From positions 62,001 through 126,000 of the forward strand of contig JADBKJ010000021.1 in assembly GCA_014896455.1 (NCBI GenBank): DNA of 64,000 nt, given 5' to 3'. The position numbers and the translations under genes are program-made. Of the stretch, positions 1-64,000 are shown one piece after another. A model generated the notes under the pieces. It did no database searches. It was not told the DNA's origin and saw only the letters and a program-made list of their open reading frames with translations. Source of the DNA: Thermoanaerobacter sp. GTDB lineage: Bacteria > Bacillota > Thermoanaerobacteria > Thermoanaerobacterales > Thermoanaerobacteraceae. The stretch's first letter is position 1. Every line of letters starts with the position of its first letter.

Positions 1-430
1 CCGCTCCTGCCGCTCTTAGCTCATTTACAACTCGCAATAAGTCCTCATCGTGAACCAGAAATAAATTAGGGTCTTGTCCTGGGGGAACAGCTTCTTTGCT
101 ATCATTTATAGTTACAATTACTCCTGGACCTTGAAGGTCAGTCAGTCCTGCTAATTCTTTATATTTTTCTGCATCATTTTTCAGAGTTTGAGTAATTACG
201 CTGTTCTTAGAAGCAGAATCTTCGTAAGCATTTATTTTTGTTTCTAAATCATTAATCTGTTTTAGAAGAGCATCTTTTTCCGACTGCAGTTCCTTTAATT
301 GAGCTGCCAATTCGTCTGCTCTTTGCACAGTAACTACGCCGCTTTTTTTTACTATTTTAAATTGAGTAGAAAGCATTATTCCTAATACTATCGAAACTAA
401 AGCTACGGAAATATATACACTTTTTTTCAT
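1..430 (-). CDS. DUF881 family protein (YlxW/YlxX-like), 3' part outside the window
   Basis: The 143 visible codons give an N-terminal MKKSVYISVALV membrane segment, then a heptad-rich stretch (about residues 35-75, ELAAQLKELQSEKDALLKQI) that should form a coiled coil, then the start of the DUF881 domain with LTDLQGPGVIVTINDS. The family consists of membrane-anchored proteins encoded beside ftsQ/divIB in Firmicutes; their biochemical role is not established. It follows ftsQ by 15 bases, so it is very likely the next gene of the dcw operon. The ATG at 430 is preceded by a GGGGGT ribosome site. The C-terminus runs off the window edge. Identification is by domain pattern and by the conserved neighbourhood. 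Confidence 0.85.
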   Translation of the reverse strand, partial: MKKSVYISVALVSIVLGIMLSTQFKIVKKSGVVTVQRADELAAQLKELQSEKDALLKQINDLETKINAYEDSASKNSVITQTLKNDAEKYKELAGLTDLQGPGVIVTINDSKEAVPPGQDPNLFLVHDEDLLRVVNELRAAGA

Positions 431-445
431 ATGTACCCCCATCCT

Positions 446-1159
446 CTATGGCATAAATACTGGATTACTGTCTCCAATAATTTGAATTGTACCTTTATGA
501 TACCCTTTTTCAGCCAAATCTTTTAATATTAATTCGGCAAATTTGAAAGAATAATTAATATCAGAAGGATTGTCAAAAGATATATCTATGCCATTTTTTG
601 TAACTAATGTAATTTGTCTTTCATTCACATATTTTATAACAGAACAAAAATCAGTACCTTCTATGAGTTCTAAAAGCGTTCCCAAATAACTTTTTTCAAA
701 AATATCATTCAACTTTTTGCCAATTTGATATTTATCAACTTTTATTCCTTCTATAACAGGAAGTTCAGGGTTATACTCGTCCTTTTTTATTACCACTCCT
801 TCTTTATCTATCATTAAATAGTCTTTTTGATATTTGACTTGTGCAACTATTTGTCTTTCTTTTATGAATATTTCTACAATATCAGGATATTGAATTTTTA
901 CTTTGCTTTCTTTTATATAGGGGTTAGCAAGTAAATTACTTTCTATTTTTTTAGGAGTAACTTTAAAAATATTCATTCCATAATCTATCATAGCCAACTC
1001 TTTAATATCATTATAAGATAAAATTTGATTGCCTACAACTTTTATAGTTTTAATCTCAAAATAATTTGATTGAAACATAAAAAGGTAAAGCAAAACTATA
1101 AATACTAGCATCACAAACATAAATGTTAAAAACCGCTTCTTAAAAGCCCTTTTAACCAT
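446..1159 (-). CDS. ftsQ: Cell division protein FtsQ/DivIB
   Basis: This bitopic membrane protein of the divisome links FtsL/FtsB-type proteins to the septal synthase. The product is 237 aa: a basic cytoplasmic tail (VKRAFKKRF), one transmembrane helix (about residues 11-30), a POTRA domain starting IKTIKVVGNQ (about 36-105), and the FtsQ beta domain. I chose the ATG at 1159 because a GGGGATGG ribosome site sits 5-7 bases upstream; the longer frame from 1207 would begin only 10 bases after the murA stop and lacks such a site. The length and the place between murA and a DUF881 gene fit DivIB of low-GC Gram-positives. Transcription is expected from the dcw operon. Confidence 0.9.
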   Translation of the reverse strand: MVKRAFKKRFLTFMFVMLVFIVLLYLFMFQSNYFEIKTIKVVGNQILSYNDIKELAMIDYGMNIFKVTPKKIESNLLANPYIKESKVKIQYPDIVEIFIKERQIVAQVKYQKDYLMIDKEGVVIKKDEYNPELPVIEGIKVDKYQIGKKLNDIFEKSYLGTLLELIEGTDFCSVIKYVNERQITLVTKNGIDISFDNPSDINYSFKFAELILKDLAEKGYHKGTIQIIGDSNPVFMP

Positions 1160-1216
1160 TAAACCATCCCCTGCTTGTACTTTTCTTTCGCATATGTAAA
1201 ACAGCATGACGCTGTT

Positions 1217-2470
1217 TTACATTATTCTTACAATATCCCCTCCCACACTTTTTAAAACCTTTTCGATTGATTCATATCCTCTATCAATGTGTTCTGCTTC
1301 TTCTACTATTGTAGCACCTACTGCCCCCAAACCTGCAATAATCAAAGCAGCTCCTCCCCTTAAATCTCTTGCTACTACTTTTGCACCCATTAGCTTCTCA
1401 ACACCACGTATTACCGCTACTCTTCCATCCACTTTTACATCTGCTCCCATTCGTATAAGTTCTTCTGTGTATTTAAATCTATTATCAAATATTGTCTCCG
1501 TAACAATAGATGTCCCATCTGCTACAGATAAAACCGAAACCATCTGAGGCTGCAAATCTGTTGGAAAGCCAGGATATGGCAATGTAACAATTATATCTAC
1601 TGCTTTGGGTCGCTTATCGCCTATAATTTTTATATAATCATTTCCAGCATGTATTTCGCATCCCGTCTCTCTCAACTTTGACAGCAATGGTTCTAAATGT
1701 TCTTTTAACGCATTTACTACTGTTAATTGTCCTCGTGTCATCGCCGCAGCACAAAGATAAGTACCTGCAACAATTCTATCTGGAATTATGGTGTATTCCG
1801 CATCATGCAATCTTTTTACTCCTTCTATGATAATCGTGTTAGTACCAGCTCCTGATATTTTCGCCCCCATAGAGTTTAAGAAATTCTGCAAGTCTTCTAT
1901 TTCCGGTTCTTTTGCCGCATTTCTAATGATGGTAATACCTTCTGCAAAAACTCCCGCCAACATGATATTTTCTGTAGCTCCTACACTAGGAAGGTCTAAG
2001 TGAATTTCATCTCCTCTTATCTTCCCACCTTCACATTTAATATATCCATAAGACTCTTCGATTTTAACCCCTAATCTTCTCAAACCCTTAAGATGTAAAT
2101 CTATAGGTCTGTGTCCTATATCACAACCTCCTGGAAAACTCATCAAAGCTTTTTTGTTTCTTGATATTAAAGCCCCCATCAAAAATATAGATGACCTCAT
2201 GGTTCTCATTAAGCTATCAGGTATTTCACTATCTTTTACATCCCTTGCATCTACAATAATATCTCTGCCTTTAAAAGTTATCTTACACCCTAAATGTTCT
2301 AAAATTTCTATCATTGAATAAACATCTTTTAATTTTGGGCAATCATGTATTACAGAAATCCCTTCATTTAAAATTGATGCTGCAAGGATGGGTAAAACAG
2401 AATTTTTAGCGCCATTTACCTTTAACTCACCATACAGCCTGTTCCCTCCATTAATTTTAAATTTCCCCAT
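1217..2470 (-). CDS. murA: UDP-N-acetylglucosamine 1-carboxyvinyltransferase MurA
   Basis: MurA transfers enolpyruvate from PEP to UDP-GlcNAc, the first committed step of peptidoglycan synthesis in the cytoplasm. The 417-aa product has the usual length. Visible hallmarks are NGAKNSVLPILAAS near the N-terminus (substrate Lys/Asn), the catalytic-loop cysteine in PGGCDIGHRPIDLH (the residue alkylated by fosfomycin in this family), and YPGFPTDLQPQM with the catalytic aspartate. It lies between murG and ftsQ, where Bacillus carries murB. Gram-positives often have two MurA paralogues, and which one this is cannot be told from the window. Confidence 0.95.
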   Translation of the reverse strand: MGKFKINGGNRLYGELKVNGAKNSVLPILAASILNEGISVIHDCPKLKDVYSMIEILEHLGCKITFKGRDIIVDARDVKDSEIPDSLMRTMRSSIFLMGALISRNKKALMSFPGGCDIGHRPIDLHLKGLRRLGVKIEESYGYIKCEGGKIRGDEIHLDLPSVGATENIMLAGVFAEGITIIRNAAKEPEIEDLQNFLNSMGAKISGAGTNTIIIEGVKRLHDAEYTIIPDRIVAGTYLCAAAMTRGQLTVVNALKEHLEPLLSKLRETGCEIHAGNDYIKIIGDKRPKAVDIIVTLPYPGFPTDLQPQMVSVLSVADGTSIVTETIFDNRFKYTEELIRMGADVKVDGRVAVIRGVEKLMGAKVVARDLRGGAALIIAGLGAVGATIVEEAEHIDRGYESIEKVLKSVGGDIVRIM

Positions 2471-2543
2471 CTTATCACCCCTAAATTTAATACAGCTTAC
2501 ACCATATACTATGCATAAATAAGATGGGGTGTTACATAAGGTA

Positions 2544-3638
2544 TTAAGTTATGCTTTTTATAAGCTTGTATATCTTCTCCGCAGCATCAATTTTAGAAAT
2601 TTTTCGTGCATTATCCCTCATTTTAGAGAGTACTTGAGGATTATCAATAAGATATTTGACTTTTTTGTACAATTCTTCTGCTATCAAATCCTTTTCTAAA
2701 ATAACATAAGAAGCTCCGGCTTTTTCTAACACCCGGGCATTATACTCTTGGTGATTATTAGCAACATAAGGAGAAGGAATCAAGATTGAAGCAACACCTT
2801 TTGCAGTAATTTCTGCCAAAGTAATAGCACCAGCCCTACAGATTATAATGTCTGCAGCAGCATATACATCCTGCATATTGTGACAATAAGGAATTATTTT
2901 AACTGTTTCATCTATGTTTATAGTTTCAGTTTTAACTTTTTCCAACACTTTTTCATATTGATTAGCACCCGTAATTATTAAAACTTGCAGGTTTTTATCC
3001 TTTTGCCTTAAAAATTCTACCATTGTAAAATTTATTTTTTCTGCTCCTCTACTGCCCCCTACTGATACTATTAAAGGTTTATTAGAATAAAACCCCAAAT
3101 TTTTTAAACCTTCCTCTTTAGTAACTTTTAGCAATTCTTTTCTAATTGGATTACCTGTTACCACAACTTTTTCTTTATTTTTAAAATATTTAACTGATTC
3201 TTCAAAACTTACCGCTACTACCTTCACAAATCGTGATAGTAGCTTATTTGTAAGGCCTGGAAAAGCATTTTGTTCATGAATCAAAGTAGGTATCCCTTTT
3301 AAAGCCGCCATCATTAAAACAGGGCCACCAACATATCCTCCTGTTCCAATTACTACATCTGGTTTAAATTCTTTTAAAATATCATTTGCTTCCTTAAGCC
3401 CCACCATTGCTTTATAAATAGTTTTTAATGTATCTAATGATAATTTCCTTTTAAATCCTTGCACAGTAATTGTCTTTAAATCAAAACCTTCTCTTGGTAC
3501 TAACTCATTCTCTAAACCTTTTTTTGTACCTACAAATAAAATTTGAGCATCTTTTTCATTTTTTAATATTTCCTTAGCAATGGCTATGGCAGGATAAATA
3601 TGTCCTCCAGTACCTCCACCAGCAAACAAATATTTCAA
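2544..3638 (-). CDS. murG: UDP-N-acetylglucosamine transferase MurG
   Basis: MurG is a peripheral membrane GT-B glycosyltransferase that adds GlcNAc to lipid I to make lipid II. The 364-aa protein starts MKYLFAGGGTGGHIYPAIAI, the glycine-rich donor/lipid loop of the N-domain. It also contains HEQNAFPGLTNKLL, the second glycine loop SVGGSRGAEKIN, and CRAGAITLAEI in the C-domain that binds UDP-GlcNAc. It follows the SEDS gene by 6 bases and precedes murA by 73 bases in the dcw operon. There are no irregularities. Confidence 0.96.
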   Translation of the reverse strand: MKYLFAGGGTGGHIYPAIAIAKEILKNEKDAQILFVGTKKGLENELVPREGFDLKTITVQGFKRKLSLDTLKTIYKAMVGLKEANDILKEFKPDVVIGTGGYVGGPVLMMAALKGIPTLIHEQNAFPGLTNKLLSRFVKVVAVSFEESVKYFKNKEKVVVTGNPIRKELLKVTKEEGLKNLGFYSNKPLIVSVGGSRGAEKINFTMVEFLRQKDKNLQVLIITGANQYEKVLEKVKTETINIDETVKIIPYCHNMQDVYAAADIIICRAGAITLAEITAKGVASILIPSPYVANNHQEYNARVLEKAGASYVILEKDLIAEELYKKVKYLIDNPQVLSKMRDNARKISKIDAAEKIYKLIKSIT

Positions 3639-3644
3639 TTATCA

Positions 3645-4751
3645 TCAACTCCTATCTAAATTTGCAGATCGTGAAATATTTAATAGTATGCCTACTCCTG
3701 CCATCATAATAACAGTAGAAGTACCTCCATAACTTATAAAAGGAAGGGACACCCCTGTAGGTGGCATAGAAGAAGTTACAACCGCAACATTTATAAGTGT
3801 TTGAACTCCTATAAGACTTGTAATTCCTGTAGCTAAAAGACATCCAAACATATCTGGAGCTTTTGCTGCCACTCTCAAACCTCGCAAAATAAGATATAAA
3901 AACATCAAAAGTATAGTGACAGTACCAACAAGTCCCAATTCTTCCCCAATTATGGAAAATATAAAATCATTGTAAGGCATAGGCAGATACATAAGTTTTT
4001 GCCTGCTTCCTCCGAGTCCAACTCCAAATAGTCCTCCCGAGCCTAATGCATAAAGGGATTGTACGATTTGATATCCAGATTTTTGAATATCCTGCCACGG
4101 ATTTAAAAATGTAAATACCCTTTCCCGTATATACTTAAAAGATGAAAAAACAATGATAGCTGCCCCAATTCCTGCTCCAAATAAAGCTCCCATAAAAGAT
4201 AATTTAGCACCCGCTACAAAGAGAATTATTACAGCCACAATAAATATAATACCAGCTGTACTAAAATTAGGCTGCAACATTATAAGGGCAAAAAACAACC
4301 CTGCCAATCCTAAGACAGGCATAACTCCCTTTTTGAAACTCTTTGCATAATCGGGATGTTTGTCAAAATATTTTGCCAAGTATATAATAAGAGCGTATTT
4401 TGCCAATTCAGAAGGCTGGATTGTAAAGCTTCCAACTCCTATCCATCTGGTCGCATTATACCTTTCAACTCCTATTCCAGGAATCAAGACTGCAATAAGC
4501 AATCCAATCGAAATAATAAGTAAAGGACCAGCTAACTTTTTTAAAATAGTGTACTCAAAATTCATCATAAAAACCATAGCAAAAAAGCCCAATATTACCC
4601 ATAACAATTGCCTTTTTAAAAAATAATAGGCATCATTATACATATACTCAGCATTGGCAGAACTAGCACTAAAGACCATAATTACACCAATGGAGACAAG
4701 TATTAAAACTGTGAGTAAAATGCCATAATCCACAGGGTATTTTTTTTTCAT
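3645..4751 (-). CDS. ftsW: SEDS-family peptidoglycan polymerase (SpoVE/FtsW)
   Basis: SEDS glycosyltransferases polymerise lipid II together with a class B penicillin-binding protein. This 368-aa protein has about ten hydrophobic helices and family signatures such as GVGLGGSRQKLMYLPMPYND, IIGEELGLVG and the C-terminal PFISYGGTS. The position between murD and murG, in an operon that also carries a PASTA-containing SpoVD-type PBP, matches spoVE of Bacillus. It might serve vegetative septation, spore cortex synthesis or both; the sequence alone does not separate FtsW from SpoVE. It ends 6 bases before murG. Confidence 0.93.
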   Translation of the reverse strand: MKKKYPVDYGILLTVLILVSIGVIMVFSASSANAEYMYNDAYYFLKRQLLWVILGFFAMVFMMNFEYTILKKLAGPLLIISIGLLIAVLIPGIGVERYNATRWIGVGSFTIQPSELAKYALIIYLAKYFDKHPDYAKSFKKGVMPVLGLAGLFFALIMLQPNFSTAGIIFIVAVIILFVAGAKLSFMGALFGAGIGAAIIVFSSFKYIRERVFTFLNPWQDIQKSGYQIVQSLYALGSGGLFGVGLGGSRQKLMYLPMPYNDFIFSIIGEELGLVGTVTILLMFLYLILRGLRVAAKAPDMFGCLLATGITSLIGVQTLINVAVVTSSMPPTGVSLPFISYGGTSTVIMMAGVGILLNISRSANLDRS

Positions 4752-4755
4752 TATT

Positions 4756-6120
4756 TTACCTCCTCAACTCTGCCACTGCCTTTTTAAAGATTCTTCCCCT
4801 CTCTTCAAAATTCCTAAACATATCCCAACTGGCACAAGCTGGTGATAAAAGTACACTATCTCCTTCTTTCGCACTTTCATAAGCTTTTTTAACAGCTTCT
4901 TCTAAGGTACAAGCAAAAAGTATGTCATCCTCAGGATAAGAATACTTTCTTGCAGTATCTCTAATTTTTTTTGCAGTTTGCCCTATCAAAATCAATTTCT
5001 TTACTTTCCCATTAAAGGCTTTTACAAACTCATCAAATTCACTACCTTTATCATAACCACCAGCAATTAAAACTATAGGGGTTTTTAAGGCCTGTATTGC
5101 TTTAATTGAAGCGTCTGGGTTAGTCCCTTTAGAATCGTTATAAAATTTTACACCATTTATTTCATCAACAAACTCAATCCTATGTTCTACACCTTTAAAA
5201 GACTTTAAAGTACTTGCAATAACATTTGCACTAATCCCTGAAAGATATGCTACTGAAGAAGCAGCCAATGCATTCTCTAAATTGTGTTCTCCAGGAATAT
5301 AAATTTCCTCTATGTCAATAATTTTTTTAGCATTTCCATTAACGCTTATATAAATACTGCCATCTTTTACATATGCCCCATTTTCTAATGAACTTTTTCT
5401 ACTAAAAGGAAAAACTCTGCATTTAGCCTTATTTTTTAGACTCCACGTAACAGGGTCATCGAAATTTAGAACAGTATATTCATCACCTCGTTGATTTTCA
5501 AAAATTTTTCCTTTTATATCTCTATAACTTTCAAAAGTCTTATGCCTGTTTAAATGATCAGGGGTAATATTTATTATACAGCTTATTTTAGGTTTAAACT
5601 CTTTTATAGTTTCTAATTGAAAGCTGCTAATCTCTGCTACTATGAAATCCCCCTCTGTCGCTTCCATGACAGCATAAATAAGTGGATAACCTATATTCCC
5701 AGCAACATATACTTTTCTTCCTGCTTTTTTAAACATTTCGCCTAATAAAGAAGTAGTAGTTGTTTTGCCATTTGTACCTGTAATTGCATAAATAGGAGCT
5801 TTAGAAAACCTATATGCAAACTCCACTTCTCCCAATATTTCAATTTTCTTTTCTTGTGCTGTTTTTACTATATCCGAATCAATAGAAACACCTGGGCTTA
5901 AAACGACCAAATCTATGCCTTCTAAAAATTCCTTTTTGAATTTACCAAACCTAAAATCTATGGACAAACTTTTAATTTCTTCTAAATTTTCTTTTAATAC
6001 ATCATATTCTTTTCTATCATAAGCTATTACTTTCGCTTTCAAGCTGTCCAACACTTTACACAAAGCTATTCCGCTAACTCCTAAACCTGCTACAAAAATT
6101 TTTTTACCCTTTAGCTCCAT
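4756..6120 (-). CDS. murD: UDP-N-acetylmuramoylalanine--D-glutamate ligase MurD
   Basis: MurD adds D-Glu to UDP-MurNAc-L-Ala using ATP. The 454-aa product shows the N-terminal Rossmann-like segment KKIFVAGLGVSGIAL, the Mur-ligase P-loop ITGTNGKTTTTSLLGE, the central NITPDHLNRH motif and a C-terminal domain with NDSKGTNPDAS. I used the ATG at 6120: an in-frame GTG at 6129 is part of the AAGGAGTG ribosome site and cannot be the start. It lies 12 bases after mraY and 4 bases before the SEDS gene. Confidence 0.96.
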   Translation of the reverse strand: MELKGKKIFVAGLGVSGIALCKVLDSLKAKVIAYDRKEYDVLKENLEEIKSLSIDFRFGKFKKEFLEGIDLVVLSPGVSIDSDIVKTAQEKKIEILGEVEFAYRFSKAPIYAITGTNGKTTTTSLLGEMFKKAGRKVYVAGNIGYPLIYAVMEATEGDFIVAEISSFQLETIKEFKPKISCIINITPDHLNRHKTFESYRDIKGKIFENQRGDEYTVLNFDDPVTWSLKNKAKCRVFPFSRKSSLENGAYVKDGSIYISVNGNAKKIIDIEEIYIPGEHNLENALAASSVAYLSGISANVIASTLKSFKGVEHRIEFVDEINGVKFYNDSKGTNPDASIKAIQALKTPIVLIAGGYDKGSEFDEFVKAFNGKVKKLILIGQTAKKIRDTARKYSYPEDDILFACTLEEAVKKAYESAKEGDSVLLSPACASWDMFRNFEERGRIFKKAVAELRR

Positions 6121-6132
6121 AATTTGCACTCC

Positions 6133-7083
6133 TTAGCTTAAACTATAAAAAGATATAAACATAGCAATTAGAGTAACAATCCAAAAAGCGTAGACTACAT
6201 TTTGTTCTTGCCAACCTGACAATTCAAAATGATGGTGTAAAGGACTCATTTTAAAAACCCTTTTACCAAACAATCTAAAAGACAATACCTGAATAATCAC
6301 TGAAAGGGCTTCAGCCACATAAATAATGCCTAATAAAGGCAAAATCAAGGGCAATTTAGTCAAAACTGCGGTAGTAGCTATAGCTCCTCCAATAGCTAAG
6401 GAACCAGTGTCTCCCATAAAAACCTCTGCAGGATGACGATTATACCTCAAAAATCCTAACAATCCTCCTGTCAAAGCAGCGCTAAAAGCTCCATAAGTTA
6501 TATTATTTAAAAATAAAGCTGTCATAGTGAAAAAAGCCATAACAATAAAAGATACACCTGCTGCTAATCCATCGAGCCCATCTGTCAAGTTTACGCTATT
6601 TACTGTTCCAACTATTACAAAAACCATAAAAGGAATATAAAAATTGCCAAGGTCAATAGAAGTTTTTAAAAAAGGAAAAATCACTTCTGTTCCTACATAT
6701 TTTTGAGCAAAATATGAAATGATTATCGCAAGTAAAAACTGTCCAATAAGTTTTTCTCTCGCTCTCAAACCTAAAGGCCTTTTAAAATAAACCTTTAGAA
6801 AATCATCTGCAAATCCTATTAAACCATATCCCAAAAAACCTAATAACAAAATAGCTAAATATTTGTTCCAATGAGAAAAAATTAAAGTAGAAATAACTGT
6901 GGCTGTAATAAATATTATTCCCCCCATTGTAGGAGTTCCAGATTTTTTTAAATGGCTTTTAGGTCCATCTTCCCTTACTTTTTGCCCAAATTTTAATTTT
7001 CTAAGATAAGGTATAAAAAGAGGACCAGACACCAAGCTTAGCACAAAAGCAACAACTGTAGCCAAAATTATCTTTTGTAACAT
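6133..7083 (-). CDS. mraY: Phospho-N-acetylmuramoyl-pentapeptide-transferase MraY
   Basis: MraY moves phospho-MurNAc-pentapeptide to undecaprenyl phosphate, making lipid I in the membrane. The 316-aa polytopic protein carries the three family signatures: the aspartate pair in GFADDFLKVYFKR, NLTDGLDGLAAG, and EVFMGDTGSLAIGG. The late PLHHHFE histidine motif is also present. About ten hydrophobic helices are visible. Gene order murF-mraY-murD with 1-12 base gaps indicates co-transcription in the dcw operon. Confidence 0.97.
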   Translation of the reverse strand: MLQKIILATVVAFVLSLVSGPLFIPYLRKLKFGQKVREDGPKSHLKKSGTPTMGGIIFITATVISTLIFSHWNKYLAILLLGFLGYGLIGFADDFLKVYFKRPLGLRAREKLIGQFLLAIIISYFAQKYVGTEVIFPFLKTSIDLGNFYIPFMVFVIVGTVNSVNLTDGLDGLAAGVSFIVMAFFTMTALFLNNITYGAFSAALTGGLLGFLRYNRHPAEVFMGDTGSLAIGGAIATTAVLTKLPLILPLLGIIYVAEALSVIIQVLSFRLFGKRVFKMSPLHHHFELSGWQEQNVVYAFWIVTLIAMFISFYSLS

Positions 7084-7084
7084 T

Positions 7085-8470
7085 TTACTTTACCCTCTCC
7101 TGCAAAAATTGTACTATTTGTTCCATTTTCATACCTCTTGAACCTTTTACTAAAATTGAATCCCCTTCTTTGATAATATCTTTCAAAATTTCATTAACCT
7201 CTTCATTAGTGTTACAGACAAAAATATTGTTCCCTTTCATCCCACAAACCTTGGATTCTTCTGCAATATATTTCGACATATTACCAGAGGTTATCAAAAT
7301 ATCTATATGGCTATCTGCCACCAATTTCCCTATTTCTTTGTGGGCTTCTACTGCATACTCACCCAACTCCAGCATATCTCCTAAAACTGCTATTTTTCTC
7401 TTAGCAGGTAAATCTCTTAATACACTTAAAGCTGCTTTCATAGAATCTGGATTAGCATTATATACATCATCAACAATTTTTATATAATCTTTTTCTATTA
7501 TATTAAGTCTCATTTTGCCTAGTTGAAAATCTTTTAAAGCCTCTGCCATGTCCTCTACATTGATACCAAACTCTAATCCTACACAAATAGCGGCAAGAGA
7601 ATTGTACACATTATGAATACCAGGTACTGAAAGCTTTATTTCTTTCTCCAAATTTTTATATTTTAGAGTATATTTTATATCTTTTTCTCCTTTTTCTATA
7701 TCGCAAGCTTTAATTTCTCCACTTTTTATACCATATCTGTAATACTTGCTTGAATACTGCAGAGGAATTTTTGATAGCATATCATCATCTGCATTTAATA
7801 CAATCACATTTTCCTCTTTAAAATTTTCAATTAACTCAAGTTTAGCTTTTAATATATTTTCTCTTGAGCCTAATTTTTCGATATGAGCAACTCCTATATT
7901 TGTAAAAACTGCTACTTGAGGCTCTGCAATATTCTTTAACCTCCTAATTTCTCCAAAACCACTCATTCCCATTTCCACTACCGCAATCTGATGAGTATCT
8001 TCCAAATTAAAAATTGTCAATGGCAAGCCAATTTCATTATTAAAATTTCCCTCTGTTTTCAAAACTTTATACCTTTTAGATAATATATGTGCAATCATAT
8101 CTTTCGTAGTAGTTTTTCCACTGCTACCTGTCACAGCAATAAAAGGAATATTGAATTTTTTTCTATAATAAGAAGCAATTTTATGCAAAGCTTCTAAAGT
8201 CTCATTAACGTAAATGACATCAACTGAAAAATCTTTCAAACACTCTACATTTTCCAACCTCGCAGTAATAACCGCAATAGCACCTTTGTCTATTGCATCT
8301 TTTACGAAATCTTCTCCGTCGTATTTTTCCCCTTTCAAAGGGATAAATAATTCATCTTTTTTGACCTTTCTCGAATCAGTTGAAATTCCTATTACTTTAT
8401 CCTTTAAACTTCCTTTTATCAATTTTCCCTCAGTAGCTCTTACAATTTCATCTATTAAAAGTTCCATCAT
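7085..8470 (-). CDS. murF: UDP-N-acetylmuramoyl-tripeptide--D-alanyl-D-alanine ligase MurF
   Basis: MurF adds D-Ala-D-Ala to the UDP-MurNAc tripeptide. The 461-aa product has the N-terminal substrate domain with STDSRKVKKDELFIPLKG, the P-loop AVTGSSGKTTTKDMI, the metal/carbamylated-lysine region FTNIGVAHIEKLGS, and a C-terminal domain with DDVYNANPDSMKAAL. The first ATG overlaps the murE stop (ATGATG over TGA), so the two genes are probably translationally coupled. A second ATG three bases on is an equally possible start. The gene is complete. Confidence 0.96.
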   Translation of the reverse strand: MMELLIDEIVRATEGKLIKGSLKDKVIGISTDSRKVKKDELFIPLKGEKYDGEDFVKDAIDKGAIAVITARLENVECLKDFSVDVIYVNETLEALHKIASYYRKKFNIPFIAVTGSSGKTTTKDMIAHILSKRYKVLKTEGNFNNEIGLPLTIFNLEDTHQIAVVEMGMSGFGEIRRLKNIAEPQVAVFTNIGVAHIEKLGSRENILKAKLELIENFKEENVIVLNADDDMLSKIPLQYSSKYYRYGIKSGEIKACDIEKGEKDIKYTLKYKNLEKEIKLSVPGIHNVYNSLAAICVGLEFGINVEDMAEALKDFQLGKMRLNIIEKDYIKIVDDVYNANPDSMKAALSVLRDLPAKRKIAVLGDMLELGEYAVEAHKEIGKLVADSHIDILITSGNMSKYIAEESKVCGMKGNNIFVCNTNEEVNEILKDIIKEGDSILVKGSRGMKMEQIVQFLQERVK

Positions 8471-9918
8471 CTATTACCGCCTTCAGACAAAATTTCTTTA
8501 ACTATTTCTCTCTCATCAAAGTGAATAACCTTATCTCCTATAATTTGATAGGTTTCGTGTCCTTTACCTGCAAGTATTATTACATCGTCTTTTTGAGCAT
8601 TAGTCAGGGCGTAGCTTATCGCTTCTTTTCTATTTTCTATTACAACATAAGGGCAATTAGTTTTTTTTATGCCTTCCTCAATTTGTGAAATTATTTCTCT
8701 TGGGTCTTCCGAACGAGGATTATCCGAAGTCAAAATGCAAAAATCCGCATACTTCCCTGCAACTTCTCCCATCAAAGGCCTTTTAGTTTTATCTCTATCT
8801 CCTCCAGCACCAAAAAGAAGTATTTTTCTTCCAGTTTTATATTCTTTCAATGCCTCCATTATATTCTGTATTCCGTCAGGAGTATGGGCATAATCTATAA
8901 TCACATAAAAGTCTTTTCCTGTCTCCACCAGTTCAAACCGACCTTTTACTGTGACCTGACTTAAAGCTTCTCTCACACTTCGCAAAGAAATACCAAGAAA
9001 ATCAGCCACTGTAATGGCAGCTAAAGCATTGTAGACGCTAAAAATTCCTGGATTTTTTAATGAAATCTCTTCTTTTTTATCTTCAATCTGAACTTTAAAC
9101 TTTACACCTTCTAAACTATTCCTAATATCCTTTGCCATAACATAAGCAAAATCCTTTATACCATAAGTCAAAACTTTTGCTTTAGAACTCTCAATCATCA
9201 TAGAAGAGTATTTATCATCAATATTGATGACCGACGCACTCTTCGCCATCTTGAATAACTTACTCTTTGTCTTAGCATACTCTTCCATGTTCTGGTGAAA
9301 ATCTAAATGGTCTTGGGATAAGTTGGTAAAAACTGCTATATCAAATTCACATTCGTCTACTCTCTTTAATGCTAAAGAATGAGATGATACCTCCATAACC
9401 ACATACTTAACACCTTTGTTCACCATAATGCTAAAAAGCTCCTGCAAATCCAATGATTCCGGTGTGGTATGTATAGAAGGTATCACTTCATCCCCTATCA
9501 TATTTTGTATAGTCCCTACTAATCCCACTTTATTATTTTGCCTTTCTAAAATCGCTTTTAGCATATAAGTAACAGAGGTTTTGCCATTTGTTCCTGTTAC
9601 ACCAATTAAAGTAAGTTTGCTGGTGGGGTTATTGTAAAAATTAGAAGCTATTTTTGCCATGGCAGCTCGAGCATCTTCTACTAATACTGTTGTAATTCCG
9701 GGATATTCTTTTATTTCCCTATCTGTGACAACAGCAACTGCCCCATTTTTAATAGCCTCTTCCACATAGAAAATACCATCGGTTTTAAACCCTTTTATAG
9801 CGATAAATAAATATTTATTTTTGGATTTACGGGAATCGTAACACACCCCACTGATGTCTATATTAGGATCTCCTTTTATCTCGCAGTTGACTCCTTTTAA
9901 AATATCTATAAGTTTCAT
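8467..9918 (-). CDS. murE: UDP-N-acetylmuramoyl-tripeptide synthetase MurE, meso-DAP type
   Basis: MurE adds the third stem-peptide residue. The 483-aa protein contains YDSRKSKNKYLFIAIKG, the P-loop GVTGTNGKTSVTYML and YAHTPDGIQNIM. The specificity motif reads DNPRSEDP; the DNPR form is the established marker of meso-diaminopimelate-adding enzymes, so the peptidoglycan should be of DAP type. I chose the ATG at 9918 because a GAGGAGG ribosome site precedes it; the longer frame from 9975 adds a hydrophobic tail absent from the family. It follows spoVD by 83 bases and overlaps murF by 4 bases. Confidence 0.95.
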   Translation of the reverse strand: MKLIDILKGVNCEIKGDPNIDISGVCYDSRKSKNKYLFIAIKGFKTDGIFYVEEAIKNGAVAVVTDREIKEYPGITTVLVEDARAAMAKIASNFYNNPTSKLTLIGVTGTNGKTSVTYMLKAILERQNNKVGLVGTIQNMIGDEVIPSIHTTPESLDLQELFSIMVNKGVKYVVMEVSSHSLALKRVDECEFDIAVFTNLSQDHLDFHQNMEEYAKTKSKLFKMAKSASVINIDDKYSSMMIESSKAKVLTYGIKDFAYVMAKDIRNSLEGVKFKVQIEDKKEEISLKNPGIFSVYNALAAITVADFLGISLRSVREALSQVTVKGRFELVETGKDFYVIIDYAHTPDGIQNIMEALKEYKTGRKILLFGAGGDRDKTKRPLMGEVAGKYADFCILTSDNPRSEDPREIISQIEEGIKKTNCPYVVIENRKEAISYALTNAQKDDVIILAGKGHETYQIIGDKVIHFDEREIVKEILSEGGNR

Positions 9919-10001
9919 GTCAGGCCTCCTCACAAAAATATCTAAAAAGCATACCACCACTAAATAGTATAGCACAATTATAGATTTTGCATAGAGGAAG
10001 T

Positions 10002-12077
10002 TTAATTTTCCTTAGGCCTAAACTCTACTTCTACAGTTTCACCTTTTTTCAAAATCGTGCCTTCTTTCGGACTTTGATTCACAGCAAAACCACTGCCTTT
10101 TATTTTTATTTTAAGCCCTAAAGAATTTAGAATTTCTGTGGCTTCTTTTACACTCTTACCAGTTAAATCAGGAACTACTACTTCTTGTATTTTTTCAGCA
10201 TTTAAGTACAAAATAACTTGTGTGTTTTCTTCTACAATTGCTCCTGGTTTAGGCATTTGGTCAAAAACAGTATCTCCATTTCCTTCTATTATAAAATTAA
10301 GCCTATTCGACAAAATAATGTTTTCTGCTTCATAAAGTTTCATATTCCTCACATCCGGTACCACAACCGACGCGGGTTTTTCTATTCCTCTTGGCTGTAC
10401 TTCCAAATATCTTAAGATATCTTCTAAAATGCTCTTTACTACAGGTGCAGCCAATTGGCTTCCAAAATGGGTTTCTGGATTATTAGGCTCATCTATTACC
10501 ACCAACACAATAACTTTTGGATCCTCCGCTGGTGCAAAACCTATAAAAGATGCCACATATTTGCCTGGCATATATTTTTCTGTAGTACCAGTCTTTCCAG
10601 CTACATCAAATCCTTCAATATATCCTGCTTTGCCTGTTCCCTCTGACACTACACTTTTTAGTATTTCTCTCATTGTAGAAGAGGCCTGTTCAGAAATGAC
10701 CTGCCTCACTACTTTTGGTTTAAATTCCTTCACTACTTTTCCATTTGAGTCTATAATTGATTTCACAATTATAGGTTGCATCAATTTTCCTCCATTGGCT
10801 ATTGCAGAGACAGCGGTAATCATCTGAAGAGGCGTCACAGCAATACCTTGCCCAAAAGAATTAGTGGCTAACTCAACAGGCCCAACACTACTTTCTGCCA
10901 ATACAAGGCCTGGAGCTTCACCAGGAAGAAGCATTCCTGTCCTTTGTCCAAATCCAAAAGCATGTATGTATTTATAGAGTTTTTCTACTCCTAGCCTTTG
11001 CCCTAACGTCACAAAGACTGCGTTGCAGGAATTTTGAACACCTTTAACAAAATTTTCACTGCCATGGGTAGCCCAGCAATTTATTCTATGTCCAGAAACT
11101 ATAGTATAGCCCGGGCAATAAAACTGTTCACTAAGACCTACAAGTTTTTCTTCTAGAACTGCAGAAGCAGTAATTGTCTTAAAAACAGAACCAGGTTCAT
11201 AAGAATCAGAAATAGCTTTATTTCGCCAAGCTTTATACCATTCCTCCTGCGGTCCTTCAAAAGGATTATTAGGATTAAAATTTGGTCTATTAGCCAAAGC
11301 CAATATTTCCCCTGTTTTGGGGTCCATAACAATGGCTACTGCTCCTTTTGAAGGCTTAGAATGAACCATCGCTTGGTTAAGAGCCTTTTCTGAAAATTGC
11401 TGAATAGTTTCATCTATTGTAAGCACTACGTTATAACCTGGAAGAGGTTCAAAATACTCATCCTCTCCCAAATCCATCTTTCTACCTATAGCATCCATTG
11501 GAGTAGAAATTCTTCCCGGAACACCTCTTAAAAAGTTGTCAAATGCCAATTCAATACCATCTAAACCCTGGTTGTCAATTCCAGTAAAGCCCAAGACATG
11601 AGATGCAAGAGTATTATTTGGATAAAATCTTTTCATGTCCTCAGAAATTATTATTCCATCTATATTAAGCTTTCTTATCTCTGCTGCCTTTTCGTCATCA
11701 ACTTGTTTAGCAATTAACACTTCTTGTAAATTTTTATTAGAAATCTTTTGAAGAACTTTTTCTTTATCTAAATTTAATATTTGGGCTAAAGCTTCAGCTA
11801 CTGCTTCTCTTTGAGAATTAGGTATTTCTTTGGGGATAACACTTATTTTATTAACACTTATATTTTCTGCTAATACTTTACCATTTCTATCAAATATATT
11901 TCCCCTTTTGCCGCTAACAGATACGTCTAAAGTCCATTGAGGCAGTGCTATCTTTTGATATTCTTCACTTTTTACAACCTGTATCCAAAAAAGTCTAAGT
12001 ATAAGTCCAAGAACTACTATAGAAGATAAAAAAAGTAAAAAAAGAATTCTTCTCTTTACAGATATGGTTGGATATAT
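10002..12077 (-). CDS. spoVD: Penicillin-binding protein, SpoVD/FtsI type, with two PASTA domains
   Basis: This is a class B PBP transpeptidase that works with the neighbouring SEDS protein at the septum or spore cortex. Read from 12077 it has 691 codons: a basic N-terminus and membrane helix (ILFLLFLSSIVVLGL), a dimerisation domain with RGNIFDRNGKVLA, the transpeptidase with SVFK (active serine in EPGSVFKTITAS), SCN in QNSCNAVF and KTG in VAGKTGTTEKY, then two C-terminal PASTA domains (VVVPDVRNM and VVVPDLTGK). No ATG, GTG or TTG precedes the conserved domains. The only well-placed initiator is AUA at 12077, 7 bases after a GGGGGG ribosome site and just after an in-frame UAA. Starting at the first standard codons would remove the membrane anchor and half the dimerisation domain. 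A sequencing error or an ATG-to-ATA change is the alternative. Confidence 0.88.
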   Translation of the reverse strand: MYPTISVKRRILFLLFLSSIVVLGLILRLFWIQVVKSEEYQKIALPQWTLDVSVSGKRGNIFDRNGKVLAENISVNKISVIPKEIPNSQREAVAEALAQILNLDKEKVLQKISNKNLQEVLIAKQVDDEKAAEIRKLNIDGIIISEDMKRFYPNNTLASHVLGFTGIDNQGLDGIELAFDNFLRGVPGRISTPMDAIGRKMDLGEDEYFEPLPGYNVVLTIDETIQQFSEKALNQAMVHSKPSKGAVAIVMDPKTGEILALANRPNFNPNNPFEGPQEEWYKAWRNKAISDSYEPGSVFKTITASAVLEEKLVGLSEQFYCPGYTIVSGHRINCWATHGSENFVKGVQNSCNAVFVTLGQRLGVEKLYKYIHAFGFGQRTGMLLPGEAPGLVLAESSVGPVELATNSFGQGIAVTPLQMITAVSAIANGGKLMQPIIVKSIIDSNGKVVKEFKPKVVRQVISEQASSTMREILKSVVSEGTGKAGYIEGFDVAGKTGTTEKYMPGKYVASFIGFAPAEDPKVIVLVVIDEPNNPETHFGSQLAAPVVKSILEDILRYLEVQPRGIEKPASVVVPDVRNMKLYEAENIILSNRLNFIIEGNGDTVFDQMPKPGAIVEENTQVILYLNAEKIQEVVVPDLTGKSVKEATEILNSLGLKIKIKGSGFAVNQSPKEGTILKKGETVEVEFRPKEN

Positions 12078-12089
12078 TTATTATCCCCC

Positions 12090-12533
12090 CTATCTATTCA
12101 ACACCCCCAATATCCTCATAAAAAAGTTACTTCTATCTTGTGATTTCTCTTCACTTTTTTTCTCTTCAGCTACTTTAGGCTTTTCTCCCACATTTATATA
12201 GACTATTTGATTTTCTTCTGGCAATTGCATTCCTAATTTTTCTTTTGCAATCTTTTCAATTCGAGCAGGATTGCTTAAAGAAGCAATTTGGGCTTTTAAT
12301 TGGTGATTTAAATTTTCTGTATATTGTACTTGTTTTTCCATTTTATCTAAAGCAATTGACCTTTGATAAATTACAGTATACCTGTAAAGTATTAAAATGC
12401 TTAGAGAACTTATAAAAACTACCAAAAGTAAATTCTTTAATTTCCTGTGTTTTTTAGTTTTTCTTACTTGCTCTTTATTCTCTGAGGTATATGGGGGATA
12501 CTCGTAATTATATTCTCTTTGTGCTACTATCAA
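12090..12533 (-). CDS. ftsL: Cell division protein FtsL-like (septum formation)
   Basis: This small bitopic divisome protein has 147 aa with a polar N-terminus rich in Tyr/Lys, one membrane helix (LLLVVFISSLSILILYRY, about residues 33-50) and a coiled coil with LNHQLKAQIASL. It ends in a charged, low-complexity tail. FtsL proteins diverge strongly, so the call rests on topology plus its place between rsmH and spoVD. The start is TTG at 12533, with GGAGGT 8 bases upstream; no ATG fits. It ends 12 bases before the proposed AUA start of spoVD, so the GGGGGG site overlaps its stop codon. Confidence 0.85.
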   Translation of the reverse strand: MIVAQREYNYEYPPYTSENKEQVRKTKKHRKLKNLLLVVFISSLSILILYRYTVIYQRSIALDKMEKQVQYTENLNHQLKAQIASLSNPARIEKIAKEKLGMQLPEENQIVYINVGEKPKVAEEKKSEEKSQDRSNFFMRILGVLNR

Positions 12534-12561
12534 TTTATTCTACCTCCATTTCTTTTAGAAC

Positions 12562-13488
12562 TTACAGTTTTTCTGCAACTCTAAGTTTTGCACTGCGGGA
12601 CCTGGAATTTGTCTTTATTTCCTCTTTGGAAGGTAGTACCGGTTTTTTTGTTATAATTCTCACTACTGGTTTTTTGCCACAAGTACAGGGCATATTATGT
12701 GGACAAGTGCAGGGATTTTCTAATTTTTTAAAAGTATTCTTCACAATTCTATCTTCCAAAGAGTGAAATGTGATTATCGCAATGCGCCCTTTCCCCCGTA
12801 ATACCTCTACCATATCCTCAATCGACTTATCTAAATCTTTAAGTTCTTGATTGACTTCTATTCGTATGGCTTGAAATGTTCTTTTTGCTGGATGTGGTCC
12901 TTCCCTCCTGGCAGAAGCGGGAATAGCATTTTTTATAATCTCTACTAGTTGAAAAGTAGTTTTTATTTCTCCTTTTTCTCTTTCTTTTGCAATAAATTTA
13001 GCAATACGCGATGCCCATTTCTCTTCTCCATATTCTCTTATCACTCTTTCTAATTCTTGCTGTGAATACCTGTTCACCACATCATAGGCAGACAAAGGTG
13101 AACTTTTGTCCATTCTCATATCCAGCGGGGCATTTTTCATATAAGAAAAGCCGCGTTCAACTTCTTCTAATTGATAAGAAGATACCCCCAAATCCAAAAG
13201 GATGCCATCAACCTTGTCAATATCCAAACTTTTAAGTATCCCTTTTATATTTTTAAAATTATCATTTATGTACTCTACATTTTTGTAATTTTTAAGCCTT
13301 TCTTTGCTAGCTTTTATCGCATCCAAATCTCTATCTATCGCAATTAACTTTCCGGTGGTAAGCCTTTTTAATATTTCTTCAGAATGACCTCCACCACCTA
13401 AAGTACCATCTACATATATTCCCTCTGGTTTTATATTTAAATATTCAATTGTCTCCTTAAGCAAAACACTTTTATGGCTATATTCCAT
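12562..13488 (-). CDS. rsmH: 16S rRNA (cytosine(1402)-N4)-methyltransferase RsmH
   Basis: RsmH (MraW) uses SAM to methylate N4 of C1402 in 16S rRNA. The 308-aa product has the SAM-binding [18 protein letters not shown] motif, [11 protein letters not shown], the lid region with [20 protein letters not shown], and [17 protein letters not shown] near the C-terminus. It is the second gene of the dcw operon, 12 bases after mraZ and 28 bases before ftsL. Length and motifs are typical. Confidence 0.96.
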
Positions 13489-13500
13489 TTTTTATCACAC

Positions 13501-13932
13501 CTATATATTTAAGTCGTCAAGATGCTCAGCAATCTCTTCAAAAGAAACATCTGTATTATTAGAATATTCTTCCCAAACCTCTTTACTCCAAATCTCAACT
13601 CTTGTAGAAACTCCAATAAATATAACATCTTTTTCTATTTTGGCATGCTCTCTTAAATTAGCAGGTATAAGTATTCTTCCCTGTTTATCAATTTCACATT
13701 CCACAGCTCCAGCTAAGAAGAATCTCGTAAATGCTCTTGCGTCTTTTTTGGTAAGTGGCAAGGTTTTAAGCTTGGCCTCAATATTTTTCCACTCATCCAG
13801 TGAATATACAAATAAGCAATTGTCCAATCCTTTAGTCAATACAAACCTATCCCTCAGTTCTTCTCTGAATTTAGCGGGGATTATGACTCTTCCTTTTGAA
13901 TCAATTGTGTGTTCGTATTGACCCATCAACAT
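13501..13932 (-). CDS. mraZ: Transcriptional regulator MraZ
   Basis: MraZ is a ring-forming DNA-binding protein with two SpoVT/AbrB-like halves. It binds repeated boxes in its own promoter and represses the dcw cluster in the bacteria studied. The 143-aa product shows both signature halves: [20 protein letters not shown] and [19 protein letters not shown] start at the ATG at 13932 ([11 protein letters not shown]), which matches the usual MFMGEYQHTID beginning. A TTG at 13944 and a GTG at 13941 lie closer to an AAGGGA site and cannot be excluded. It heads the cluster, directly below the GTGG-box array at 13951-13987. Confidence 0.94.
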
Positions 13933-13950
13933 ACAAAACACCAAACTTTC

Positions 13951-13987
13951 CCTTCACATTCTCCCACTTACCACCACATTGCACCAC
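13951..13987 (-). promoter_or_regulatory. Candidate MraZ operator: four phased GTGG/GTGA boxes
   Basis: Just upstream of mraZ, minus-strand GTGG occurs at 13984-13987, 13974-13977 and 13964-13967, followed by GTGA at 13954-13957. The period is exactly 10 bp, one helical turn. MraZ is known to bind short direct repeats with about one-turn spacing ahead of its own gene, so this array is the obvious candidate operator. AT-rich -10-like sequences (TATATA, CATATT) lie 10-30 bp upstream, so bound protein would cover the transcription start. Assignment to MraZ is inferred from position and periodicity. Confidence 0.7.
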
Positions 13988-14068
13988 TTAATATGTTATT
14001 CTATATAAATTTAAAAAATCCTGCTAAATTTTTATAAAAAAATAAAAAAACAGGCTTTGCGCCTGATT

Positions 14069-14330
14069 CAGACTGTAGACAAACTTTCGTAAAGGAGATA
14101 TTTTGCATAAGGAGCGACTTGTGACAAAGTGGCAACAAAACTTAGCGAGACCAAGGGTGGAGGCAGGGCCGTAGCCACGGATGGCGGAGGCGGGCACTAA
14201 GACAGGGATGTCGAATGTGCCCGGTACCCTGCCGGAACCCGAAGGTCGAGCTTAGTTTTGTCGCTTTGGAACATCGGAGCGACATGCAAAATATCTCCTT
14301 TGAATATTTTTTAACTTTGTCAACAAACTG
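14069..14330 (-). mobile_element. Terminator-associated mini-element, copy A (262 bp)
   Basis: This non-coding, GC-richer element has imperfect terminal inverted repeats. In element orientation (minus here) it begins CAGTTTGTTGACAAAGTT and ends GACAAACTTTCG-like sequence closing in CAGTCTG. The inner 17-bp core AAAGGAGATATTTTGCA is inverted at the other end, and much of the interior is also self-complementary. It is flanked by perfect 21-bp direct repeats at 14048-14068 and 14331-14351. Each is a CAGGC/GCCTG hairpin, the terminator of the M16 peptidase gene whose stop codon begins 2 bases away. The insertion has separated the gene-proximal hairpin from its T-run, which stays with the distal copy. 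No reading frame of interest is present. Confidence 0.9.
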
Positions 14331-14352
14331 AAACAGGCTTTGCGCCTGATTT

Positions 14353-15630
14353 TTATTTTTTAATAGGATTCACAACGGAAAGCACACTATTCTCTTCTCT
14401 CAGATGATTTTGAAATCTTTCTCTAACATCTTCAAAGCTTATACTATAAAGCAGATCTAAATAATCCAGTAAATTTATTTCCTTCATATAAAAGTTTATA
14501 AAACTGTAAGCTATACTATCGACCGAATTAAATGTTCTTAAAAATTTTCCTATGTATTTTTTCTTTATTCTTTCAAAATCTTCTTCCTTTAAAAATTGTA
14601 GATTATTTATTGCATTTAAAATGATATCTCTCACTTTAAAAGGGTCTTTAGATTGACCTCCTATTATAGAATAACCGTAATCTATCTCTCCACCGTAATC
14701 AAAGCTAAAAGTGCTGTCAATAAACCCTTCATTGTAAAGCCTCTCATACAAGTCAGAACTTCTGCCTAATGCCATTTCTAAACCTATTTGTATCTCTAAA
14801 TTTTTCTTTAATAATTTCTTTCCCCCAAAACCCACATCTGTATCTTTAAAACCTAGATTAAAAAGAGGAATAGATACTTGCATATCTTGTACAACTTCTT
14901 TTTTATAAACGCTTGAAGGCTCTTTAGGATATATCCTTTCTATTTCTCCCTGTTTTTTATCCTGTCTCACATTTTCTTTTATAACGTCAAGAGTTTTATC
15001 TATATCAATATCCCCTACAACAAACAATACCATATTTTCAGGATGATAAAATGTGTAATAACATTTATATAAGATTTCTTTATTTATTTGCGAAATTGAT
15101 TCAATCGTACCAGCTATGTCTTTTCTAACTGGATGTACATGATAAAGAGCCTCTAATGCGTTAAAATAAACTCTCCAATTGGGGTCATCTTGATACATCC
15201 TTATTTCTTGAGCTATTATTCCCTTTTCTTTCTCCACATTTTCGTCTGTAAAATAAGGATTTTGTACAAACTTCACTAAAAGTTTTAGATTTTCATAGAA
15301 GTTTTCAGTACTCGCAAATAAATAAGCAGTTGTAGTAAAATTTGTATAAGCGTTAGCTGAAGCCCCTAATTTTGAAAACTGCTCAAAAATGCTGCCTTCC
15401 TTCTCTTCGAACATTTTGTGCTCCAAAAAATGCGCAACCCCATCAGGTACCTCCGTTACGTCAATATCCCCTGGAGCGATAAACTTACTGTCATTAGAAC
15501 CAAAATGGGTAGCAAATATTGCAAACTGCTTTGTATAACCTCTTTTCGGCATTATATACACTTTCAGGCCATTATCCAATTCTTGTAAAAGTATTTTTTC
15601 ATCTATTCTCTCATTGTACAACTTCTGCAT
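14353..15630 (-). CDS. M16 family zinc metallopeptidase, YmfH-like (active-site subunit)
   Basis: This 425-aa protein has the inverted zinc-binding motif HFLEH (in GVAHFLEHKMFE) with the distal glutamate in KGIIAQEIRMYQDDP, so it should be catalytically competent. The C-terminal half carries the second M16 domain with the GRSSDLYERLYNEG segment. It pairs with the next gene upstream, an M16 protein lacking the motif, as in ymfF-ymfH of Bacillus; such pairs form a clam-shell oligopeptidase. I used the ATG at 15630, 7 bases after GGGAGG; an ATG at 15636 would be too close to that site. The physiological substrate is unknown. Confidence 0.88.
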   Translation of the reverse strand: MQKLYNERIDEKILLQELDNGLKVYIMPKRGYTKQFAIFATHFGSNDSKFIAPGDIDVTEVPDGVAHFLEHKMFEEKEGSIFEQFSKLGASANAYTNFTTTAYLFASTENFYENLKLLVKFVQNPYFTDENVEKEKGIIAQEIRMYQDDPNWRVYFNALEALYHVHPVRKDIAGTIESISQINKEILYKCYYTFYHPENMVLFVVGDIDIDKTLDVIKENVRQDKKQGEIERIYPKEPSSVYKKEVVQDMQVSIPLFNLGFKDTDVGFGGKKLLKKNLEIQIGLEMALGRSSDLYERLYNEGFIDSTFSFDYGGEIDYGYSIIGGQSKDPFKVRDIILNAINNLQFLKEEDFERIKKKYIGKFLRTFNSVDSIAYSFINFYMKEINLLDYLDLLYSISFEDVRERFQNHLREENSVLSVVNPIKK

Positions 15631-15632
15631 AA

Positions 15633-16898
15633 TCATTCCTCCCTTTTGCCGGTCATAAAATACACAGTATCTAATTTAACCTTTTTAGCAACTTCCACTA
15701 CGTCCTCTTTTGTCACCTTTTCTACTTTTTTAATAAATTCTTCTATATTTAAATCTGCTCCTGCAATTTTTTGTGACAAATAGTAGTCAGATTTAGAAGT
15801 AGCATTGTCCTTCATTGCATTCAAAGAGGTCTTTAAGGCTTTTATTGTGGAATCTAATTCGTAATCTGAGATATTACCTTCTTCAATTTCTTTTAACTGT
15901 TTAAGTATTATATCAAGAGCTTTGTTGTAATTTTCTATCTCTATGCCGCAACTTACCACCATTAAACCTTTAAATCTCTCAAGCCTTGAATAAGCATAAT
16001 AAGCAAGGCTTGCCTTTTCCCTCACATTCATAAAAAGTTTAGAAAAAGGTCCTCCTCCTAATATACCACTGTATACTAAAAGAGGAAAATATTCCTTACT
16101 GTTAGCAGGCACATTAGTTCTAAAGCCAAGAGTAAGCTTCCCCTGTGTTACTTCTAAATTTTCCGTAACATATTTTATTTCCCTTACTTCTTTATGTACA
16201 TTTGGAGAAGGAATATTTAATATTTGTTCTCGTTTAAAAGAAAAATATTTTGCAAAAACCTCTTCTACATATTTAGGCTCTACGTCTCCTACAACGTATA
16301 TATCTATTGGCAAAGTATTAATACAATTTTGATAATAATGGTAAAGATTGACTTCATCAATAAAGTTTAAATCCTCACTTCTGCCCAATTCAAAAATAGC
16401 AAAAGGTTCTCCTTTGCACATTTCTTCATAGCAACGGTCTACTGCATATCTGGTTTTATCGTTTATTCTTGAATCTATCAAATTTTTGTGAATCTCCTTT
16501 TCCTGAAGTACATACTCCTTATTGAAGGCATTTCCTTCTGTAAAGGGGTTAAAAATTAAATCTTTTAGAAATTTTACTCCCCTTTCTAAAATATTCTCTT
16601 GTATATACTCTTCTTGAGGTAATTCCAATCTATATTGTTGAAGGTGCCTTTCTCCTTTTTTATACACAGAAACAGCCATAGTAGTGCCGTATAAGTTTTC
16701 TAAAAACTTCACCATTTCTTTATAGGTTTTAATACTAGAAGTACCCCTTTTTAAAACAGCAGGCAGCAAAGCGTATTTTGTAGCCTCTTTTCCTAATTGA
16801 TTGTGGATATAAAGATTAATTGTCACTGTTTTAAATTTGTCTGTAGTATCTATGTACAAATTTATTCCGTTGTTTAATTGTTTCTCAATTAATTCCAT
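15633..16898 (-). CDS. M16 family peptidase-like protein, YmfF-like (non-catalytic partner)
   Basis: This is a 421-aa M16-fold protein. The region that should contain HxxEH reads LPAVLKRGTSSIKTYKEMVK, with no zinc ligands, so it is probably the non-catalytic half of a heterodimeric peptidase formed with the downstream gene. The C-terminal half keeps the family segment LGGGPFSKLFMNVREKASLAYYAYS. Its stop lies 3 bases before the partner's ATG and its last codons form the partner's GGGAGG ribosome site. A TTGACT-17-TATAAT promoter lies upstream at 16937-16965. Confidence 0.87.
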   Translation of the reverse strand: MELIEKQLNNGINLYIDTTDKFKTVTINLYIHNQLGKEATKYALLPAVLKRGTSSIKTYKEMVKFLENLYGTTMAVSVYKKGERHLQQYRLELPQEEYIQENILERGVKFLKDLIFNPFTEGNAFNKEYVLQEKEIHKNLIDSRINDKTRYAVDRCYEEMCKGEPFAIFELGRSEDLNFIDEVNLYHYYQNCINTLPIDIYVVGDVEPKYVEEVFAKYFSFKREQILNIPSPNVHKEVREIKYVTENLEVTQGKLTLGFRTNVPANSKEYFPLLVYSGILGGGPFSKLFMNVREKASLAYYAYSRLERFKGLMVVSCGIEIENYNKALDIILKQLKEIEEGNISDYELDSTIKALKTSLNAMKDNATSKSDYYLSQKIAGADLNIEEFIKKVEKVTKEDVVEVAKKVKLDTVYFMTGKREE

Positions 16899-16936
16899 GG
16901 AATCAACTCCTTCTAAAATAATCCAATTATTTTTTG

Positions 16937-16965
16937 ATTATATGATAATTGTATCACAAAGTCAA
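16937..16965 (-). promoter_or_regulatory. Sigma-A-type promoter for the M16 peptidase pair
   Basis: On the minus strand TTGACT (16960-16965) and TATAAT (16937-16942) are separated by exactly 17 bp, about 40 bp upstream of the first M16 gene. This is a near-consensus vegetative promoter. Confidence 0.75.
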
Positions 16966-16972
16966 TAATACA

Positions 16973-16999
16973 TAAACCCGGGGAAAAACCCCAGGTTTT
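16973..16999 (-). terminator. Intrinsic terminator of the YhcN/YlaJ-type lipoprotein gene
   Basis: Immediately after the lipoprotein stop codon the minus strand forms AACCTGGGG / CCCCGGGTT with a TTTTT loop, followed by a short T-containing tail. Confidence 0.75.
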
Positions 17000-17551
17000 T
17001 TACATGCCAGGCGTTATGCGCTTAATAATTTCTGATATCTGTTTTGCAAATTCAGAAACTGGTCTTCCCTCTGAAATACCCTTAGCAATATTATCTATTC
17101 TCTTGTACAAATCTGGGTCAGCAGTTATATAAACTCTTTTTATAGACTTATCTGTGTCTTTTACTGTTTTTTCTATTTTCTTTTTCACATCAGTTTCATG
17201 AGCGCCTTGTACCCTTGCCTTCATATCCACACCTACAATAGCATTTGTCCCTGAAATTACCACTGTAGCCTTGTTTACTTCTGGTATTTTGGCAACATTT
17301 GAAGCTATCTTAGAAGCCCTTACACTCTCAGGTGTCGGTTTTCTTACAGCAGTTGGAGCAGGTGTAGGTGTTGTCGGTGCAGGTGTAGTATATCCTGGGG
17401 CTGTCTTAGAAGGCGCAGGAGTAGTCCTTGTAGGGGCTGGTGTATAACGTGCAGGAGTAGGCTTTTTAGTCGCAGTTTTGCATCCTGCCATTGAAACCAT
17501 TATCATTATCCCAATAAGCATTATTGTAATTATACTTTTTATTTTTTTCAA
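17000..17551 (-). CDS. YhcN/YlaJ family sporulation lipoprotein
   Basis: This 183-aa lipoprotein has a basic start (LKKIKSII), a hydrophobic signal and a lipobox ending VSMAGC, so the mature protein starts at that Cys. A proline/threonine-rich linker (repeats of TPAPT) follows, then the YhcN/YlaJ domain with VNKATVVISGTNAIVGVDM and the C-terminal VYITADPDLYKRIDNIAKGI. Members occur in forespores or spore membranes of Bacillus and Clostridia. The start is TTG at 17551, with AGGAGG 8 bases upstream; the ATG at 17584 lies before the ribosome site. It is transcribed divergently from ychF. Its exact role is unknown. Confidence 0.85.
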   Translation of the reverse strand: MKKIKSIITIMLIGIMIMVSMAGCKTATKKPTPARYTPAPTRTTPAPSKTAPGYTTPAPTTPTPAPTAVRKPTPESVRASKIASNVAKIPEVNKATVVISGTNAIVGVDMKARVQGAHETDVKKKIEKTVKDTDKSIKRVYITADPDLYKRIDNIAKGISEGRPVSEFAKQISEIIKRITPGM

Positions 17552-17633
17552 AGCTATGCACCTCCTCAAAATATATTTTTGCACTTTTATTAAAAAGTAT
17601 TATGCTAAATTATGGAATTTTTACGAAAAACAT

Positions 17634-17662
17634 TTGAAAAAATTTTGTGAGTAATATATAAT
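17634..17662 (+). promoter_or_regulatory. Sigma-A-type promoter of ychF
   Basis: TTGAAA (17634-17639) and TATAAT (17657-17662) are spaced by 17 bp, 31 bp upstream of the ychF start codon. Confidence 0.75.
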
Positions 17663-17693
17663 GCATATGTAAAACTATTGGAGGGAAGATGAA

Positions 17694-18785
17694 ATGGAAA
17701 TAGGAATTGTTGGACTACCTAACGTCGGTAAAAGCACTTTGTTTAACGCAATTACAAAAGCAGGTGCAGAATGTGCAAATTACCCCTTTTGCACTATTGA
17801 GCCAAATGTCGGAATTGTATCTGTGCCTGATGAAAGGTTAGATTTTTTGTCAAAAATTGAAAATCCCCAAAAAATCATACCTGCAACTATAAAATTTGTT
17901 GACATAGCAGGGCTGACAAAAGGTGCAAGCAAAGGTGAGGGTTTAGGAAATAAATTTCTTTCTCATATTAGGGAAGTTGATGCTATATTAAACGTGGTAA
18001 GATGCTTTGAAGATAGCAACATTGTCCATGTAGAAGGAAGTATTGATCCCATAAGAGATGTTGAAATAATAACTTTAGAGCTTATACTTGCTGACATGGA
18101 AGTTATTGAAAGGCGTCTTCAAAAAACATCAAAACTTGCGCGAAATGATAAAAAAGCAGCCTTTGAAGTGGAAGTACTTGAAAAAATAAAAAAAGGATTA
18201 GATGAAGGAAAGCCTGTAAGGGCTCTTCAATTTACTGAAGAAGAAAAAAGTTTTGTAAGTCAACTTATGTTGCTTACCTATAAACCTGTTATGTATGTTG
18301 CAAATATATCAGAAGAAGATTTAATTTCCGGAGAAGACAATCAATATGTTAAGCAACTAAAAGAATATGCTGAAAAAGAAAATTCTCAAGTTTTGGTTAT
18401 AAGCGCAAAAATTGAAGAAGAATTAGCTTCTTTAAGTGATGAAGAAATAGATGAGCTTTTGAGAGAATACGGCCTTGCCGAACCTGGCCTTAACAACATA
18501 ATAAGGCATGGTTACTCTCTCCTTGGACTTATAACCTTTTTCACCGCGGGACCAAAAGAAGTTCACGCTTGGACAATAAAAAAAGGCACAAAAGCACCTC
18601 AAGCAGCAGGAAAAATTCATTCAGATTTTGAAAAAGGATTTATAAGGGCAGAAGTGATCTCGTATGAAGATTTGGTAAAAGCTGGTTCACAGGCAGCAGC
18701 AAGAGAAATGGGACTTATGAGACTGGAAGGAAAAGATTATGTGATGCAGGAGGGGGATGTTGTAGTCTTCAGATTTAACGTATAA
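17694..18785 (+). CDS. ychF: Redox-regulated ATPase YchF (Obg-like)
   Basis: YchF/OLA1 proteins are ribosome-associated P-loop NTPases that prefer ATP. The 363-aa product has G1 GLPNVGKSTLFNAI, switch region DIAGLTKGASKGEGLGNKFL, a variant G4 (YVANISEED) typical of the ATP-specific subfamily, and a C-terminal TGS domain (about residues 280-363) with WTIKKGTKAPQAAGKIHSDF. The ribosome site GGAGGG lies 8-9 bases before the ATG. It is one of few plus-strand genes here and shares a bidirectional terminator with the convergent small gene at 18815. Confidence 0.96.
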   Translation: MEIGIVGLPNVGKSTLFNAITKAGAECANYPFCTIEPNVGIVSVPDERLDFLSKIENPQKIIPATIKFVDIAGLTKGASKGEGLGNKFLSHIREVDAILNVVRCFEDSNIVHVEGSIDPIRDVEIITLELILADMEVIERRLQKTSKLARNDKKAAFEVEVLEKIKKGLDEGKPVRALQFTEEEKSFVSQLMLLTYKPVMYVANISEEDLISGEDNQYVKQLKEYAEKENSQVLVISAKIEEELASLSDEEIDELLREYGLAEPGLNNIIRHGYSLLGLITFFTAGPKEVHAWTIKKGTKAPQAAGKIHSDFEKGFIRAEVISYEDLVKAGSQAAAREMGLMRLEGKDYVMQEGDVVVFRFNV

Positions 18786-18810
18786 AAATCGCCTTTTATG
18801 GCGATTTTTA
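18784..18810. terminator. Bidirectional intrinsic terminator between ychF and the SHOCT-like gene
   Basis: AAAAATCGCC / GGCGATTTTT with a short TTTTAT loop begins at the ychF stop and ends just before the stop of the convergent gene. A-run and T-run flanks let it act in both directions. Confidence 0.85.
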
Positions 18811-18814
18811 TACG

Positions 18815-19198
18815 TTACTCCAGACTTATTTCTACATGTTCCCCATCTTCTTCATCATATACATCTATTATTTTCCCTGTTTCTCCTTTTTCTAGCGCCT
18901 CAAGAATTTCTTCTAAATTTATACCTGCATTTGTAACTTCAGAAGGAATAAATTTTCCTCCTATTTTCATTCCCAAGTTGACAAGACTATATGGTATTGC
19001 AAGATTCACCTTTAATCTATTGTTAACTATGTCATATACCTTTATCTTCATCCATTTGAATTTATTTTTTTGACTTGTTTTGGAACTTATTTCTTCTCCC
19101 CCATTACCATCAATAGCTTTCAATAGCTCAGCCGCTTCTTCAGCTGTTATTTTGCCCTCTTCTAACATCTTTAAAATTCTCATTTTTTCTTCTTCCAT
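18815..19198 (-). CDS. SHOCT-like domain protein (127 aa)
   Basis: The N-terminus EEKMRILKMLEEGKITAEEA followed by AELLKAIDG is a SHOCT-like helical module, the short motif also found at the start of the next gene and at the end of the DUF2089 gene. The rest (about residues 45-127) is a small alpha/beta domain with WMKIKVYD and KVNLAIPYSLV. No membrane segment is visible. It is the last gene of a three-gene operon after DUF4097 and DUF2089, 12 bases after the former. Such proteins are often found with membrane-stress regulators; the function here is unknown. Confidence 0.75.
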   Translation of the reverse strand: MEEEKMRILKMLEEGKITAEEAAELLKAIDGNGGEEISSKTSQKNKFKWMKIKVYDIVNNRLKVNLAIPYSLVNLGMKIGGKFIPSEVTNAGINLEEILEALEKGETGKIIDVYDEEDGEHVEISLE

Positions 19199-19210
19199 AA
19201 AAATACCCCC

Positions 19211-20311
19211 TCACTCTAAATGAACATTCCCATTGACAGTACGAGCTACTATATTTATTTTATTATAAGCCCTTTCATAGTCTTGGGTTTTCCCTTTAAG
19301 ATGAGTAGCTCCTCTTACCTCATAAAACATACTTGGCAATTTCACTTGACACTTGCCATTTACTGTGCTCAAATCAAAATAAACGCCAACCTTTCCATCA
19401 GCAATTTCCATTTCGATACTGCCATTAGTGGTACTTGCCTTTAGGGAAGAATTGCTTGAATTGACTTTAAAATCCTCTACAATAATTTTACCATTTATTG
19501 TGTTTAAATCTGCATTGTTGAAAGTACTGTCCTCTACAGCTATACTGCCATTAGAAGTGCGACAAACAACCCTTTCACAAGTAGCATCCTCCACCTCTAT
19601 CTTCGCATTTGTAGTGTGGTTCTCTATTTGAAAAAACTTTATCTCTTCTAAGTAAATGCTTCCATTGGTAGTGTAAGCCTGCAAACTTTCTCCTTCAATA
19701 CCTTTTACTAAAATTCTTCCATTTGTAGTAGAAAGTATTATATTTTTATATTTAACCTTAGGAAGATACATTTTAATACTCAAAGCCTTTATCTTTGGAG
19801 TCTTCTTTACTTCTAATATTCCATTTTGGCAATTGTATATAATTTCTTCTTCTCCATTTCTGGGAACTACATATTTCGTGATAATAGAAGCATACTCTTC
19901 TTCCCACGTTTCAATATAAATTTCTCCATTTCTCCCTTCTATTCTTATATTAGTATTTTCCGCTACACTATCGCATCGAAATTCTTTTTCAATTGTCTTT
20001 CCTAAGGATATTCCTAAAAAAGTATCCAGCAGCCGGTCAACTGTCCTCTCAAAAGTAGAAATTTCTCTTTCTTTCTCTCTTACTGTAGAGATTGCCTTAT
20101 CAATTTTCTTTTCTATTTTAAAAGGAATTTCTTCTAGCTTTGAAAAACTTTGCTCTCTTTTATTTGCCTTCTCTTTCTCTTCTACCTCCTCTAATTCTTT
20201 TTCATAAAAAAATTCTTCTCCCTCTATCGCTTCAAGCAATTGAGCCGCTTCCTCTGCTGTTATCTTACCCTCCTCTAGCATTTTTAAAATCAATTCTTTT
20301 TCTTCATTCAT
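19211..20311 (-). CDS. DUF4097 family beta-strand repeat protein with N-terminal SHOCT-like module
   Basis: This 366-aa protein begins with the LKMLEEGKITAEEAAQLLEA module, then a charged linker (about 30-95), then a DUF4097 domain. That domain consists of repeated strands with recurring phrases such as TTNGRILV, TTNGSIYL, TSNGSIAV, NTINGKIIV and TTNGSIEM, suggestive of a right-handed beta-helix or adhesin-like repeat. No signal peptide or membrane helix is seen. YvlB of Bacillus and LiaX-type proteins share this architecture and respond to envelope stress. Function here is inferred only from the family. Confidence 0.8.
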   Translation of the reverse strand: MNEEKELILKMLEEGKITAEEAAQLLEAIEGEEFFYEKELEEVEEKEKANKREQSFSKLEEIPFKIEKKIDKAISTVREKEREISTFERTVDRLLDTFLGISLGKTIEKEFRCDSVAENTNIRIEGRNGEIYIETWEEEYASIITKYVVPRNGEEEIIYNCQNGILEVKKTPKIKALSIKMYLPKVKYKNIILSTTNGRILVKGIEGESLQAYTTNGSIYLEEIKFFQIENHTTNAKIEVEDATCERVVCRTSNGSIAVEDSTFNNADLNTINGKIIVEDFKVNSSNSSLKASTTNGSIEMEIADGKVGVYFDLSTVNGKCQVKLPSMFYEVRGATHLKGKTQDYERAYNKINIVARTVNGNVHLE

Positions 20312-20333
20312 AGAGCTTGCCCCCTAATCCTTA

Positions 20334-20693
20334 CTATTCTTTTAAAAGTTTCAAAGCTTCTTGAACAGTTATTTCACCACTTTCTAACTTCTTCAGGACT
20401 TCTTTTTTGTCTACTGTAGGCCTTCTTTCAACTTCATATCCCAAAGCAGCAATCAAATTGTCCAATTTATTTCTAATTGTAGGATAAGATAAGCCTAATT
20501 CTTTTTCCATTTCCCTTATATTTCCCCTCGTCCGTATGAAAAGTTCCAAAAAATCTCTTTGCTCTTTTGACAAATAGCAAAATTTACAAAGTTCAAATTT
20601 ACCTTCAATTGCTGTTCCACATTGAGGACATTCCAGCCTTGTTACCACCATTTTTTCACTGCAAACTGGACATCTACCTATTACTTCATTCAT
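20334..20693 (-). CDS. DUF2089 domain protein: zinc ribbon plus HTH-like domain
   Basis: The 119-aa product starts with a zinc ribbon (CPVCSEKM and CPQCGTAIEG). A helix-turn-helix-like DUF2089 region follows, with EMEKELGLSYPTIRNKLDNL. The C-terminal SHOCT-type tail LKKLESGEITVQEALKLLKE is shared with both downstream genes. It is probably the DNA-binding regulator of this small operon. The ATG at 20693 has GAGGTG 6 bases upstream; the GTG at 20702 lies within that site. A consensus promoter precedes it at 20759-20787. Confidence 0.82.
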   Translation of the reverse strand: MNEVIGRCPVCSEKMVVTRLECPQCGTAIEGKFELCKFCYLSKEQRDFLELFIRTRGNIREMEKELGLSYPTIRNKLDNLIAALGYEVERRPTVDKKEVLKKLESGEITVQEALKLLKE

Positions 20694-20758
20694 TAATATC
20701 ACCTCTTAAAAGGCAAGTTTATTATAAAAAGCCTGCTCACATTCGTCATCTTGTTTTT

Positions 20759-20787
20759 ATTATAGCATTTATTTTTGAAAATGTCAA
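20759..20787 (-). promoter_or_regulatory. Sigma-A-type promoter of the DUF2089 operon
   Basis: On the minus strand TTGACA (20782-20787) and TATAAT (20759-20764) are separated by 17 bp: a perfect consensus, about 66 bp upstream of the DUF2089 start. Confidence 0.85.
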
Positions 20788-20869
20788 TAAAGATTTTAAA
20801 TTATTTTAAGGTTATTCTTTAAAATTAATTTTTAAGAATTAAAAATAAGCCAAGCATAGCTGCTTGGCT

Positions 20870-21135
20870 CAGTTTGTGGGCACCTAGGAGTTAAAAAATA
20901 TTCGGGAGATATTTTGCATCGTCGCTCCGATGTTCCAAAGCGACAAAACTAAAGCTCGACCTTCGGGCTCCGGCAGAGGTACCGGGCACAATCCGGCCTC
21001 TTGCCTCAGGTGCCCGCCTTCGCCATCCATGGCTACGGCCTGCCTCCACCCTCAGTTAACACCAGTTTGATACCGCTTTTGTAACAAATTGCCTGGTGCA
21101 AAAATCGCCAGCTACAGAAATTTGTCTACAGTCTC
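20870..21135 (+). mobile_element. Terminator-associated mini-element, copy B (266 bp, diverged)
   Basis: This is the same element family as at 14069. The left end CAGTTTGT is kept but then diverges (GGGCACCTAGGAG instead of TGACAAAG). The inner core reads GGGAGATATTTTGCA, and the right arm is degraded (GGTGCAAAAATCGCC). The GC-rich middle is well conserved. It is flanked by 22-bp direct repeats, 20848-20869 and 21136-21157, differing at one position; each forms the hairpin AGCCAAGC...GCTTGGCT. The right copy overlaps the end of thiI, and the last element bases supply part of the thiI stop codon. The divergence suggests an older insertion than copies D and E. Confidence 0.87.
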
Positions 21136-22294
21136 AGCCAAGCGTAGCTGCTTGGCTTAAACTTCTTATCTTCTTTAAATCATCAATATATTTTTGATAC
21201 TCCATTTTTTGTTCTGCTTCTATTACTTTGTCTAACTTAGGCTTTGTAGTAGGATGCTTTGGCACAAAAATAGTGCAGCAGTCTTCATACGGTCTTATAG
21301 AGATTTCAAAAGTGCCAATCTTTTGAGCTAAATCTATAATCTCTGTCTTATCCATTCCAATGAGAGGCCTAAATATTGGCATGGACACAGAAGCATTGGT
21401 TACATATAAACTTTCAATCGTTTGACTTGCAACTTGTCCTAAACTTTCCCCAGTGATTAGAGCCATAGAACCATTCTTTTGAGCAATTTTTTCTGCTATC
21501 TTCATCATCATCCTTCTCATGATTATAGTAGTAAATCTTGGTGGACACTTTTCATAAATTTCTAATTGCAAATCAGTAAAATGCACTACATGTAATTTTA
21601 TTTTTTGGCCATACTGAGAAAGGACTTCGCACAAATCTACAACCTTGTCTTTAGCTCTTTCAGAGGTATAAGGAGGACTGTGAAAATAAACCGCTTCTAT
21701 TTCTACGCCTCTTTTCATCATCATCCAAGCAGCTACAGGGCTGTCAATCCCTCCTGACAAAAGTACAGTTGCTTTACCGTTTGTCCCAAGAGGAAGGCCT
21801 CCTATTCCCTCAATCACTCCCGCGTATACAAAAGCCATTTCTCTTATCTCTACATTTAAAAGCACATCAGGATTATGGACATCTACTTTTGAGTTTTTGA
21901 TATTTTTCAATACTGCTGCTCCTACTCTGCGGCTGACCTCCATGCTGTTATAAGGAAAAGACTTATTTGGCCTTTTAGTCTCTACTTTAAAAGTCTTTCC
22001 TTCGTGTCCTTTCATAAGTTCTACTGCAGCTTTAAATATTTCCTCCAAGTTTAAATTGGTTCTTTTAGCTTTTGTTATTCCTACAATACCAAAGACTTTT
22101 TTTAATCTTTCTATTACCTCTTCAATATCTCCATCACATTCTACATAAATTCTGCCATGAGTTTTTTCAACTTTAACTTCCTTAAAGTCAGAAAGAGCAT
22201 GTTTTATATTTTTTATCAATTTATTTTCAAAAAAAGACCTATTATCTCCTTTTAAAGCTAATTCTCCATATTTAATCAATAATATGTCTTGCAT
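21134..22294 (-). CDS. thiI: tRNA 4-thiouridine synthetase ThiI
   Basis: ThiI activates U8 of tRNA by adenylation and inserts sulfur; it also serves thiazole synthesis in some bacteria. The 386-aa protein has an N-terminal ferredoxin-like/THUMP region (about 1-165) and a PP-loop ATPase with TVLLSGGIDSPVAAWMMMKR. The rhodanese domain of the E. coli enzyme is absent, as usual in Firmicutes, where the adjacent cysteine desulfurase hands over sulfur directly. The C-terminal residues LSQAATLG are encoded by the terminator hairpin duplicated by mini-element B, and the TGA stop spans the element junction. Start: ATG with GGAGGT. Confidence 0.94.
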   Translation of the reverse strand: MQDILLIKYGELALKGDNRSFFENKLIKNIKHALSDFKEVKVEKTHGRIYVECDGDIEEVIERLKKVFGIVGITKAKRTNLNLEEIFKAAVELMKGHEGKTFKVETKRPNKSFPYNSMEVSRRVGAAVLKNIKNSKVDVHNPDVLLNVEIREMAFVYAGVIEGIGGLPLGTNGKATVLLSGGIDSPVAAWMMMKRGVEIEAVYFHSPPYTSERAKDKVVDLCEVLSQYGQKIKLHVVHFTDLQLEIYEKCPPRFTTIIMRRMMMKIAEKIAQKNGSMALITGESLGQVASQTIESLYVTNASVSMPIFRPLIGMDKTEIIDLAQKIGTFEISIRPYEDCCTIFVPKHPTTKPKLDKVIEAEQKMEYQKYIDDLKKIRSLSQAATLG

Positions 22295-22297
22295 ATT

Positions 22298-23449
22298 TTA
22301 CCTCCGTTTATACTTTCTTAAAAAATTCACTTTTTCTTTTAACACCGATATAGTATAGTCAATTTCTTCTTCTGTATTAAAAATCCCAATGGAAAATCTT
22401 ATAGCACTTTCAATAAGGTCCTCTTTAAGACCTATCGCTTTTAAAACATGACTTTGTCCTTTCTTTTTGGAAGAACAAGCCGATCCCGTAGAAACATATA
22501 TGCCCTTTTCTTCAAGAGCGTGTAAAAGCACCTCTCCCCTCACACCGGCAAAAGAAATATTGAGTATATGTGGTGCTCCCTCTTCAACACTTGGTCCGTT
22601 TAAATGAACATCTTTTATTTCAGAAACTATGCCTTGATAAAGTTGCTTCTTTAAGGTCATTAATTTGCTTACATTACCGTGGAAATTTTCTTTGGCTAAT
22701 TTGCTAGCCACACCAAATCCCACAATTCCTGGCATATTTTCTGTCCCAGACCTTAAATTTTTTTCTTGTCCCCCTCCAAAAATTATTGGCCTAATCTTTA
22801 CTGATTTATCAATATATAAGGCTCCTACACCTTTAGGGCCGTGTATTTTATGACTGCTTAAAGAAATCATATCTAAATTTTGCTTTTTTACATCTATATT
22901 TATTTTTCCCACTGCCTGTATAGCATCAACATGAAAAATTATACCTCTTTCCTTTGCTATTTCACCTATTTCCTCTATTGGCTCAATCGTACCTATTTCA
23001 TTGTTAACAGCCATAATTGAAATGAGAATCGTTTTGTCAGTTATAGCTCTTTTTAAGTCTTTTACATCTACTTTTCCTGTTTTATCCACAGCTAAATAGA
23101 TTACTTCAAAGCCATTTTCCTCTAAATATTTTAGCACATTAAGTACAGAGGGATGTTCAATAGCGGAAGAAATTATATGATTACCCTTTTTTCTCAAACT
23201 CTCCGCTACTCCAATTAAAGCAAGATTGTTTGATTCTGTACCACCAGAAGTAAAAACAATCCCATCAATATCTCCGTTAATTAGTTTAGCAACATTTTCT
23301 CTTGCTTCCTTCATCAATTTTTCAGCCTGATACCCTTTCAGATGTAACGAAGAAGGATTGCCATATTCATTTTCTAAAACCTCTACCATTTTCTCTATAA
23401 CTTCTTTCCTAACTCGTGTAGTAGCACTGTTGTCAAGGTATACTTCCAT
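22298..23449 (-). CDS. Cysteine desulfurase (NifS/IscS family)
   Basis: This PLP enzyme releases sulfur from cysteine; by context it probably supplies ThiI, 3 bases downstream. The 383-aa product has the N-terminal YLDNSATTRV, the HVDAIQAVGKI region, the PLP lysine in SLSSHKIHGPKGVGALY, and the active-site cysteine loop STGSACSSKKKGQSHVL. I chose the ATG at 23449 (MEVYLDNSATT) because the family starts with this motif; ATGs at 23458 and 23455 are alternatives. It follows the CsoR-like repressor gene by 18 bases. Confidence 0.93.
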   Translation of the reverse strand: MEVYLDNSATTRVRKEVIEKMVEVLENEYGNPSSLHLKGYQAEKLMKEARENVAKLINGDIDGIVFTSGGTESNNLALIGVAESLRKKGNHIISSAIEHPSVLNVLKYLEENGFEVIYLAVDKTGKVDVKDLKRAITDKTILISIMAVNNEIGTIEPIEEIGEIAKERGIIFHVDAIQAVGKINIDVKKQNLDMISLSSHKIHGPKGVGALYIDKSVKIRPIIFGGGQEKNLRSGTENMPGIVGFGVASKLAKENFHGNVSKLMTLKKQLYQGIVSEIKDVHLNGPSVEEGAPHILNISFAGVRGEVLLHALEEKGIYVSTGSACSSKKKGQSHVLKAIGLKEDLIESAIRFSIGIFNTEEEIDYTISVLKEKVNFLRKYKRR

Positions 23450-23467
23450 AGACATCATCCCTTTTAT

Positions 23468-23734
23468 CTATTTTGCAAACTTGATTAACAAATTAATAAT
23501 TCGCTGTACTTCTTCATAGGTAACCTTTCCATCTTCACTTGCTAATATACATTCATTAGCATGCTCTTGTATTATAGACATGCCCACTTTTTCTAAAGAA
23601 GCTTTTACAGCTGCTATCTGCAATAAAATTTCCTCACAACTTTTTGACTCTTCTACCATTTTTTCTATCCCTGCTATGTGCCCTTTTATCGTCTTTAATC
23701 TCATCAAAATATCATTTCTCAAATTATCGCCCAT
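23468..23734 (-). CDS. CsoR/FrmR family metal- or thiol-sensing repressor
   Basis: This 88-aa all-helical repressor contains the conserved start RLKTIKGHIAGIEKMVEE, a cysteine in ESKSCEEIL, and the H-x3-C pair in IIQEHANEC. The Cys, His, Cys arrangement matches copper-sensing CsoR, while the absence of an adjacent copper exporter leaves the ligand open; sulfur- and aldehyde-responsive members exist. Being first in an operon with a cysteine desulfurase and thiI, it might link sulfur metabolism to metal or persulfide stress. That is inference. Confidence 0.85.
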   Translation of the reverse strand: MGDNLRNDILMRLKTIKGHIAGIEKMVEESKSCEEILLQIAAVKASLEKVGMSIIQEHANECILASEDGKVTYEEVQRIINLLIKFAK

Positions 23735-23775
23735 TTACAACACACCCTTTACAAATTTAATTCCTTATATATTAA

Positions 23776-23797
23776 CTTTGCCACAAAATTTGCAAAG
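23776..23797 (-). promoter_or_regulatory. Inverted repeat upstream of the CsoR-like gene
   Basis: CTTTGC-N10-GCAAAG lies 42 bp upstream of the repressor gene, in the only space available for its promoter. It could be an autoregulatory operator. It is not the GC-rich type known for copper CsoR, so the assignment is tentative. Confidence 0.4.
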
Positions 23798-23814
23798 AGT
23801 CAATTCCTATGCAT

Positions 23815-24556
23815 TTTTCATCATTTATTTGTTTTAATAATTCTTGTAAATCTGACTATATTTTTGTTTATTGTAATTTCAACATTTTTCTGCTTAGTTC
23901 TTCTTCTAATCTTGTTTTTCCTTTGCATTCTTAATAGTTTCCAGTTTTTATTAGGATGTTTAAATACTCTGAACTTCTTTTATATAAAAAGTGATAAGAA
24001 TCTTTTCTCCGTTTTCCTGGTTAATTTATTTGTAAAGAAGGTACTTCTCCATATGGTTTATAAATAAATAATTGCTTTGAAATTTGTCTATTGGGCTTTT
24101 AACTTAAAAAAAGTTGTATTCAGAAAAAAGAAGGAGGAATTTTAAAGGCTTGCACCAACTATTTCCTCCGTCAGAGGACATGGTGGCAAAAGCTATCGTT
24201 TTGAAGGTAAGAGATACCATAAAAGTATTTTCTAAAAGGGAGATATATAACAAATTTTAATATTTTTGTAGAATAAGCCAAAGTTATGGGGCTACCCCAA
24301 CTGCCTTTTGGCCAGCTTCCAGCAGTTTTCTTTCTATATTTTATTTCTTGAATTATATCTTCTTCTGCTAAGTATGTACATTTTTTGAGAATCTACGGTT
24401 GTGTAGGATAAGAATATTTCTTCTACTTCTGAAATTAGAAATTTTGGCGACCAGTTATCTTTACGGCGTAGTAGATAATAAAGTTGGTTTTTATTTTTCT
24501 TTTGTAACATAGAATTAAATGAATATTTTCCTCTTCATCTAATGAATAAGTCATAT
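23815..24556 (-). pseudogene. Decayed partial copy of the gene at 33670-35058
   Basis: Read on the minus strand, this 740-bp stretch matches about 34108-34873 on the plus strand, codons about 147-401 of the intact propeller-like/coiled-coil gene. Long blocks are nearly identical, for example minus-strand CCACCATGTCCTCTGACGG, GCCCAATAGACAAATTTC and CTGGCCAAAAGGCAGTTG. Scattered 1-4 base deletions and insertions break the frame many times. Both termini of the gene are missing. The end matching the parent's upstream part joins directly to a truncated mini-element end at 24557; the other end abuts the promoter region of the CsoR-like gene. It explains a stretch that otherwise looks like long intergenic DNA. 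Confidence 0.93.
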
Positions 24557-24643
24557 AATATCTCCTTTGAATATTTTTTAACTTTTTCAACAAACTGAGA
24601 CCTCATCAAAGCGAGGTCTCAGACTGTTGACAAAGTTAAAAAA
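24557..24643. mobile_element. Mini-element remnant, locus C: two truncated ends around one hairpin
   Basis: Bases 24557-24597 are the outer 41 bp of the element in reverse orientation, ending CAACAAACTG. Then comes a 22-bp hairpin (24598-24619, AGACCTC...GAGGTCT). Then 24620-24643 begin CAGACTGTTGACAAAGTT, the outer 24 bp of a second end in the opposite orientation. The outward ends thus flank a single hairpin, the reverse of the intact copies, where two hairpins flank one element. The left fragment is cut where the pseudogene begins. Confidence 0.8.
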
Positions 24644-24668
24644 CCTCAGGAAAATCCTTGGGCTTAGT
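24637..24668 (-). terminator. Terminator of the ferritin-like gene
   Basis: On the minus strand CCCAAGG-ATTTT-CCTGAGG is followed by TTTTTT. It lies 49 bases beyond the ferritin-like stop, and the T-run merges with the remnant element end. Confidence 0.65.
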
Positions 24669-24716
24669 TTTATTTTTATTATATACTATAAGGCCCATTA
24701 AAAGGTTAAAATTATG

Positions 24717-25016
24717 CTATACCATTTCTTCTACTTCTTTTGCCCCTTCTTCGTAAAATTTTTCCTCATCAGGAGCTAGTTCTTTCAAAAGCCTCAAAAA
24801 CTCTCCCGCATGCACTTTTTCCTCATCTGCTATGTCCATTAAAACTGCTTTTGCTAATTCATTATCAGTAGCTTCTGCCAACTGAGTATAAAGTTGAATT
24901 GCTTCATACTCTGCCGCCACCATAAAGCGTATAGCTCGTACCAACTCTTCATGGGTGACCTTTCTTTTTTCAGTGAGTCCAGAAAAAGGAGTTCCAAACT
25001 CAGGCATAACTAACAT
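24717..25016 (-). CDS. Ferritin-like/rubrerythrin-type protein (encapsulated-ferritin-like family)
   Basis: This 99-aa two-helix ferritin-like protein has EYEAIQLYTQLAEATDN and ADEEKVHAGEFLRLLKELAPDE, with the ExxH iron ligands on the second helix. The N-terminal PEFGTPFSGL is typical of the short encapsulated-ferritin-like group, which assemble as multimers to complete a four-helix iron site. No encapsulin shell gene is next to it. It is probably an iron-handling or oxygen-protection protein. A start at the ATG at 25007 (MPEFGTPFSG) is equally likely; both follow an AGGAGAGGGG site. Confidence 0.75.
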   Translation of the reverse strand: MLVMPEFGTPFSGLTEKRKVTHEELVRAIRFMVAAEYEAIQLYTQLAEATDNELAKAVLMDIADEEKVHAGEFLRLLKELAPDEEKFYEEGAKEVEEMV

Positions 25017-25121
25017 CCCCTCTCCTTATGTATTGATTTTATTATATCATAAATTCATGTAATATCAAAAAATTTCAAAAAGTCGAATCAACTCAACGTA
25101 TTTGTTATTTATTTCAGTATC

Positions 25122-25180
25122 AAATAAAACAAGCCAATGTGAAAATATAACTTTATTTTCAACATCAGCTTGCTTTATTT
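25122..25180 (-). terminator. Terminator of the aco operon
   Basis: A long stem (AAGC...ATGTTGAAAATA paired with TATTTTCACATTGGCTT) lies just after acoC and is followed on the minus strand by TTTTATTT. Confidence 0.75.
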
Positions 25181-25191
25181 AAAATTTTAAT

Positions 25192-26340
25192 TTAAATAAG
25201 TAAAGATAGTGGATTCTCTAATGTTTTCTTTAAGTCAAGCAAAAATTTAGCAGCGGTAGCCCCATCTATTAATCGATGGTCAAAAGAAAGGCTAAGTTTC
25301 ATAATATGCCTTATAACAATATTGTCGTCTAGAACAACTGGTTCTTTATATATTTTGTTGACACCCAATATAGCACTTTCGGGCGGATTTATAATAGGCG
25401 TGAAACTATCTATTTCATACATTCCAAGGTTAGTGATAGTAAATGTACTTCCGATTATTTCGTCTGGAGTAAGCTTATTATTTCTCGCTCTTTCACTTAA
25501 TTCTTTTATATTTTTTGACAATTCTAATAGACTCTTTTTGTCCGCCTCTTTCACTACAGGAACTATTAAACCATTATCTAAAGCCACTGCAATTCCGAGA
25601 TTTATACTGCTATTTTTAATTATATATTCTCCTTCTATAGACCAGTTAACTACAGGATTTTTCTTTATAGCTATTACACATGCTTTTGCAATTAAATCGG
25701 TATAAGTAAATTTATTATCGCTAATATGATTTAAATTTTCTCTTAAGTTAACCAGTTCTGTGACATCCACTTTAATATCTTCTGTAACATGAGGAATTTC
25801 TGACCAGCTTTTTTTCATCCTTTGACTTATGGTTTTGCGAATATTGTCCATTGGCATTCTTTCAACTTTTTCCAATGCTTGTCCTTCTATTACTGCTACT
25901 TCTTTTTTTGGTCCCTCTTCTTCTGCTTTTACTTTTTGCTCAGAAATAAACTTTTTTACGTCTTCTTCAGTAATCCTTCCACCTGGTCCTGTTCCAGTTA
26001 TTAAAGAAAGGTCTATGTTATTCTCCTTCGCCAACCTTTTTGCTACTGGAGTAGCTTTTATAAACTTTTCCTCACTTTTTCCTACTTCTTCTAACTTTTC
26101 CCCTTCAGCTGTAATTATTCCAATAGGAGTAGCTACTGGTACAATTTCTCCTTCATTTACTAAGATCTTCGCCAAAATTCCATCCGCTGGAGATTCTACA
26201 ACATTGGTAATCTTATCTGTAGAAACCTCGACAATCTCTTCTCCTTTTTTTACAATATCACCAACTTTTTTAAGCCATCTATCTACTCTGCCTTCTTTCA
26301 TTGTAAGTCCCAATTTAGGCATCACTACATTTACCGGCAT
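25192..26340 (-). CDS. acoC: Dihydrolipoamide acyltransferase E2 (acetoin dehydrogenase complex type)
   Basis: E2 forms the core of a 2-oxoacid/acetoin dehydrogenase complex and passes acyl groups from lipoyl-lysine to CoA. The 382-aa product has one lipoyl domain (residues 1-75, lipoyl Lys in EVSTDKITNVV), an E3/E1-binding domain (about 112-148, ATPVAKRLAKENNIDL, GRITEEDVKKF) and the catalytic domain with the active-site motif SFDHRLIDGATAAKFL. It is the last gene of the operon before a strong terminator and is intact, although its E1-alpha and E3 partners are damaged. Confidence 0.92.
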   Translation of the reverse strand: MPVNVVMPKLGLTMKEGRVDRWLKKVGDIVKKGEEIVEVSTDKITNVVESPADGILAKILVNEGEIVPVATPIGIITAEGEKLEEVGKSEEKFIKATPVAKRLAKENNIDLSLITGTGPGGRITEEDVKKFISEQKVKAEEEGPKKEVAVIEGQALEKVERMPMDNIRKTISQRMKKSWSEIPHVTEDIKVDVTELVNLRENLNHISDNKFTYTDLIAKACVIAIKKNPVVNWSIEGEYIIKNSSINLGIAVALDNGLIVPVVKEADKKSLLELSKNIKELSERARNNKLTPDEIIGSTFTITNLGMYEIDSFTPIINPPESAILGVNKIYKEPVVLDDNIVIRHIMKLSLSFDHRLIDGATAAKFLLDLKKTLENPLSLLI

Positions 26341-26344
26341 AAAA

Positions 26345-27343
26345 TCACCTCTTTACAAAAAATCCTATTTGCTGTGCAATTTCAAGCGTTTTTGTTACAT
26401 TAACTCGATAAGGTCCATTCCGCGATATTCTAAAAATTAATATATCACCTTCTTTTATTATCACTTCTCTTTCTCCATCCAACGCAATAGTACCTTTTTC
26501 CATCACCTCATAAGAATAATCTGTATCCATGTTCAATCTTTTACAATCAATTATCCCTACTTTTTCAACGACGCCCGGAGCTATAGGCGCCATGACCGAC
26601 TCCGGGCTTTCCCCTATTTTTACATATATACCTCCATCCTCATCTTCTGACAATGTTGTTTTAAAACCAGCTACAGAAGAAAAGCCGATGTTATTAGGGT
26701 GAGCCCTTGTAACAAAAATATCAGTTATTGTCGATATATCCCAAATTGCCTTAGTACCTGTAAAGTTCTCTTTAGAGATTACAGCATCTATCAAAGCAAT
26801 GTCCATTAACTTACCGTTTTTGTATATTTCTAATCTTTTATCTCTTTTACACAATATCTCTTTGTCAAATTTACCAGAAGATACTACAGAAGCTACAATG
26901 CCAGCTATAGTTCCTTCCAACATCATAGGATATACATTATTGGTACCTGTCGAAATTGGCAAAAGTGGTGTCTCGTTAATCTCTTTTGCAATAACTCTGT
27001 TGGTTCCATCCCCCCCTAATGAAACAATGCATCCCACACCAAATTGTTCCATTATTTTCGTAGCTACCATTGTATCTGCAAAACTACCAGTTATAGTCAT
27101 ATCAAGTATCTCCACATCTATTCCCAATTGTTTTAAATAAATTAAGTTATTTTTGGCTTTATATCCAATTTCATAAGTGTCAGGCATTATATATATTTTC
27201 TCAGTACCAAATTTTTGAGCAGCCAATATAATTCTTTCAACTATGTTTACCTTTTCATAATTATCAATTACCGTCGCATGTGCAACCAATCGCCTTATAT
27301 CTTTCCCCGATGACGGATTTGCAATTATCCCTATGGTTTTCAT
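26345..27343 (-). CDS. acoX: AcoX-like ATP-NAD kinase family protein
   Basis: This 332-aa protein of the ATP-NAD/diacylglycerol kinase superfamily has the N-terminal IGIIANPSSGKDIRRLVAHA, the GGDGTNR nucleotide-binding motif in IVSLGGDGTNRVIAKE, and a C-terminal beta domain with ALDGEREVIIKEGD. AcoX is regularly encoded inside acetoin-catabolism operons, but its reaction is not established. The gene lies between acoB and acoC, 4 bases from the latter, which supports assignment of the operon to acetoin breakdown rather than pyruvate dehydrogenase. Confidence 0.87.
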   Translation of the reverse strand: MKTIGIIANPSSGKDIRRLVAHATVIDNYEKVNIVERIILAAQKFGTEKIYIMPDTYEIGYKAKNNLIYLKQLGIDVEILDMTITGSFADTMVATKIMEQFGVGCIVSLGGDGTNRVIAKEINETPLLPISTGTNNVYPMMLEGTIAGIVASVVSSGKFDKEILCKRDKRLEIYKNGKLMDIALIDAVISKENFTGTKAIWDISTITDIFVTRAHPNNIGFSSVAGFKTTLSEDEDGGIYVKIGESPESVMAPIAPGVVEKVGIIDCKRLNMDTDYSYEVMEKGTIALDGEREVIIKEGDILIFRISRNGPYRVNVTKTLEIAQQIGFFVKR

Positions 27344-27383
27344 GTCTGCCTCCCTATATTTATCAAACAGAATGCTTTACGTC

Positions 27384-28355
27384 CTATGCTATTGCCCTTA
27401 CCGCCTTTATTATATCTTCTTCATTAGGGATTACAACATTCTCAAGAACCGTCGTAAATGGAATTGGTGTATTTAAAGCTCCAATGCGTACTATCTGTGC
27501 ATCTAGATAATCAAACATTTCTTCAGCTATCAATGCTGCTAACTCACCGCCCCAGCTACCCCTCTTAACTTCTTCTGTAACTATTACTATCTTGTGAGTC
27601 TTTTTTAGGGAATTAAAAATTTTTTCTTTGTCAAGAGGGAACAAAGTCCTCGGGTCTATTACTTCCACTTCTATACCCTCTTTTGAGAATATTTCTGCTG
27701 CTTTTAACGCTTTATGGACCATGAGACCTGTTGCAACTACGGTAACGTCGCTGCCTTCTCTTTTGATATCTGCTACTCCAAGAGGTATGGGTTCATTAGT
27801 ATCAGGAACATCCCCTTTCATACTGTACAAAACTTTATGTTCCACAAAAACCACCGGGTTGTCATCACGTATTGCAGATATCATTAGACCTAAAGCATCT
27901 TTAGGAGTAGAAGGATAAACCACCTTTAATCCCGGCACATGAGTAAACCACGCTTCAAGGCTTTGTGAATGCTGAGCTGCTGCTTGTATTCCTGCACCGG
28001 CTGGCATTCTTAAAACCATAGGTATTGTGATTTTCCCGCCAAACATATACCTCATTTTTGCAGCCTGATTGACAAGCTGGTCCATTGCCACTGTTACAAA
28101 ATCCATAAACATAAGCTCAGCAACAGGTCGCATGCCAGTAGCTGCAGCTCCTATCGAAACACCTGTAATTGCTGTTTCTGAAATAGGAGTATCTCTTACT
28201 CTGTCCTCTCCAAATTCATCTATCAAGCCGCGAGTTACGCCAAAAGTCCCTCCAAATCTCCCAATATCTTCTCCTAATAAAAACACTGCCGGGTCTCTTC
28301 TCATCTCATTTAAAATAGCTTCTCTTAAAGCCTCTGCATACGTCATATTCCTCAT
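27384..28355 (-). CDS. acoB: TPP-dependent dehydrogenase E1 beta subunit (acetoin dehydrogenase type)
   Basis: The 323-aa product shows E1-beta signatures: [36 protein letters not shown] (with the TPP-binding glutamate), [18 protein letters not shown] and [13 protein letters not shown]. With E1-alpha it carries out TPP-dependent cleavage of acetoin (or decarboxylation of a 2-oxoacid) and reductive acylation of E2 lipoate. Its ATG overlaps the acoA stop (ATGA), which implies translational coupling. The subunit itself is intact, but its alpha partner carries a frameshift. Confidence 0.92.
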
Positions 28356-29337
28356 CTTACCCTTACCTCCTCTACTATATCTGTATAAACATCCTCTACC
28401 GCTGCCTCTTCTTTTGGATATGGGCTTTCTTCAGCAAACCTTACCGCTTCTTCTACCTCTTCAACTATCCTTGCCTCTATATCTTTTAATTCTTTCTCAG
28501 TTGCCACATCATTGTCGAGTATATGTTTACTTAATCGAAGTATTGGATCTTTTGCCAACCATTCTTCCACTTCTTCTTTAGACCTATAAATAGTAGGATC
28601 CCCTTCAAAATGCCCTCTATATCTATACGTTTTACATTCAACTAAAGTCGGACCGGCTCCACTTCTAGCCCTGTTTATAGCTTCTTTTGCTACTTCATAC
28701 ACTGCCAATACATCGTTTCCATCCACCGTAACCCCAGGAATACCATAACCAATAGCTCTGTCAGCTACATCTTTGATAGCTTGGTGCTTATCCTGCCTCA
28801 TAGTATACCATAAAGGTTGTTTTCACAGACAAACACTACTGGTAACTTCCATATAGAGGCTATATTCAACGCCTCGTGAAAAGTACTCTGGTTGGAGGCG
28901 CCATCACCAAAGAAACATACTGCCACCTGATCAGTTCCTCTCATTTTAGCGGAAAGAGCTGCACCCGCTGCAATAGGAAAACCTCCACCTACAATACCAT
29001 TAGCTCCTAAAATTCCTTTAGTGGCATCCGCTATATGCATAGATCCGCCTTTCCCTTTACAGTATCCCGTTTCTTTGCCATATAATTCGGCCATCATATA
29101 TTTTAGATCGCCACCTTTTGCTATTAAATGACCATGACCTCTGTGAGTACTGGTAATATAGTCTTTATCCTCTAAATTTTCGCATACACCGACAGCTGTA
29201 GCCTCTTCACCAATGTATAAATGTACAAAACCTAAAACCTTCCCCTGAGCAAATAGTTCCGCGACTTTTTCTTCAAACTTCCTGATTTTAACCATTCTGG
29301 TGTACATATCAAGAAGAACATCTCTTGAAATTTCCAT
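28352..29337 (-). pseudogene. acoA: TPP-dependent E1 alpha subunit (acoA), split by a frameshift
   Basis: Two overlapping frames together make one E1-alpha. The first (28798-29337) carries the start, HRGHGHLIAKGG and the TPP-binding FFGDGASNQSTFHEALNIAS, then stops right after ENNLYGIL. The second (28352-28801) resumes with MRQDKHQAIKDVADRAIGYG and runs to the normal end with YRYRGHFEGDP. The join reads GGTATACTATGAGGCAG; one extra base would restore GIxMRQDKHQ, as in intact homologues. The break falls in the active-site region just after the TPP motif. Because the frames meet at an ATGA overlap, two separate chains could still be made. A sequencing error is the other explanation. Confidence 0.88.
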
Positions 29338-29354
29338 AACTATTCATCTCCTCC

Positions 29355-29720
29355 TCATTTTATATTTACCGTTATGCAAGCCACTGCAACTTCAATGGTG
29401 TCATCTTTGTCTCCAAATTCCGGCTCTTTTATTCCTGCTACCCTCATCCCCCCTTTTATTGCTTTTACATATTTTTCCCCAATGGGAAGTACAGCCTTTA
29501 TTCCTTCTTCTTCAATTTCTTCTGGCCTTGATACTGCCACTGTAGCCTCTACAACTATCTCATTTAAGTCAACACCCAATATTTCCGTAAGTCCACATAG
29601 ACAACTATGAGATATCGCATCTTTTACTGCCTTTTGAGCAGCTTTATTGACATCTTGACCGTGTAAATCTACTCCATATCCAAACTCGACTATAAACCTT
29701 TTAATAAGTACCGCCTCCAT
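29355..29720 (-). CDS. Lin0512 family protein
   Basis: The 121-aa product contains KRFIVEFGYGVDLHGQDVNK and AISHSCLCGLTEILGVDLNE, typical of the Lin0512 family of small proteins. These resemble ring-forming, tautomerase-like or cyclohydrolase-like folds, and no reaction is established. It is the first gene behind the sigma-54 promoter at 29765-29779 and 17 bases ahead of acoA, so it belongs to the acetoin operon. The paired cysteines (SCLC) are conserved-looking. The start is ATG at 29720. Confidence 0.78.
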   Translation of the reverse strand: MEAVLIKRFIVEFGYGVDLHGQDVNKAAQKAVKDAISHSCLCGLTEILGVDLNEIVVEATVAVSRPEEIEEEGIKAVLPIGEKYVKAIKGGMRVAGIKEPEFGDKDDTIEVAVACITVNIK

Positions 29721-29764
29721 TTCTTAAAATTTTTTATCAAAAACAATGCTATTAAAATTAATAT

Positions 29765-29779
29765 TCAAATTTCATGCCA
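29765..29779 (-). promoter_or_regulatory. Sigma-54 (-24/-12) promoter of the aco operon
   Basis: On the minus strand TGGCAT-GAAAT-TTGA matches the TGGCAC-N5-TTGC consensus with the invariant GG and correct spacing; only the -12 GC is GA. It lies 45 bp upstream of the Lin0512 start and downstream of a sigma-54 activator gene, which strongly supports it. Confidence 0.75.
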
Positions 29780-29780
29780 A

Positions 29781-29812
29781 AATAAAAAACCCCTTAAATT
29801 AAGGGTTAATAA
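29781..29812 (-). terminator. Terminator of acoR
   Basis: On the minus strand AACCCTTAATTTAAGGGGTT is followed by TTTTATTTT. It separates acoR from the sigma-54 promoter, so the operon depends on its own promoter. Confidence 0.8.
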
Positions 29813-29845
29813 ATTATCAATCTCATATTTATACAAAATCATTTG

Positions 29846-29885
29846 TCTCATTTTGAGATTCCTTTTATTTAGTCTCAATTTGAGA
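29846..29885. promoter_or_regulatory. Paired palindromes, candidate AcoR enhancer sites
   Basis: Two near-identical 13-bp palindromes occur: TCTCATTTTGAGA (29846-29858) and TCTCAATTTGAGA (29873-29885). Their centres are 27 bp apart, about 70-120 bp upstream of the sigma-54 promoter. The second lies inside the last codons of acoR. Position, pairing and dyad symmetry are what an upstream activator sequence for a Fis-type activator should show. Confidence 0.7.
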
Positions 29886-31832
29886 CAGCAATTCCTTTAC
29901 ACTTATATTGTATTTTTTTATCTTTCTATAAATAGTAGCTCTACTCAAATTTAACATTTCAGCTGCCTTCAATATATTACCCTTGGCTATTTTTAGTGCT
30001 TCTCTTATGTTTTTTTCTTCAATAACTTCAATTGGAAAGACTGTAGTATTATTTTCCTGTTGTGCATTACTATTTTCACTTATATTTTCAGGGAAATACT
30101 CTTCGATAATTACTTTGCCTTCCGTAAGGTAATACGCCCTGTCGATAACATTTTGTAACTCTCGAACATTTCCTGGCCAGTTGTAATTCATCAATCGTTC
30201 TATAAACGATTCGCTTAAAACCTTATAATCTGAAACGCTTAAAGCATTATATCTATTAAGTCGTTCTACAAACACTTTAGCAAGAAGTTCAACGTCTCCT
30301 TTTCTCTCTCTTAAAGGAGGGATGTTTATTTTTATGACATTTATCCTATAATATAAATCATTTCTAAAATTCTTTTTATTCACTTCTTCACTTAAATTCC
30401 TATTAGTTGCCGCAATAACCCTTACATTCAATTTCTTTTCCTCAGTACCGCCTACCCTTACAATTTTATGGTTATCCAGCACTCTTAAAAGTTTAGATTG
30501 CACCTCATAGGGCAACTCTCCAATTTCATCTAAAAATATCGTTCCATTGTCAGCAAGTTCAAATTTACCAGGTTTACCTTCTTTATTTGCCCCAGTAAAC
30601 GCTCCTCTTTCGTACCCAAAAAGCTCACTTTCTACTAATTCTCGTGGTATAGAAGCACAGTTTACTGCAATAAATGGCCCTTTTGAACGTTTACTATAGT
30701 TATGTATTGCTTGCGCAAAAAGTTCTTTACCTGTTCCACTTTCACCCTCTATAAGGATATTGCAATCACTCCTCGCAGCTTTTTTAGCAGTTTCTATGAT
30801 TTTTTTCATATTTTCATCATTTGTGATTATATCTTCAAATGTATAACTCGCTTTAAATCCTGCTAATTTATTAACAACATTACGAACATATTTCTCTTCT
30901 CTAAAAGTTATAACAGTACCTATAATTTTTCTGTTAGCTACTATAGGAACAGCATTTATACGACATGGTATTTTTTGGTTACGACCATAAAAAACACATT
31001 CAACATCGTAATAGGGTTCTGTCTGACTTAATATATCCTCAATTATATCCACATCTTCAAGTATGGACTGTATATGCATGCCTATAATTTCCTTCTTTGA
31101 AATATTTAATATCTTTAATGCTATTTCATTAACCCTCTGAACAACAAAATTATGGTCCATTATAAGCATGCCTTCGTGAATAGAATCAAAAGTAGCGTCT
31201 ATAAGTTTATGAGATTTGATAAGCGCAAGTTGCTTTTCAATAGAACAAGCTACAGCAAGTACAATACCTAAATTATGTGGATGTGCGTCTTCTTTTAATC
31301 CAGTCATATCAAGGCATCCTATAATATTGCCGTTTTCATCATGAATAGGTGCTGCAGAACATGTGGCTATGTGATGGGTAATGCAATAATGTTCGGCTCC
31401 CACCAGTTGTATAGGTTTATTAAGTCTTAAAGCCAAAGCAATCGCATTAGTCCCCACCGCCTCTTCTGTCCATAAAGCCCCTTCAACAAAGTTTAATTTT
31501 CTCGTCTCTCCCATTATACTATCATCGCCAATTCTGTCAATAAGATAACCGTCCCTGTCCACCAAGACAAACAAAAAACCTGAGCCAGTTACTTGTTTAT
31601 ATACATTTTCCATAATAGGATGTGCAACAGATATTAAATCCTCATTTTGCCTCAACCTTATTTTCATGTTATCTTCATCTAATATTTCTCCAACGCCTCC
31701 AAAAGGATCTACACCGTAGAACTTGCAAAGCTCCCATGACTCTCTGACCTCTTCTTTAACACCTTCAGTAAATACCCCATCATTAACGTATCTCCACCAA
31801 GCCCTCTCCATAAAAGATATAAAATCTTTCAT
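29865..31832 (-). CDS. acoR: Sigma-54-dependent activator AcoR
   Basis: This 655-aa enhancer-binding protein has an N-terminal GAF-type sensor (about 60-190, with [13 protein letters not shown]), a PAS domain (about 205-315), an AAA+ domain with Walker [17 protein letters not shown], the sigma-54 contact loop [24 protein letters not shown] (Walker B), and a C-terminal Fis-type HTH ([20 protein letters not shown]). The architecture is that of AcoR, which activates acetoin catabolism genes. It is intact although acoA and lpd are damaged. It lies upstream of the operon it should control, and its 3' end contains one of the two candidate binding palindromes. Confidence 0.92.
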
Positions 31833-31869
31833 GATACTCCCCCTTAAAACATTTTAAAATTCTCCTCAA

Positions 31870-31903
31870 GCAAAAACAAAGGCTTAAAAACTAAGCCTTT
31901 GTC
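31870..31903 (-). terminator. Terminator of the lip operon
   Basis: The hairpin ACAAAGGCTTAG / TTAAGCCTTTGT followed by TTTTTG overlaps the lipA stop codon. It is the same design (hairpin over the stop codon) as the sites occupied by the mini-elements. Confidence 0.85.
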
Positions 31904-32739
31904 ACCTTCAGTCCCTCATCAGCATGATAAGAACTTCTGACTAAGGGACCAGAAGCTACGTATTTAAAACCTAATTCATATCCTATCTCTTCATATCTCT
32001 CAAATTGCTGTGGAGTAACATATTCTGCTACTTCTATATGTTTTACTGAAGGTCTTAGATACTGTCCTATAGTCATCATGTCACAATCAACACTTCTTAA
32101 GTCTTTCATAACTTGTATAACCTCTTCTTCTGTTTCCCCAAGCCCCACCATAATTCCTGACTTAGTAAGAATATAGGGGTCTAGTTCTTTTGACTTTTTT
32201 AAAAGGTTTAAAGACCTTGAATAATCAGCTTTTGGCCTAACTTTTGAATAAAGTCTAGGCACTGTTTCTATATTGTGATTTATTATATCTGGCTTGGCTT
32301 CTATTACTTTAGCAATAGACTCCTCTTTGCCCATGAAATCAGATACAAGTACCTCGACTGTAACTCCTGGCAATTTTTTAAGTTCATAGATTGTCTTTGC
32401 AAAATGTGATGCCCCACCATCCGGCAAATCATCTCTTGTAACACAAGTAACCACCACATGCTTTAGTCCTAATTTTTGAGCAGCCTCAGCTACTCTTCTC
32501 GGTTCATCCTCATCAAGGGGCTGAGGATGGCCTTTTTCTACCGCACAAAACCTACAGTTTCGTGTACATATATTTCCCATAATCATAAAAGTAGCTGTCT
32601 TTCTCGCAAAGCATTCCCCCATGTTGGGACAATTGGCACTTTGACAAACTGTGTTTAAAGACATACTTTTTAAAAAAGCTTCCATCCTGTTTAAATCTTC
32701 GTTTAATAGCCTCACTTTGAGCCATTCAGGCTTTTGCAT
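31891..32739 (-). CDS. lipA: Lipoyl synthase LipA
   Basis: This radical-SAM enzyme inserts two sulfurs into octanoyl-E2 or GcvH. The 282-aa protein carries the auxiliary-cluster cysteines in [13 protein letters not shown] and the radical-SAM CxxxCxxC in [12 protein letters not shown]; the C-terminal serine motif is in [14 protein letters not shown]. It overlaps the end of lipB, and I use the ATG at 32739 because the TTG at 32745 has no better ribosome site. It sits between acoR and lipB, next to a lipoate-dependent dehydrogenase, whose E2 it should modify. Confidence 0.94.
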
Positions 32740-33415
32740 TATCAATCACCGCCAATCTATCTAAAGTTATCTCATTAAAGTGTATACCAAATACTTCACT
32801 AAATTTATCAACCATTTTTTCTTTTACTTTTTCTATGTCTTCATTTATTCCAAGTTTTTGCATAGAAGTAACTCCAAACTCAGTAATGCCGCAGGCATTT
32901 ATTAAGCCAAAATATGAAAGTTCAGTATTTACATTAAAGGCTATTCCATGCCAAGTAATCCAGCGCCTAACAGCGATACCTATGGCGCATATCTTTTCAT
33001 CTCCTATCCATACTCCGGTGTATTTAGGCTTCCTTCCCGCTTTTATACCATACTCCTCCAGGAGTTTTATAATCGTCTCTTCTAATTTATAAACAAAAAG
33101 ATGAACATCTTTTTGCCACTTTGCCAAATTAAATATAGGATAGGCAACTATTTGTCCTGGCCCGTGAAAAGTTATTTTACCTCCCCTTTCTACTTTATAA
33201 AGCTCCGCTTTTTTCATAAGTTCCTCTAAAGGCACAAGGATGTTTTCCTCAAAACCACCTGAAACTCCTATAGTATATACTGGTGGATGTTGAAGCAATA
33301 TAAGAATCCCGTCCGTCTCGCCCTTTTTAACTCTTTCAAAGGCTTTAAGCTGTATCTCTTTTCCTTCCATATAAGGTACAATTCCCAGTTTTAAAACTTC
33401 TCCCTTTCTCAACAT
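32726..33415 (-). CDS. lipB: Octanoyl-[ACP]:protein N-octanoyltransferase LipB
   Basis: LipB transfers octanoyl groups from acyl carrier protein to lipoyl domains. The 229-aa product has the [19 protein letters not shown] motif, the catalytic lysine region [20 protein letters not shown] and the active-site cysteine in [12 protein letters not shown]. The ATG at 33415 has AAAGGAG upstream; the GTG at 33421 is part of that site. It overlaps lipA by 14 bases and begins 3 bases after the stop of the E3 remnant, so the original operon was lpd-lipB-lipA. Confidence 0.94.
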
Positions 33416-33417
33416 AA

Positions 33418-33615
33418 TCACTCCTTTAACTTGTCCTTATTTATAGGAATTCCTAATGCATCTTCTGCTGCCTCTTTTACGCTTTCTGAAAGCGTAGGAT
33501 GAGCATGAATTGCATCTTCCAACTCTTCTAATTTGTGGATTGATGCTTGATTTATCTTTTTATTTATTTCTACACTTAACCTCAAAAATCCTTCTTTCAT
33601 CATGCCAATAACATG
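33418..33615 (-). pseudogene. Remnant of dihydrolipoamide dehydrogenase E3 (lpd)
   Basis: Only the C-terminal 65 or so codons remain. They start at HVIG, as in the interface domain of E3, and run through DAIHAHPTLSESVKEAAEDA, which holds the catalytic His-Pro-Thr-Leu-Ser-Glu motif of dihydrolipoamide dehydrogenase. An in-frame TGA stands immediately before HVIG, and the FAD/NAD domains are missing. A short frame from the ATG at 33603 could be translated but has no ribosome site and no cofactor domain. The lost 5' part is replaced by the promoter region of the divergent gene at 33670. Its place with lipB/lipA and aco genes fits the E3 of that complex. Confidence 0.88.
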
Positions 33616-33669
33616 TCAATTCTATTCAATAATCATTATGCATATATTTTAGCAAAGGGAGGGAAATTT

Positions 33670-35058
33670 ATGGACAAGATTGTGACTAAAAAAGATGAGG
33701 ATTTTTTACAGTATCTTTATCTTAAAGATAGAAAAATCCTATTGAACACTATAGAAAATGGAAAAACAACAGAAGAAATCATTGTAAAAGACTGTTTAAG
33801 TGATTTTGACGCGTGTTACGACGAAGAAGGAAAACTAAACCTGATATACTATAATTCACAAGGAGAAATAGTTTTTTTAATTCAAAAGAAAGAAGGATGG
33901 GTAGGTAAAGCTTTATACACCTATAAAGATAAAAAAACGTATATAAGCAATTTTAACCTTTTAACAAAAAATAAAACACTTCACATATTTTTTACAATTA
34001 GTAATTCTAATAATCCTAGAGAAGTCCATTTAATACACCAAAAATGGGCTAAAAATTGGAGTGGCAATAATATAGCTCATATAAAAAATATTTCCTTTAC
34101 TCCTTTTTATGACTTATTCATTGATGAAGAGGAAAATATTCATTTAATTTATGTTACAAAAGAAAAAAATAAAAACCAACTTTATTATCTTTACTACGTA
34201 AAAGATAACTGGTCGCCAAAATTTCTAATTTCAGAAGCAGAAGAAATATTCTATCCTACAATAACTGTAGATTCTCAAAAAAATGTACATACTTTATGGG
34301 TAGAAGAAGATATAATTCAAGAAATAAAATATAGAAAGAAAACTGCTGGAAGCTGGCCAAAAGGCAGTTGGGGTAGCCCCATAACTTTGGCTTATTCTAC
34401 AAAAAATATTAAAAATTGCTATATCTCCCTTTTAGAAAATACTTTATGGTGCACTTACCTTCAAAACGATAGCTTTTTTGCCACCATGTCCTCTGACGGA
34501 GGAAATAGTTGGTGCAAGCCTTTTAAAATTCCTCCTTCTTTTTCTGAATACAACTTTTTTAAGTTAAAAAGCCCAATAGACAAATTTCAAAGCAATTATT
34601 TATTTATAAACCATAGCGGAGAAGTAATTCCTTCTTTGCAATACAAATTAACCAGGAAAAACGGAGAAAAAGATTCTTACTTCACTTTTTATATAAAAGA
34701 AGTTCAGGAGTATTTAAACATCCTAATAAAAAAACTGGAAACTATTAAGAATGAAAAAACAAGATTAGAAGAAGAACTAAGCAGAAAAAATGTTGAAATT
34801 ACAATAAAAAACAAAAATATAGCCGATTTACAAGAATTATTAAAACAAATAAATGATGAAAAAATGAAAATTGCCCTTAAAGCGGACAATTACAATACAA
34901 TGGTAAATAGTTTGATAAGAGAAAATGAAAATCTTAAAAAACAAATAAAAGACTTACAAAATCAAATAATAATTTTAAATGCTAAACTGGAAAATCTACA
35001 AAATGTCAGCACTTTTCAAAAAATAAAAAGTATATTTATAAAAAGTGATGAACATTAA
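33670..35058 (+). CDS. Uncharacterised protein: beta-propeller-like N-terminus, coiled-coil C-terminus
   Basis: I do not recognise a named family. The first about 330 of 462 residues show recurring strand patterns with aromatic/Trp and Asp-x-x-x-Asn-x-His repeats such as IDEEENIHLIYV, VDSQKNVHTLWVEE and MSSDGGNSWCKPF. The last resembles an Asp-box (SxDxGxxW) of BNR/sialidase-like propellers. Residues about 345-450 form a long coiled coil (KLETIKNEKTRLEEELSRK, ENENLKKQIKDLQNQI). No signal peptide or membrane helix is visible. The start is ATG at 33670 with GGGAGGG 7 bases upstream. It is convergent with the DUF3343 gene, overlapping 4 bases. A decayed partial copy lies at 23815-24556. Confidence 0.7.
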   Translation: MDKIVTKKDEDFLQYLYLKDRKILLNTIENGKTTEEIIVKDCLSDFDACYDEEGKLNLIYYNSQGEIVFLIQKKEGWVGKALYTYKDKKTYISNFNLLTKNKTLHIFFTISNSNNPREVHLIHQKWAKNWSGNNIAHIKNISFTPFYDLFIDEEENIHLIYVTKEKNKNQLYYLYYVKDNWSPKFLISEAEEIFYPTITVDSQKNVHTLWVEEDIIQEIKYRKKTAGSWPKGSWGSPITLAYSTKNIKNCYISLLENTLWCTYLQNDSFFATMSSDGGNSWCKPFKIPPSFSEYNFFKLKSPIDKFQSNYLFINHSGEVIPSLQYKLTRKNGEKDSYFTFYIKEVQEYLNILIKKLETIKNEKTRLEEELSRKNVEITIKNKNIADLQELLKQINDEKMKIALKADNYNTMVNSLIRENENLKKQIKDLQNQIIILNAKLENLQNVSTFQKIKSIFIKSDEH

Positions 35059-35312
35059 ATAATTTTGACTATTTTATATCCTGCAGGAATTCTTTCTACT
35101 TCGTATATCCCCTTGTAAGGAATGTTGAGCCTTTGCAAAAGGTTTTGTACTACTCGCAAAGATTCCAATCCAAACTTGAGAGAATGGCTGCAGCTTTCCG
35201 TGATACTTCTGGGAGTTGGTACAAATTCCACCGGAATATTATTTTTCTTTAACATTTTTTCTGCCATTAAACCATGCTGATAAGAGTAAAAGACAATCAA
35301 TCCATATTTCAC
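35055..35312 (-). CDS. DUF3343 family protein
   Basis: The 85-aa product starts VKYGLIVFYSYQHGLMAEKM and contains VEFVPTPRSITESCSHSLKF, the pattern of DUF3343. This is a small ferredoxin-like-fold family often encoded near sulfur or selenium trafficking genes and proposed to act as a Se/S carrier; the cysteine in ESCSHS would be the functional residue. The start is GTG at 35312 with GAGGTGG 5 bases upstream; the longer frame from 35345 has no site. Function is not established. Confidence 0.75.
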   Translation of the reverse strand: MKYGLIVFYSYQHGLMAEKMLKKNNIPVEFVPTPRSITESCSHSLKFGLESLRVVQNLLQRLNIPYKGIYEVERIPAGYKIVKII

Positions 35313-35440
35313 TAATACCACCTCAAAATCAGTATATTCCAACAAAGCAAAAGTTGATACAATGTTCCTATCTAACCATAAATTACTTGAAGGAATTTAC
35401 AGCTGTTTGTAGAATATATGATTTTGAGGAGGTAATAAAA

Positions 35441-36121
35441 ATGAAAATAAAATCAATAATAGCAGTATTAATAGCAATAACTATAATTTTTTCTTTAAAT
35501 CCTGCCAGTGCTTCAATTTTTTATTCTTATGGATATTTCACTAAAAATACTGTAGCAAATAATTCAATAAGATTTTCTAATTCAAAGAACTTAATAATTA
35601 TAAAACAACCAGTTTCTTACAATGTCACATCTAAACAAACAACATCAAACCCATCAAATTCTTCTAATACCACTACTAGCAATGATTCTACTTTGCAAAA
35701 TAAAGGAGTAACACTTCAAACAACAAATATTTCTCTTTCCCAAGAGGAAAAAACTTTAATAGAATTAACAAATCAGGAAAGAATAAGCCGTAACTTAAAT
35801 CCTCTTCAGATAGATGAAAATCTCTGTAAAGTTGCCAGACTAAAAGCAGAAGACATGAAAGAAAATAACTATTTCTCTCATACTTCTCCAAGCTACGGCT
35901 CACCTTTCGACATGATGAAAAAATTTGGAATAAATTATTACTTGGCAGGTGAAAATATAGCCTTAAATTCAAATATTATAAAAGCTCACTATTCTTTAAT
36001 GAACTCAGAAGGACACAGGGCAAACATTTTAAATCCTAATTACAATAAAATTGGAGTTGGAATAGTAAAAAATAAAGAAGGCAATGGCATAATAGTGGTA
36101 GAAATGTTTATAAAAGATTAA
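35441..36121 (+). CDS. Secreted CAP-domain protein (SCP/PR1, YkwD-like)
   Basis: The 226-aa product has a signal peptide (MKIKSIIAVLIAITIIFSL, cleavage near ASAS), a Ser/Thr/Asn-rich linker (about 60-100) and a C-terminal CAP domain: LSQEEKTLIELTNQERISRN, FSHTSPSYGSPFDMM, YLAGENIALN and MNSEGHRANILNPNYNKIGV. YkwD-like CAP proteins are widespread in spore-formers; some are found on spores. Their biochemical role is unclear. A GAGGAGG site lies 8 bases before the ATG at 35441. The stop codon overlaps the left terminator hairpin duplicated by mini-element D. Confidence 0.88.
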   Translation: MKIKSIIAVLIAITIIFSLNPASASIFYSYGYFTKNTVANNSIRFSNSKNLIIIKQPVSYNVTSKQTTSNPSNSSNTTTSNDSTLQNKGVTLQTTNISLSQEEKTLIELTNQERISRNLNPLQIDENLCKVARLKAEDMKENNYFSHTSPSYGSPFDMMKKFGINYYLAGENIALNSNIIKAHYSLMNSEGHRANILNPNYNKIGVGIVKNKEGNGIIVVEMFIKD

Positions 36122-36142
36122 ATCCGGGTAAATCCCGGATTT

Positions 36143-36490
36143 CAGTTTGTTGACAAAGTTAAAAAATATTCAAAGGAGATATTTTGCATCGTCCGCTCCG
36201 ATGTTCCAAAGCGACAAAACTAAAGCTCGACCTTCGGGCTCCGGCAGGGTACCGGGCACAATCGGCCTCCTTGCCTCAGGTGCCCGCCTTCGCCATCCAT
36301 GGCTTCGGCCCTGCCTCCACCCTCAGTCTCGCTAAGTTTTGTTACCGCTTTGTAACAAGTCGCACCGATTGCAAAATATCTCCTTTGCGAAAGTTTGTCT
36401 ACAGTCTGAGAGAGTATACGAAATACTCTCTTTTTCTCTTGTCGCACCGATTGCAAAATATCTCCTTTACGAAAGTTTGTCTACAGTCTG
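36143..36490 (+). mobile_element. Terminator-associated mini-element, copy D (266-bp element plus captured hairpin and second right end)
   Basis: Bases 36143-36408 form a complete element (CAGTTTGTTGACAAAGTT ... CAGTCTG). They are followed by a foreign 32-bp hairpin with T-run (36409-36440, AGAGAGTATACGAAATACTC...) and then a second 50-bp copy of the element right end (36441-36490). The whole composite is flanked by perfect 23-bp direct repeats at 36120-36142 and 36491-36513, each an AAATCCGGG...CCCGGATTT terminator hairpin. The repeats overlap the stop codons of the CAP gene and of the convergent M18 gene. The first 298 bp are almost identical to copy E, differing by one inserted C near position 36191. 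Short reading frames inside are artefacts. Confidence 0.9.
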
Positions 36491-36511
36491 AAATCCGGGT
36501 AAATCCCGGAT

Positions 36512-37915
36512 TTAATCTTTTTCCATAAAGACTTTATAGGCCTTATAAGCCATATATACATCTACTTTGGAAGATAACTCATAAGGCGCATGCATGCTTA
36601 AAAGTGCAACGCCACAGTCTAAAACTTCCATGCCATAATTTGCAACGTATTGGGCAACTGTACCGCCGCCTCCCATGTCAACTTTGCCCAACTCACCTGT
36701 CTGCCATACTACTCCATTTTCATTGAAGAGTTTTCTCACTTTTCCGACAAACTCAGCATTTGCATCATTTGACCCTGCTTTTCCTCTTGAACCAGTGTAT
36801 TTAGTAATGCATACACCTTTCCCTAAATAAGCAGTGTTTTGTTTTTCACTGACTTCTGGATAAGTAGGATCAAATGCAGCATTTACATCAGCAGATAACA
36901 GTTCAGAATTAGCCAAAACCTTTCTCAATTTGATATCTGTACTTCCTTCGTATTTTTCTAATATTTCTGCAATAGCATTTTCGAAAAATCTTGATTGCAA
37001 ACCAGTATTGCCCATACTTCCAATCTCTTCTTTATCAGTAAATATCGCAACAGCCGTTCTCTCTGGCACCTCAAGCTCAAGAATAGCTCTTAAAGAAGTA
37101 TAAGCACAAACCCTGTCATCTTGACCATAAGCCCCAATCATACTTCTGTCAAAACCTATATCGCGAGGTTTATAGGCAGGCACTAATTCTAACTCAGCAC
37201 TTAAAAAGTCCTCTTCCACTATGCCATATTTTTCATTTAAATATTTCAAAATATTAGGTTTCACGCTGACTTCCTCAGAAAGAGGAATGCTTCCAATTAC
37301 AGCATTTAATGCTTCTCCTGTAACCACTTCTGCTGCTTTTTTTTCCATCTGGTCTTTCCCTAAGTGAGGCAATAAATCTGTTATGTAAAGGACAGGGTCA
37401 TTTTCATCTTCTCCCACTACAATGTTTATCTTCTCACCATTTGCTTTGACAATTACTCCATGGAGAGCCAAAGGAATTGTCACCCACTGATATTTTTTAA
37501 CACCGCCATAGTAATGGGTTTTAAATAAAGCTAAGCCGCCATCTTCATACATTGGATTAGGCTTTAGGTCAATTCTCGGAGAATCAATATGGGATGCTAC
37601 CGCCTTTATCCCCTTTTGCATTGACTCTTTACCAATTACAGCTAAAACCACTGATTTCCCCTTGTTGTTGTAATACACTTTGCTGCCCGGCTTTAAATTT
37701 GTAACTTTTTCAATATTGATAAAGCCATTCTTTTCTGCTATTTCTATAATCTTCTCTGTCGTTTCTCTTTCTGTCTTACATTTTGTCATAAAGTCTTTGT
37801 AGTCTTCACCAAACTGATAAACTTTTTCTTTTTCCTCATCAGAAATTTTAGTCCATGCATCTACGTTTTTGTAACCTAAACGCTTTTCAATTTCTTTTAA
37901 ATCTTTTTCTTCCAA
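36512..37915 (-). CDS. M18 family aminopeptidase
   Basis: This cytosolic, probably dodecameric zinc aminopeptidase has 467 aa. Visible motifs include AVASHIDSPRIDLKPNP with the first metal ligands, YDCG-type alternatives absent, the catalytic IFTDKEEIGSMGNTGLQSRF and the late metal histidine in GVALLSMHAPYELSSKVD. It starts at TTG (37915) with GGGGGG 8 bases upstream. Its stop codon lies in the right-hand terminator copy at mini-element D. A dyad-overlapped promoter is seen at 37934-37973. Confidence 0.9.
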   Translation of the reverse strand: MEEKDLKEIEKRLGYKNVDAWTKISDEEKEKVYQFGEDYKDFMTKCKTERETTEKIIEIAEKNGFINIEKVTNLKPGSKVYYNNKGKSVVLAVIGKESMQKGIKAVASHIDSPRIDLKPNPMYEDGGLALFKTHYYGGVKKYQWVTIPLALHGVIVKANGEKINIVVGEDENDPVLYITDLLPHLGKDQMEKKAAEVVTGEALNAVIGSIPLSEEVSVKPNILKYLNEKYGIVEEDFLSAELELVPAYKPRDIGFDRSMIGAYGQDDRVCAYTSLRAILELEVPERTAVAIFTDKEEIGSMGNTGLQSRFFENAIAEILEKYEGSTDIKLRKVLANSELLSADVNAAFDPTYPEVSEKQNTAYLGKGVCITKYTGSRGKAGSNDANAEFVGKVRKLFNENGVVWQTGELGKVDMGGGGTVAQYVANYGMEVLDCGVALLSMHAPYELSSKVDVYMAYKAYKVFMEKD

Positions 37916-37933
37916 TGAAATTACCCCCCGTGG

Positions 37934-37973
37934 TTTTTAGTATGGATGACATTCTGTATCAACAATATGATAC
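37934..37973 (-). promoter_or_regulatory. Promoter with overlapping dyad upstream of the M18 aminopeptidase
   Basis: TTGATA (37957-37962) and TAAAAA (37934-37939) are spaced by 17 bp on the minus strand. The -35 box lies inside a perfect inverted repeat, GTATCA-N6-TGATAC (37956-37973), which could be an operator. The binding protein is unknown. Confidence 0.5.
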
Positions 37974-38013
37974 GCTTTTTTTGTATAAAAGTCAAATTTA
38001 GCCTTATAAAAGA

Positions 38014-38640
38014 TTAGTTTTGTAAAATTGTCTCATTTTTAAGCATATAAATAGCAGCTTGAGTTCTGTCCTTCACATCTAATTTTTTGAAAATATTGTA
38101 AACGTGGTTCTTGACAGTTTTCTCGCTTAAAAATAGTTTTTGGGCAATTTCTTTATTGCTATACCCTTTAGAAATAAGTTTAAGAATCTCTATCTCTCTT
38201 GGTGTGAGGTCTTTTTTCAAGTTTTCATGGTTTATGTTGTCTATTTCTTCCATTAAAGAAGGATGAATATAAACTCCTCCATTGTAAATAGTCCTTATCG
38301 CTTTTATTAAATCGTCATATTCTGCATCCTTTAATATGTAACCTTCTACTCCTAATTTAAGCGCTTCTAAAAGATACTCTCTGTCATTGTAAATAGTTAA
38401 AAACAACACTTTACTTGGATGTTTTTCTTCTTTTAACATCTTTGCTGCCTTTATACCATTCATCACGGGCATATTCACATCCATAAGTATTAAATCAGGC
38501 ATAAATTTCTTTGCAAGTTTATAAGCCTCTTCCCCATTCGAAGCCTGAGAGATAACTTTTATATCATTTTCCATTTCTATAAGCTGGACTAATCCTTTCC
38601 TTATCAAGGCATGGTCATCAGCCACTAATAATCTGATCAT
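38014..38640 (-). CDS. NarL/LuxR-family response regulator (DegU-like)
   Basis: The 208-aa product has a receiver domain (VADDHALIRKGLVQL, phospho-acceptor Asp in LILMDVNMPVMNG, Lys in GYILKDAEYD) and a C-terminal LuxR-type HTH (DLTPREIEILKLISKGYSNK, EKTVKNHVYNIFKKLDVKDR). It is the partner of the DegS-like kinase directly upstream, whose gene it overlaps by 23 bases. I use the ATG at 38640 with AAGGGG upstream. By family it would regulate secreted enzymes, motility or competence genes; targets here are unknown. Confidence 0.9.
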   Translation of the reverse strand: MIRLLVADDHALIRKGLVQLIEMENDIKVISQASNGEEAYKLAKKFMPDLILMDVNMPVMNGIKAAKMLKEEKHPSKVLFLTIYNDREYLLEALKLGVEGYILKDAEYDDLIKAIRTIYNGGVYIHPSLMEEIDNINHENLKKDLTPREIEILKLISKGYSNKEIAQKLFLSEKTVKNHVYNIFKKLDVKDRTQAAIYMLKNETILQN

Positions 38641-39784
38641 CCTCAACACCCCTTACAGGTATAGAAATATAAATTTGAGTCCCTTTATTTTTAAAACTGC
38701 TTATTTCAAATTTGCCATTTAAAATTTCTACTCTTTCCTTCATGCCCATTAGACCATATCCTTGCCCAATATTTTCTTTATCAAATCCAATACCATCGTC
38801 TTTGATAATTATGCTGATAAATCGCATGCCAAATTCAAATTTAACAGAGGCATTTTTCGCCTTAGAATGCTTTTTTATATTTGTGAGAGCTTCTTGAATA
38901 ACCCTAAAACAGGTTATCTCAATCTCAGGACTGAGTCTTTTATAATCTGATAAAACAGTAAAATCAACAGCAATGTCCGTTTCTTCTGAAAAATTTTTTA
39001 TATACCTTGAAAGAGCAGGAATAAGTCCTAAATCGTCAAGAGCTGAAGGTCTTAAATCGTATATTATTTTCCTCACTTCTTTCAACGACTGCTGCACTAT
39101 ATCCTTTAAATTTTTGAGCTCCACTTTCGCCTGTTCAACATCTTTAGTTATCAACCTTTCACAAAGCTCAGACTTTAAAAGCACATTTGCCATAGCTTGT
39201 GCGGGACCATCGTGAATTTCCCTTGCAATTCTTTTTCTTTCTTCTTCTTGAGCCTCAATAATTTTTACGCTCAAAGCTTGCTTGTCCTTTAACTGTTCAA
39301 ACCGCATATTCATTTCTTTCAAATCACTGTTTAAATAATTAAGAGCTATATTAATTTGTGATGCAAGTTTTTCAGCTTTTTTTATAATGGCTTTGGTATC
39401 TAAAAGTTTCCTTTCTAATTCATTCCTTTTTTCAATTAATTCTTTTTCCTCCCGTCTTTTTAATGCCAACTCTATTTGTGCTTCTTTTGCCTCTTCATAG
39501 GCTTCTTTTATAGCTTGCTCAGAGAGGTGGCCAAATTGTTTGCTTACAAATGCCAGCTTTAACCTGCACTTTTTTTCTCTTCTCTCACACAGTTCTACTT
39601 CTTTTATCACATTTACAACTTGGACTTTTAGCTCTTCTAATTGCCCTTCTAACTTTCTCGCTTCTTCTTTTACTTTTTCTAAAATATCAAAAATTTGTTC
39701 CTTGCTGTTTTCAATCACTTCAATAGTTTTTTCTACGATATTGTCTAATCGCTTTTTATAAGCAACTTCCATGTTAAGACTCAT
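38618..39784 (-). CDS. DegS-like cytosolic sensor histidine kinase
   Basis: This 388-aa kinase lacks membrane segments. A long coiled-coil sensor region (about residues 10-180) precedes a HisKA_3 dimerisation domain with RKRIAREIHDGPAQAMANVL (phospho-His) and an HATPase domain (DDGIGFDKENIGQGYGLMGM). Cytosolic location and the long helical sensor match DegS. The ATG at 39784 has AGGAGGTG 6 bases upstream; the longer frame has none. It forms a two-component pair with the overlapping response-regulator gene. Confidence 0.9.
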   Translation of the reverse strand: MSLNMEVAYKKRLDNIVEKTIEVIENSKEQIFDILEKVKEEARKLEGQLEELKVQVVNVIKEVELCERREKKCRLKLAFVSKQFGHLSEQAIKEAYEEAKEAQIELALKRREEKELIEKRNELERKLLDTKAIIKKAEKLASQINIALNYLNSDLKEMNMRFEQLKDKQALSVKIIEAQEEERKRIAREIHDGPAQAMANVLLKSELCERLITKDVEQAKVELKNLKDIVQQSLKEVRKIIYDLRPSALDDLGLIPALSRYIKNFSEETDIAVDFTVLSDYKRLSPEIEITCFRVIQEALTNIKKHSKAKNASVKFEFGMRFISIIIKDDGIGFDKENIGQGYGLMGMKERVEILNGKFEISSFKNKGTQIYISIPVRGVEDDQIISG

Positions 39785-39954
39785 GTATTTCACCTCCTGA
39801 GCCTCACTTCTTTTATAATTCGACAAAGAACAAAAAAATCCTGCATTTTAAAGAAAAAATTGCTAAGGTAAAGAAAAAACAAAAAAAATACCCTTCTCGG
39901 GCAATCTTTATCTTTAATCGGTTATTATGCCACATCCTTTTAAAAATTCAATAG

Positions 39955-40650
39955 CTATTTTTGTATTTCTACTTTTGAATTCGGTGATTGAGGTACAGGA
40001 ATCGTAAATTTGTCGCCATTTACATCCACATAGCTGGCAGGCACATCTCCTACTATTATACTTTCTGCTATTGGCATGTGAAGTGTAACTGCTACTTTAT
40101 CTGATGCTAAAGGTGCAATTATGCGTATTGTAGTTTGTATGTCTAAATATATTCTATGCCTTGTCTGATTTATCCCTGCAGGTTCAAACTCTGAACTAAA
40201 ATCCACATCCACTGTTCCCACAGGCAAAAGCCCAATTTTTATTTTAGGCCCTACATTTGCAAATAAATCGCTGGAAAACACAGAACCTAAGGGAATTTTG
40301 GCATGCAAAGGTCCTATATTGTTTAAATTTTCCTTGACTTCTTTTGTTATCTTGGCCGCTAAAAGATTCATCTCAATAGTATTTGCTTGAAGCATAGATA
40401 CCTTGCCATTGTTATCAGTTCTCACATAGATTAAATCTTTATACTCTATTCCTTTTAACACTCTTTCATTTATAGCATCATTTATAGTATTTACAGCTGT
40501 TTCTTTTGCTAAAGTTTCACTTACTGCTATAATAGCCGGTTTTAATCGATATTCTGTAAAATAGTATAAAACTACAAATAAAACAACTATGTAAATCAAA
40601 TATATGTAAAACGAATTAACCCGCCTCAGTCCCCATTTTTTCCTTTTCAA
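39955..40650 (-). CDS. yunB: Sporulation protein YunB
   Basis: The 231-aa product has one N-terminal membrane helix (FYIYLIYIVVLFVVLYYF) and the YunB domain with RLKPAIIAVSETLAKETAVN, KIPLGSVFSSDLFANVGPKI and NQTRHRIYLDI. In Bacillus yunB is a sigma-E-controlled gene needed for full spore formation. The start is TTG at 40650 with GGGAGGTG 6 bases upstream; the GTG at 40659 lies within the site. A weak CCC/GGG hairpin with a T-run follows the gene at about 39881-39905. Confidence 0.87.
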   Translation of the reverse strand: MKRKKWGLRRVNSFYIYLIYIVVLFVVLYYFTEYRLKPAIIAVSETLAKETAVNTINDAINERVLKGIEYKDLIYVRTDNNGKVSMLQANTIEMNLLAAKITKEVKENLNNIGPLHAKIPLGSVFSSDLFANVGPKIKIGLLPVGTVDVDFSSEFEPAGINQTRHRIYLDIQTTIRIIAPLASDKVAVTLHMPIAESIIVGDVPASYVDVNGDKFTIPVPQSPNSKVEIQK

Positions 40651-40694
40651 GCAAAACACCTCCCCTATATTTTATGTTAGAGAAGGTGTTTTGG

Positions 40695-41129
40695 TTACTC
40701 ATTTTTTATTTTTTTATAAAAATCATGTTCTGTCATAACAGATATCCCATTTTCCTTTAAAATCCTTGTGGTAATCCCATTTCCATCTATTAAATTTCCA
40801 GAAAAAGTGCCATCGTAAATTTCTCCACAGCCACAAGAAGGGCTTTTAGCTTTAAAAATTGCCTCATTTATCTTGTACATTTTAGCTATTTTTAAAGTCT
40901 CATAGGCTCCTCTATAGAAATTTTCTGTAACCTCTTCTCCTTCAATGTTAAAAACCTTATCACCTTTTATCTCAGAGGGTAGACGCGGAGTTGGAAGTCC
41001 ACCTAATTGCTCAGGACAAACTAAAATAGCCTTCCCTTCTTCTACTAATCTTTTTATTTCTTTTTTTTCATTGTTTCCCCCATCGTATTTGCAGTTAACT
41101 CCAGCTAGACAAGCACTTACCAAATACAT
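40695..41129 (-). CDS. DUF523 family protein
   Basis: The 144-aa product begins MYLVSACLAGVNCKYDGGNN and contains VCPEQLGGLPTPRLPSEI and AKSPSCGCGEIYDGTF, the cysteine-rich pattern of DUF523. Conserved cysteines (ACLAGVNC, CPE, SCGCG) suggest metal or Fe-S binding; the function is unknown. It starts 12 bases after the mutS2 stop and 45 bases upstream of yunB. Confidence 0.85.
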   Translation of the reverse strand: MYLVSACLAGVNCKYDGGNNEKKEIKRLVEEGKAILVCPEQLGGLPTPRLPSEIKGDKVFNIEGEEVTENFYRGAYETLKIAKMYKINEAIFKAKSPSCGCGEIYDGTFSGNLIDGNGITTRILKENGISVMTEHDFYKKIKNE

Positions 41130-41140
41130 TTTACCATCCC

Positions 41141-43516
41141 CTATTTATCAGCTAATTCTACTATAGTAACGCCGTCTCCTCCTTCACCGTATTTACCTAA
41201 TCTAAAAGATTTAACATGCTTATTGTTTCTTAAAAATTGTGATATCCCTGTCCTTAACACCCCTGTACCACGTCCGTGAATAATTGTCACCTCCTTAAGT
41301 CCGGCTAAATAAGCATCGTCTATATATTTTTCCACCTCTAATAAAGCATCGTCAAGGTTTTTACCTCTTACATCTATGGAAGTGCTTATAGATTGAGACT
41401 TTTCGTGTACAAATTTACTGTAGCCTTTTTTTACTTCCTCGTTTTCTTTCTCCTCTGCTGCCCTTAAATTGCTTATATGAACTGTCATCTTTAAAATTCC
41501 TGCCTGTATTTCTACATTTCCCGATTTGTCAGGAAGAGAAAGTACAATCCCATTTTGGTCCAAAGGTACTATATAGACTGTCTGTCCCTCTTTTAAATTA
41601 TCAGGGATTCTGCTGTAGTGAGCCTCTTTAGGTTTTAAAACTTCTTCTTCTAATTCTTCTAAATTTTTCTTTAATTCTTCTCTTACTTCTTGTATTATCC
41701 TGTCTTTATTTTGTGTGCTTTCTTCTACCTCTTTTATTTTTTTAATTATTTCCTCGGCAGTAAATTTCGCCTCTTGTATTATTTTTCTCGCCTTTTCTTT
41801 CGCTTCTTTTAATATCTTATCCTTTTCACTTTGCAATTTTTTCTTTTCTTTTTCTAATTCCTCTTTTAAAATTTCTACATCTTTCTTTAAAAAAGCTATT
41901 TCTTGATTTGCCTTTTCCAATTCCCTTCTTTTACTTTCGACGTCTGCAATTATGTCTTCAAATTTTAAAGCTTCTCCTGAAATATACTTTCTCGCATTTT
42001 CTATTATTTGCTGAGGAAGTCCTAATCTTTTAGATATTTCAAAGGCATTGCTTTTGCCAGGAAGGCCTATTATAAGTTTATAGGTAGGCTTTAAAGTTTC
42101 AACATCAAATTCCACACTGGCATTTTTTACGCCTGGTACTTTTAAGGCATACTGTTTTAGCTCACTATAATGGGTAGTAGCTATTGTCTTCGCACCAATC
42201 TTATGCAAGGTATCAAGAATACTCATAGCCAAAGCGGCACCTTCTATAGGGTCTGTACCTGCTCCTAATTCGTCTAACAAAACAAGGCAATTTTTGTTTA
42301 CTTTTTGGAGTATACTTACAATATTCGTCATATGAGAAGAAAAAGTGCTTAAGCTTTGTTCAATACTCTGTTCATCGCCTATATCCACAAAAACTTCCTC
42401 AAATATTGAAACCTGTGACCTTTCTCCCGCAGGAATATTAAGCCCCGCCATTGTCATTAAAGTTAAAAGTCCCACTGTTTTTAAAGTTACAGTTTTCCCA
42501 CCTGTATTAGGGCCAGTAATGACTAAAGTATTAAATTGGTCTCCTATATATATATCTATAGGGACAATTACTTCCTGATTTATGAGAGGATGCCTTGCTT
42601 TTTTTAAATTAATATATCCCATTGTATTGAGCTCTGGCCTTACGGCTTTTAGCTTTAAAGAATATTTAGCCTTAGCAAATATAAAATCTAAATCGGAAAC
42701 TATTTCAATGTCATCAAATAAAATTTGTGAATACTTTTTGACCTCTTGAGAAAGTTCCAAAAGTATTCTCTGTATCTCCTGCTTCTCTTTTAATTCCACT
42801 TGTCTCAATTCGTTGTTTAGGTCAACCACTTGCATAGGTTCAATAAAAAGAGTAGCACCACTGGAGGATTGGTCGTGGACGATACCTTTAAAAGTGCTGC
42901 GATATTCTTGTTTTACAGGTACAACGTATCTTCCCTGTCTTACAGTTATAATAGGCTCTTGCAATTCTTTTTGACGTGTAGAAATTATTGAATTCAATGT
43001 CGCCCTTATTTTTTCATTTATGCTCAATTTCTGCCTTCTTAAAGCTTTAAGCATTGGAGAAGCATCATCTGCTATTTCATCTTCTGAAATTATTATATTT
43101 TCAATCCTTTTTTCCAAATTTTTTATCGGTAAGACTTTTTTATCATATTCTTTTAACCTTACAAATCTATCACTTTCTTGAAGATTTTTAAAATAGCCTT
43201 TTATTTGGCTTACCAAGTTAAGAAATTTCTTTATCTTTAAAAGCTCTTGGTTATAAAGCACGGAATCTATTTGTGCTTTTTTTATATAATCCCTTATGTC
43301 CTCAAAAGCAAAAGAAATACCTCCATAGGAGGAAATAAAGCTAATTGCCTCATTCAGTAAATCTAATTCCCTCTCTATTTCCTCTATGTCTTTTTTTATG
43401 ACAATATCTAATGCTTTTTGTTTGCCTAAATCCGAATCACAATAGCCAACAATAAACTCCACTACCTTGTCAAATTCAAGACTTTTTATTGCTCTACTAT
43501 TAATCCCTCTCACCAT
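41141..43516 (-). CDS. mutS2: MutS2 (ribosome rescue/recombination ATPase with Smr domain)
   Basis: The 791-aa MutS2 has a core/clamp region (1-320), the MutS ATPase with Walker A VITGPNTGGKTVTLKTVGL, LDELGAGTDPIEGAALAMSI and TTHYSELKQYA, a long coiled coil (about 515-640) and a C-terminal Smr nuclease domain (VDVRGKNLDDALLEVEKYI, TIIHGRGTGVLRTGI). The mismatch-recognition domain of MutS is absent. In Bacillus MutS2 acts on collided ribosomes; in other bacteria it suppresses recombination. GAGGAG lies 7 bases before the ATG. It overlaps the tail of the U32 pseudogene. Confidence 0.95.
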   Translation of the reverse strand: MVRGINSRAIKSLEFDKVVEFIVGYCDSDLGKQKALDIVIKKDIEEIERELDLLNEAISFISSYGGISFAFEDIRDYIKKAQIDSVLYNQELLKIKKFLNLVSQIKGYFKNLQESDRFVRLKEYDKKVLPIKNLEKRIENIIISEDEIADDASPMLKALRRQKLSINEKIRATLNSIISTRQKELQEPIITVRQGRYVVPVKQEYRSTFKGIVHDQSSSGATLFIEPMQVVDLNNELRQVELKEKQEIQRILLELSQEVKKYSQILFDDIEIVSDLDFIFAKAKYSLKLKAVRPELNTMGYINLKKARHPLINQEVIVPIDIYIGDQFNTLVITGPNTGGKTVTLKTVGLLTLMTMAGLNIPAGERSQVSIFEEVFVDIGDEQSIEQSLSTFSSHMTNIVSILQKVNKNCLVLLDELGAGTDPIEGAALAMSILDTLHKIGAKTIATTHYSELKQYALKVPGVKNASVEFDVETLKPTYKLIIGLPGKSNAFEISKRLGLPQQIIENARKYISGEALKFEDIIADVESKRRELEKANQEIAFLKKDVEILKEELEKEKKKLQSEKDKILKEAKEKARKIIQEAKFTAEEIIKKIKEVEESTQNKDRIIQEVREELKKNLEELEEEVLKPKEAHYSRIPDNLKEGQTVYIVPLDQNGIVLSLPDKSGNVEIQAGILKMTVHISNLRAAEEKENEEVKKGYSKFVHEKSQSISTSIDVRGKNLDDALLEVEKYIDDAYLAGLKEVTIIHGRGTGVLRTGISQFLRNNKHVKSFRLGKYGEGGDGVTIVELADK

Positions 43517-43876
43517 CGCAAAACTCCTCTGTAAAAATGTCCCTTAGTATATTTCCCTTCTAAAATTTCAATTTCATTCCCTTTTAAATTTTCAATATGC
43601 ATTTTTAAAACTTTCTCCATTTCTTCACCTTTTTCTATTGTATCAAACTTCTTTTGGCAATACCTTTAATCTGCTTCAGGTAAGTTCATAAGATAAAATC
43701 ACAGCGCAAGGTTTAAAGTAATCTACAGCTAAATTGTTAAAAATATTCAAAGGATAATCTATAAATATCTCAAAGTCATAATTTTTTGCAATATGATAAA
43801 GCCCTAAATTTGAAACCAAAATTTTGTTTATCTCCACAACTTGTAAAAATTCTAATTTAGGCTTTATTCTTCTCAC
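43510..43876 (-). pseudogene. Remnant of a U32 family peptidase
   Basis: A 66-codon frame (43676-43876) contains ILVSNLGLYHIAKNYDFEIF and DYPLNIFNNLAVDYFKP, the core pattern of U32 peptidases (VSNLG...DYxLNIFNSLA). The U32 sequence continues in the next frame after ELT (LKQIKGIAKRS) and then in the third frame (EKGEEMEKVLKMHIENLKG...YTKGHFYRGVLRW). So at least two frame shifts and large internal losses have occurred compared with a typical gene of about 400 codons. It lies between zapA and mutS2. The first frame could still be translated from GTG at 43876, but the product could not be an active peptidase. Confidence 0.83.
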
Positions 43877-43878
43877 CT

Positions 43879-44253
43879 TTACTTTTCTTCATCAAAAGTT
43901 TCTATAAACTGCCGAAACTCTTCCTCTGTCTCTAAAAGCTGTTGTTTGGTTTTAGTAAGCTCCTCCTCTAATTGTTTTATATAACGATTTTTTTCTTCTA
44001 ATTCTGCTTTTAAAGAAAGCAATTCCTTTTTGATAGCATTATTTTCTTCTTTTGCAATAAAAAGTTCATCTGCAATATTTAAAGACGACAAAAGTAGTAG
44101 CTGCATTTGTGATAACTTTTCGTAGTTTTGGAGCAATTCTTTAATTACATTGTCTACATAATTGGCAAGTTTTATTACATGCTCTTCAGGATAATCAGAT
44201 TTTAAAATATATTCATTCCCATTGATAATCACGGTAACCTTATTTAACTCCAC
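43879..44253 (-). CDS. zapA: Cell division protein ZapA
   Basis: The 124-aa product has the ZapA N-terminal domain NKVTVIINGNEYILKSDYPE with VIKLANYVDNVIKEL, and a long C-terminal coiled coil (about 60-120). ZapA bundles FtsZ filaments at mid-cell. The location between pheT and mutS2 is the usual one for Firmicutes. The U32 remnant follows directly. Confidence 0.9.
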   Translation of the reverse strand: MELNKVTVIINGNEYILKSDYPEEHVIKLANYVDNVIKELLQNYEKLSQMQLLLLSSLNIADELFIAKEENNAIKKELLSLKAELEEKNRYIKQLEEELTKTKQQLLETEEEFRQFIETFDEEK

Positions 44254-44330
44254 AAAAACATCCCCTTAATCTTTTGTTATTTTATTTACTTCTACATTAA
44301 AGTGCAATTTCCTTCTTAATTAAGACAAAA

Positions 44331-44363
44331 GATAGAAAAGGCTGTAAAATAGCCTTTTCTATC
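44331..44363 (-). terminator. Terminator of pheST
   Basis: GATAGAAAAGGCT / AGCCTTTTCTATC forms a 13-bp perfect stem over the pheT stop codon, followed on the minus strand by TTTTGTC. Confidence 0.85.
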
Positions 44364-46743
44364 TTAATTTGGCTCCTAATTTTTTGTCAAGAGCCTCTAC
44401 AATGTTGTTGTGAATTACATTCACCTCTTCATCTGTCAAAGTCCTTTCATAAGACCTATACCAGATAGAGAAAGCAACGCTTTTTTTGCCTTCAGGGATG
44501 TTAGGACCTTTATAGACGTCAAACAATTCGACTTTATCTATAAGTTTTCCTCCTGTTTCAAGTATAACTTTTTCCACATCTTTTACAAAAATATCTCTAT
44601 CTACTAAAACTGCTATATCCCTTTCTACAGCTGGATACTTGGGAAGAGGCATGTACCTCTTTTCTACATTAGCATATTGTATCACTTTATTTAAGTTTAT
44701 TTCTCCACCGTAGACTCTAACAGGTATGTCGTAATTTTCCAAAACATCAGGGTGTATCTCTCCAAATATACCTAATGTTTCGTCGCCTAGGAAAATTTTT
44801 GCAGACCTTCCTGGGTGATAGGAAGAACCTTCTGCCCTTATATATTCTACTCCTTTTATACCTATTGCTTCAAAAAGTGCTTCTATTACTCCTTTTAATG
44901 AGTAAAAATCCACATCTTTCCCGTACATTCCTATTACAACAGTCTTTATTTCCTGTGGTAATTCTTTTAAGGGTAATTCTTTTGGCATAAAGACTTTAGA
45001 TATTTCAAAAACTTTAAAATTTTGTACTTTTCTACTATAGTTGGTATAAGCTACATTCAACATAAAAGGCAGTAGAGTAGTTCTCATAAGGCTTTGGTCT
45101 TCTCCCAAAGGATTTATAATTTTAACTGCTTTCCTCAATGGACTGTCTAAAGGCACATTGATTTTATCTAAGTCTTTGCTTCCCATAAAAGATATCGTAA
45201 CTATTTCATTCAATCCGCAAGCCAACAGCACTTCTTTTATTTTTTCCTCTAATTCCTGTTCTTTTGTCATTGCCCCCAATGTCGTCTGAGCGTTTTTCAT
45301 TAAGCTATCTTGTATGTTGTTGTATCCAAATAACCTCGCTATTTCTTCTGCAATGTCTGCCTCTATTGTCACATCTCTGCGAAAATGCGGAACTATTATC
45401 TCAAGGTCATCGCCTTTTTGCAGAACTTTAAACTCTAATGACTCCAATATTTCAATCATTTGAGATGTCGGAAGCTCTGTGCCTAAAAATCTATTAATCC
45501 TGTGAGGATTTACAGTTAAAACTGTTTTTTCAATTGGCTTTGGATACTCGTCCACAAGCCCTTTTAAAACTGTACCACCACAGTATTTTTCCATAAGCTG
45601 AGCTGCTCTTTCACAAGCTAAAACTGTAATCTCTGGGTCTAAACCTTTTTCAAATCTTGAAGAAGCTTCACTTCTTAACCCCAATATCTTAGAAGTATGC
45701 CTTATATTGCTTCCTTTAAAATTAGCACTTTCTATTAAAATATTTACAGTAGTGTCAGTTATCTCCGTATTTTCTCCTCCCATTACACCTGCCAAACCTA
45801 TAGCTTTCTTCTCATCAGCAATAACCAACATTGAACTGTCTAAAGTTCTTTCTTTTCCATCCAATGTAACTAATTTTTCTCCTTCTTTTGCCCTCCTCAC
45901 AATAATATGTTTGTTTTCAACTTTGTCCAAATCAAAAGCGTGTAAAGGCTGACCTAATTCTAACATCACATAGTTTGTAACATCCACCACGTTATTTATA
46001 GGTCTTATTCCAGCTTTTAAAAGACGCATCTGCAGCCACATAGGAGAAGGACCTATCTTCACATTCTTAACGACCCTTGCCACATATCTAAAGCATAAAT
46101 CCGTAGCCTCAATGGTCACTTTTGCAGGATTTTGTTCTTCGCTTTCATTAACTTCTACCACTGGCCTTTTAAATTTTTTCTTAAAAGTCGCAGCTACCTC
46201 TCTCGCTATTCCTACCATTGACAAACAATCAGGTCTGTTGGGCGTTATCTCAAATTCCAATACATCGTCTTTTAGCTGAAGAGCTTCATTTATATCCATT
46301 CCTAATGGAAAAGGTGGTAATATAAAAATTCCGTTTCTTTGATATTCTGGCAGCATACTTTCATCGAGTCCTAGCTCTTTGGCAGAACACATCATGCCAT
46401 TGGATTCTATTCCTCTTAATTTGCCTCTTTTTATCTCAACTCCTCCGGGAAGAGTCGCACCATGAAGTGCTACTGGTATGTAATCCCCCACTTTAATATT
46501 TTGTGCTCCGGTTACAATTTGTAGTTTTTCAGTGCCTACATCTACAATACCAACTAACAATTTATCAGCATTAGGGTGCTTTTCTAATGAAATAATTTTC
46601 CCTACCACCACATTTGAAATTTCTTTCCCATAACTTGTTATAGTCTCTACCTTTGACCCTGACATAGTAAGGCCTTCAGCAATAATTTTCGCATCTTCAT
46701 CTATGTCAACAAACTCTTTCAACCACGAAAGTGACACTAACAT
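44359..46743 (-). CDS. pheT: Phenylalanine--tRNA ligase beta subunit
   Basis: The 794-aa beta subunit has the N-terminal tRNA-binding (EMAP-like) domain (about 40-150), the B3/B4 editing domain with [21 protein letters not shown]5 with [14 protein letters not shown], the catalytic-like domain, and the C-terminal FDX-ACB domain ([29 protein letters not shown]). It forms the alpha2-beta2 enzyme with PheS, encoded 12 bases upstream. Expression is governed by the T-box at 47815-48053. Confidence 0.96.
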
Positions 46744-46755
46744 ACGACCACCCCT

Positions 46756-47775
46756 TTAAAACTGTTGTATAAACCTTAAATCATTTTCAAAAAGAAGTCT
46801 CAAATCTTCTATTCCATATTTCAACATTGTAATCCTATCTATACCCAATCCAAAAGCAAATCCACTGTATTTTTCAGGATCAATACCAGACATTCTCAAA
46901 ACATTAGGATGTACCATACCTGCACCTAAAATTTCAATCCAACCAGTATAACCACAAACTCTACAGCCTTTTCCACCACAAGCAAAACAGCTCACGTCCA
47001 TTTCCGCACTGGGTTCTGTAAAGGGAAAATAATGAGGTCTAAATTTAGTTTGAGTGTCTTCCCCAAAAAATTTCTTCGCAAATATATTTAAAACTCCTTT
47101 TAAATCTCCCATAGTTATTCCTTCATCTACTACAAGCCCTTCCATCTGATGAAATACTGGAGAATGAGTTGCATCTATCTCATCAGACCTATAAACCCTT
47201 CCAGGAGATATAACCCTTATTGGAGGCTTATTTTTCTCCATAGTCCTTGCTTGTACCGGAGATGTTTGAGTCCTCAAAAGTATATCAGAAGTCACATAAA
47301 AGGTATCCTGTAAGTCTCTAGCTGGATGGTCCTCTGGAGTATTTAATGCCTCAAAGTTGTAATAAGTAAACTCTATTTCTGGCCCTTCTGCGATAGAAAA
47401 GCCTAATCCTAAAAATATCTTTTTAATTTCATCCAATACTTGTGTCATGGGATGTTTGTGACCGTACTCATAAGGTTTACCCGGCATAGTTATGTCTATG
47501 TACTCACTTTTTATCCTCTTTTCTTTTTCTAATTGGGCAATTTTATTTTTTGTTTCTGTAAGTAAACCCTCAATTTTTTCTCTAACTTCATTGGCAATTT
47601 GACCAATTACAGGTCTTTCTTCAGGCTTTAAACTTCCCATTCCCCTTAAAATTTGCGTCAATTCGCCTTTTTTACCTAAGTATTTAACTCTTAAGTTTTC
47701 AATTTGCTGTAAACTATCAGTTGACAAAATCTCTTTTTGTGCATCTTCATAAAGTTTGCGCAACAATTCTTCCAT
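46756..47775 (-). CDS. pheS: Phenylalanine--tRNA ligase alpha subunit
   Basis: The 339-aa catalytic subunit contains an N-terminal coiled coil (1-90) and the class II motifs: [19 protein letters not shown], motif 2 [30 protein letters not shown], and motif 3 [18 protein letters not shown]. It is preceded by a Phe-type T-box leader with its own consensus promoter. Confidence 0.97.
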
Positions 47776-47814
47776 CTTTAAACCAACCCCTCTTTTAGTG
47801 TATTAGTTAAAATA

Positions 47815-48053
47815 AAAAATCCTCCGTCAAATAGGACGAAGAATCCGCGGTACCACCTAAATTAGCATTTTATAAAAAATGCTCACTCATTTGGATAACG
47901 GTATGACCGGCAATGCCTACTATTAGTTCAGCACGCTGCTCCGGAGGGAACTTTCCATTATCTACCTAACGATAACACTCTCAGTCTACGGTGTTATCTC
48001 CCTGTGATTTTCGATAATGTACTTTACTCCTTCATAGCATTTTGAAATATTTT
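47815..48053 (-). ncRNA. T-box leader (tRNA-Phe responsive) of pheST
   Basis: The minus strand contains the T-box core TAGGTGGTACCGCGG (47845-47859), followed by an intrinsic terminator (47815-47843) that overlaps the antiterminator. The stem I 3' strand reads AAAG-TTC-CCTCCGGAGC. TTC at 47948-47950 stands where the specifier should be and is a Phe codon, matching the downstream genes. The thrS leader aligns at the same place with ACC. Uncharged tRNA-Phe should stabilise read-through. Confidence 0.93.
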
Positions 48054-48060
48054 TTTAAAG

Positions 48061-48089
48061 ATTATACCATCCTAATTATTTTTTATCAA
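48061..48089 (-). promoter_or_regulatory. Sigma-A promoter of pheST
   Basis: TTGATA (48084-48089) and TATAAT (48061-48066) are spaced by 17 bp on the minus strand. The promoter lies partly inside the 3' end of the TrmH-family gene, about 10 bp upstream of the T-box leader. Confidence 0.85.
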
Positions 48090-48836
48090 CCTCTGTCTTT
48101 GCGATTCGTATAAAAATATACTAGCAGCGATTGAAACATTTAAAGACTCTGCCTCCCCTGTCATAGGTATTTTCACAAAGTCATCAACCAGATCTACAAC
48201 ACTGACACCTTTTGCTTCATTTCCCAAAACAAAAGCTACTTTATCCGAAATATTGCATTCATGAACTAATTTTTGAGCTTTTAAGTGAGTTGCAAAAACT
48301 TTTATTCCTCTTCGCTTAAGTTTTAACAAAATTTGCGAAGTAGTAGCTATGACAGGAATGTGAAAAATAGAACCAATAGAGGCTCTTAAAACCTTTGGAT
48401 TAAAAATATCCACACAGTTGTTTATAGTAAAAATAGCACTAACCCCAAACGCATCAGCCGTACGTATTATAGTACCTAAATTTCCTGGGTCTTGAATATT
48501 GTCTGCTATAACATATACACCCTTTTCTTTTATATACGTATTTTCTTCATATTTTGGTATTTTTATAATCGCCATCACCATTTGTGGAGTTACAGTATCA
48601 CTTATTTTCTTAAAGATTCTTTCAGTAGTACGTGCAATTTCAAAACCACCTTTGGGAATATCTATTTTAACTCCTTCCCCCATAACTATGTACTCTATTT
48701 CAAAGTCACTTTTTAAAGCCTCCAATACACTTGTAGTACCCTCTACAAAAAACAGTCCTTCTTCGTATCGGCCCTTTTTATCTTTTAACTTTTTTATTTT
48801 TTTTATAAGGTCATTGTTTTCACTTGTAATTAACAT
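48072..48836 (-). CDS. TrmH/SpoU family RNA 2'-O-methyltransferase
   Basis: This 254-aa SPOUT methyltransferase has an N-terminal substrate-binding domain (NDLIKKIKKLKDKKGR, EGLFFVEG) and the knotted SAM domain with VIADNIQDPGNLGTIIRTAD, FVLGNEAKGVS and IPMTGEAESLNVSIAASIFL (motifs 1-3). It probably methylates ribose in 23S rRNA (RlmB/YsgA-like); the exact nucleotide cannot be told. I use the ATG at 48836. It precedes pheST, as ysgA does in Bacillus. Confidence 0.9.
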   Translation of the reverse strand: MLITSENNDLIKKIKKLKDKKGRYEEGLFFVEGTTSVLEALKSDFEIEYIVMGEGVKIDIPKGGFEIARTTERIFKKISDTVTPQMVMAIIKIPKYEENTYIKEKGVYVIADNIQDPGNLGTIIRTADAFGVSAIFTINNCVDIFNPKVLRASIGSIFHIPVIATTSQILLKLKRRGIKVFATHLKAQKLVHECNISDKVAFVLGNEAKGVSVVDLVDDFVKIPMTGEAESLNVSIAASIFLYESQRQRLIKNN

Positions 48837-48868
48837 TTCAACCACTCTTTTATAAAATTAGTTAAAGC

Positions 48869-48892
48869 AAAAGGCCATATAAACTGGCCTTA
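48869..48892 (-). terminator. Terminator of infC-rpmI-rplT
   Basis: AAGGCCAGTTTATATGGCCTT followed by TTGCTTT on the minus strand; the hairpin overlaps the rplT stop codon. Confidence 0.8.
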
Positions 48893-49249
48893 TGCGTTTA
48901 ACTGCTGCTTAGCTATATTTACTAATTCTGCAAAGGCTTTTTCGTCGTTTATCGCCATTTCTGAAAGCATCTTCCTGTTAATTTCTATTCCAGCCTTTTT
49001 AAGCCCATTTATAAACCTACTGTAGGAAATTCCGTGGGCTCTTGCAGCAGCATTTATTCTTGTTATCCAAAGCTTTCTAAAATCTCTCTTTCTTAACTTT
49101 CTGCCAATATAAGCATACATTAAAGATTTCATTACTGCTTGATTGGCAACTCTAAAAAGCTTGCTCTTAGCTCCAAAATAACCTTTTGCAAGCTTCAATA
49201 TTTTCTTGCGTCTTCTCCTCGTCACTTTCCCCAATTTTACTCTAGCCAT
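48890..49249 (-). CDS. rplT: Ribosomal protein bL20
   Basis: The 119-aa bL20 begins [20 protein letters not shown], has [20 protein letters not shown] and [20 protein letters not shown]. It binds 23S rRNA early in 50S assembly and is the autogenous repressor of the infC operon in Bacillus, through the leader upstream of infC. It is the last gene of infC-rpmI-rplT. Confidence 0.98.
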
Positions 49250-49270
49250 TTTAAAAACCTCCTAAATCTA

Positions 49271-49468
49271 TTATGAATAAGGTAATAAGCGTTTGATATT
49301 TTTAGCATCCGCATCTACCAAATAGGTAGCTTTTCTCAATCTTCTTTTTCTTTTTGCATTTTTATGTGTCAAAAGGTGACTTTTATAAGCTCTCGACCTT
49401 TTAACTTTTCCTGACTTTAACACTTTAAACCTTTTTGCTGCTCCTCTATGTGTTTTCATTTTAGGCAT
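49271..49468 (-). CDS. rpmI: Ribosomal protein bL35
   Basis: The 65-aa basic protein starts [20 protein letters not shown] and contains [20 protein letters not shown]; length and motifs are standard for bL35. It lies between infC and rplT, with a consensus ribosome site. Confidence 0.98.
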
Positions 49469-49495
49469 AAATATATCCTCCTTCTGTAATTTTTG

Positions 49496-50005
49496 CTAAC
49501 TTTTTGGTGTTAATACCATCATTAAATTTCGCCCCTCAATATTAGGAGCTTTTTCTATAACGCCATACTCATTGAGCTCATTTGCAAACCTTTTTAAAAG
49601 GTCTTCTGCCAGCGAAGTGTGAGCTGCTTCCCTTCCTCTAAATCTTATAGTAACTTTTACTTTATTACCTTCTTTTAAAAACTTAATAGCACTTTTTAAC
49701 TTTACACCAAAGTCATGGTCTTCAATAGTCGGGGACATCCTTATTTCTTTTACATTTATAATCTTTTGCTTTTTCTTTGCCTCTTTTTCTCTTTTACTAA
49801 GTTCATACCTATACTTACCAAAATCCATCAATTTGCACACGGGCGGATTGGCTTGAGGGGCAATTTTAACCAAATCAAGATGTCGCTCTTGAGCAATTTT
49901 ATAAGCTTCCTTTGCCGACATTATACCTATTTGCTTACCGTCTTGGTCAATCAGCCTTACCTCTTTGTCCCTTATTTCCTCATTGACCTGCAGCTCTTTG
50001 TTAAT
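49496..50005 (-). CDS. infC: Translation initiation factor IF-3, AUU start
   Basis: The 169-aa IF-3 begins INKELQVNEEIRDKEVRLID, then IMSAKEAYKIAQERHLDLVK and the C-terminal domain with IRMSPTIEDHDFGVKLKSA and RFRGREAAHTSLAEDLL. The first ATG (49921) lies within the N-domain, so it cannot be the start. AGGAGG is followed after 9 bases by AUU at 50005, which gives the family's usual N-terminus. An AUU start is established for infC in E. coli and bacilli, where it lets IF-3 repress its own translation. The operon continues to rpmI and rplT. Confidence 0.96.
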   Translation of the reverse strand: MNKELQVNEEIRDKEVRLIDQDGKQIGIMSAKEAYKIAQERHLDLVKIAPQANPPVCKLMDFGKYRYELSKREKEAKKKQKIINVKEIRMSPTIEDHDFGVKLKSAIKFLKEGNKVKVTIRFRGREAAHTSLAEDLLKRFANELNEYGVIEKAPNIEGRNLMMVLTPKS

Positions 50006-50027
50006 AAATACGCACCTCCTAAAAAAT

Positions 50028-50150
50028 ATGAAAAAATAAAAGCGGATATAGAAATACCCGCTTCTTTACAATAAAACAAAGATAAATACTTTTGAAGAAA
50101 CCTTTGCACCTTCGGTGAAAGGTGAGAAGCGGGCGCTTCTACTTATTCGC
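50028..50150 (-). ncRNA. infC leader (ribosomal L20-type attenuator)
   Basis: Between the promoter and infC the minus strand carries a hairpin CCTTTCACCGAAGGTGCAAAGG and, further on, an intrinsic terminator AAGCGGG...TCCGCTT with T-run (about 50033-50066). An upstream CCCGCTTC can pair with GAAGCGGG of the terminator, giving a mutually exclusive antiterminator. This layout matches the L20 leader of Firmicutes, where L20 binding favours termination. Confidence 0.82.
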
Positions 50151-50156
50151 TTTTTT

Positions 50157-50185
50157 AGTTTATCATTATTTTATTTTTTTGTCAA
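50157..50185 (-). promoter_or_regulatory. Promoter of the infC operon
   Basis: TTGACA (50180-50185) and TAAAAC (50157-50162) are separated by 17 bp on the minus strand, just upstream of the leader. The -35 is perfect and the -10 weak. Confidence 0.65.
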
Positions 50186-50210
50186 TATTTATTTTTATGT
50201 TTGCTAAGCC

Positions 50211-51263
50211 TTAAAAATTTCTCACATACTCCAAGTAAGAAATATAATTTCTTTTTAGCTCATCAATTGAGTCCCCACCAAACTTTTTAAGGCTTTCATC
50301 AGCAATCACCCAAGCACAAACTGCTTCTAAAACACAAGCAGCAGCTTCAACAGCAGTGACATCTGAACGCTCATAAGCAGCTTTTACTTCCTCTTTAGTA
50401 TTTATGTCAATAGAAGTAAGGGGTTTTAAAAGAGTAGGAATTGGCTTCATGGCGGCTCTTATCACTATAGGGCTTCCGTTAGATATTCCCCCTTCAATTC
50501 CTCCTGCATTATTTGTCTTTCTGTAAAAACCTCTATCTCCCTCATAATAAATCTCATCATGGACTAAGGAACCGGGTCTTTTGGCTGCCTCAAAGCCTAA
50601 ACCAAATTCTACTCCTTTAATTGCTTGAACACTCATTATGTGATAAGAAAGCAGAGCATCTAATTTCCTGTCCCATTGACTATGGCTGCCTAATCCTATA
50701 GGCACCCCTTCAATTACTATTTCTATTATACCTCCTAAAGTATCGCCTTTAGCCTTTGCCTCTTTAATCACTTTAATCCACTCTTCCTCTGTTTTTGCAC
50801 CACCAATTTCTAATACTTTGCTTTTTACTGAAACATTTATTTCCTTTAAAAGCAATTTTGCCACACTTCCTATAGCCACTCTTGCTGCGGTCTCACGGGC
50901 ACTAGAGCGCTCCAAAATATTTCTAATATCTCTTTGATTGTATTTAATAGCACCAGCAAGGTCTGCATGACCAGGGCGTGGTCTTGTTATAGCCGGAATT
51001 TCTTTATCTTTCCAATTTGTATAATCTCTATTTTTAATCTCCAATGTAAGAGGTGCTCCGATAGTCTTGCCATGTCTTACTCCACTCAAGATGTGTACTT
51101 CATCTTTTTCAATAGCCATTCTTCCCCCTCTTCCATAACCCCCTTGCCTTCTTTTAAGCTCATTATTTATAAATTCTACGTCAATAAAGAGATTTGATGG
51201 AAGGCCTTCAATAATAGCAATTAAAGCTTCTCCATGGGATTCTCCTGCAGTAATATATCTCAT
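50211..51263 (-). CDS. aroC: Chorismate synthase
   Basis: This FMN-dependent enzyme makes chorismate from EPSP. The 350-aa product has the start [57 protein letters not shown] and [15 protein letters not shown], all family signatures. It overlaps the MFS gene by 4 bases, although no functional link between them is obvious. No other shikimate genes are in the window. Confidence 0.96.
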
Positions 51264-52516
51264 ACTTTCCCTCCTTGTTTTGCCTCAATTTCTTTAATCT
51301 CATCTTCATAATTAGCTACTAAAAAATACAAAATACTCACTACTATTCTTGCAATACCTGTTAAAATCATAAAATCTACATAACCCATTTGTGTATAAAG
51401 CCACATTCCAAACATAGGAGCAATAAAAGCGGAAATTTGAGTAATTAGTGTAAACACGGCAATGTAACTCATTTTTTCTGAAGTAGGAGGTAAAAACTCT
51501 AACAGCCAATTTAAGAGCAACATGTTATAACCTCCTACAGCTATACCCCCTAAAAAATCAAAAATAGCGCCAACATAAAGGTTTTTAGCTGTAGCCCACA
51601 TAAGGGGAATAAATCCTAGAAGCAATGCACTTACTGCAACAGCAAATCCATTTCCCCTTTTGTTGGACAGGTCAGCCCATTTATAAAAAGCCAAAATAGC
51701 CCCAATAGAGGAAACAATAGTAAATATACTCATCCATGCATTGTTAGCATGCAAAAAATTTACCTTATATATGGTAAAAATGGGCCAAGCCATCATCCAT
51801 GCAAAATAATATATAAAAGAAGTTACATTAAAATATATAAATTTCTTAGACTCAAACATGTTTCTAAAAGCATCATAAAAACTTCCGGACTTTGCTTCAT
51901 CTAAATCCCTTTTTACCACATGAAACCTTGAAAAATAATAAGATTCTATTAATCCGAAAATAAATGCAACAGTAAATACTACTTGATAATTAATAGGGAA
52001 AACTATTTTATCAAGCAACCATCCTGTTACCAAAACTGTAATTGTTGCCACAATTGTCGTCCAAAAATTCCTGTCAGCGAAAACTTTACTTCTATATTCT
52101 GGAGGAATTAATTCACTCATAAAAGACTGCCAACACATACCAACTGCCATAGAAGGTAAATTCATTACTCCCACCAACACGACTACCACCCACGGTTGGA
52201 GATCTTTATTAAAAAATGGAGCAAGTGCAAGTAAAAAATAAAAAGTTCTTGCGATATACAGTACTGTATAAGCAAATTTATGAACATCCTTTAAGCTGTT
52301 AATCAAATAAGTTACAGGAATTACTCCAATTACCACCATAAGCGCAGGAAGAGAGTTTAAAAGAGACACCTGAAAGTCATTTGCCCCCAATTTTATGGCA
52401 TATATTCCAATAAAAGGGTTTACCATATTAAAACCTATAGCCCATGCAAGGCCATTTATCATATTCATTTTTATGTTATGTCTTAAATATTTGTAAACTT
52501 CTGCGTTCTTTTTCAT
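51260..52516 (-). CDS. MFS transporter, substrate unknown
   Basis: The 418-aa protein has about 12 hydrophobic helices arranged as in the major facilitator superfamily, with [20 protein letters not shown] in helix 1, [19 protein letters not shown] in the loop after helix 4, and [19 protein letters not shown] in the second half. I cannot assign a substrate. It overlaps aroC by 4 bases, so the two are co-transcribed. It is set apart from thrS by the thrS terminator region. Confidence 0.85.
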
Positions 52517-52582
52517 ACCTCTTCCCTCAAAATTAATATTTTAATTTTAGATTACCATGTTTTTTAAATTCTTTCAATAAAT

Positions 52583-52613
52583 CAAAATGCCCCTTTAAAG
52601 GAGCATTTGATTT
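52583..52613 (-). terminator. Terminator of thrS
   Basis: AAATGCTCCTTTAAAGGGGCATTT followed by TGATTTATT on the minus strand; the hairpin begins at the thrS stop codon. Confidence 0.8.
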
Positions 52614-54517
52614 TATAAAGCTTTTGTGGCGATTTCTTTAAGAATCTTTTCTATAAACTCATTTAAAGAAATAGTGCCTAAGTCCCCTTCTTTTCTTGAC
52701 CTTAAAGATACTGTTCCTTGTTCTACTTCTTTATCCCCTACAATAAGCATGTAAGGAATCTTTTGAAGTTGTGCCTCTCGTATTTTGTATCCTATTTTTT
52801 CATTCCTGTCGTCTAATTCAGCTCTTATGTCATTTTCCAACAGACGTCCGTATACATTTTGGGCATAAGCATAGTGTTTATCAGATATAGGCAAAACTCT
52901 AACTTGTACTGGCGCCAGCCAAGTTGGGAAAGCCCCTGCAAAATGTTCAGTAAGAATTCCAATAAATCTTTCTATACTTCCGTAAATTACCCTGTGCAAC
53001 ATTATAGGTCTATGTTTTTCTCCATCTGGGCCTATATACTCCAGTTCAAACCTTTCAGGCATCTGGAAATCCAATTGGATAGTTCCACATTGCCATGTAC
53101 GTCCTATGCTGTCTTTTAAATGAAAATCTATTTTGGGTCCGTAAAATGCACCATCCCCCTCATTAACTTTATATGGTAAATTCACGCGATTTAAAGCAGA
53201 AATCAAAGCATTTGTAGCCAATTCCCAGTCTTCATCAGACCCCATAGAATTTTCAGGACGTGTAGACAATTCAACAAAATACTCAAAGCCAAAAATTTTA
53301 TAAAAATAATCCACTAAATTTATAACCCCTAAAATTTCATCTTCAACCTGCTCAGGAGTCATAAACAAGTGAGCATCATCCTGAGTAAAACTTCTTACTC
53401 TCATAAGCCCATGCAAAACTCCTGAGAGTTCATGTCTATGCACTAAACCCAATTCACAAAGTCTCAAAGGCAAATCCCTGTAACTGTGCATTGTAGACTT
53501 GTAAACAAGCATTGCTCCAGGACAATTCATAGGTTTTATTGCATAAGTCTCTCCGTCTATTTCAGTGAAATACATATTCTCTTTATAGTGGTCCCAATGT
53601 CCTGACCTACGCCATAATTCTTCATTCAAAATTATAGGAGTTTTTATTTCCTGATAACCATGCTTTATATGTTCTTTTCGCCAAAAATCTTCCAAAATGT
53701 TTCTTATAATCATTCCCTTAGGATGGAAAAAAGGAAAACCTGGTCCTTCAGGGTGAATACTAAACAAATCTAACTCTTTCCCTAATTTCCTATGGTCTCT
53801 CTTTTTGGCTTCCTCTAACATATGTAAATATTGCTCTAACATGCTTTTTTGTGGGAAGCTTATTCCATATATTCTTTGAAGCATTTTATTTTTTTCGTTG
53901 CCTTTCCAGTAGGCTCCAGCAACTGACAACAATTTAATAGTTTTTACCATGCCTGTTGACATAAGATGGGGCCCAGCACAAAGGTCAGTAAATTCTCCTT
54001 GTTTGTAAAAAGAAATTTCCTCTCTTTCTGGTATTTCTTCAATTAGCTCCATTTTATAAGGTTCATCTTTTTCTTTCATCAATTTTATCGCTTCATCTTT
54101 TGGAAGGACAAACCTTTCCAACTTATAATCTTCTTTTATAATTTTATTCATTTCCTGCTCTATAGCTTCAAAGTCATCTGTTGTAAAAGGCCTTTCTGTA
54201 TCAAAGTCATAATAAAAACCATCGTCTATAGCCGGACCAATTGCCAATTTCACATCTTTAAAAAGCCTTTTTACAGCCTGTGCTAAAATATGGGAAGAAG
54301 TGTGCCAATAAATCCTTTTCCCTTCTTCATCATCAAAAGTCAAAATTTCTAATTTCCCGTCCTCCTCAATTTTTGTATTAAGTTCCACTACTTTGCCATT
54401 AAATTTTCCACCGACGGCTTCTTTTGCTAACCTTTCACTTATACTTTTAGCTATTTCATAAACTGTCATACCCTTTTCAAATTCTCTTTGTGTGCCATCC
54501 TTTAATGTTATAATCAT
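52613..54517 (-). CDS. thrS: Threonine--tRNA ligase
   Basis: The 634-aa enzyme has the TGS domain (1-60), the editing domain with HTSSHILAQAVKRLF and the C/H motif TDLCAGPHLMSTG, the class II core with MNCPGAMLVYKSTMHSYRDL and RSFTQDDAHLFMT, motif 3 HRVIYGSIERFIGILTEHF, and the anticodon-binding domain from VQVRVLPISDKH. A Thr-specific T-box and a perfect consensus promoter lie upstream. Confidence 0.97.
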   Translation of the reverse strand: MIITLKDGTQREFEKGMTVYEIAKSISERLAKEAVGGKFNGKVVELNTKIEEDGKLEILTFDDEEGKRIYWHTSSHILAQAVKRLFKDVKLAIGPAIDDGFYYDFDTERPFTTDDFEAIEQEMNKIIKEDYKLERFVLPKDEAIKLMKEKDEPYKMELIEEIPEREEISFYKQGEFTDLCAGPHLMSTGMVKTIKLLSVAGAYWKGNEKNKMLQRIYGISFPQKSMLEQYLHMLEEAKKRDHRKLGKELDLFSIHPEGPGFPFFHPKGMIIRNILEDFWRKEHIKHGYQEIKTPIILNEELWRRSGHWDHYKENMYFTEIDGETYAIKPMNCPGAMLVYKSTMHSYRDLPLRLCELGLVHRHELSGVLHGLMRVRSFTQDDAHLFMTPEQVEDEILGVINLVDYFYKIFGFEYFVELSTRPENSMGSDEDWELATNALISALNRVNLPYKVNEGDGAFYGPKIDFHLKDSIGRTWQCGTIQLDFQMPERFELEYIGPDGEKHRPIMLHRVIYGSIERFIGILTEHFAGAFPTWLAPVQVRVLPISDKHYAYAQNVYGRLLENDIRAELDDRNEKIGYKIREAQLQKIPYMLIVGDKEVEQGTVSLRSRKEGDLGTISLNEFIEKILKEIATKAL

Positions 54518-54552
54518 TCAATTACCTCCTTTGTAAAATTTTTCTCCTAAAT

Positions 54553-54772
54553 AAAAAACCTCTTACCCCGTAAAGAGGCAGAGGTTATCTGCGGTTCCAC
54601 TCTTTTTTATACTCTGGTATTATATCGGAATAACCGTTCGGATTCATCATCCGCAGCTCCGGGGTGGTCTTCGATATTTAGAACATTTGAATGATCTCAG
54701 CCTATGTCATTCAATCTCTGTGATGTTCTTTAAATATCTACTTTCCCCCTCATTGCTTTAATATTTAATTTT
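54553..54772 (-). ncRNA. T-box leader (tRNA-Thr responsive) of thrS
   Basis: The minus strand carries the T-box core AGAGTGGAACCGCAG (54590-54604) and a terminator (54553-54586, CCTCT...AGAGG with TTTTTT). The stem I 3' strand reads GAAG-ACC-ACCCCGGAGC. ACC (54666-54668) is a Thr codon in the specifier position, aligned with TTC of the pheS leader. Confidence 0.93.
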
Positions 54773-54778
54773 TTAATC

Positions 54779-54807
54779 ATTATATCCTCCTCTTGTACAT
54801 TTGTCAA
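54779..54807 (-). promoter_or_regulatory. Sigma-A promoter of thrS
   Basis: TTGACA (54802-54807) and TATAAT (54779-54784) are spaced by 17 bp on the minus strand: a perfect consensus directly upstream of the T-box. Confidence 0.9.
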
Positions 54808-54851
54808 TAATAATTTAAAAATTGTATCAAAATAAACTTTAAAAAGCTTGG

Positions 54852-55730
54852 CTATTTTTCACATTTAATCTTTGAACACAATTCACAGCCATAGCAAATT
54901 TCTACTTTGTCATTAAAAACCTTTTTAACCATCTCTAGAATTTCATTATCCCTCATATTGTTAATAGAATGAAAAAATATTTTTTTAGGAGCGATGGTTA
55001 TAAGCGTGCCTATCAGAGCCTCTTCATCACTTATAACACCATCTTTTAATTCAACAACTATCTCATTAATAAAATCATTAGATATTGGTTTGCCATTGTC
55101 ATCATAAAGTTTAAATTTGCCATTTTTATCGACAATGATATTCAATATCTCAACTTTTGAATCCTGTAATTCGACGAAGTATTTAAGTAAACCTATAAAC
55201 TCATTGTACTCTTTTTTCATTAAAAATTCATCAACAGCCTTATCTATTACTTCGCTAAGTTCACCAATAAAATCCCTCAGTCTAAAGTTCACAAACCCTT
55301 CTAAGTCTATATAATCACTCTCTTTTAAAAAATCTCTTACCAATACAAAAATTTGCTCTTTTTTTGCTAATTTAAATGTCTCTTTATTCACATCATCTTC
55401 TAAAATATTGTAAGCAATTCTCTCTATTTCCTCCCTTTCATCTTCCGAAAAATAATGGTAATATTTATTGATTAATTTTTTTATTATCCGTTTATCAATT
55501 TGGTTAACAATTATATCTGAAATAGTTTCCGCTATATAATTTCTTATTCTCGCAACATTGCTAAAACCTTGTTTATCCTCAACTTTTAAGCTATAATAAG
55601 TAACTGAGCCACACACATTAGAATTTATCGCAATCTTTATACCATTTTCAGATAAATTTTTTAAGCCATGTTTTAAATTTTCTATATCTAGTTTTAAGTC
55701 CTTTGAAACACCTATGGAAAATAGTTGCAA
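54852..55730 (-). CDS. ytxC: Putative sporulation protein YtxC
   Basis: The 292-aa product contains YVEL/YHYFSEDEREEIERIAYN-type helical segments, FVNFRLRDFIGELSEVIDKA and the C-terminal ITIAPKKIFFHSINNMRDNE, as in the YtxC family. It ends in a cysteine-rich tail (CYGCELCSKIKC) that could bind metal. In Bacillus ytxC lies near thrS and is linked to sporulation; its role is not defined. The start is TTG at 55730, 7 bases after AAGGAG, since the GTG at 55739 lies in that site. Confidence 0.83.
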   Translation of the reverse strand: MQLFSIGVSKDLKLDIENLKHGLKNLSENGIKIAINSNVCGSVTYYSLKVEDKQGFSNVARIRNYIAETISDIIVNQIDKRIIKKLINKYYHYFSEDEREEIERIAYNILEDDVNKETFKLAKKEQIFVLVRDFLKESDYIDLEGFVNFRLRDFIGELSEVIDKAVDEFLMKKEYNEFIGLLKYFVELQDSKVEILNIIVDKNGKFKLYDDNGKPISNDFINEIVVELKDGVISDEEALIGTLITIAPKKIFFHSINNMRDNEILEMVKKVFNDKVEICYGCELCSKIKCEK

Positions 55731-55785
55731 TTTTCTCACTCCTTTCGTTAATAGTATATGTGTCTTTTTATCATTTTTATCTGCT

Positions 55786-56520
55786 TTAAATCAGTGGAAT
55801 GATGGAACCTATGTCTTTTATTTGTTTAAAAGTAAGATAAACAATTTCAATTCCTTTTTTATCTAAAAATTCAATAATTTCTTCATAATTTTTATGTGAA
55901 TTAAATACACCAGTTACTGCTAATTTTTTCTCTCCTATAAGCCCCATTGAACCGCCAATAAACCCATATTCAAAACCCTTTAAAAAAACACCTCCGGGTT
56001 CTATCAAAAGCGCTTCAAAACCATTGCTAACTGCTACCTCAAATATTCCTTTGTCTGAAGTTATAAAGCTATTATCATCTATGATTGCCATATTACATTT
56101 TGTATAACCTTGCTTTACATTTAAAAACTTGACACCTTTTTTTTCTAAGGACTCTCTCAAAACAGGATCTGTGTACTTGAAATTGTGAAAAGCTGTGTTA
56201 CCCAATCTTGCTACATTATATGCGATATCATAAGGATAGTTACGTTTCAAAAAAGTTTGTCCTATTTTTACTTTTAAACCTATTAATTTCAATTTGCGTA
56301 CAAACTCTGGTGTCACATTGGGAGCTACAATGATTTCTCTGTCTCCTAAGGGATGCAAAAGTATATCGGGATGAAAAGAAATGGCATCGTATAAATCTGC
56401 ACATTTTTCAGTATATATGACTTTTATCCCTAACCTAGACAAACTATCTCCAATTTCTCTCTCTCTTCCATCAATTACAACCCATTTAAAATTGCCATGG
56501 GGAACAAAGGGATTAGACAT
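55786..56520 (-). CDS. DUF6873 family protein (GME-fold-like), function unknown
   Basis: The 244-aa product resembles the guanidino-modifying-enzyme fold group: repeated strand-helix units and GGSMGLIGEKKLAVTG, NMAIIDDNSFITSDKGIFEV, LLIEPGGVFLKGFEYGF, HPDILLHPLGDREIIVAPNV. Known GME enzymes use Cys/His/Asp-Glu residues; here Cys139-region (YTKCNMAII) and several Asp/His exist, but a catalytic set cannot be assigned. It begins just below mini-element E, so its upstream region is the left terminator hairpin and little else (GAGGTG site, no clear promoter). Confidence 0.7.
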   Translation of the reverse strand: MSNPFVPHGNFKWVVIDGREREIGDSLSRLGIKVIYTEKCADLYDAISFHPDILLHPLGDREIIVAPNVTPEFVRKLKLIGLKVKIGQTFLKRNYPYDIAYNVARLGNTAFHNFKYTDPVLRESLEKKGVKFLNVKQGYTKCNMAIIDDNSFITSDKGIFEVAVSNGFEALLIEPGGVFLKGFEYGFIGGSMGLIGEKKLAVTGVFNSHKNYEEIIEFLDKKGIEIVYLTFKQIKDIGSIIPLI

Positions 56521-56568
56521 TTTTTCACCTCTTTTATAAAAGATAGGGCATACTGTTGTATGCCCTCG

Positions 56569-56833
56569 CAGTTTGTTGACAAAGTTAAAAAATATTCAAA
56601 GGAGATATTTTGCATCGTCGCTCCGATGTTCCAAAGCGACAAAACTAAAGCTCGACCTTCGGGCTCCGGCAGGGTACCGGGCACAATCGGCCTCCTTGCC
56701 TCAGGTGCCCGCCTTCGCCATCCATGGCTTCGGCCCTGCCTCCACCCTCAGTCTCGCTAAGTTTTGTTACCGCTTTGTAACAAGTCGCACCGATTGCAAA
56801 ATATCTCCTTTGCGAAAGTTTGTCTACAGTCTG
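56569..56833 (+). mobile_element. Terminator-associated mini-element, copy E (265 bp) plus captured hairpin
   Basis: This complete element (CAGTTTGTTGACAAAGTT ... CTACAGTCTG) is almost identical to copy D. It is followed by the same 32-bp foreign hairpin/T-run (56834-56865) seen inside copy D, then CTATCTT. The whole is bracketed by perfect 20-bp direct repeats at 56547-56566 and 56874-56893, each GGCATACTG/TATGCC hairpin. The right copy overlaps the stop codon of the GGDEF gene. Two extra bases (CG) lie between the left repeat and the element. It contains spurious short frames only. Confidence 0.9.
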
Positions 56834-56892
56834 AGAGAGTATACGAAATACTCTCTTTTTCTCTTTCTATCTTGGCATACTGTTGTATGCCC

Positions 56893-57825
56893 TTAGCCTT
56901 TTCTTCTATCTTTTAAATAACAACTTCCATCCATTGTCTTTAATTTCTTTTTCAATTCAGCAGCTACTGCACTTATTTCCAAATCATTTTTAAAATCTCT
57001 AAATTCATTTGTGACAATAGCAATAGAAATTGATACCAGTGGAAACATCATTTTTTCGCCATTCCTACCAATTGTCTCTATGTAACCCTTTTTTCTATCT
57101 TCATCGTCATATAAATACTTTATTTCCTCATCAAAGCGAGAAATTATATACTTACACATCTCTTCAGCTTTATCAGGAGTAGTAATTATCACAAAATCAT
57201 CTCCACCTATGTGTCCCAAAAAATCTCTTTCATTTCCAATCAGATTTACAGCATCTGATAAAATTTTGGCTGTAAGTTTTATTACATTATCTCCTCTTAA
57301 AAAACCGTAGTAATCATTATAAGACTTAAAATTATCCACATCAATATACAAAATGGCATAAGGCTTGTTTTTTTTAATTCGCCTTTTTATTTCTTCTTTA
57401 ATGTCAATATTTCCTCTAAGACCAGTAAGAGGGTTGGCCATTCTGTTGTGTTCTATCCGCTGAAACAAATTATTGACTTTAAACAGAAGTTCTTTGTCAT
57501 TAAAAGGTTTCACTAAATAATCATCTGCACCCAATTCCAACCCTTTAATTTTTTCTTCAAAATTGTCCTGTGAAGTCAAAAGTATTATAGGAAGCATCAA
57601 ATTTCCTTCTTCTTCCCTCAAAATTCTTAAAAGGTCAAAGCCATTCATGCCTGGCATAACTATATCTAATATTACCATATCAGGAAGTTTATTCCTGTAT
57701 ATTTGCAAAGCCTCTTCTCCATCTTTAGCCTCTAGCACCCCATACCCAGCATTTTCTAAAATATCTTTCAAAATTTTCCTTGTAAGTTTGTTATCATCGA
57801 CAACAAGAATGTTTCTCCCCTTCAC
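56893..57825 (-). CDS. Response regulator with GGDEF (diguanylate cyclase) domain
   Basis: The 310-aa product has a receiver domain (NILVVDDNKLTRKILKDIL, phospho-Asp in DMVILDIVMPGMNGF, Lys in DYLVKPFNDKELL) and a GGDEF domain with NPLTGLRGNIDIKEEI and the active motif in LGHIGGDDFVIITT (GGDDF). It probably makes c-di-GMP after phosphorylation. I start at GTG 57825, with GGAGG 7 bases upstream; the longer frame from 57885 has no site. No kinase gene is adjacent. Confidence 0.88.
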   Translation of the reverse strand: MKGRNILVVDDNKLTRKILKDILENAGYGVLEAKDGEEALQIYRNKLPDMVILDIVMPGMNGFDLLRILREEEGNLMLPIILLTSQDNFEEKIKGLELGADDYLVKPFNDKELLFKVNNLFQRIEHNRMANPLTGLRGNIDIKEEIKRRIKKNKPYAILYIDVDNFKSYNDYYGFLRGDNVIKLTAKILSDAVNLIGNERDFLGHIGGDDFVIITTPDKAEEMCKYIISRFDEEIKYLYDDEDRKKGYIETIGRNGEKMMFPLVSISIAIVTNEFRDFKNDLEISAVAAELKKKLKTMDGSCYLKDRRKG

Positions 57826-57945
57826 AATGTTTCCTCCACAAAAAACATTTAACAACCCCATAATATTATATAAAAATTTTGGCAAAAAAACTACTACTTT
57901 AGCAAATAAAATTTAAAGTAAAAATAAAAAATTTTACATAAAATT

Positions 57946-58281
57946 TTATGCGGTTTCTTCAAAGAAAAGAGAGTAATATTTTGAAATTTTTTCTTCCAAT
58001 GTATCCATACTTATAAAACGAGCCTCTCTTATTGCCTCTTTTCCATCCACATAAACTATTACAGTAGGAACAGTAAAAACAGAAAACTTACCAGAAGCAA
58101 GCTGAATCTCATCAATATAAATGTGAAAACTTTTTATTTTTGGATAGTTTACTAGCATTCCCTCAAGTTTAGGAAGTAATGATGTACATATTCCGCAATC
58201 TTGTGTAGAAAAATAAAGAAATACCATGTCATTTTCCTTTATAATTTGTTCTATATTTTCTATGTCGTTAATTTTATCCAT
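57946..58281 (-). CDS. Thioredoxin-like protein
   Basis: The 111-aa product has the thioredoxin fold with a CxxC redox site in STQDCGICTSLLPKLEG and the cis-proline strand FSVFTVPTVIVYVDGKE. It probably reduces disulfides or supplies electrons; no partner is encoded beside it. The ATG at 58281 has GGAGGG 5 bases upstream. Confidence 0.87.
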   Translation of the reverse strand: MDKINDIENIEQIIKENDMVFLYFSTQDCGICTSLLPKLEGMLVNYPKIKSFHIYIDEIQLASGKFSVFTVPTVIVYVDGKEAIREARFISMDTLEEKISKYYSLFFEETA

Positions 58282-58328
58282 AATTTCCCTCCTATCCAAA
58301 AGACTACAAACGATTAGATTTTAAAATT

Positions 58329-58359
58329 AAAAAATATAAGCCCCTTCTAGGGCTTTTTC
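58329..58359 (-). terminator. Terminator of the tRNA operon
   Basis: AAGCCCTAGAAGGGGCTT followed by ATATTTTTT on the minus strand, 33 bases beyond tRNA-Cys. Confidence 0.8.
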
Positions 58360-58391
58360 ATAACCTGATTCACTAAAGCTTCATGTTTTTA

Positions 58392-58466
<75 letters not shown>

Positions 58467-58470
58467 GTAT

Positions 58471-58546
58471 TGGAGCGGACAACGAGACTCGAACTCGCGA
58501 CCCTCACCTTGGCAAGGTGATGCTCTACCAACTGAGCTATGTCCGC
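58471..58546 (-). tRNA. tRNA-Gly (GCC)
   Basis: Minus-strand cloverleaf with GCGGACA acceptor, D-arm AGCTCAGTTGGTAGAGC, anticodon loop TTGCCAA (GCC), GAGTTCGAGTC T-arm and encoded CCA. Confidence 0.96.
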
Positions 58547-58550
58547 ATAA

Positions 58551-58626
58551 TGGTGCCTCGAAGTGGAATCGAACCACTGACACAGGGATTTTCAGTCCCT
58601 TGCTCTACCTACTGAGCTATCGAGGC
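58551..58626 (-). tRNA. tRNA-Phe (GAA)
   Basis: Minus-strand cloverleaf with GCCTCGA acceptor, anticodon loop CTGAAAA (GAA), GGTTCGATTCC T-arm, discriminator A and encoded CCA. Confidence 0.96.
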
Positions 58627-58635
58627 ATAATATAA

Positions 58636-58712
58636 TGGCGACCCAAAAGGGACTTGAACCCTCGACCTCCAGCGTGACAGGCTGGCGCTCTAACCAACTG
58701 AGCTATTGGGCC
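58636..58712 (-). tRNA. tRNA-Asp (GTC)
   Basis: Minus-strand cloverleaf with GGCCCAA acceptor, anticodon loop CTGTCAC (GTC), GGGTTCAAGTCCC T-arm, discriminator G and encoded CCA. Confidence 0.96.
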
Positions 58713-58713
58713 G

Positions 58714-58789
58714 TGGTGGTCGCAATAGGACTCGAACCTATGACCCCCTGCTTGTAAGGCAGGTGCTCTCCCAGCTGAGCTATACGACC
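58714..58789 (-). tRNA. tRNA-Val (TAC)
   Basis: Minus-strand cloverleaf with GGTCGTA acceptor, anticodon loop CTTACAA (TAC), AGGTTCGAGTCCT T-arm and encoded CCA. It is the first tRNA of the Val-Asp-Phe-Gly-Cys operon. Confidence 0.96.
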
Positions 58790-58811
58790 ATTCTACTGCC
58801 GTGCAAGTAAT

Positions 58812-58840
58812 AGTATACATAAAAAACTGCTATTAGTCAA
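58812..58840 (-). promoter_or_regulatory. Promoter of the tRNA operon
   Basis: TTGACT (58835-58840) and TATACT (58812-58817) are spaced by 17 bp on the minus strand, 22 bp upstream of tRNA-Val. Confidence 0.8.
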
Positions 58841-58914
58841 CACTATTTTGAGGATTTTTTCACCCTTATGTCTAGTTAAAAATAAAAAATATCGATGATT
58901 CTCTTAAATTTGCT

Positions 58915-59130
58915 TTATTCCTCTGCAATTCTCAGCAATTCTTTAAGCCTACTCTCCTCTATCAAATACTTTTTACCACAAAAATAGCATACAATTTCAA
59001 CAGATTGTCCTTCTGAAATAAGTTTTTCTATTTCCTCTTTTCCAAGAGCAATTATAGCAGTTTCAAATCTTTCTTGTGAACAATCACATAACTCCTACCC
59101 CAACAGCAGAAGGTACACCTCCTATATCAA
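58915..59130 (-). pseudogene. Remnant of Hsp33 chaperone gene (hslO)
   Basis: The C-terminal redox domain of Hsp33 is readable: CDCSQERFETAIIALGKEEI, then EGQSVEIVCYFCGKKYLIEE with the CxC and CxxC zinc cysteines, to a normal stop. Before it only a short piece, DIGGVPSAVGVGV, remains in another frame; it matches the PSAVGxGVL segment near the end of the N-terminal domain. A stretch between them is deleted, the N-terminal domain and start are missing, and the upstream end runs into the csp terminator. The product cannot be a working Hsp33. It is not seen as a long open frame. Confidence 0.87.
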
Positions 59131-59161
59131 AAAAACCCTAACATATTTAATGTTAGGGTTT
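59130..59161 (-). terminator. Terminator of the cold-shock gene
   Basis: AAACCCTAACATTAAATATGTTAGGGTTT followed by TTTT on the minus strand: a strong 12-bp stem directly after csp. Confidence 0.85.
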
Positions 59162-59170
59162 AATTTCACG

Positions 59171-59374
59171 TCAGTTTACCTTCCTTACTTTAGAAGCTTG
59201 TGGCCCTTTTGCAGCTTCAACTACCTCGAACTCAACTTTTTGTCCTTCTTCTAATGTCTTAAAGCCATCACCTTCAATTGCTGAGTAATGGACAAATACG
59301 TCTGTGCCATCCTCCCTTTCAATAAAGCCATAACCTTTCTCGGCATTAAACCATTTTACTTTACCTCTTACCAT
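59171..59374 (-). CDS. Cold shock protein (CspA/CspB family)
   Basis: This 67-aa OB-fold RNA chaperone shows [20 protein letters not shown] (RNP-1) and [14 protein letters not shown] (RNP-2), then [17 protein letters not shown]. It should bind single-stranded RNA and DNA. A near-consensus promoter (59415-59443) and a strong terminator make it monocistronic. GGAGG lies upstream of the ATG. Confidence 0.96.
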
Positions 59375-59414
59375 TTATATCTTCCTCCAAACTTGATAAA
59401 TAATTTACCTTTCT

Positions 59415-59443
59415 ATCATAGCACTTATATATCAAATTGTCAA
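59415..59443 (-). promoter_or_regulatory. Promoter of the cold-shock gene
   Basis: TTGACA (59438-59443) and TATGAT (59415-59420) are spaced by 17 bp on the minus strand, about 41 bp upstream of the csp ATG. Confidence 0.8.
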
Positions 59444-59448
59444 ATTTT

Positions 59449-60195
59449 TTATTGAAATTTTATAATATCCCATATATTTCTAAGCGCATAGCTTGCTTTT
59501 TCCCTTATAACTAAATCAGCTTTATAGTCATAAGGAGTCTCTGTCGCATTTATAATTATTAAATGTCTTACTATATCTGGCAAAAAGTTCACTGGCGAAA
59601 CTGCCAAAGAAGAACCTATGACTATTAACAAATCGCTGGCCTTTACTTCTTTTACTGCCAAATCAAAAACATAAGGCATAGGATCTCCAAATAGTACTAC
59701 ATCAGGCCGCAGTAACCCACCACACTCATCGCAGCGAGGAGGAATTTGTTTTTTATTTACTTTTTCCTCTAAAACTTCAAAAGAGACTTTTTTTCCACAA
59801 TGTAAACAACTTCCTTCTCTCGTATTGCCGTGAACTTCGAATACATTTTTAGAACCAGCTTTTTGATGAAGATTGTCTATATTTTGTGTAATTACTCCAA
59901 AAATTATACCTTCTTTCTCCATTTCGCTTAATATGTAATGAGCTTCATTAGGCTTAGCATTTCTCATTGAAGACAAAATCTTGAAACCAACTTTATAAAA
60001 TTCCTCCGGGAAATTGTACAATACACCCGTTGACAAAACCTCCATGGGATCTAACTTCTCCCACAGACCCTTTCCTGGGCTTCTAAAATCAGGTATACCA
60101 CTTTCCGTTGATATACCTGCTCCTGTCAATACAATAGTTTTTCTTGACTGCTTAATGAGGCGAGCAGTCTCTTCAAACAAATTTTTATCCCCCAT
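59449..60195 (-). CDS. cobB: NAD-dependent protein deacylase, SIR2 family
   Basis: The 248-aa sirtuin has VLTGAGISTESGIPDFRSPG, VITQNIDNLHQKAGSKN, the catalytic histidine in VFEVHGNTREG, the structural zinc site CLHCGKK...CDECGG, and the NAD-binding GSSLAVSPVNFLPD. It removes acetyl or other acyl groups from lysines using NAD. A TATACT-like box and a GAGGTGA site precede it, downstream of the SASP gene. Confidence 0.93.
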   Translation of the reverse strand: MGDKNLFEETARLIKQSRKTIVLTGAGISTESGIPDFRSPGKGLWEKLDPMEVLSTGVLYNFPEEFYKVGFKILSSMRNAKPNEAHYILSEMEKEGIIFGVITQNIDNLHQKAGSKNVFEVHGNTREGSCLHCGKKVSFEVLEEKVNKKQIPPRCDECGGLLRPDVVLFGDPMPYVFDLAVKEVKASDLLIVIGSSLAVSPVNFLPDIVRHLIIINATETPYDYKADLVIREKASYALRNIWDIIKFQ

Positions 60196-60220
60196 GGCAA
60201 TTCACCTCAAATAGAGTATA

Positions 60221-60391
60221 TCACAACTTTTCTTTTTTTCCTACCTCCTGTTGCATTTTTATCTTTTTCTTAACTATTGAACCTATTTTCCCAGTTTCTT
60301 GGGCAGATAACTTAGACCATCCAACTTTTTTTACCTTTTCAAGAAGTCCTAATTCTTCAGCCGCTTCAAGTTTCAAAATTTCATTATCCAT
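60221..60391 (-). CDS. Alpha/beta-type small acid-soluble spore protein
   Basis: This 56-aa protein begins MDNEILKLEAAEELGLLEKV, then KKVGWSKLSAQETGKIGSIV and a lysine-rich tail. The pattern (LExAxELGL...VGWxxLxxxExGxIGG-like) is that of alpha/beta SASPs of Clostridia and Thermoanaerobacter, which coat spore DNA. The usual GG is GS here, so it may be a divergent minor SASP. GGGAGGAG lies 9 bases before the ATG, overlapping the end of the upstream gene. It is too short for most ORF lists. Confidence 0.8.
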   Translation of the reverse strand: MDNEILKLEAAEELGLLEKVKKVGWSKLSAQETGKIGSIVKKKIKMQQEVGKKEKL

Positions 60392-60394
60392 TCT

Positions 60395-61876
60395 TTAATA
60401 CTCCTCCCAATTTAAAGAACTGTAATATATCTTTTCCCCTGTGCTGGCATCTATCATAAACTCCAAAGAGTTAGGTATATACACTAATTTACCTTTTTTA
60501 TGTTCTGTTATAAAATAGTGCAGTTTAAAACCACTATCTATAAAAATATTTTGAGCAACTTGTGTATTGATAGTATTATCTATCTTTGGAAAATCAATAT
60601 AATCCCAATTAAAAATTATTTTTTTAACTATTCCTTCCTCATTTGTTTCAATGGTTATATAATTATTAGAAATTATCGTATTGTTTGTTTGTCTATAAAA
60701 AGTATAAATTTTATTATTTCGATAATTCATAGGATATGCTACCAAAAAATCACAAGACAAATAATTATAAAGATGTTCTTTCACATATGTCTTTGCCTCT
60801 TCCATATCAAGTATTCTAAAATTTTTTTCATTATAATTCCAATAACCAAAACCTAAGTGAAGAATATTTTGGTCATTAGAATCAATTGCTACATTTATAT
60901 TTAAAATTATGTCTTTTAGACTTGTAAAATTCCAATCATAGGTCACAGCTGGTTTACCCGTCAAATAAAAATTATTCACATAACCGGATTTGAGCAAAGA
61001 AATTTTATCTATTTTTAAATTTTTTGCTATATCTTGAGCAATTGTCTCTGGATTTTCTAAATTAAAACGATCGCCTTTTAACTTTGCAAAATCCAGTGTA
61101 ATCATTTCTTCTTTAATATCATTTCCCTTATAATCAATAAAAATACCACTTTTGGCATCAATCCCATAAAACAAAGGATTCAAAGAGGAAATATACACTA
61201 ACTGATACTTTTTGCCTTCTTTATAAGCCATAAGCTGAGGAACAATATATTTTTGATATAGGTTTTTTATTTCGTCTATACTTTTAATATCATTTGTCAC
61301 CTCATATTCAACTTTTTCCGAAAGATTTTCACCAAAAAATTTAATAACTTCTCCTGAATGAGAATCTATGTACACAACTATTTCTCTATTATCCACTATC
61401 AGGTGATTTATCACTTTTTTAAAAATTAACTTATAAATATATGGTTTTTCTAAACTTTCATCAATATACTCATCATCTGAAAGGCTTTTTACAAATTGAT
61501 ATTCTTCTCCTGTAATTGAAGATATCAAATTGTGGGCTAAAATTATCGACTCACTTTTTGAATATTTTGCTGATAAATTTTTATCAAAATGTGTAAAAGT
61601 ATTTTCATAGTAATCTATATACTCCAATTTATCATTGTCAGTATTGTATACAATTTTTAAAATCTTAAAGGGATTACTTCCTTCAAATTTAAAGCTATAT
61701 AACCCATTTTGCAACTTATGTTCTACTAATTTTAATCCTCTTGTAAAAGGTACTTTCATTATTATTTCTTGTAATATTTTTTCTTCTGAATAAGGATTAG
61801 CTTCTGAATAAGCACTTGATAAATTTAAAAATAATATCAAGGCAATCAATCCTGCTAAACAAAATTTTTTAACCAT
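60395..61876 (-). CDS. Secreted YcdB/YcdC repeat protein
   Basis: The 493-aa product has a signal peptide (VKKFCLAGLIALILFLNLSS, cleavage near SAYSEA) and repeated PepSY-like YcdB units: strands with EIVVYIDSHSGEVIKFFGE, SSLNPLFYGIDAKSGIFIDY and LEFMIDASTGEKIYYSS. YcdB/YcdC domains occur in exported proteins of spore-formers; the function is unknown. It overlaps the ribosome site of the following SASP gene, which suggests a shared transcript and perhaps sporulation-stage expression. The latter is inference. Confidence 0.8.
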   Translation of the reverse strand: MVKKFCLAGLIALILFLNLSSAYSEANPYSEEKILQEIIMKVPFTRGLKLVEHKLQNGLYSFKFEGSNPFKILKIVYNTDNDKLEYIDYYENTFTHFDKNLSAKYSKSESIILAHNLISSITGEEYQFVKSLSDDEYIDESLEKPYIYKLIFKKVINHLIVDNREIVVYIDSHSGEVIKFFGENLSEKVEYEVTNDIKSIDEIKNLYQKYIVPQLMAYKEGKKYQLVYISSLNPLFYGIDAKSGIFIDYKGNDIKEEMITLDFAKLKGDRFNLENPETIAQDIAKNLKIDKISLLKSGYVNNFYLTGKPAVTYDWNFTSLKDIILNINVAIDSNDQNILHLGFGYWNYNEKNFRILDMEEAKTYVKEHLYNYLSCDFLVAYPMNYRNNKIYTFYRQTNNTIISNNYITIETNEEGIVKKIIFNWDYIDFPKIDNTINTQVAQNIFIDSGFKLHYFITEHKKGKLVYIPNSLEFMIDASTGEKIYYSSLNWEEY

Positions 61877-61946
61877 ACATAGACCTCCTTGAAAATATTA
61901 CCATATATACTATTCTATGTATGGTTAAAAATTCCTGCTTATATCA

Positions 61947-61973
61947 CAAAAAAATCCGGATAACCCGGATTTT
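61947..61973 (-). terminator. Terminator of the NifU-domain gene
   Basis: AAATCCGGGTTATCCGGATTT followed by TTTTGTG on the minus strand, starting at the stop codon. Confidence 0.85.
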
Positions 61974-62194
61974 TAAACTGCTATTACTTCCATCACTTCA
62001 GGAATTTCTTCTTTGATGGCCCTTTCAATGCCTTCTTTCAGCGTCAATGTAGCAAAAGGGCATCCTCCACAAGCACCTGTCAGCTTTACCTTTACAATTC
62101 CATCCTCTGTAACGTCAATAAGTTCCACATTTCCTCCGTCTGCTTGAAGAGATGGCCTTAAAAGCTCTAATACTTCTTCTACTCTTTCTCTCAT
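61973..62194 (-). CDS. NifU C-terminal domain Fe-S scaffold protein
   Basis: The 73-aa product is a single NifU C-terminal domain: [20 protein letters not shown] and the CxxC in [20 protein letters not shown]. It can hold or deliver an Fe-S cluster between two subunits. The ATG at 62194 has AAGGAGG 7 bases upstream; the frame from 62218 starts before that site. It stands alone, not in a suf or isc operon. Confidence 0.92.
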
Positions 62195-62246
62195 AGCCAA
62201 TCCTCCTTCCTGACACAATTATTATACCACAAAAATCAATGGAAAT

Positions 62247-62711
62247 CTATTTTTTGAGTTTTCGACTTATAATTTCTGCAACTTTTTCTAAAAATCTTTT
62301 GTCTTCTTCATCAAAAGCAGCTAAATCATCGCTGTCAATATCTATTTCTCCTATTATGTCGCCATTAACCCATATTGGCACTACAATTTCCGATTTCGTC
62401 TCAAGACTACAAGCCAAATAATTATCTTCTTTTGTTACATCATCTACAATTATAGTATTTTTTTCTGCAACTGCTCTTCCACAAACCCCCTGTCCTACTT
62501 TAATTTTCACATGTTCTGTAGGTCTACCAATATAAGGTCCTATTACTAACTCTCCATCTTTCATGAAATAAAAACCCGTCCAATTATAGTAAGGAACATT
62601 GTCTGCTAATATCTTAACAACTTCACCATAAAATTCATCCATCTCATCAATTTCTCTTGCTTTTTGGTCAATCCTAACTAATAGGTCATCAAAAACTTTT
62701 CTTTTTTCCAT
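62247..62711 (-). CDS. GAF-domain protein, free-methionine-R-sulfoxide-reductase-like
   Basis: This 154-aa single GAF protein has YYNWTGFYFMKDGELVIGPY, VGQGVCGRAVAEKNTIIVDD, NYLACSLETKSEIVVPIWV and IGEIDIDSDDLAAFDEEDKR. Two cysteines (GVCG, LACS) match the resolving and catalytic cysteines of free Met-R-sulfoxide reductase; the third, upstream of GVCG, is replaced (PTEHVKIKV). It may still reduce free Met-R-O using two cysteines, or be a ligand-binding relative. It is probably monocistronic, 36 bases above the NifU-type gene. Confidence 0.82.
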   Translation of the reverse strand: MEKRKVFDDLLVRIDQKAREIDEMDEFYGEVVKILADNVPYYNWTGFYFMKDGELVIGPYIGRPTEHVKIKVGQGVCGRAVAEKNTIIVDDVTKEDNYLACSLETKSEIVVPIWVNGDIIGEIDIDSDDLAAFDEEDKRFLEKVAEIISRKLKK

Positions 62712-62855
62712 CTTTTCAGCTCCTCTGTAAAAAATTTATCAATATAATTTTACCATTAAAATGTTATAAAATAAAGTAGTTCCCTTTTAGATTTATCAAT
62801 AGTTAAAGATTAATTCAATTTGCCTTAAATAATTAAACTGCCTCAAAAGCAGTTT

Positions 62856-63114
62856 CAGTTTGTTGACAAAGTTAAAAAATATTCAAATGAGATATTTTGC
62901 ATCGTCACTCCGATGTTCCAAAGCGACAAAACTAAGCTCGACCTTCGGGTTCCGGCAGGTACCCCGTCAGGCGACCTCCTGTCTTTAGTGCCGTCTCCGC
63001 CATCCTTGGCTACGGCCCTGCCTCCACCCTCGGCTTGCTAAGTTTTGTTGCCGCTTTGTCACAAGTCGCACCGATTGCAAAATATCTCATTTACGAAAGT
63101 TTGTCTACAGTCTG
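62856..63114 (+). mobile_element. Terminator-associated mini-element, copy F (259 bp) with paired change in the inverted core
   Basis: The left end is CAGTTTGTTGACAAAGTT and the right end CTACAGTCTG. The inner core reads AAATGAGATATTTTGCA on the left and TGCAAAATATCTCATTT on the right, while copies A, D and E have GG/CC in place of TG/CA. Both arms changed together, so perfect pairing is kept. It is flanked by a hairpin AAACTGC...GCAGTTT at 62835-62855 and its copy at 63115-63133 (19 bp aligned, one mismatch), which overlaps the lgt stop codon and was the lgt terminator. The GC-rich centre differs from D and E at many positions. Confidence 0.88.
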
Positions 63115-63131
63115 ACTGCCTCAAAGGCAGT

Positions 63132-63905
63132 TTAATTGTAAAATTGTTTATTGGGGTCATTTAAAACTCTTCTAATCATCCAGTATGCCAATATCAAAAT
63201 AAAAGGTGTTGCTAACTGAGTTAAAGTAAAAAATCCTATTCCCCATTTTTCATTTAAATATACAGGCCATATTAAAGGATTGTCCCTTACGGTTTCTTCA
63301 ATAAAACCTCTCATTAATTGATAATAAAATATAAAAGACCAAAATTGATATCCATCAGGCATATGCTTTTTTTGTATATAAAAATATCTTATGAGAAGTA
63401 TTACCCCCATAGCAACTCCTACTAATTGCGCTGGCCATCTCCCAAAAGCAAACTCAGTCGGCCTTCCTAGCACTTCTTGGTTAAATATATTTCCTATTCT
63501 GACTAATATATTACCAATTGAAAGTCCTAAAACTGCGAAATCCTCTAGAGGATTTATCCTCACACCTTTTTTACGACAATAATAAAGCCCTGCTAAAAAA
63601 CCACCTAAAACTGCACCATGCCATGAAAGTCCACCTTCATAAATCTTTAACACTTGAATAGGATTTTTAATAAACCACTCAGGATAATTTGCCAATACAA
63701 ACATCAACCGTGCACCTATAACACCAGAAATTACTACAATCATTAATAGATTTAATAAAAAGTCTTCATCGTAATTTAATTTCATTGCCTCTTTGTACAA
63801 ATAATATCCACCAATAGCAATAGAAATAGCCATAAAAATTCCATACCAATGAACAGCAATTGGACCAATTTTAAAAGCATAAGGGCTAATCGTCGGAATG
63901 TACAT
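63132..63905 (-). CDS. lgt: Prolipoprotein diacylglyceryl transferase
   Basis: Lgt moves diacylglycerol from phosphatidylglycerol to the lipobox cysteine of prolipoproteins. The 257-aa membrane protein has VHWYGIFMAISIAIGGYYLY, GGLSWHGAVLGGFLAG, and the signature RIGNIFNQEVLGRPTEFAF in the active site, with about seven helices. The ATG at 63905 has GGAGGT 7 bases upstream; the next ATG, at 63908, is also possible. Its terminator is the hairpin duplicated by copy F. Confidence 0.95.
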   Translation of the reverse strand: MYIPTISPYAFKIGPIAVHWYGIFMAISIAIGGYYLYKEAMKLNYDEDFLLNLLMIVVISGVIGARLMFVLANYPEWFIKNPIQVLKIYEGGLSWHGAVLGGFLAGLYYCRKKGVRINPLEDFAVLGLSIGNILVRIGNIFNQEVLGRPTEFAFGRWPAQLVGVAMGVILLIRYFYIQKKHMPDGYQFWSFIFYYQLMRGFIEETVRDNPLIWPVYLNEKWGIGFFTLTQLATPFILILAYWMIRRVLNDPNKQFYN

Positions 63906-63968
63906 CATACAACCTCCATACAATAGTTTTTAAGCAGAAAACTCTGATAAGATTTTCATTATAATATC

Positions 63969-63996
63969 ATTCTACAGCATTTCGATAATATGTCAA
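63969..63996 (-). promoter_or_regulatory. Promoter upstream of lgt
   Basis: TTGACA (63991-63996) and TAGAAT (63969-63974) are spaced by 16 bp on the minus strand, 63 bp upstream of the lgt start. Confidence 0.6.
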
Positions 63997-64000
63997 GATG

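Follow-up and report, generated by a model that had tools for sequence, protein, structure and literature searches.

In staphylococci, IS1272 and TnSha1/TnSha2, members of the IS1182 family, target inverted repeats or hairpins irrespective of their sequence, and several of these targets are terminators (PMC5678879; PMC4923244). The likeness to the elements described here lies in the IS1182-family transposase and the hairpin targets, but the staphylococcal elements replace or partly delete the hairpin without duplicating it, whereas here the whole hairpin is duplicated. Duplication of a whole hairpin has been drawn as an alternative pathway (pathway b in Fig. 13 of PMC5678879), and the cited passages of both papers mention no RNA cargo, in contrast to the elements studied here.

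The cargo points to a second set of relatives. The TwoAYGGAY RNA (RF01731) is among those listed in PMC2864571. It has been described as function-unassigned and has the Rfam type cis-reg, whereas here it appears as the cargo of high-copy mobile elements. Sponge RNAs of the CsrB/RsmX type have paired GGA-loop hairpins as found here (PMC4333381), a likeness of motif; the element RNA, a candidate CsrA binder, differs in occurring at many scattered sites, joined to the ends of a transposon. A structured RNA on a DNA transposon is also found in IStrons, which combine a group I intron with an insertion sequence (IS) (PMC4227781). The present element differs from these in being non-autonomous, in lying at gene ends and in having no ribozyme known in it. 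SINEs are cellular non-coding RNAs multiplied non-autonomously by retroposition, and the likeness here is that of a cellular RNA multiplied as a non-autonomous element, although by DNA transposition.

Copies of the element in the window

The window, a stretch of 64,000 nucleotides from a draft genome of the heat-loving genus Thermoanaerobacter, contains five copies and one remnant of a small element, and reading the sequence bore out the coordinates given for all six in the first-pass annotation (Table 1). The ends reported there, CAG and CTG, hold in general, copy B being the exception. The direct repeats of 19–23 bp, described as hairpins at gene ends, are exact in copies A (21 bp), C (23 bp) and D (20 bp) and carry one mismatch in copies B (22 bp) and E (19 bp); all of them are hairpins, and they overlap, touch or lie within 1–2 bases of the ends of listed ORFs.

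Table 1. Element copies, flanking hairpins and RNA matches in the window
Feature	Position	Strand	Remarks
Copy A, left hairpin	14048..14068		21 bp; duplicated terminator hairpin, identical to 14331-14351
Copy A, complete element	14069..14330	+ (RNA strand)	ends CAGACTGTAGACAAAC / TTTGTCAACAAACTG
Copy A, TwoAYGGAY-type RNA core	14118..14275	+	Rfam RF01731 match, 37.4 bits
Copy A, right hairpin	14331..14351		followed by T-run; one base off the end of ORF 14353-15636 (-)
Copy B, left hairpin	20848..20869		22 bp
Copy B, element	20870..21135	- (RNA strand)	right end CTC, mutated from CTG
Copy B, model R1 match	20923-21097		122.5 bits
Copy B, right hairpin	21136..21157		one mismatch to left hairpin
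Remnant locus	24557..24643		hairpin faced by two element ends (AGACCTCATCAAAGCGAGGTCT)
Copy C, left hairpin	36120..36142		identical to 36491-36513; overlaps end of ORF 35216-36121 (+)
Copy C, element	36143..36408	- (RNA strand)	R1 match 36194-36368, 199.7 bits
Copy C, extra segment	36409..36490		82 bp; foreign hairpin AGAGAGTATACGAAATACTCTC and a second, partial right end
Copy C, right hairpin	36491..36513		overlaps end of ORF 36512-37915 (-)
Copy D, left hairpin	56547..56566		20 bp
Copy D, element	56569..56833	- (RNA strand)	R1 match 56619-56793, 199.7 bits
Copy D, tail	56834..56873		40 bp; identical to flank of locus L001
Copy D, right hairpin	56874..56893		at end of ORF 56893-57885 (-)
Copy E, left hairpin	62837..62855		19 bp; one mismatch to 63115-63133
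Copy E, element	62856..63114	- (RNA strand)	R1 match 62906-63074, 135.8 bits
Copy E, right hairpin	63115..63133		overlaps end of ORF 63132-63923 (-)

The end pattern CAGNNTGTNGACAAANTT has 153 matches in the genome, whereas its reversed control has 0, which speaks against chance. BLAST with copy D as query, with 40 of 124 candidates scored, detected at least 40 near-full copies of 93–100% identity. The elements were also present in all nine other genomes of the genus that were searched. The draft assembly looks faulty at the element repeats: among 26 of its own copies comparable with locus L001, 18 have 27–48 bp of that locus's flank in common and 13 have an identical core, and the first 32 bp of the extra segment of copy C are likewise common to L001. 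This segment probably arose through misassembly or recombination, the tail of copy D is suspected to be a gap-fill artefact, and the interior and tail of copies C and D, as well as the orientation of D, may have arisen in the same way. The duplication statistics were taken from four other, single-contig genomes.

Hairpins as duplicated targets

In these four genomes, 40 copies were scored, and a duplication was called at a score of 10 or more, the highest among 800 controls being 7. Duplications of 17–33 bp (median 24) flank 32 of the 40 copies, and 31 of these 32 are hairpins (fold of -4 kcal/mol or lower), compared with 8.1% of control positions; the targets are alike in structure, not in sequence. 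The remaining duplication is not a hairpin, and eight of the 40 copies have no convincing duplication. The terminator targeting that the first-pass annotation had called strict is thus a strong preference for hairpins and terminators, and copies lacking a duplicated hairpin, which bear on the counter-evidence named there, form a minority.

At four window loci (B, C, D and E), some relatives lack the element and retain one hairpin. This was read in seven genomes for B, six for C, three for D (G001, G006 and G008) and two for E (G005 and G008), and BLAST coordinates give the same single-hairpin picture for E in three more. The D site is occupied in G002 and G005, in the orientation opposite to that in the window and without the 40-bp tail, and the E site is occupied in G001. 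The proposal that the hairpin is the target and is duplicated whole agrees with both lines of evidence, the empty sites at all four loci having one hairpin rather than two. It is suggested that insertions can be harmless because each neighbouring gene retains its own terminator. Stem-loop replacement of the IS1272 type was rejected, since the hairpin is kept and duplicated here, not lost. Whole-hairpin duplication as a rule was not found in the open-access literature searched.

A likely IS1182-family partner

The small element has no transposase gene, and its terminal inverted repeats match those of longer elements of the genus that encode an IS1182-family transposase (NF033551), the kind of partner that had been envisaged. 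These elements, of 1560–1568 bp, have the same right end, CAGTTTGTTGACAAAG (16 bases), and a left end that agrees over 15 bases with one change (TTGAC for TAGAC), a variant also found in some small-element copies. In G006 and G008, 14 IS loci exceeded the cut-off and 13 had both ends; 11 of the 13 lie between hairpin duplications of 19–32 bp, exact or with one mismatch, and the other two have no convincing duplication, nor do the decayed copies L098 and L113 have a clean one. Long direct repeats are also given in the ISfinder entry for IS1182. Small elements and IS thus have the same target and the same kind of duplication (31 of 40 and 11 of 13 copies, respectively). Among the matches listed for the draft genome itself, only decayed pieces of IS1182 appear. 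RF01731 was absent from the five IS loci checked, which represent autonomous IS without the RNA.

The view of a non-autonomous mobile element held up on all these points, and the elements are likely to be miniature inverted-repeat elements (MITEs) with an IS1182-family insertion sequence as their mover. The published hairpin targeting of IS1272 provides a precedent for this targeting within the IS1182 family. MITEs of this family in Thermoanaerobacter were not found in the open-access literature searched. An IS1202-type partner (NF033594), which makes long duplications, was also considered; 30 loci were found, none with these ends.

A TwoAYGGAY-type RNA core

Judged by homology and predicted structure, the core of the element is a structured RNA of the Rfam family TwoAYGGAY, with two GGA-loop hairpins, a long closing stem and a full-length model match; the 17-bp inverted core named in the first-pass annotation, which had raised the idea of a structured RNA, is this closing stem. 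Copy A matches RF01731 over model positions 1–168 with 37.4 bits (E 2.5e-4) and a sister-genus copy with 42.7 bits (E 4.7e-4 in a search of 4227 families), both short of the gathering score of 43 bits. Window copies in general score under this cut-off, as do the genus copies listed (about 35–40 bits), while elements of other families with similar ends exceed it (L330, 60.4; L168, 51.8; L175, 45.7 bits). A covariance model, R1, was made with copies of the RNA from the genus, from its sister genus and from G003; it scores 192.8 bits on copy A at 14109-14281, although close relatives of this copy helped to build it. Applied in the reverse direction to 21 RF01731 loci from other genera, R1 recovered 18, 16 of them at E <=2.2e-5, missed L149, L160 and L225, and gave no match on six IS or control loci.

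Compensatory change also supports the structure. Both sides change in 15 of 50 pairs (0 of 500 shuffles), the structure having been taken from the same alignment as the count, and further pair types are no more numerous than in shuffles (33 versus 35.2). The fold is strand-specific, with a consensus energy of -65.3 on the RNA strand versus -41.8 and better folding in 26 of 26; the single-strand fold of copy A has z = -11.1. The two GGA-loop hairpins are kept in 42 of 45 copies, compared with about 15% of shuffled cores, and the loops retain GGA while their stems covary, except in the aligned copies of G003, where the GGA loops are lost. The raiA/ModT RNA (RF03072) was rejected as the core, since a search of ten genomes of the genus gave no model match; clan CL00106 is shown for TwoAYGGAY and not for raiA.

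Occurrence of the RNA in other lineages

Six genomes of the sister genus carry the RNA as a single copy at one locus, with 90–97% identity. It is more conserved than its flanks in pairs with L040 and L041, but not in pairs with L045 or in L039-L043. Similar ends together with TwoAYGGAY RNA occur clearly in three further bacterial families, and by name in Desulforamulus and Caldanaerobacter; TwoAYGGAY RNAs were also found with other ends, and alone. A search for terminal repeats and duplications flanking TwoAYGGAY loci covered 30 genomes, of which 29 were scored (L177 was too short); it mostly recovered the closing stem, with no clear duplication, and mobility is therefore not claimed for those copies. 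The ends of L174 in G193 are IS1182-like by pattern, and this locus is counted as doubtful because its hairpin duplication is not clear. One IS1182 fragment with a matching end (L344) was detected in G286. Among the loci retrieved, IS1182 relatives from G153 and G193 lacked matching ends, and G067 and G144 yielded no such relatives. A hybrid end-RNA pattern on the Streptomyces contig L310 had neither an RF01731 nor an R1 match and was attributed to chance. TwoAYGGAY or CsrA-type RNA as transposon or MITE cargo was not found in the open-access literature searched.

Proposed mechanism and alternative explanations

We consider it probable, at roughly 0.7, that these are MITEs moved in trans by an IS1182-family transposase, with duplication of their target hairpins and a TwoAYGGAY RNA, possibly a CsrA sponge, as cargo. 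An IS1182-family DDE transposase would act on MITEs whose ends match those of its own element. It would recognize a hairpin, in most cases an intrinsic terminator, and join the element to one strand at one foot of this hairpin and to the other strand at the opposite foot. The whole hairpin would then be copied during repair, so that both neighbouring genes retain a terminator. The IS ends would have captured and multiplied an RNA closed by the 17-bp stem, with the two GGA-loop hairpins inside. Hairpin-inserting elements thus appear to carry a putative regulatory RNA from site to site.

Another reading, which we regard as rather unlikely, is an ordinary MITE whose core is foldback DNA, perhaps aiding transposition or termination, and whose likeness to TwoAYGGAY reflects ancestry without present function. 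MITEs typically have long inverted repeats, and full IS1182 copies lack the core, which is thus not needed for IS1182 transposition. This reading is opposed by the conserved structure with its compensatory changes and strand preference, the GGA kept in loops of covarying stems, the conservation at the sister-genus locus, above that of the flanks in some pairs, and the covariance-model matches in distant families. The inner architecture also bears on a host terminator or insulator block, in which the RNA and duplicated hairpins would reinforce termination between genes. The gene-end position, duplicated terminators and long closing stem would suit such a block, but benign siting accounts for the same facts and the stem alone would be enough, yet the inner two-hairpin architecture is conserved; we consider it improbable.

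That the RNA is a transposition cofactor or guide selecting hairpin targets, comparable to omega RNA or bridge RNA, gains something from the recurrence of RNA and IS1182-type ends together in several bacterial families. It is nevertheless very improbable, given that the autonomous IS uses the same kind of hairpin without the RNA, that the targets have structure and not sequence in common, and that TwoAYGGAY also occurs with other ends and alone. Hairpin targets are likewise used by IS110/IS1111, group IIC introns and REP/RAYT systems, but terminal inverted repeats, target duplication and a near-same-ended IS1182-family partner leave a relationship to them hardly any probability; to our knowledge, none of these systems duplicates the whole hairpin.

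Possible link to CsrA and wider implications

TwoAYGGAY has been proposed as a CsrA-binding RNA in PMC4333381. Our best guess for the role of the cargo is a candidate CsrA-binding (sponge) RNA. The CsrA-binding consensus is known from SELEX. Of 36 genomes with the RNA, 35 have a CsrA gene, compared with 14 of 24 genomes without it (p 2e-4), a comparison that ignores phylogeny in a phylum where CsrA is common.

Tentatively, and with less than even confidence, TwoAYGGAY RNAs may form a mobile CsrA-sponge class over much of the phylum, captured more than once by IS1182-type ends and apparently by those of at least one other type, and reaching dozens of loci per genome. If so, bacteria would have an equivalent of SINEs in which the cargo, whether selfish or domesticated, is a regulator-titrating RNA whose copy number tunes the host's CsrA network. 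For an RNA family listed since 2010, the elements supply a genomic setting and a means of dispersal, the published CsrA-sponge idea becomes directly testable where dozens of copies exist, and the insertions offer a large collection of natural cases of whole-hairpin duplication, the outcome drawn as an alternative for the IS1182 family.

The element may be transcribed from TAGACA-N17-TATTTT in its left end. This promoter match is not conserved in every lineage, and the argument is kept as a suggestion because it fails in L044 and L294. At the same position, counted by eye, the full IS has TTGACA-N17-TATGAT.

The copies and their target hairpins

The ~260-bp non-coding element (hereafter MITE) carries a conserved RNA and has ends near-identical to those of an autonomous IS1182-family insertion sequence (IS) of the genus; both duplicate whole hairpins, and empty sites hold a single hairpin. 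The five copies and one remnant described in the first-pass annotation are present in the window as described. Matches to the end pattern number 72 + 81 across the entire draft genome, whereas its reversed control gives 0. A BLAST search using copy D as query returned at least 40 near-full copies with 93–100% identity, 40 of 124 candidates having been scored. The proposed search of relatives with the element gave matches in all ten genus members searched, source genome included; G003 is strongly diverged.

Target duplication was assessed in 40 copies taken from the element BLAST rows of four single-contig genomes, each contributing ten; roughly ten more rows from the same genomes, partial in some cases, were excluded. 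In 32 copies, the two ends are bracketed by a direct repeat scoring at least 10, compared with a top score of 7 among 800 controls. These repeats are 17–33 bp long (median 24), and 31 of the 32 fold to −4 kcal/mol or below, versus 8.1% of control positions. The folded repeats mostly consist of a single hairpin spanning the entire repeat, and the repeat at locus L269 is not a hairpin. Given that repeat length tracks hairpin size, the cut sites seem to depend on structure rather than on a constant stagger. No convincing repeat was detected in the other eight of the 40 copies, among which L265 probably has mis-set ends.

Orthologous sites of window copies B, C, D and E were compared in eight genomes of the genus. 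As the first-pass annotation had anticipated, empty orthologues contain one hairpin (site B read in seven genomes, site C in six), and the empty site C of G008 matches the repeat flanking window copy C letter for letter. One hairpin was also read at site D in G001, G006 and G008 and at site E in G005 and G008, all without the element. The same is indicated for site E in G002, G007 and G009, where BLAST aligns its left and right flanks with an overlap of 15–19 bp. The D hairpin is occupied in G002 and G005, in the opposite orientation and with the 40-bp tail absent, and the E hairpin is occupied in G001. Occupancy therefore varies between genomes whose aligned flanks are mainly 92–99% identical.

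At the D hairpin, loci L372 and L373 hold the element in the orientation opposite to that of the draft copy, so this target has been hit in both orientations if the draft orientation is no assembly error. In 18 of 26 compared own-genome copies (loci L001–L024), 27–48 bp of the flank of locus L001 are shared, and the exact L001 core recurs in 13 of the 26. The draft repeats look as if gap-filled with one sequence, which concerns two window intervals. The empty D hairpin of G008 is adjoined by a short tandem repeat (Table).

Table. Coordinates of the MITE copies and other features
Feature	Location	Remark
MITE copy A	window 14069-14330	
MITE copy B	window 20870-21135	
MITE remnant	window 24557-24643	
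MITE copy C	window 36143-36408	
Extra segment beside copy C	window 36409-36490	as if gap-filled
T-box leader	window 47829-48044	ordinary
L20 leader	window 50028-50150	ordinary
T-box leader	window 54571-54762	ordinary
MITE copy D	window 56569-56833	
40-bp tail of copy D	window 56834-56873	as if gap-filled
Cluster of five tRNA genes	window 58395-58789	ordinary
MITE copy E	window 62856-63114	
Tandem repeat (L375)	G008:C1:2213030-2213160	TTTCTTTAACC, about five units
GGA run in transposase leader	L088 1463-1482	AGAGGAGAGGAGAA

A probable IS1182-family partner

When 13 genomes were searched for transposases of the IS1182 family (NF033551), longer, transposase-bearing elements of the kind suggested as a check emerged, with ends near-identical to those of the MITE: IS1182-family elements of 1560–1568 bp. 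Their ends are CAGACTGTTGACAAA and CAGTTTGTTGACAAAG; in most copies of the MITE, the left end reads CAGACTGTAGACAAA and the right end is that of the IS. Both ends are present in 13 of 14 over-cut-off IS loci of G006 and G008, and L367 has no such ends. Hairpin duplications of 19–32 bp bracket 11 of these 13 two-ended loci, L099 and L366 not lying between such duplications. Of two decayed copies, L113 (G004) has flanking hairpins with 8 mismatches in 28 positions; the other, L098 in the source genome, has no clean repeat. The best IS1182 match of the source genome is a broken piece. The NF033594 transposase family was rejected as a partner, with no such ends in 30 loci.

We propose that the IS1182-family transposase acts on the MITE in trans and would meet the hairpin as a folded structure, with strand transfer at the two hairpin feet followed by repair that would double the hairpin. 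Whole-hairpin doubling corresponds to pathway b of the model in PMC5678879, drawn beside the replacement observed for IS1272. In IS1272, the target hairpin is replaced, whereas the MITE and IS described here duplicate it whole. Insertions may be tolerated because the duplicate hairpin restores a terminator on each side. The full IS left end contains TTGACA-N17-TATGAT; in the MITE left end, the corresponding position of the RNA strand reads TAGACA-N17-TATTTT (both counted by eye). Given these promoter-like hexamers, the MITE left end may double as a putative promoter of the RNA.

The TwoAYGGAY RNA is already known, as is the targeting of hairpins by IS1182-family elements. In the open-access literature searched, we found no report of the two combined, of regular whole-hairpin duplication or of this RNA in high copy number on transposon ends.

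A TwoAYGGAY-type RNA within the element

Outside the genus, BLAST of the element identified one stretch (~31–66 to 221; 73–82% identical) in six of the nine genomes representing the sister genus (g2), which we take to be Thermoanaerobacterium; G018 gave only a weak 50-base match and two genomes gave none. In the six genomes, the flanks are homologous on both sides, placing the RNA at one locus, one neighbour of which is presumably glycerate kinase. The g2 stretch matches TwoAYGGAY (Rfam RF01731) with 42.7 bits against a gathering score of 43 (E 4.7e-4 over 4227 Rfam families), and window copy A matches end to end with 37.4 bits, also below gathering (E 2.5e-4). As these scores fall under the curated threshold, the relation was tested in reverse with a covariance model, R1, built from the genus, g2 and G003 only and run on 31 sources. 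R1 recovered, at full length, 18 of the 21 RF01731-matching loci of other genera (L175 and L234 being the same place), 16 of them at E ≤ 2.2e-5, with 1.1e-3 for L150 and 0.07 for L226. It missed L149, L160 and L225 among the 21, as well as the truncated copy L315, and gave no hit in the six IS or control loci.

The RNA occupies the same intergenic place in six g2 genomes (L039, L040, L041, L042, L043 and L045). Its orientation with respect to the neighbours is reversed in L040, L041, L043 and L045 compared with L039 and L042. L039 and L043 have the most similar flanks of any g2 pair, yet opposite RNA orientation. The g2 RNA flips in place, perhaps via its closing stem. A close relative, L046 in G037 (91 bits with R1), has its own long closing stem and adjoins what reads like a tRNA gene.

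An alignment of 26 sequences has 98.1% of its cells paired under a structure derived from that same alignment. With that alignment and structure, both-sided changes occur in 15 of 50 pairs, reached by 0 of 500 shuffles, and further pair types show no excess (33 versus 35.2 in shuffles). The inverted core of the first-pass annotation is the closing stem of this RNA, for which four distinct sequences, all pairing, were read from the alignment (main, L281/L289/L290, g2 and G003 types). With the strands folded independently, RNAalifold gave −65.3 kcal/mol on the RNA strand versus −41.8 on the other, and the RNA strand folds better in all 26 sequences. Columns with G-U versus A-C number 19 to 6 on the RNA strand, compared with 5 to 10 on its complement, although a count by cells gives the opposite strand 29 G-U to 13 A-C.

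Two mid-RNA hairpins with a GGA loop are found in 42 of 45 copies (the 40 of the duplication sample plus the five of the window), compared with ~15% of shuffled cores. The stem of the second hairpin varies (GGC/GCC to GAC/GUC) with GGA constant. In G003, the GGA loops are lost from the aligned copies; RNA copies L044 and L057 of this genome lack the first GGA hairpin, and L044 begins at the CAGTTTG end, the reverse of the usual orientation.

A possible link to CsrA

PMC4333381 proposes TwoAYGGAY RNAs as CsrA-binding from the GGA-loop feature and calls for validation. We sampled 60 genomes: 36 of 40 RNA-positive genomes (four dropped) and 24 RNA-negative ones, about every tenth handle in G070–G320 absent from the phylum survey list and negative at survey depth only. 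A CsrA gene was detected in 35 of 36 positive versus 14 of 24 negative genomes (Fisher p 2.1e-4, kinship ignored), and the source genome has one CsrA match. The RNA would most likely function in CsrA titration. A GGA run lies over the ribosome-binding site in an IS1182 transposase leader (Table); as speculation only, if CsrA bound this leader, the RNA cargo could release the transposase.

Distribution across the phylum

Among 398 genomes surveyed in the phylum, with few candidates scored per genome (shown as 6), RF01731 was detected at that depth in 40 genomes, 33 of them above the gathering score; at least two matches occur in 29 of the 40. By pattern, IS1182-type ends flank both sides in four of 30 genomes outside the genus (G067, G153, G193 and G286); in 25 others the copies inspected lacked such an end, and visual inspection added G144 (L225, L226). 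Plain hairpin duplications are present at L168, L190, L192, L225 and L235, representing families f35, f75 and f55, with no clear one in G193 (f15). In G286, L344 is a fragment of an IS1182-family element and shares the variant end of the MITEs. A scan of the collection for an end joined to the RNA start retrieved Thermoanaerobacter, Caldanaerobacter subterraneus, Desulforamulus putei and a Clostridia bacterium; one matching Streptomyces contig was judged a chance hit. Locus L330 matches RF01731 with 60.4 bits, and L294 has no RF01731 match but scores 134 bits with R1.

Other TwoAYGGAY copies have different long inverted repeats (G020, G022, G039) or, in other genomes, the closing stem alone. 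In G020 and G022 (L118, L119, L136, L137, L179–L188), high-copy TwoAYGGAY RNAs, with 29 matches in G020, lie inside elements bounded by other long inverted repeats, GATTTTAGTGTACAAAG...; these elements may represent another type of transposon carrying the same RNA. At L120 (G039), two TwoAYGGAY copies are separated by ~290 bp, and repeats resembling GAGGGTCGCA(A)TTATAC flank each of them.
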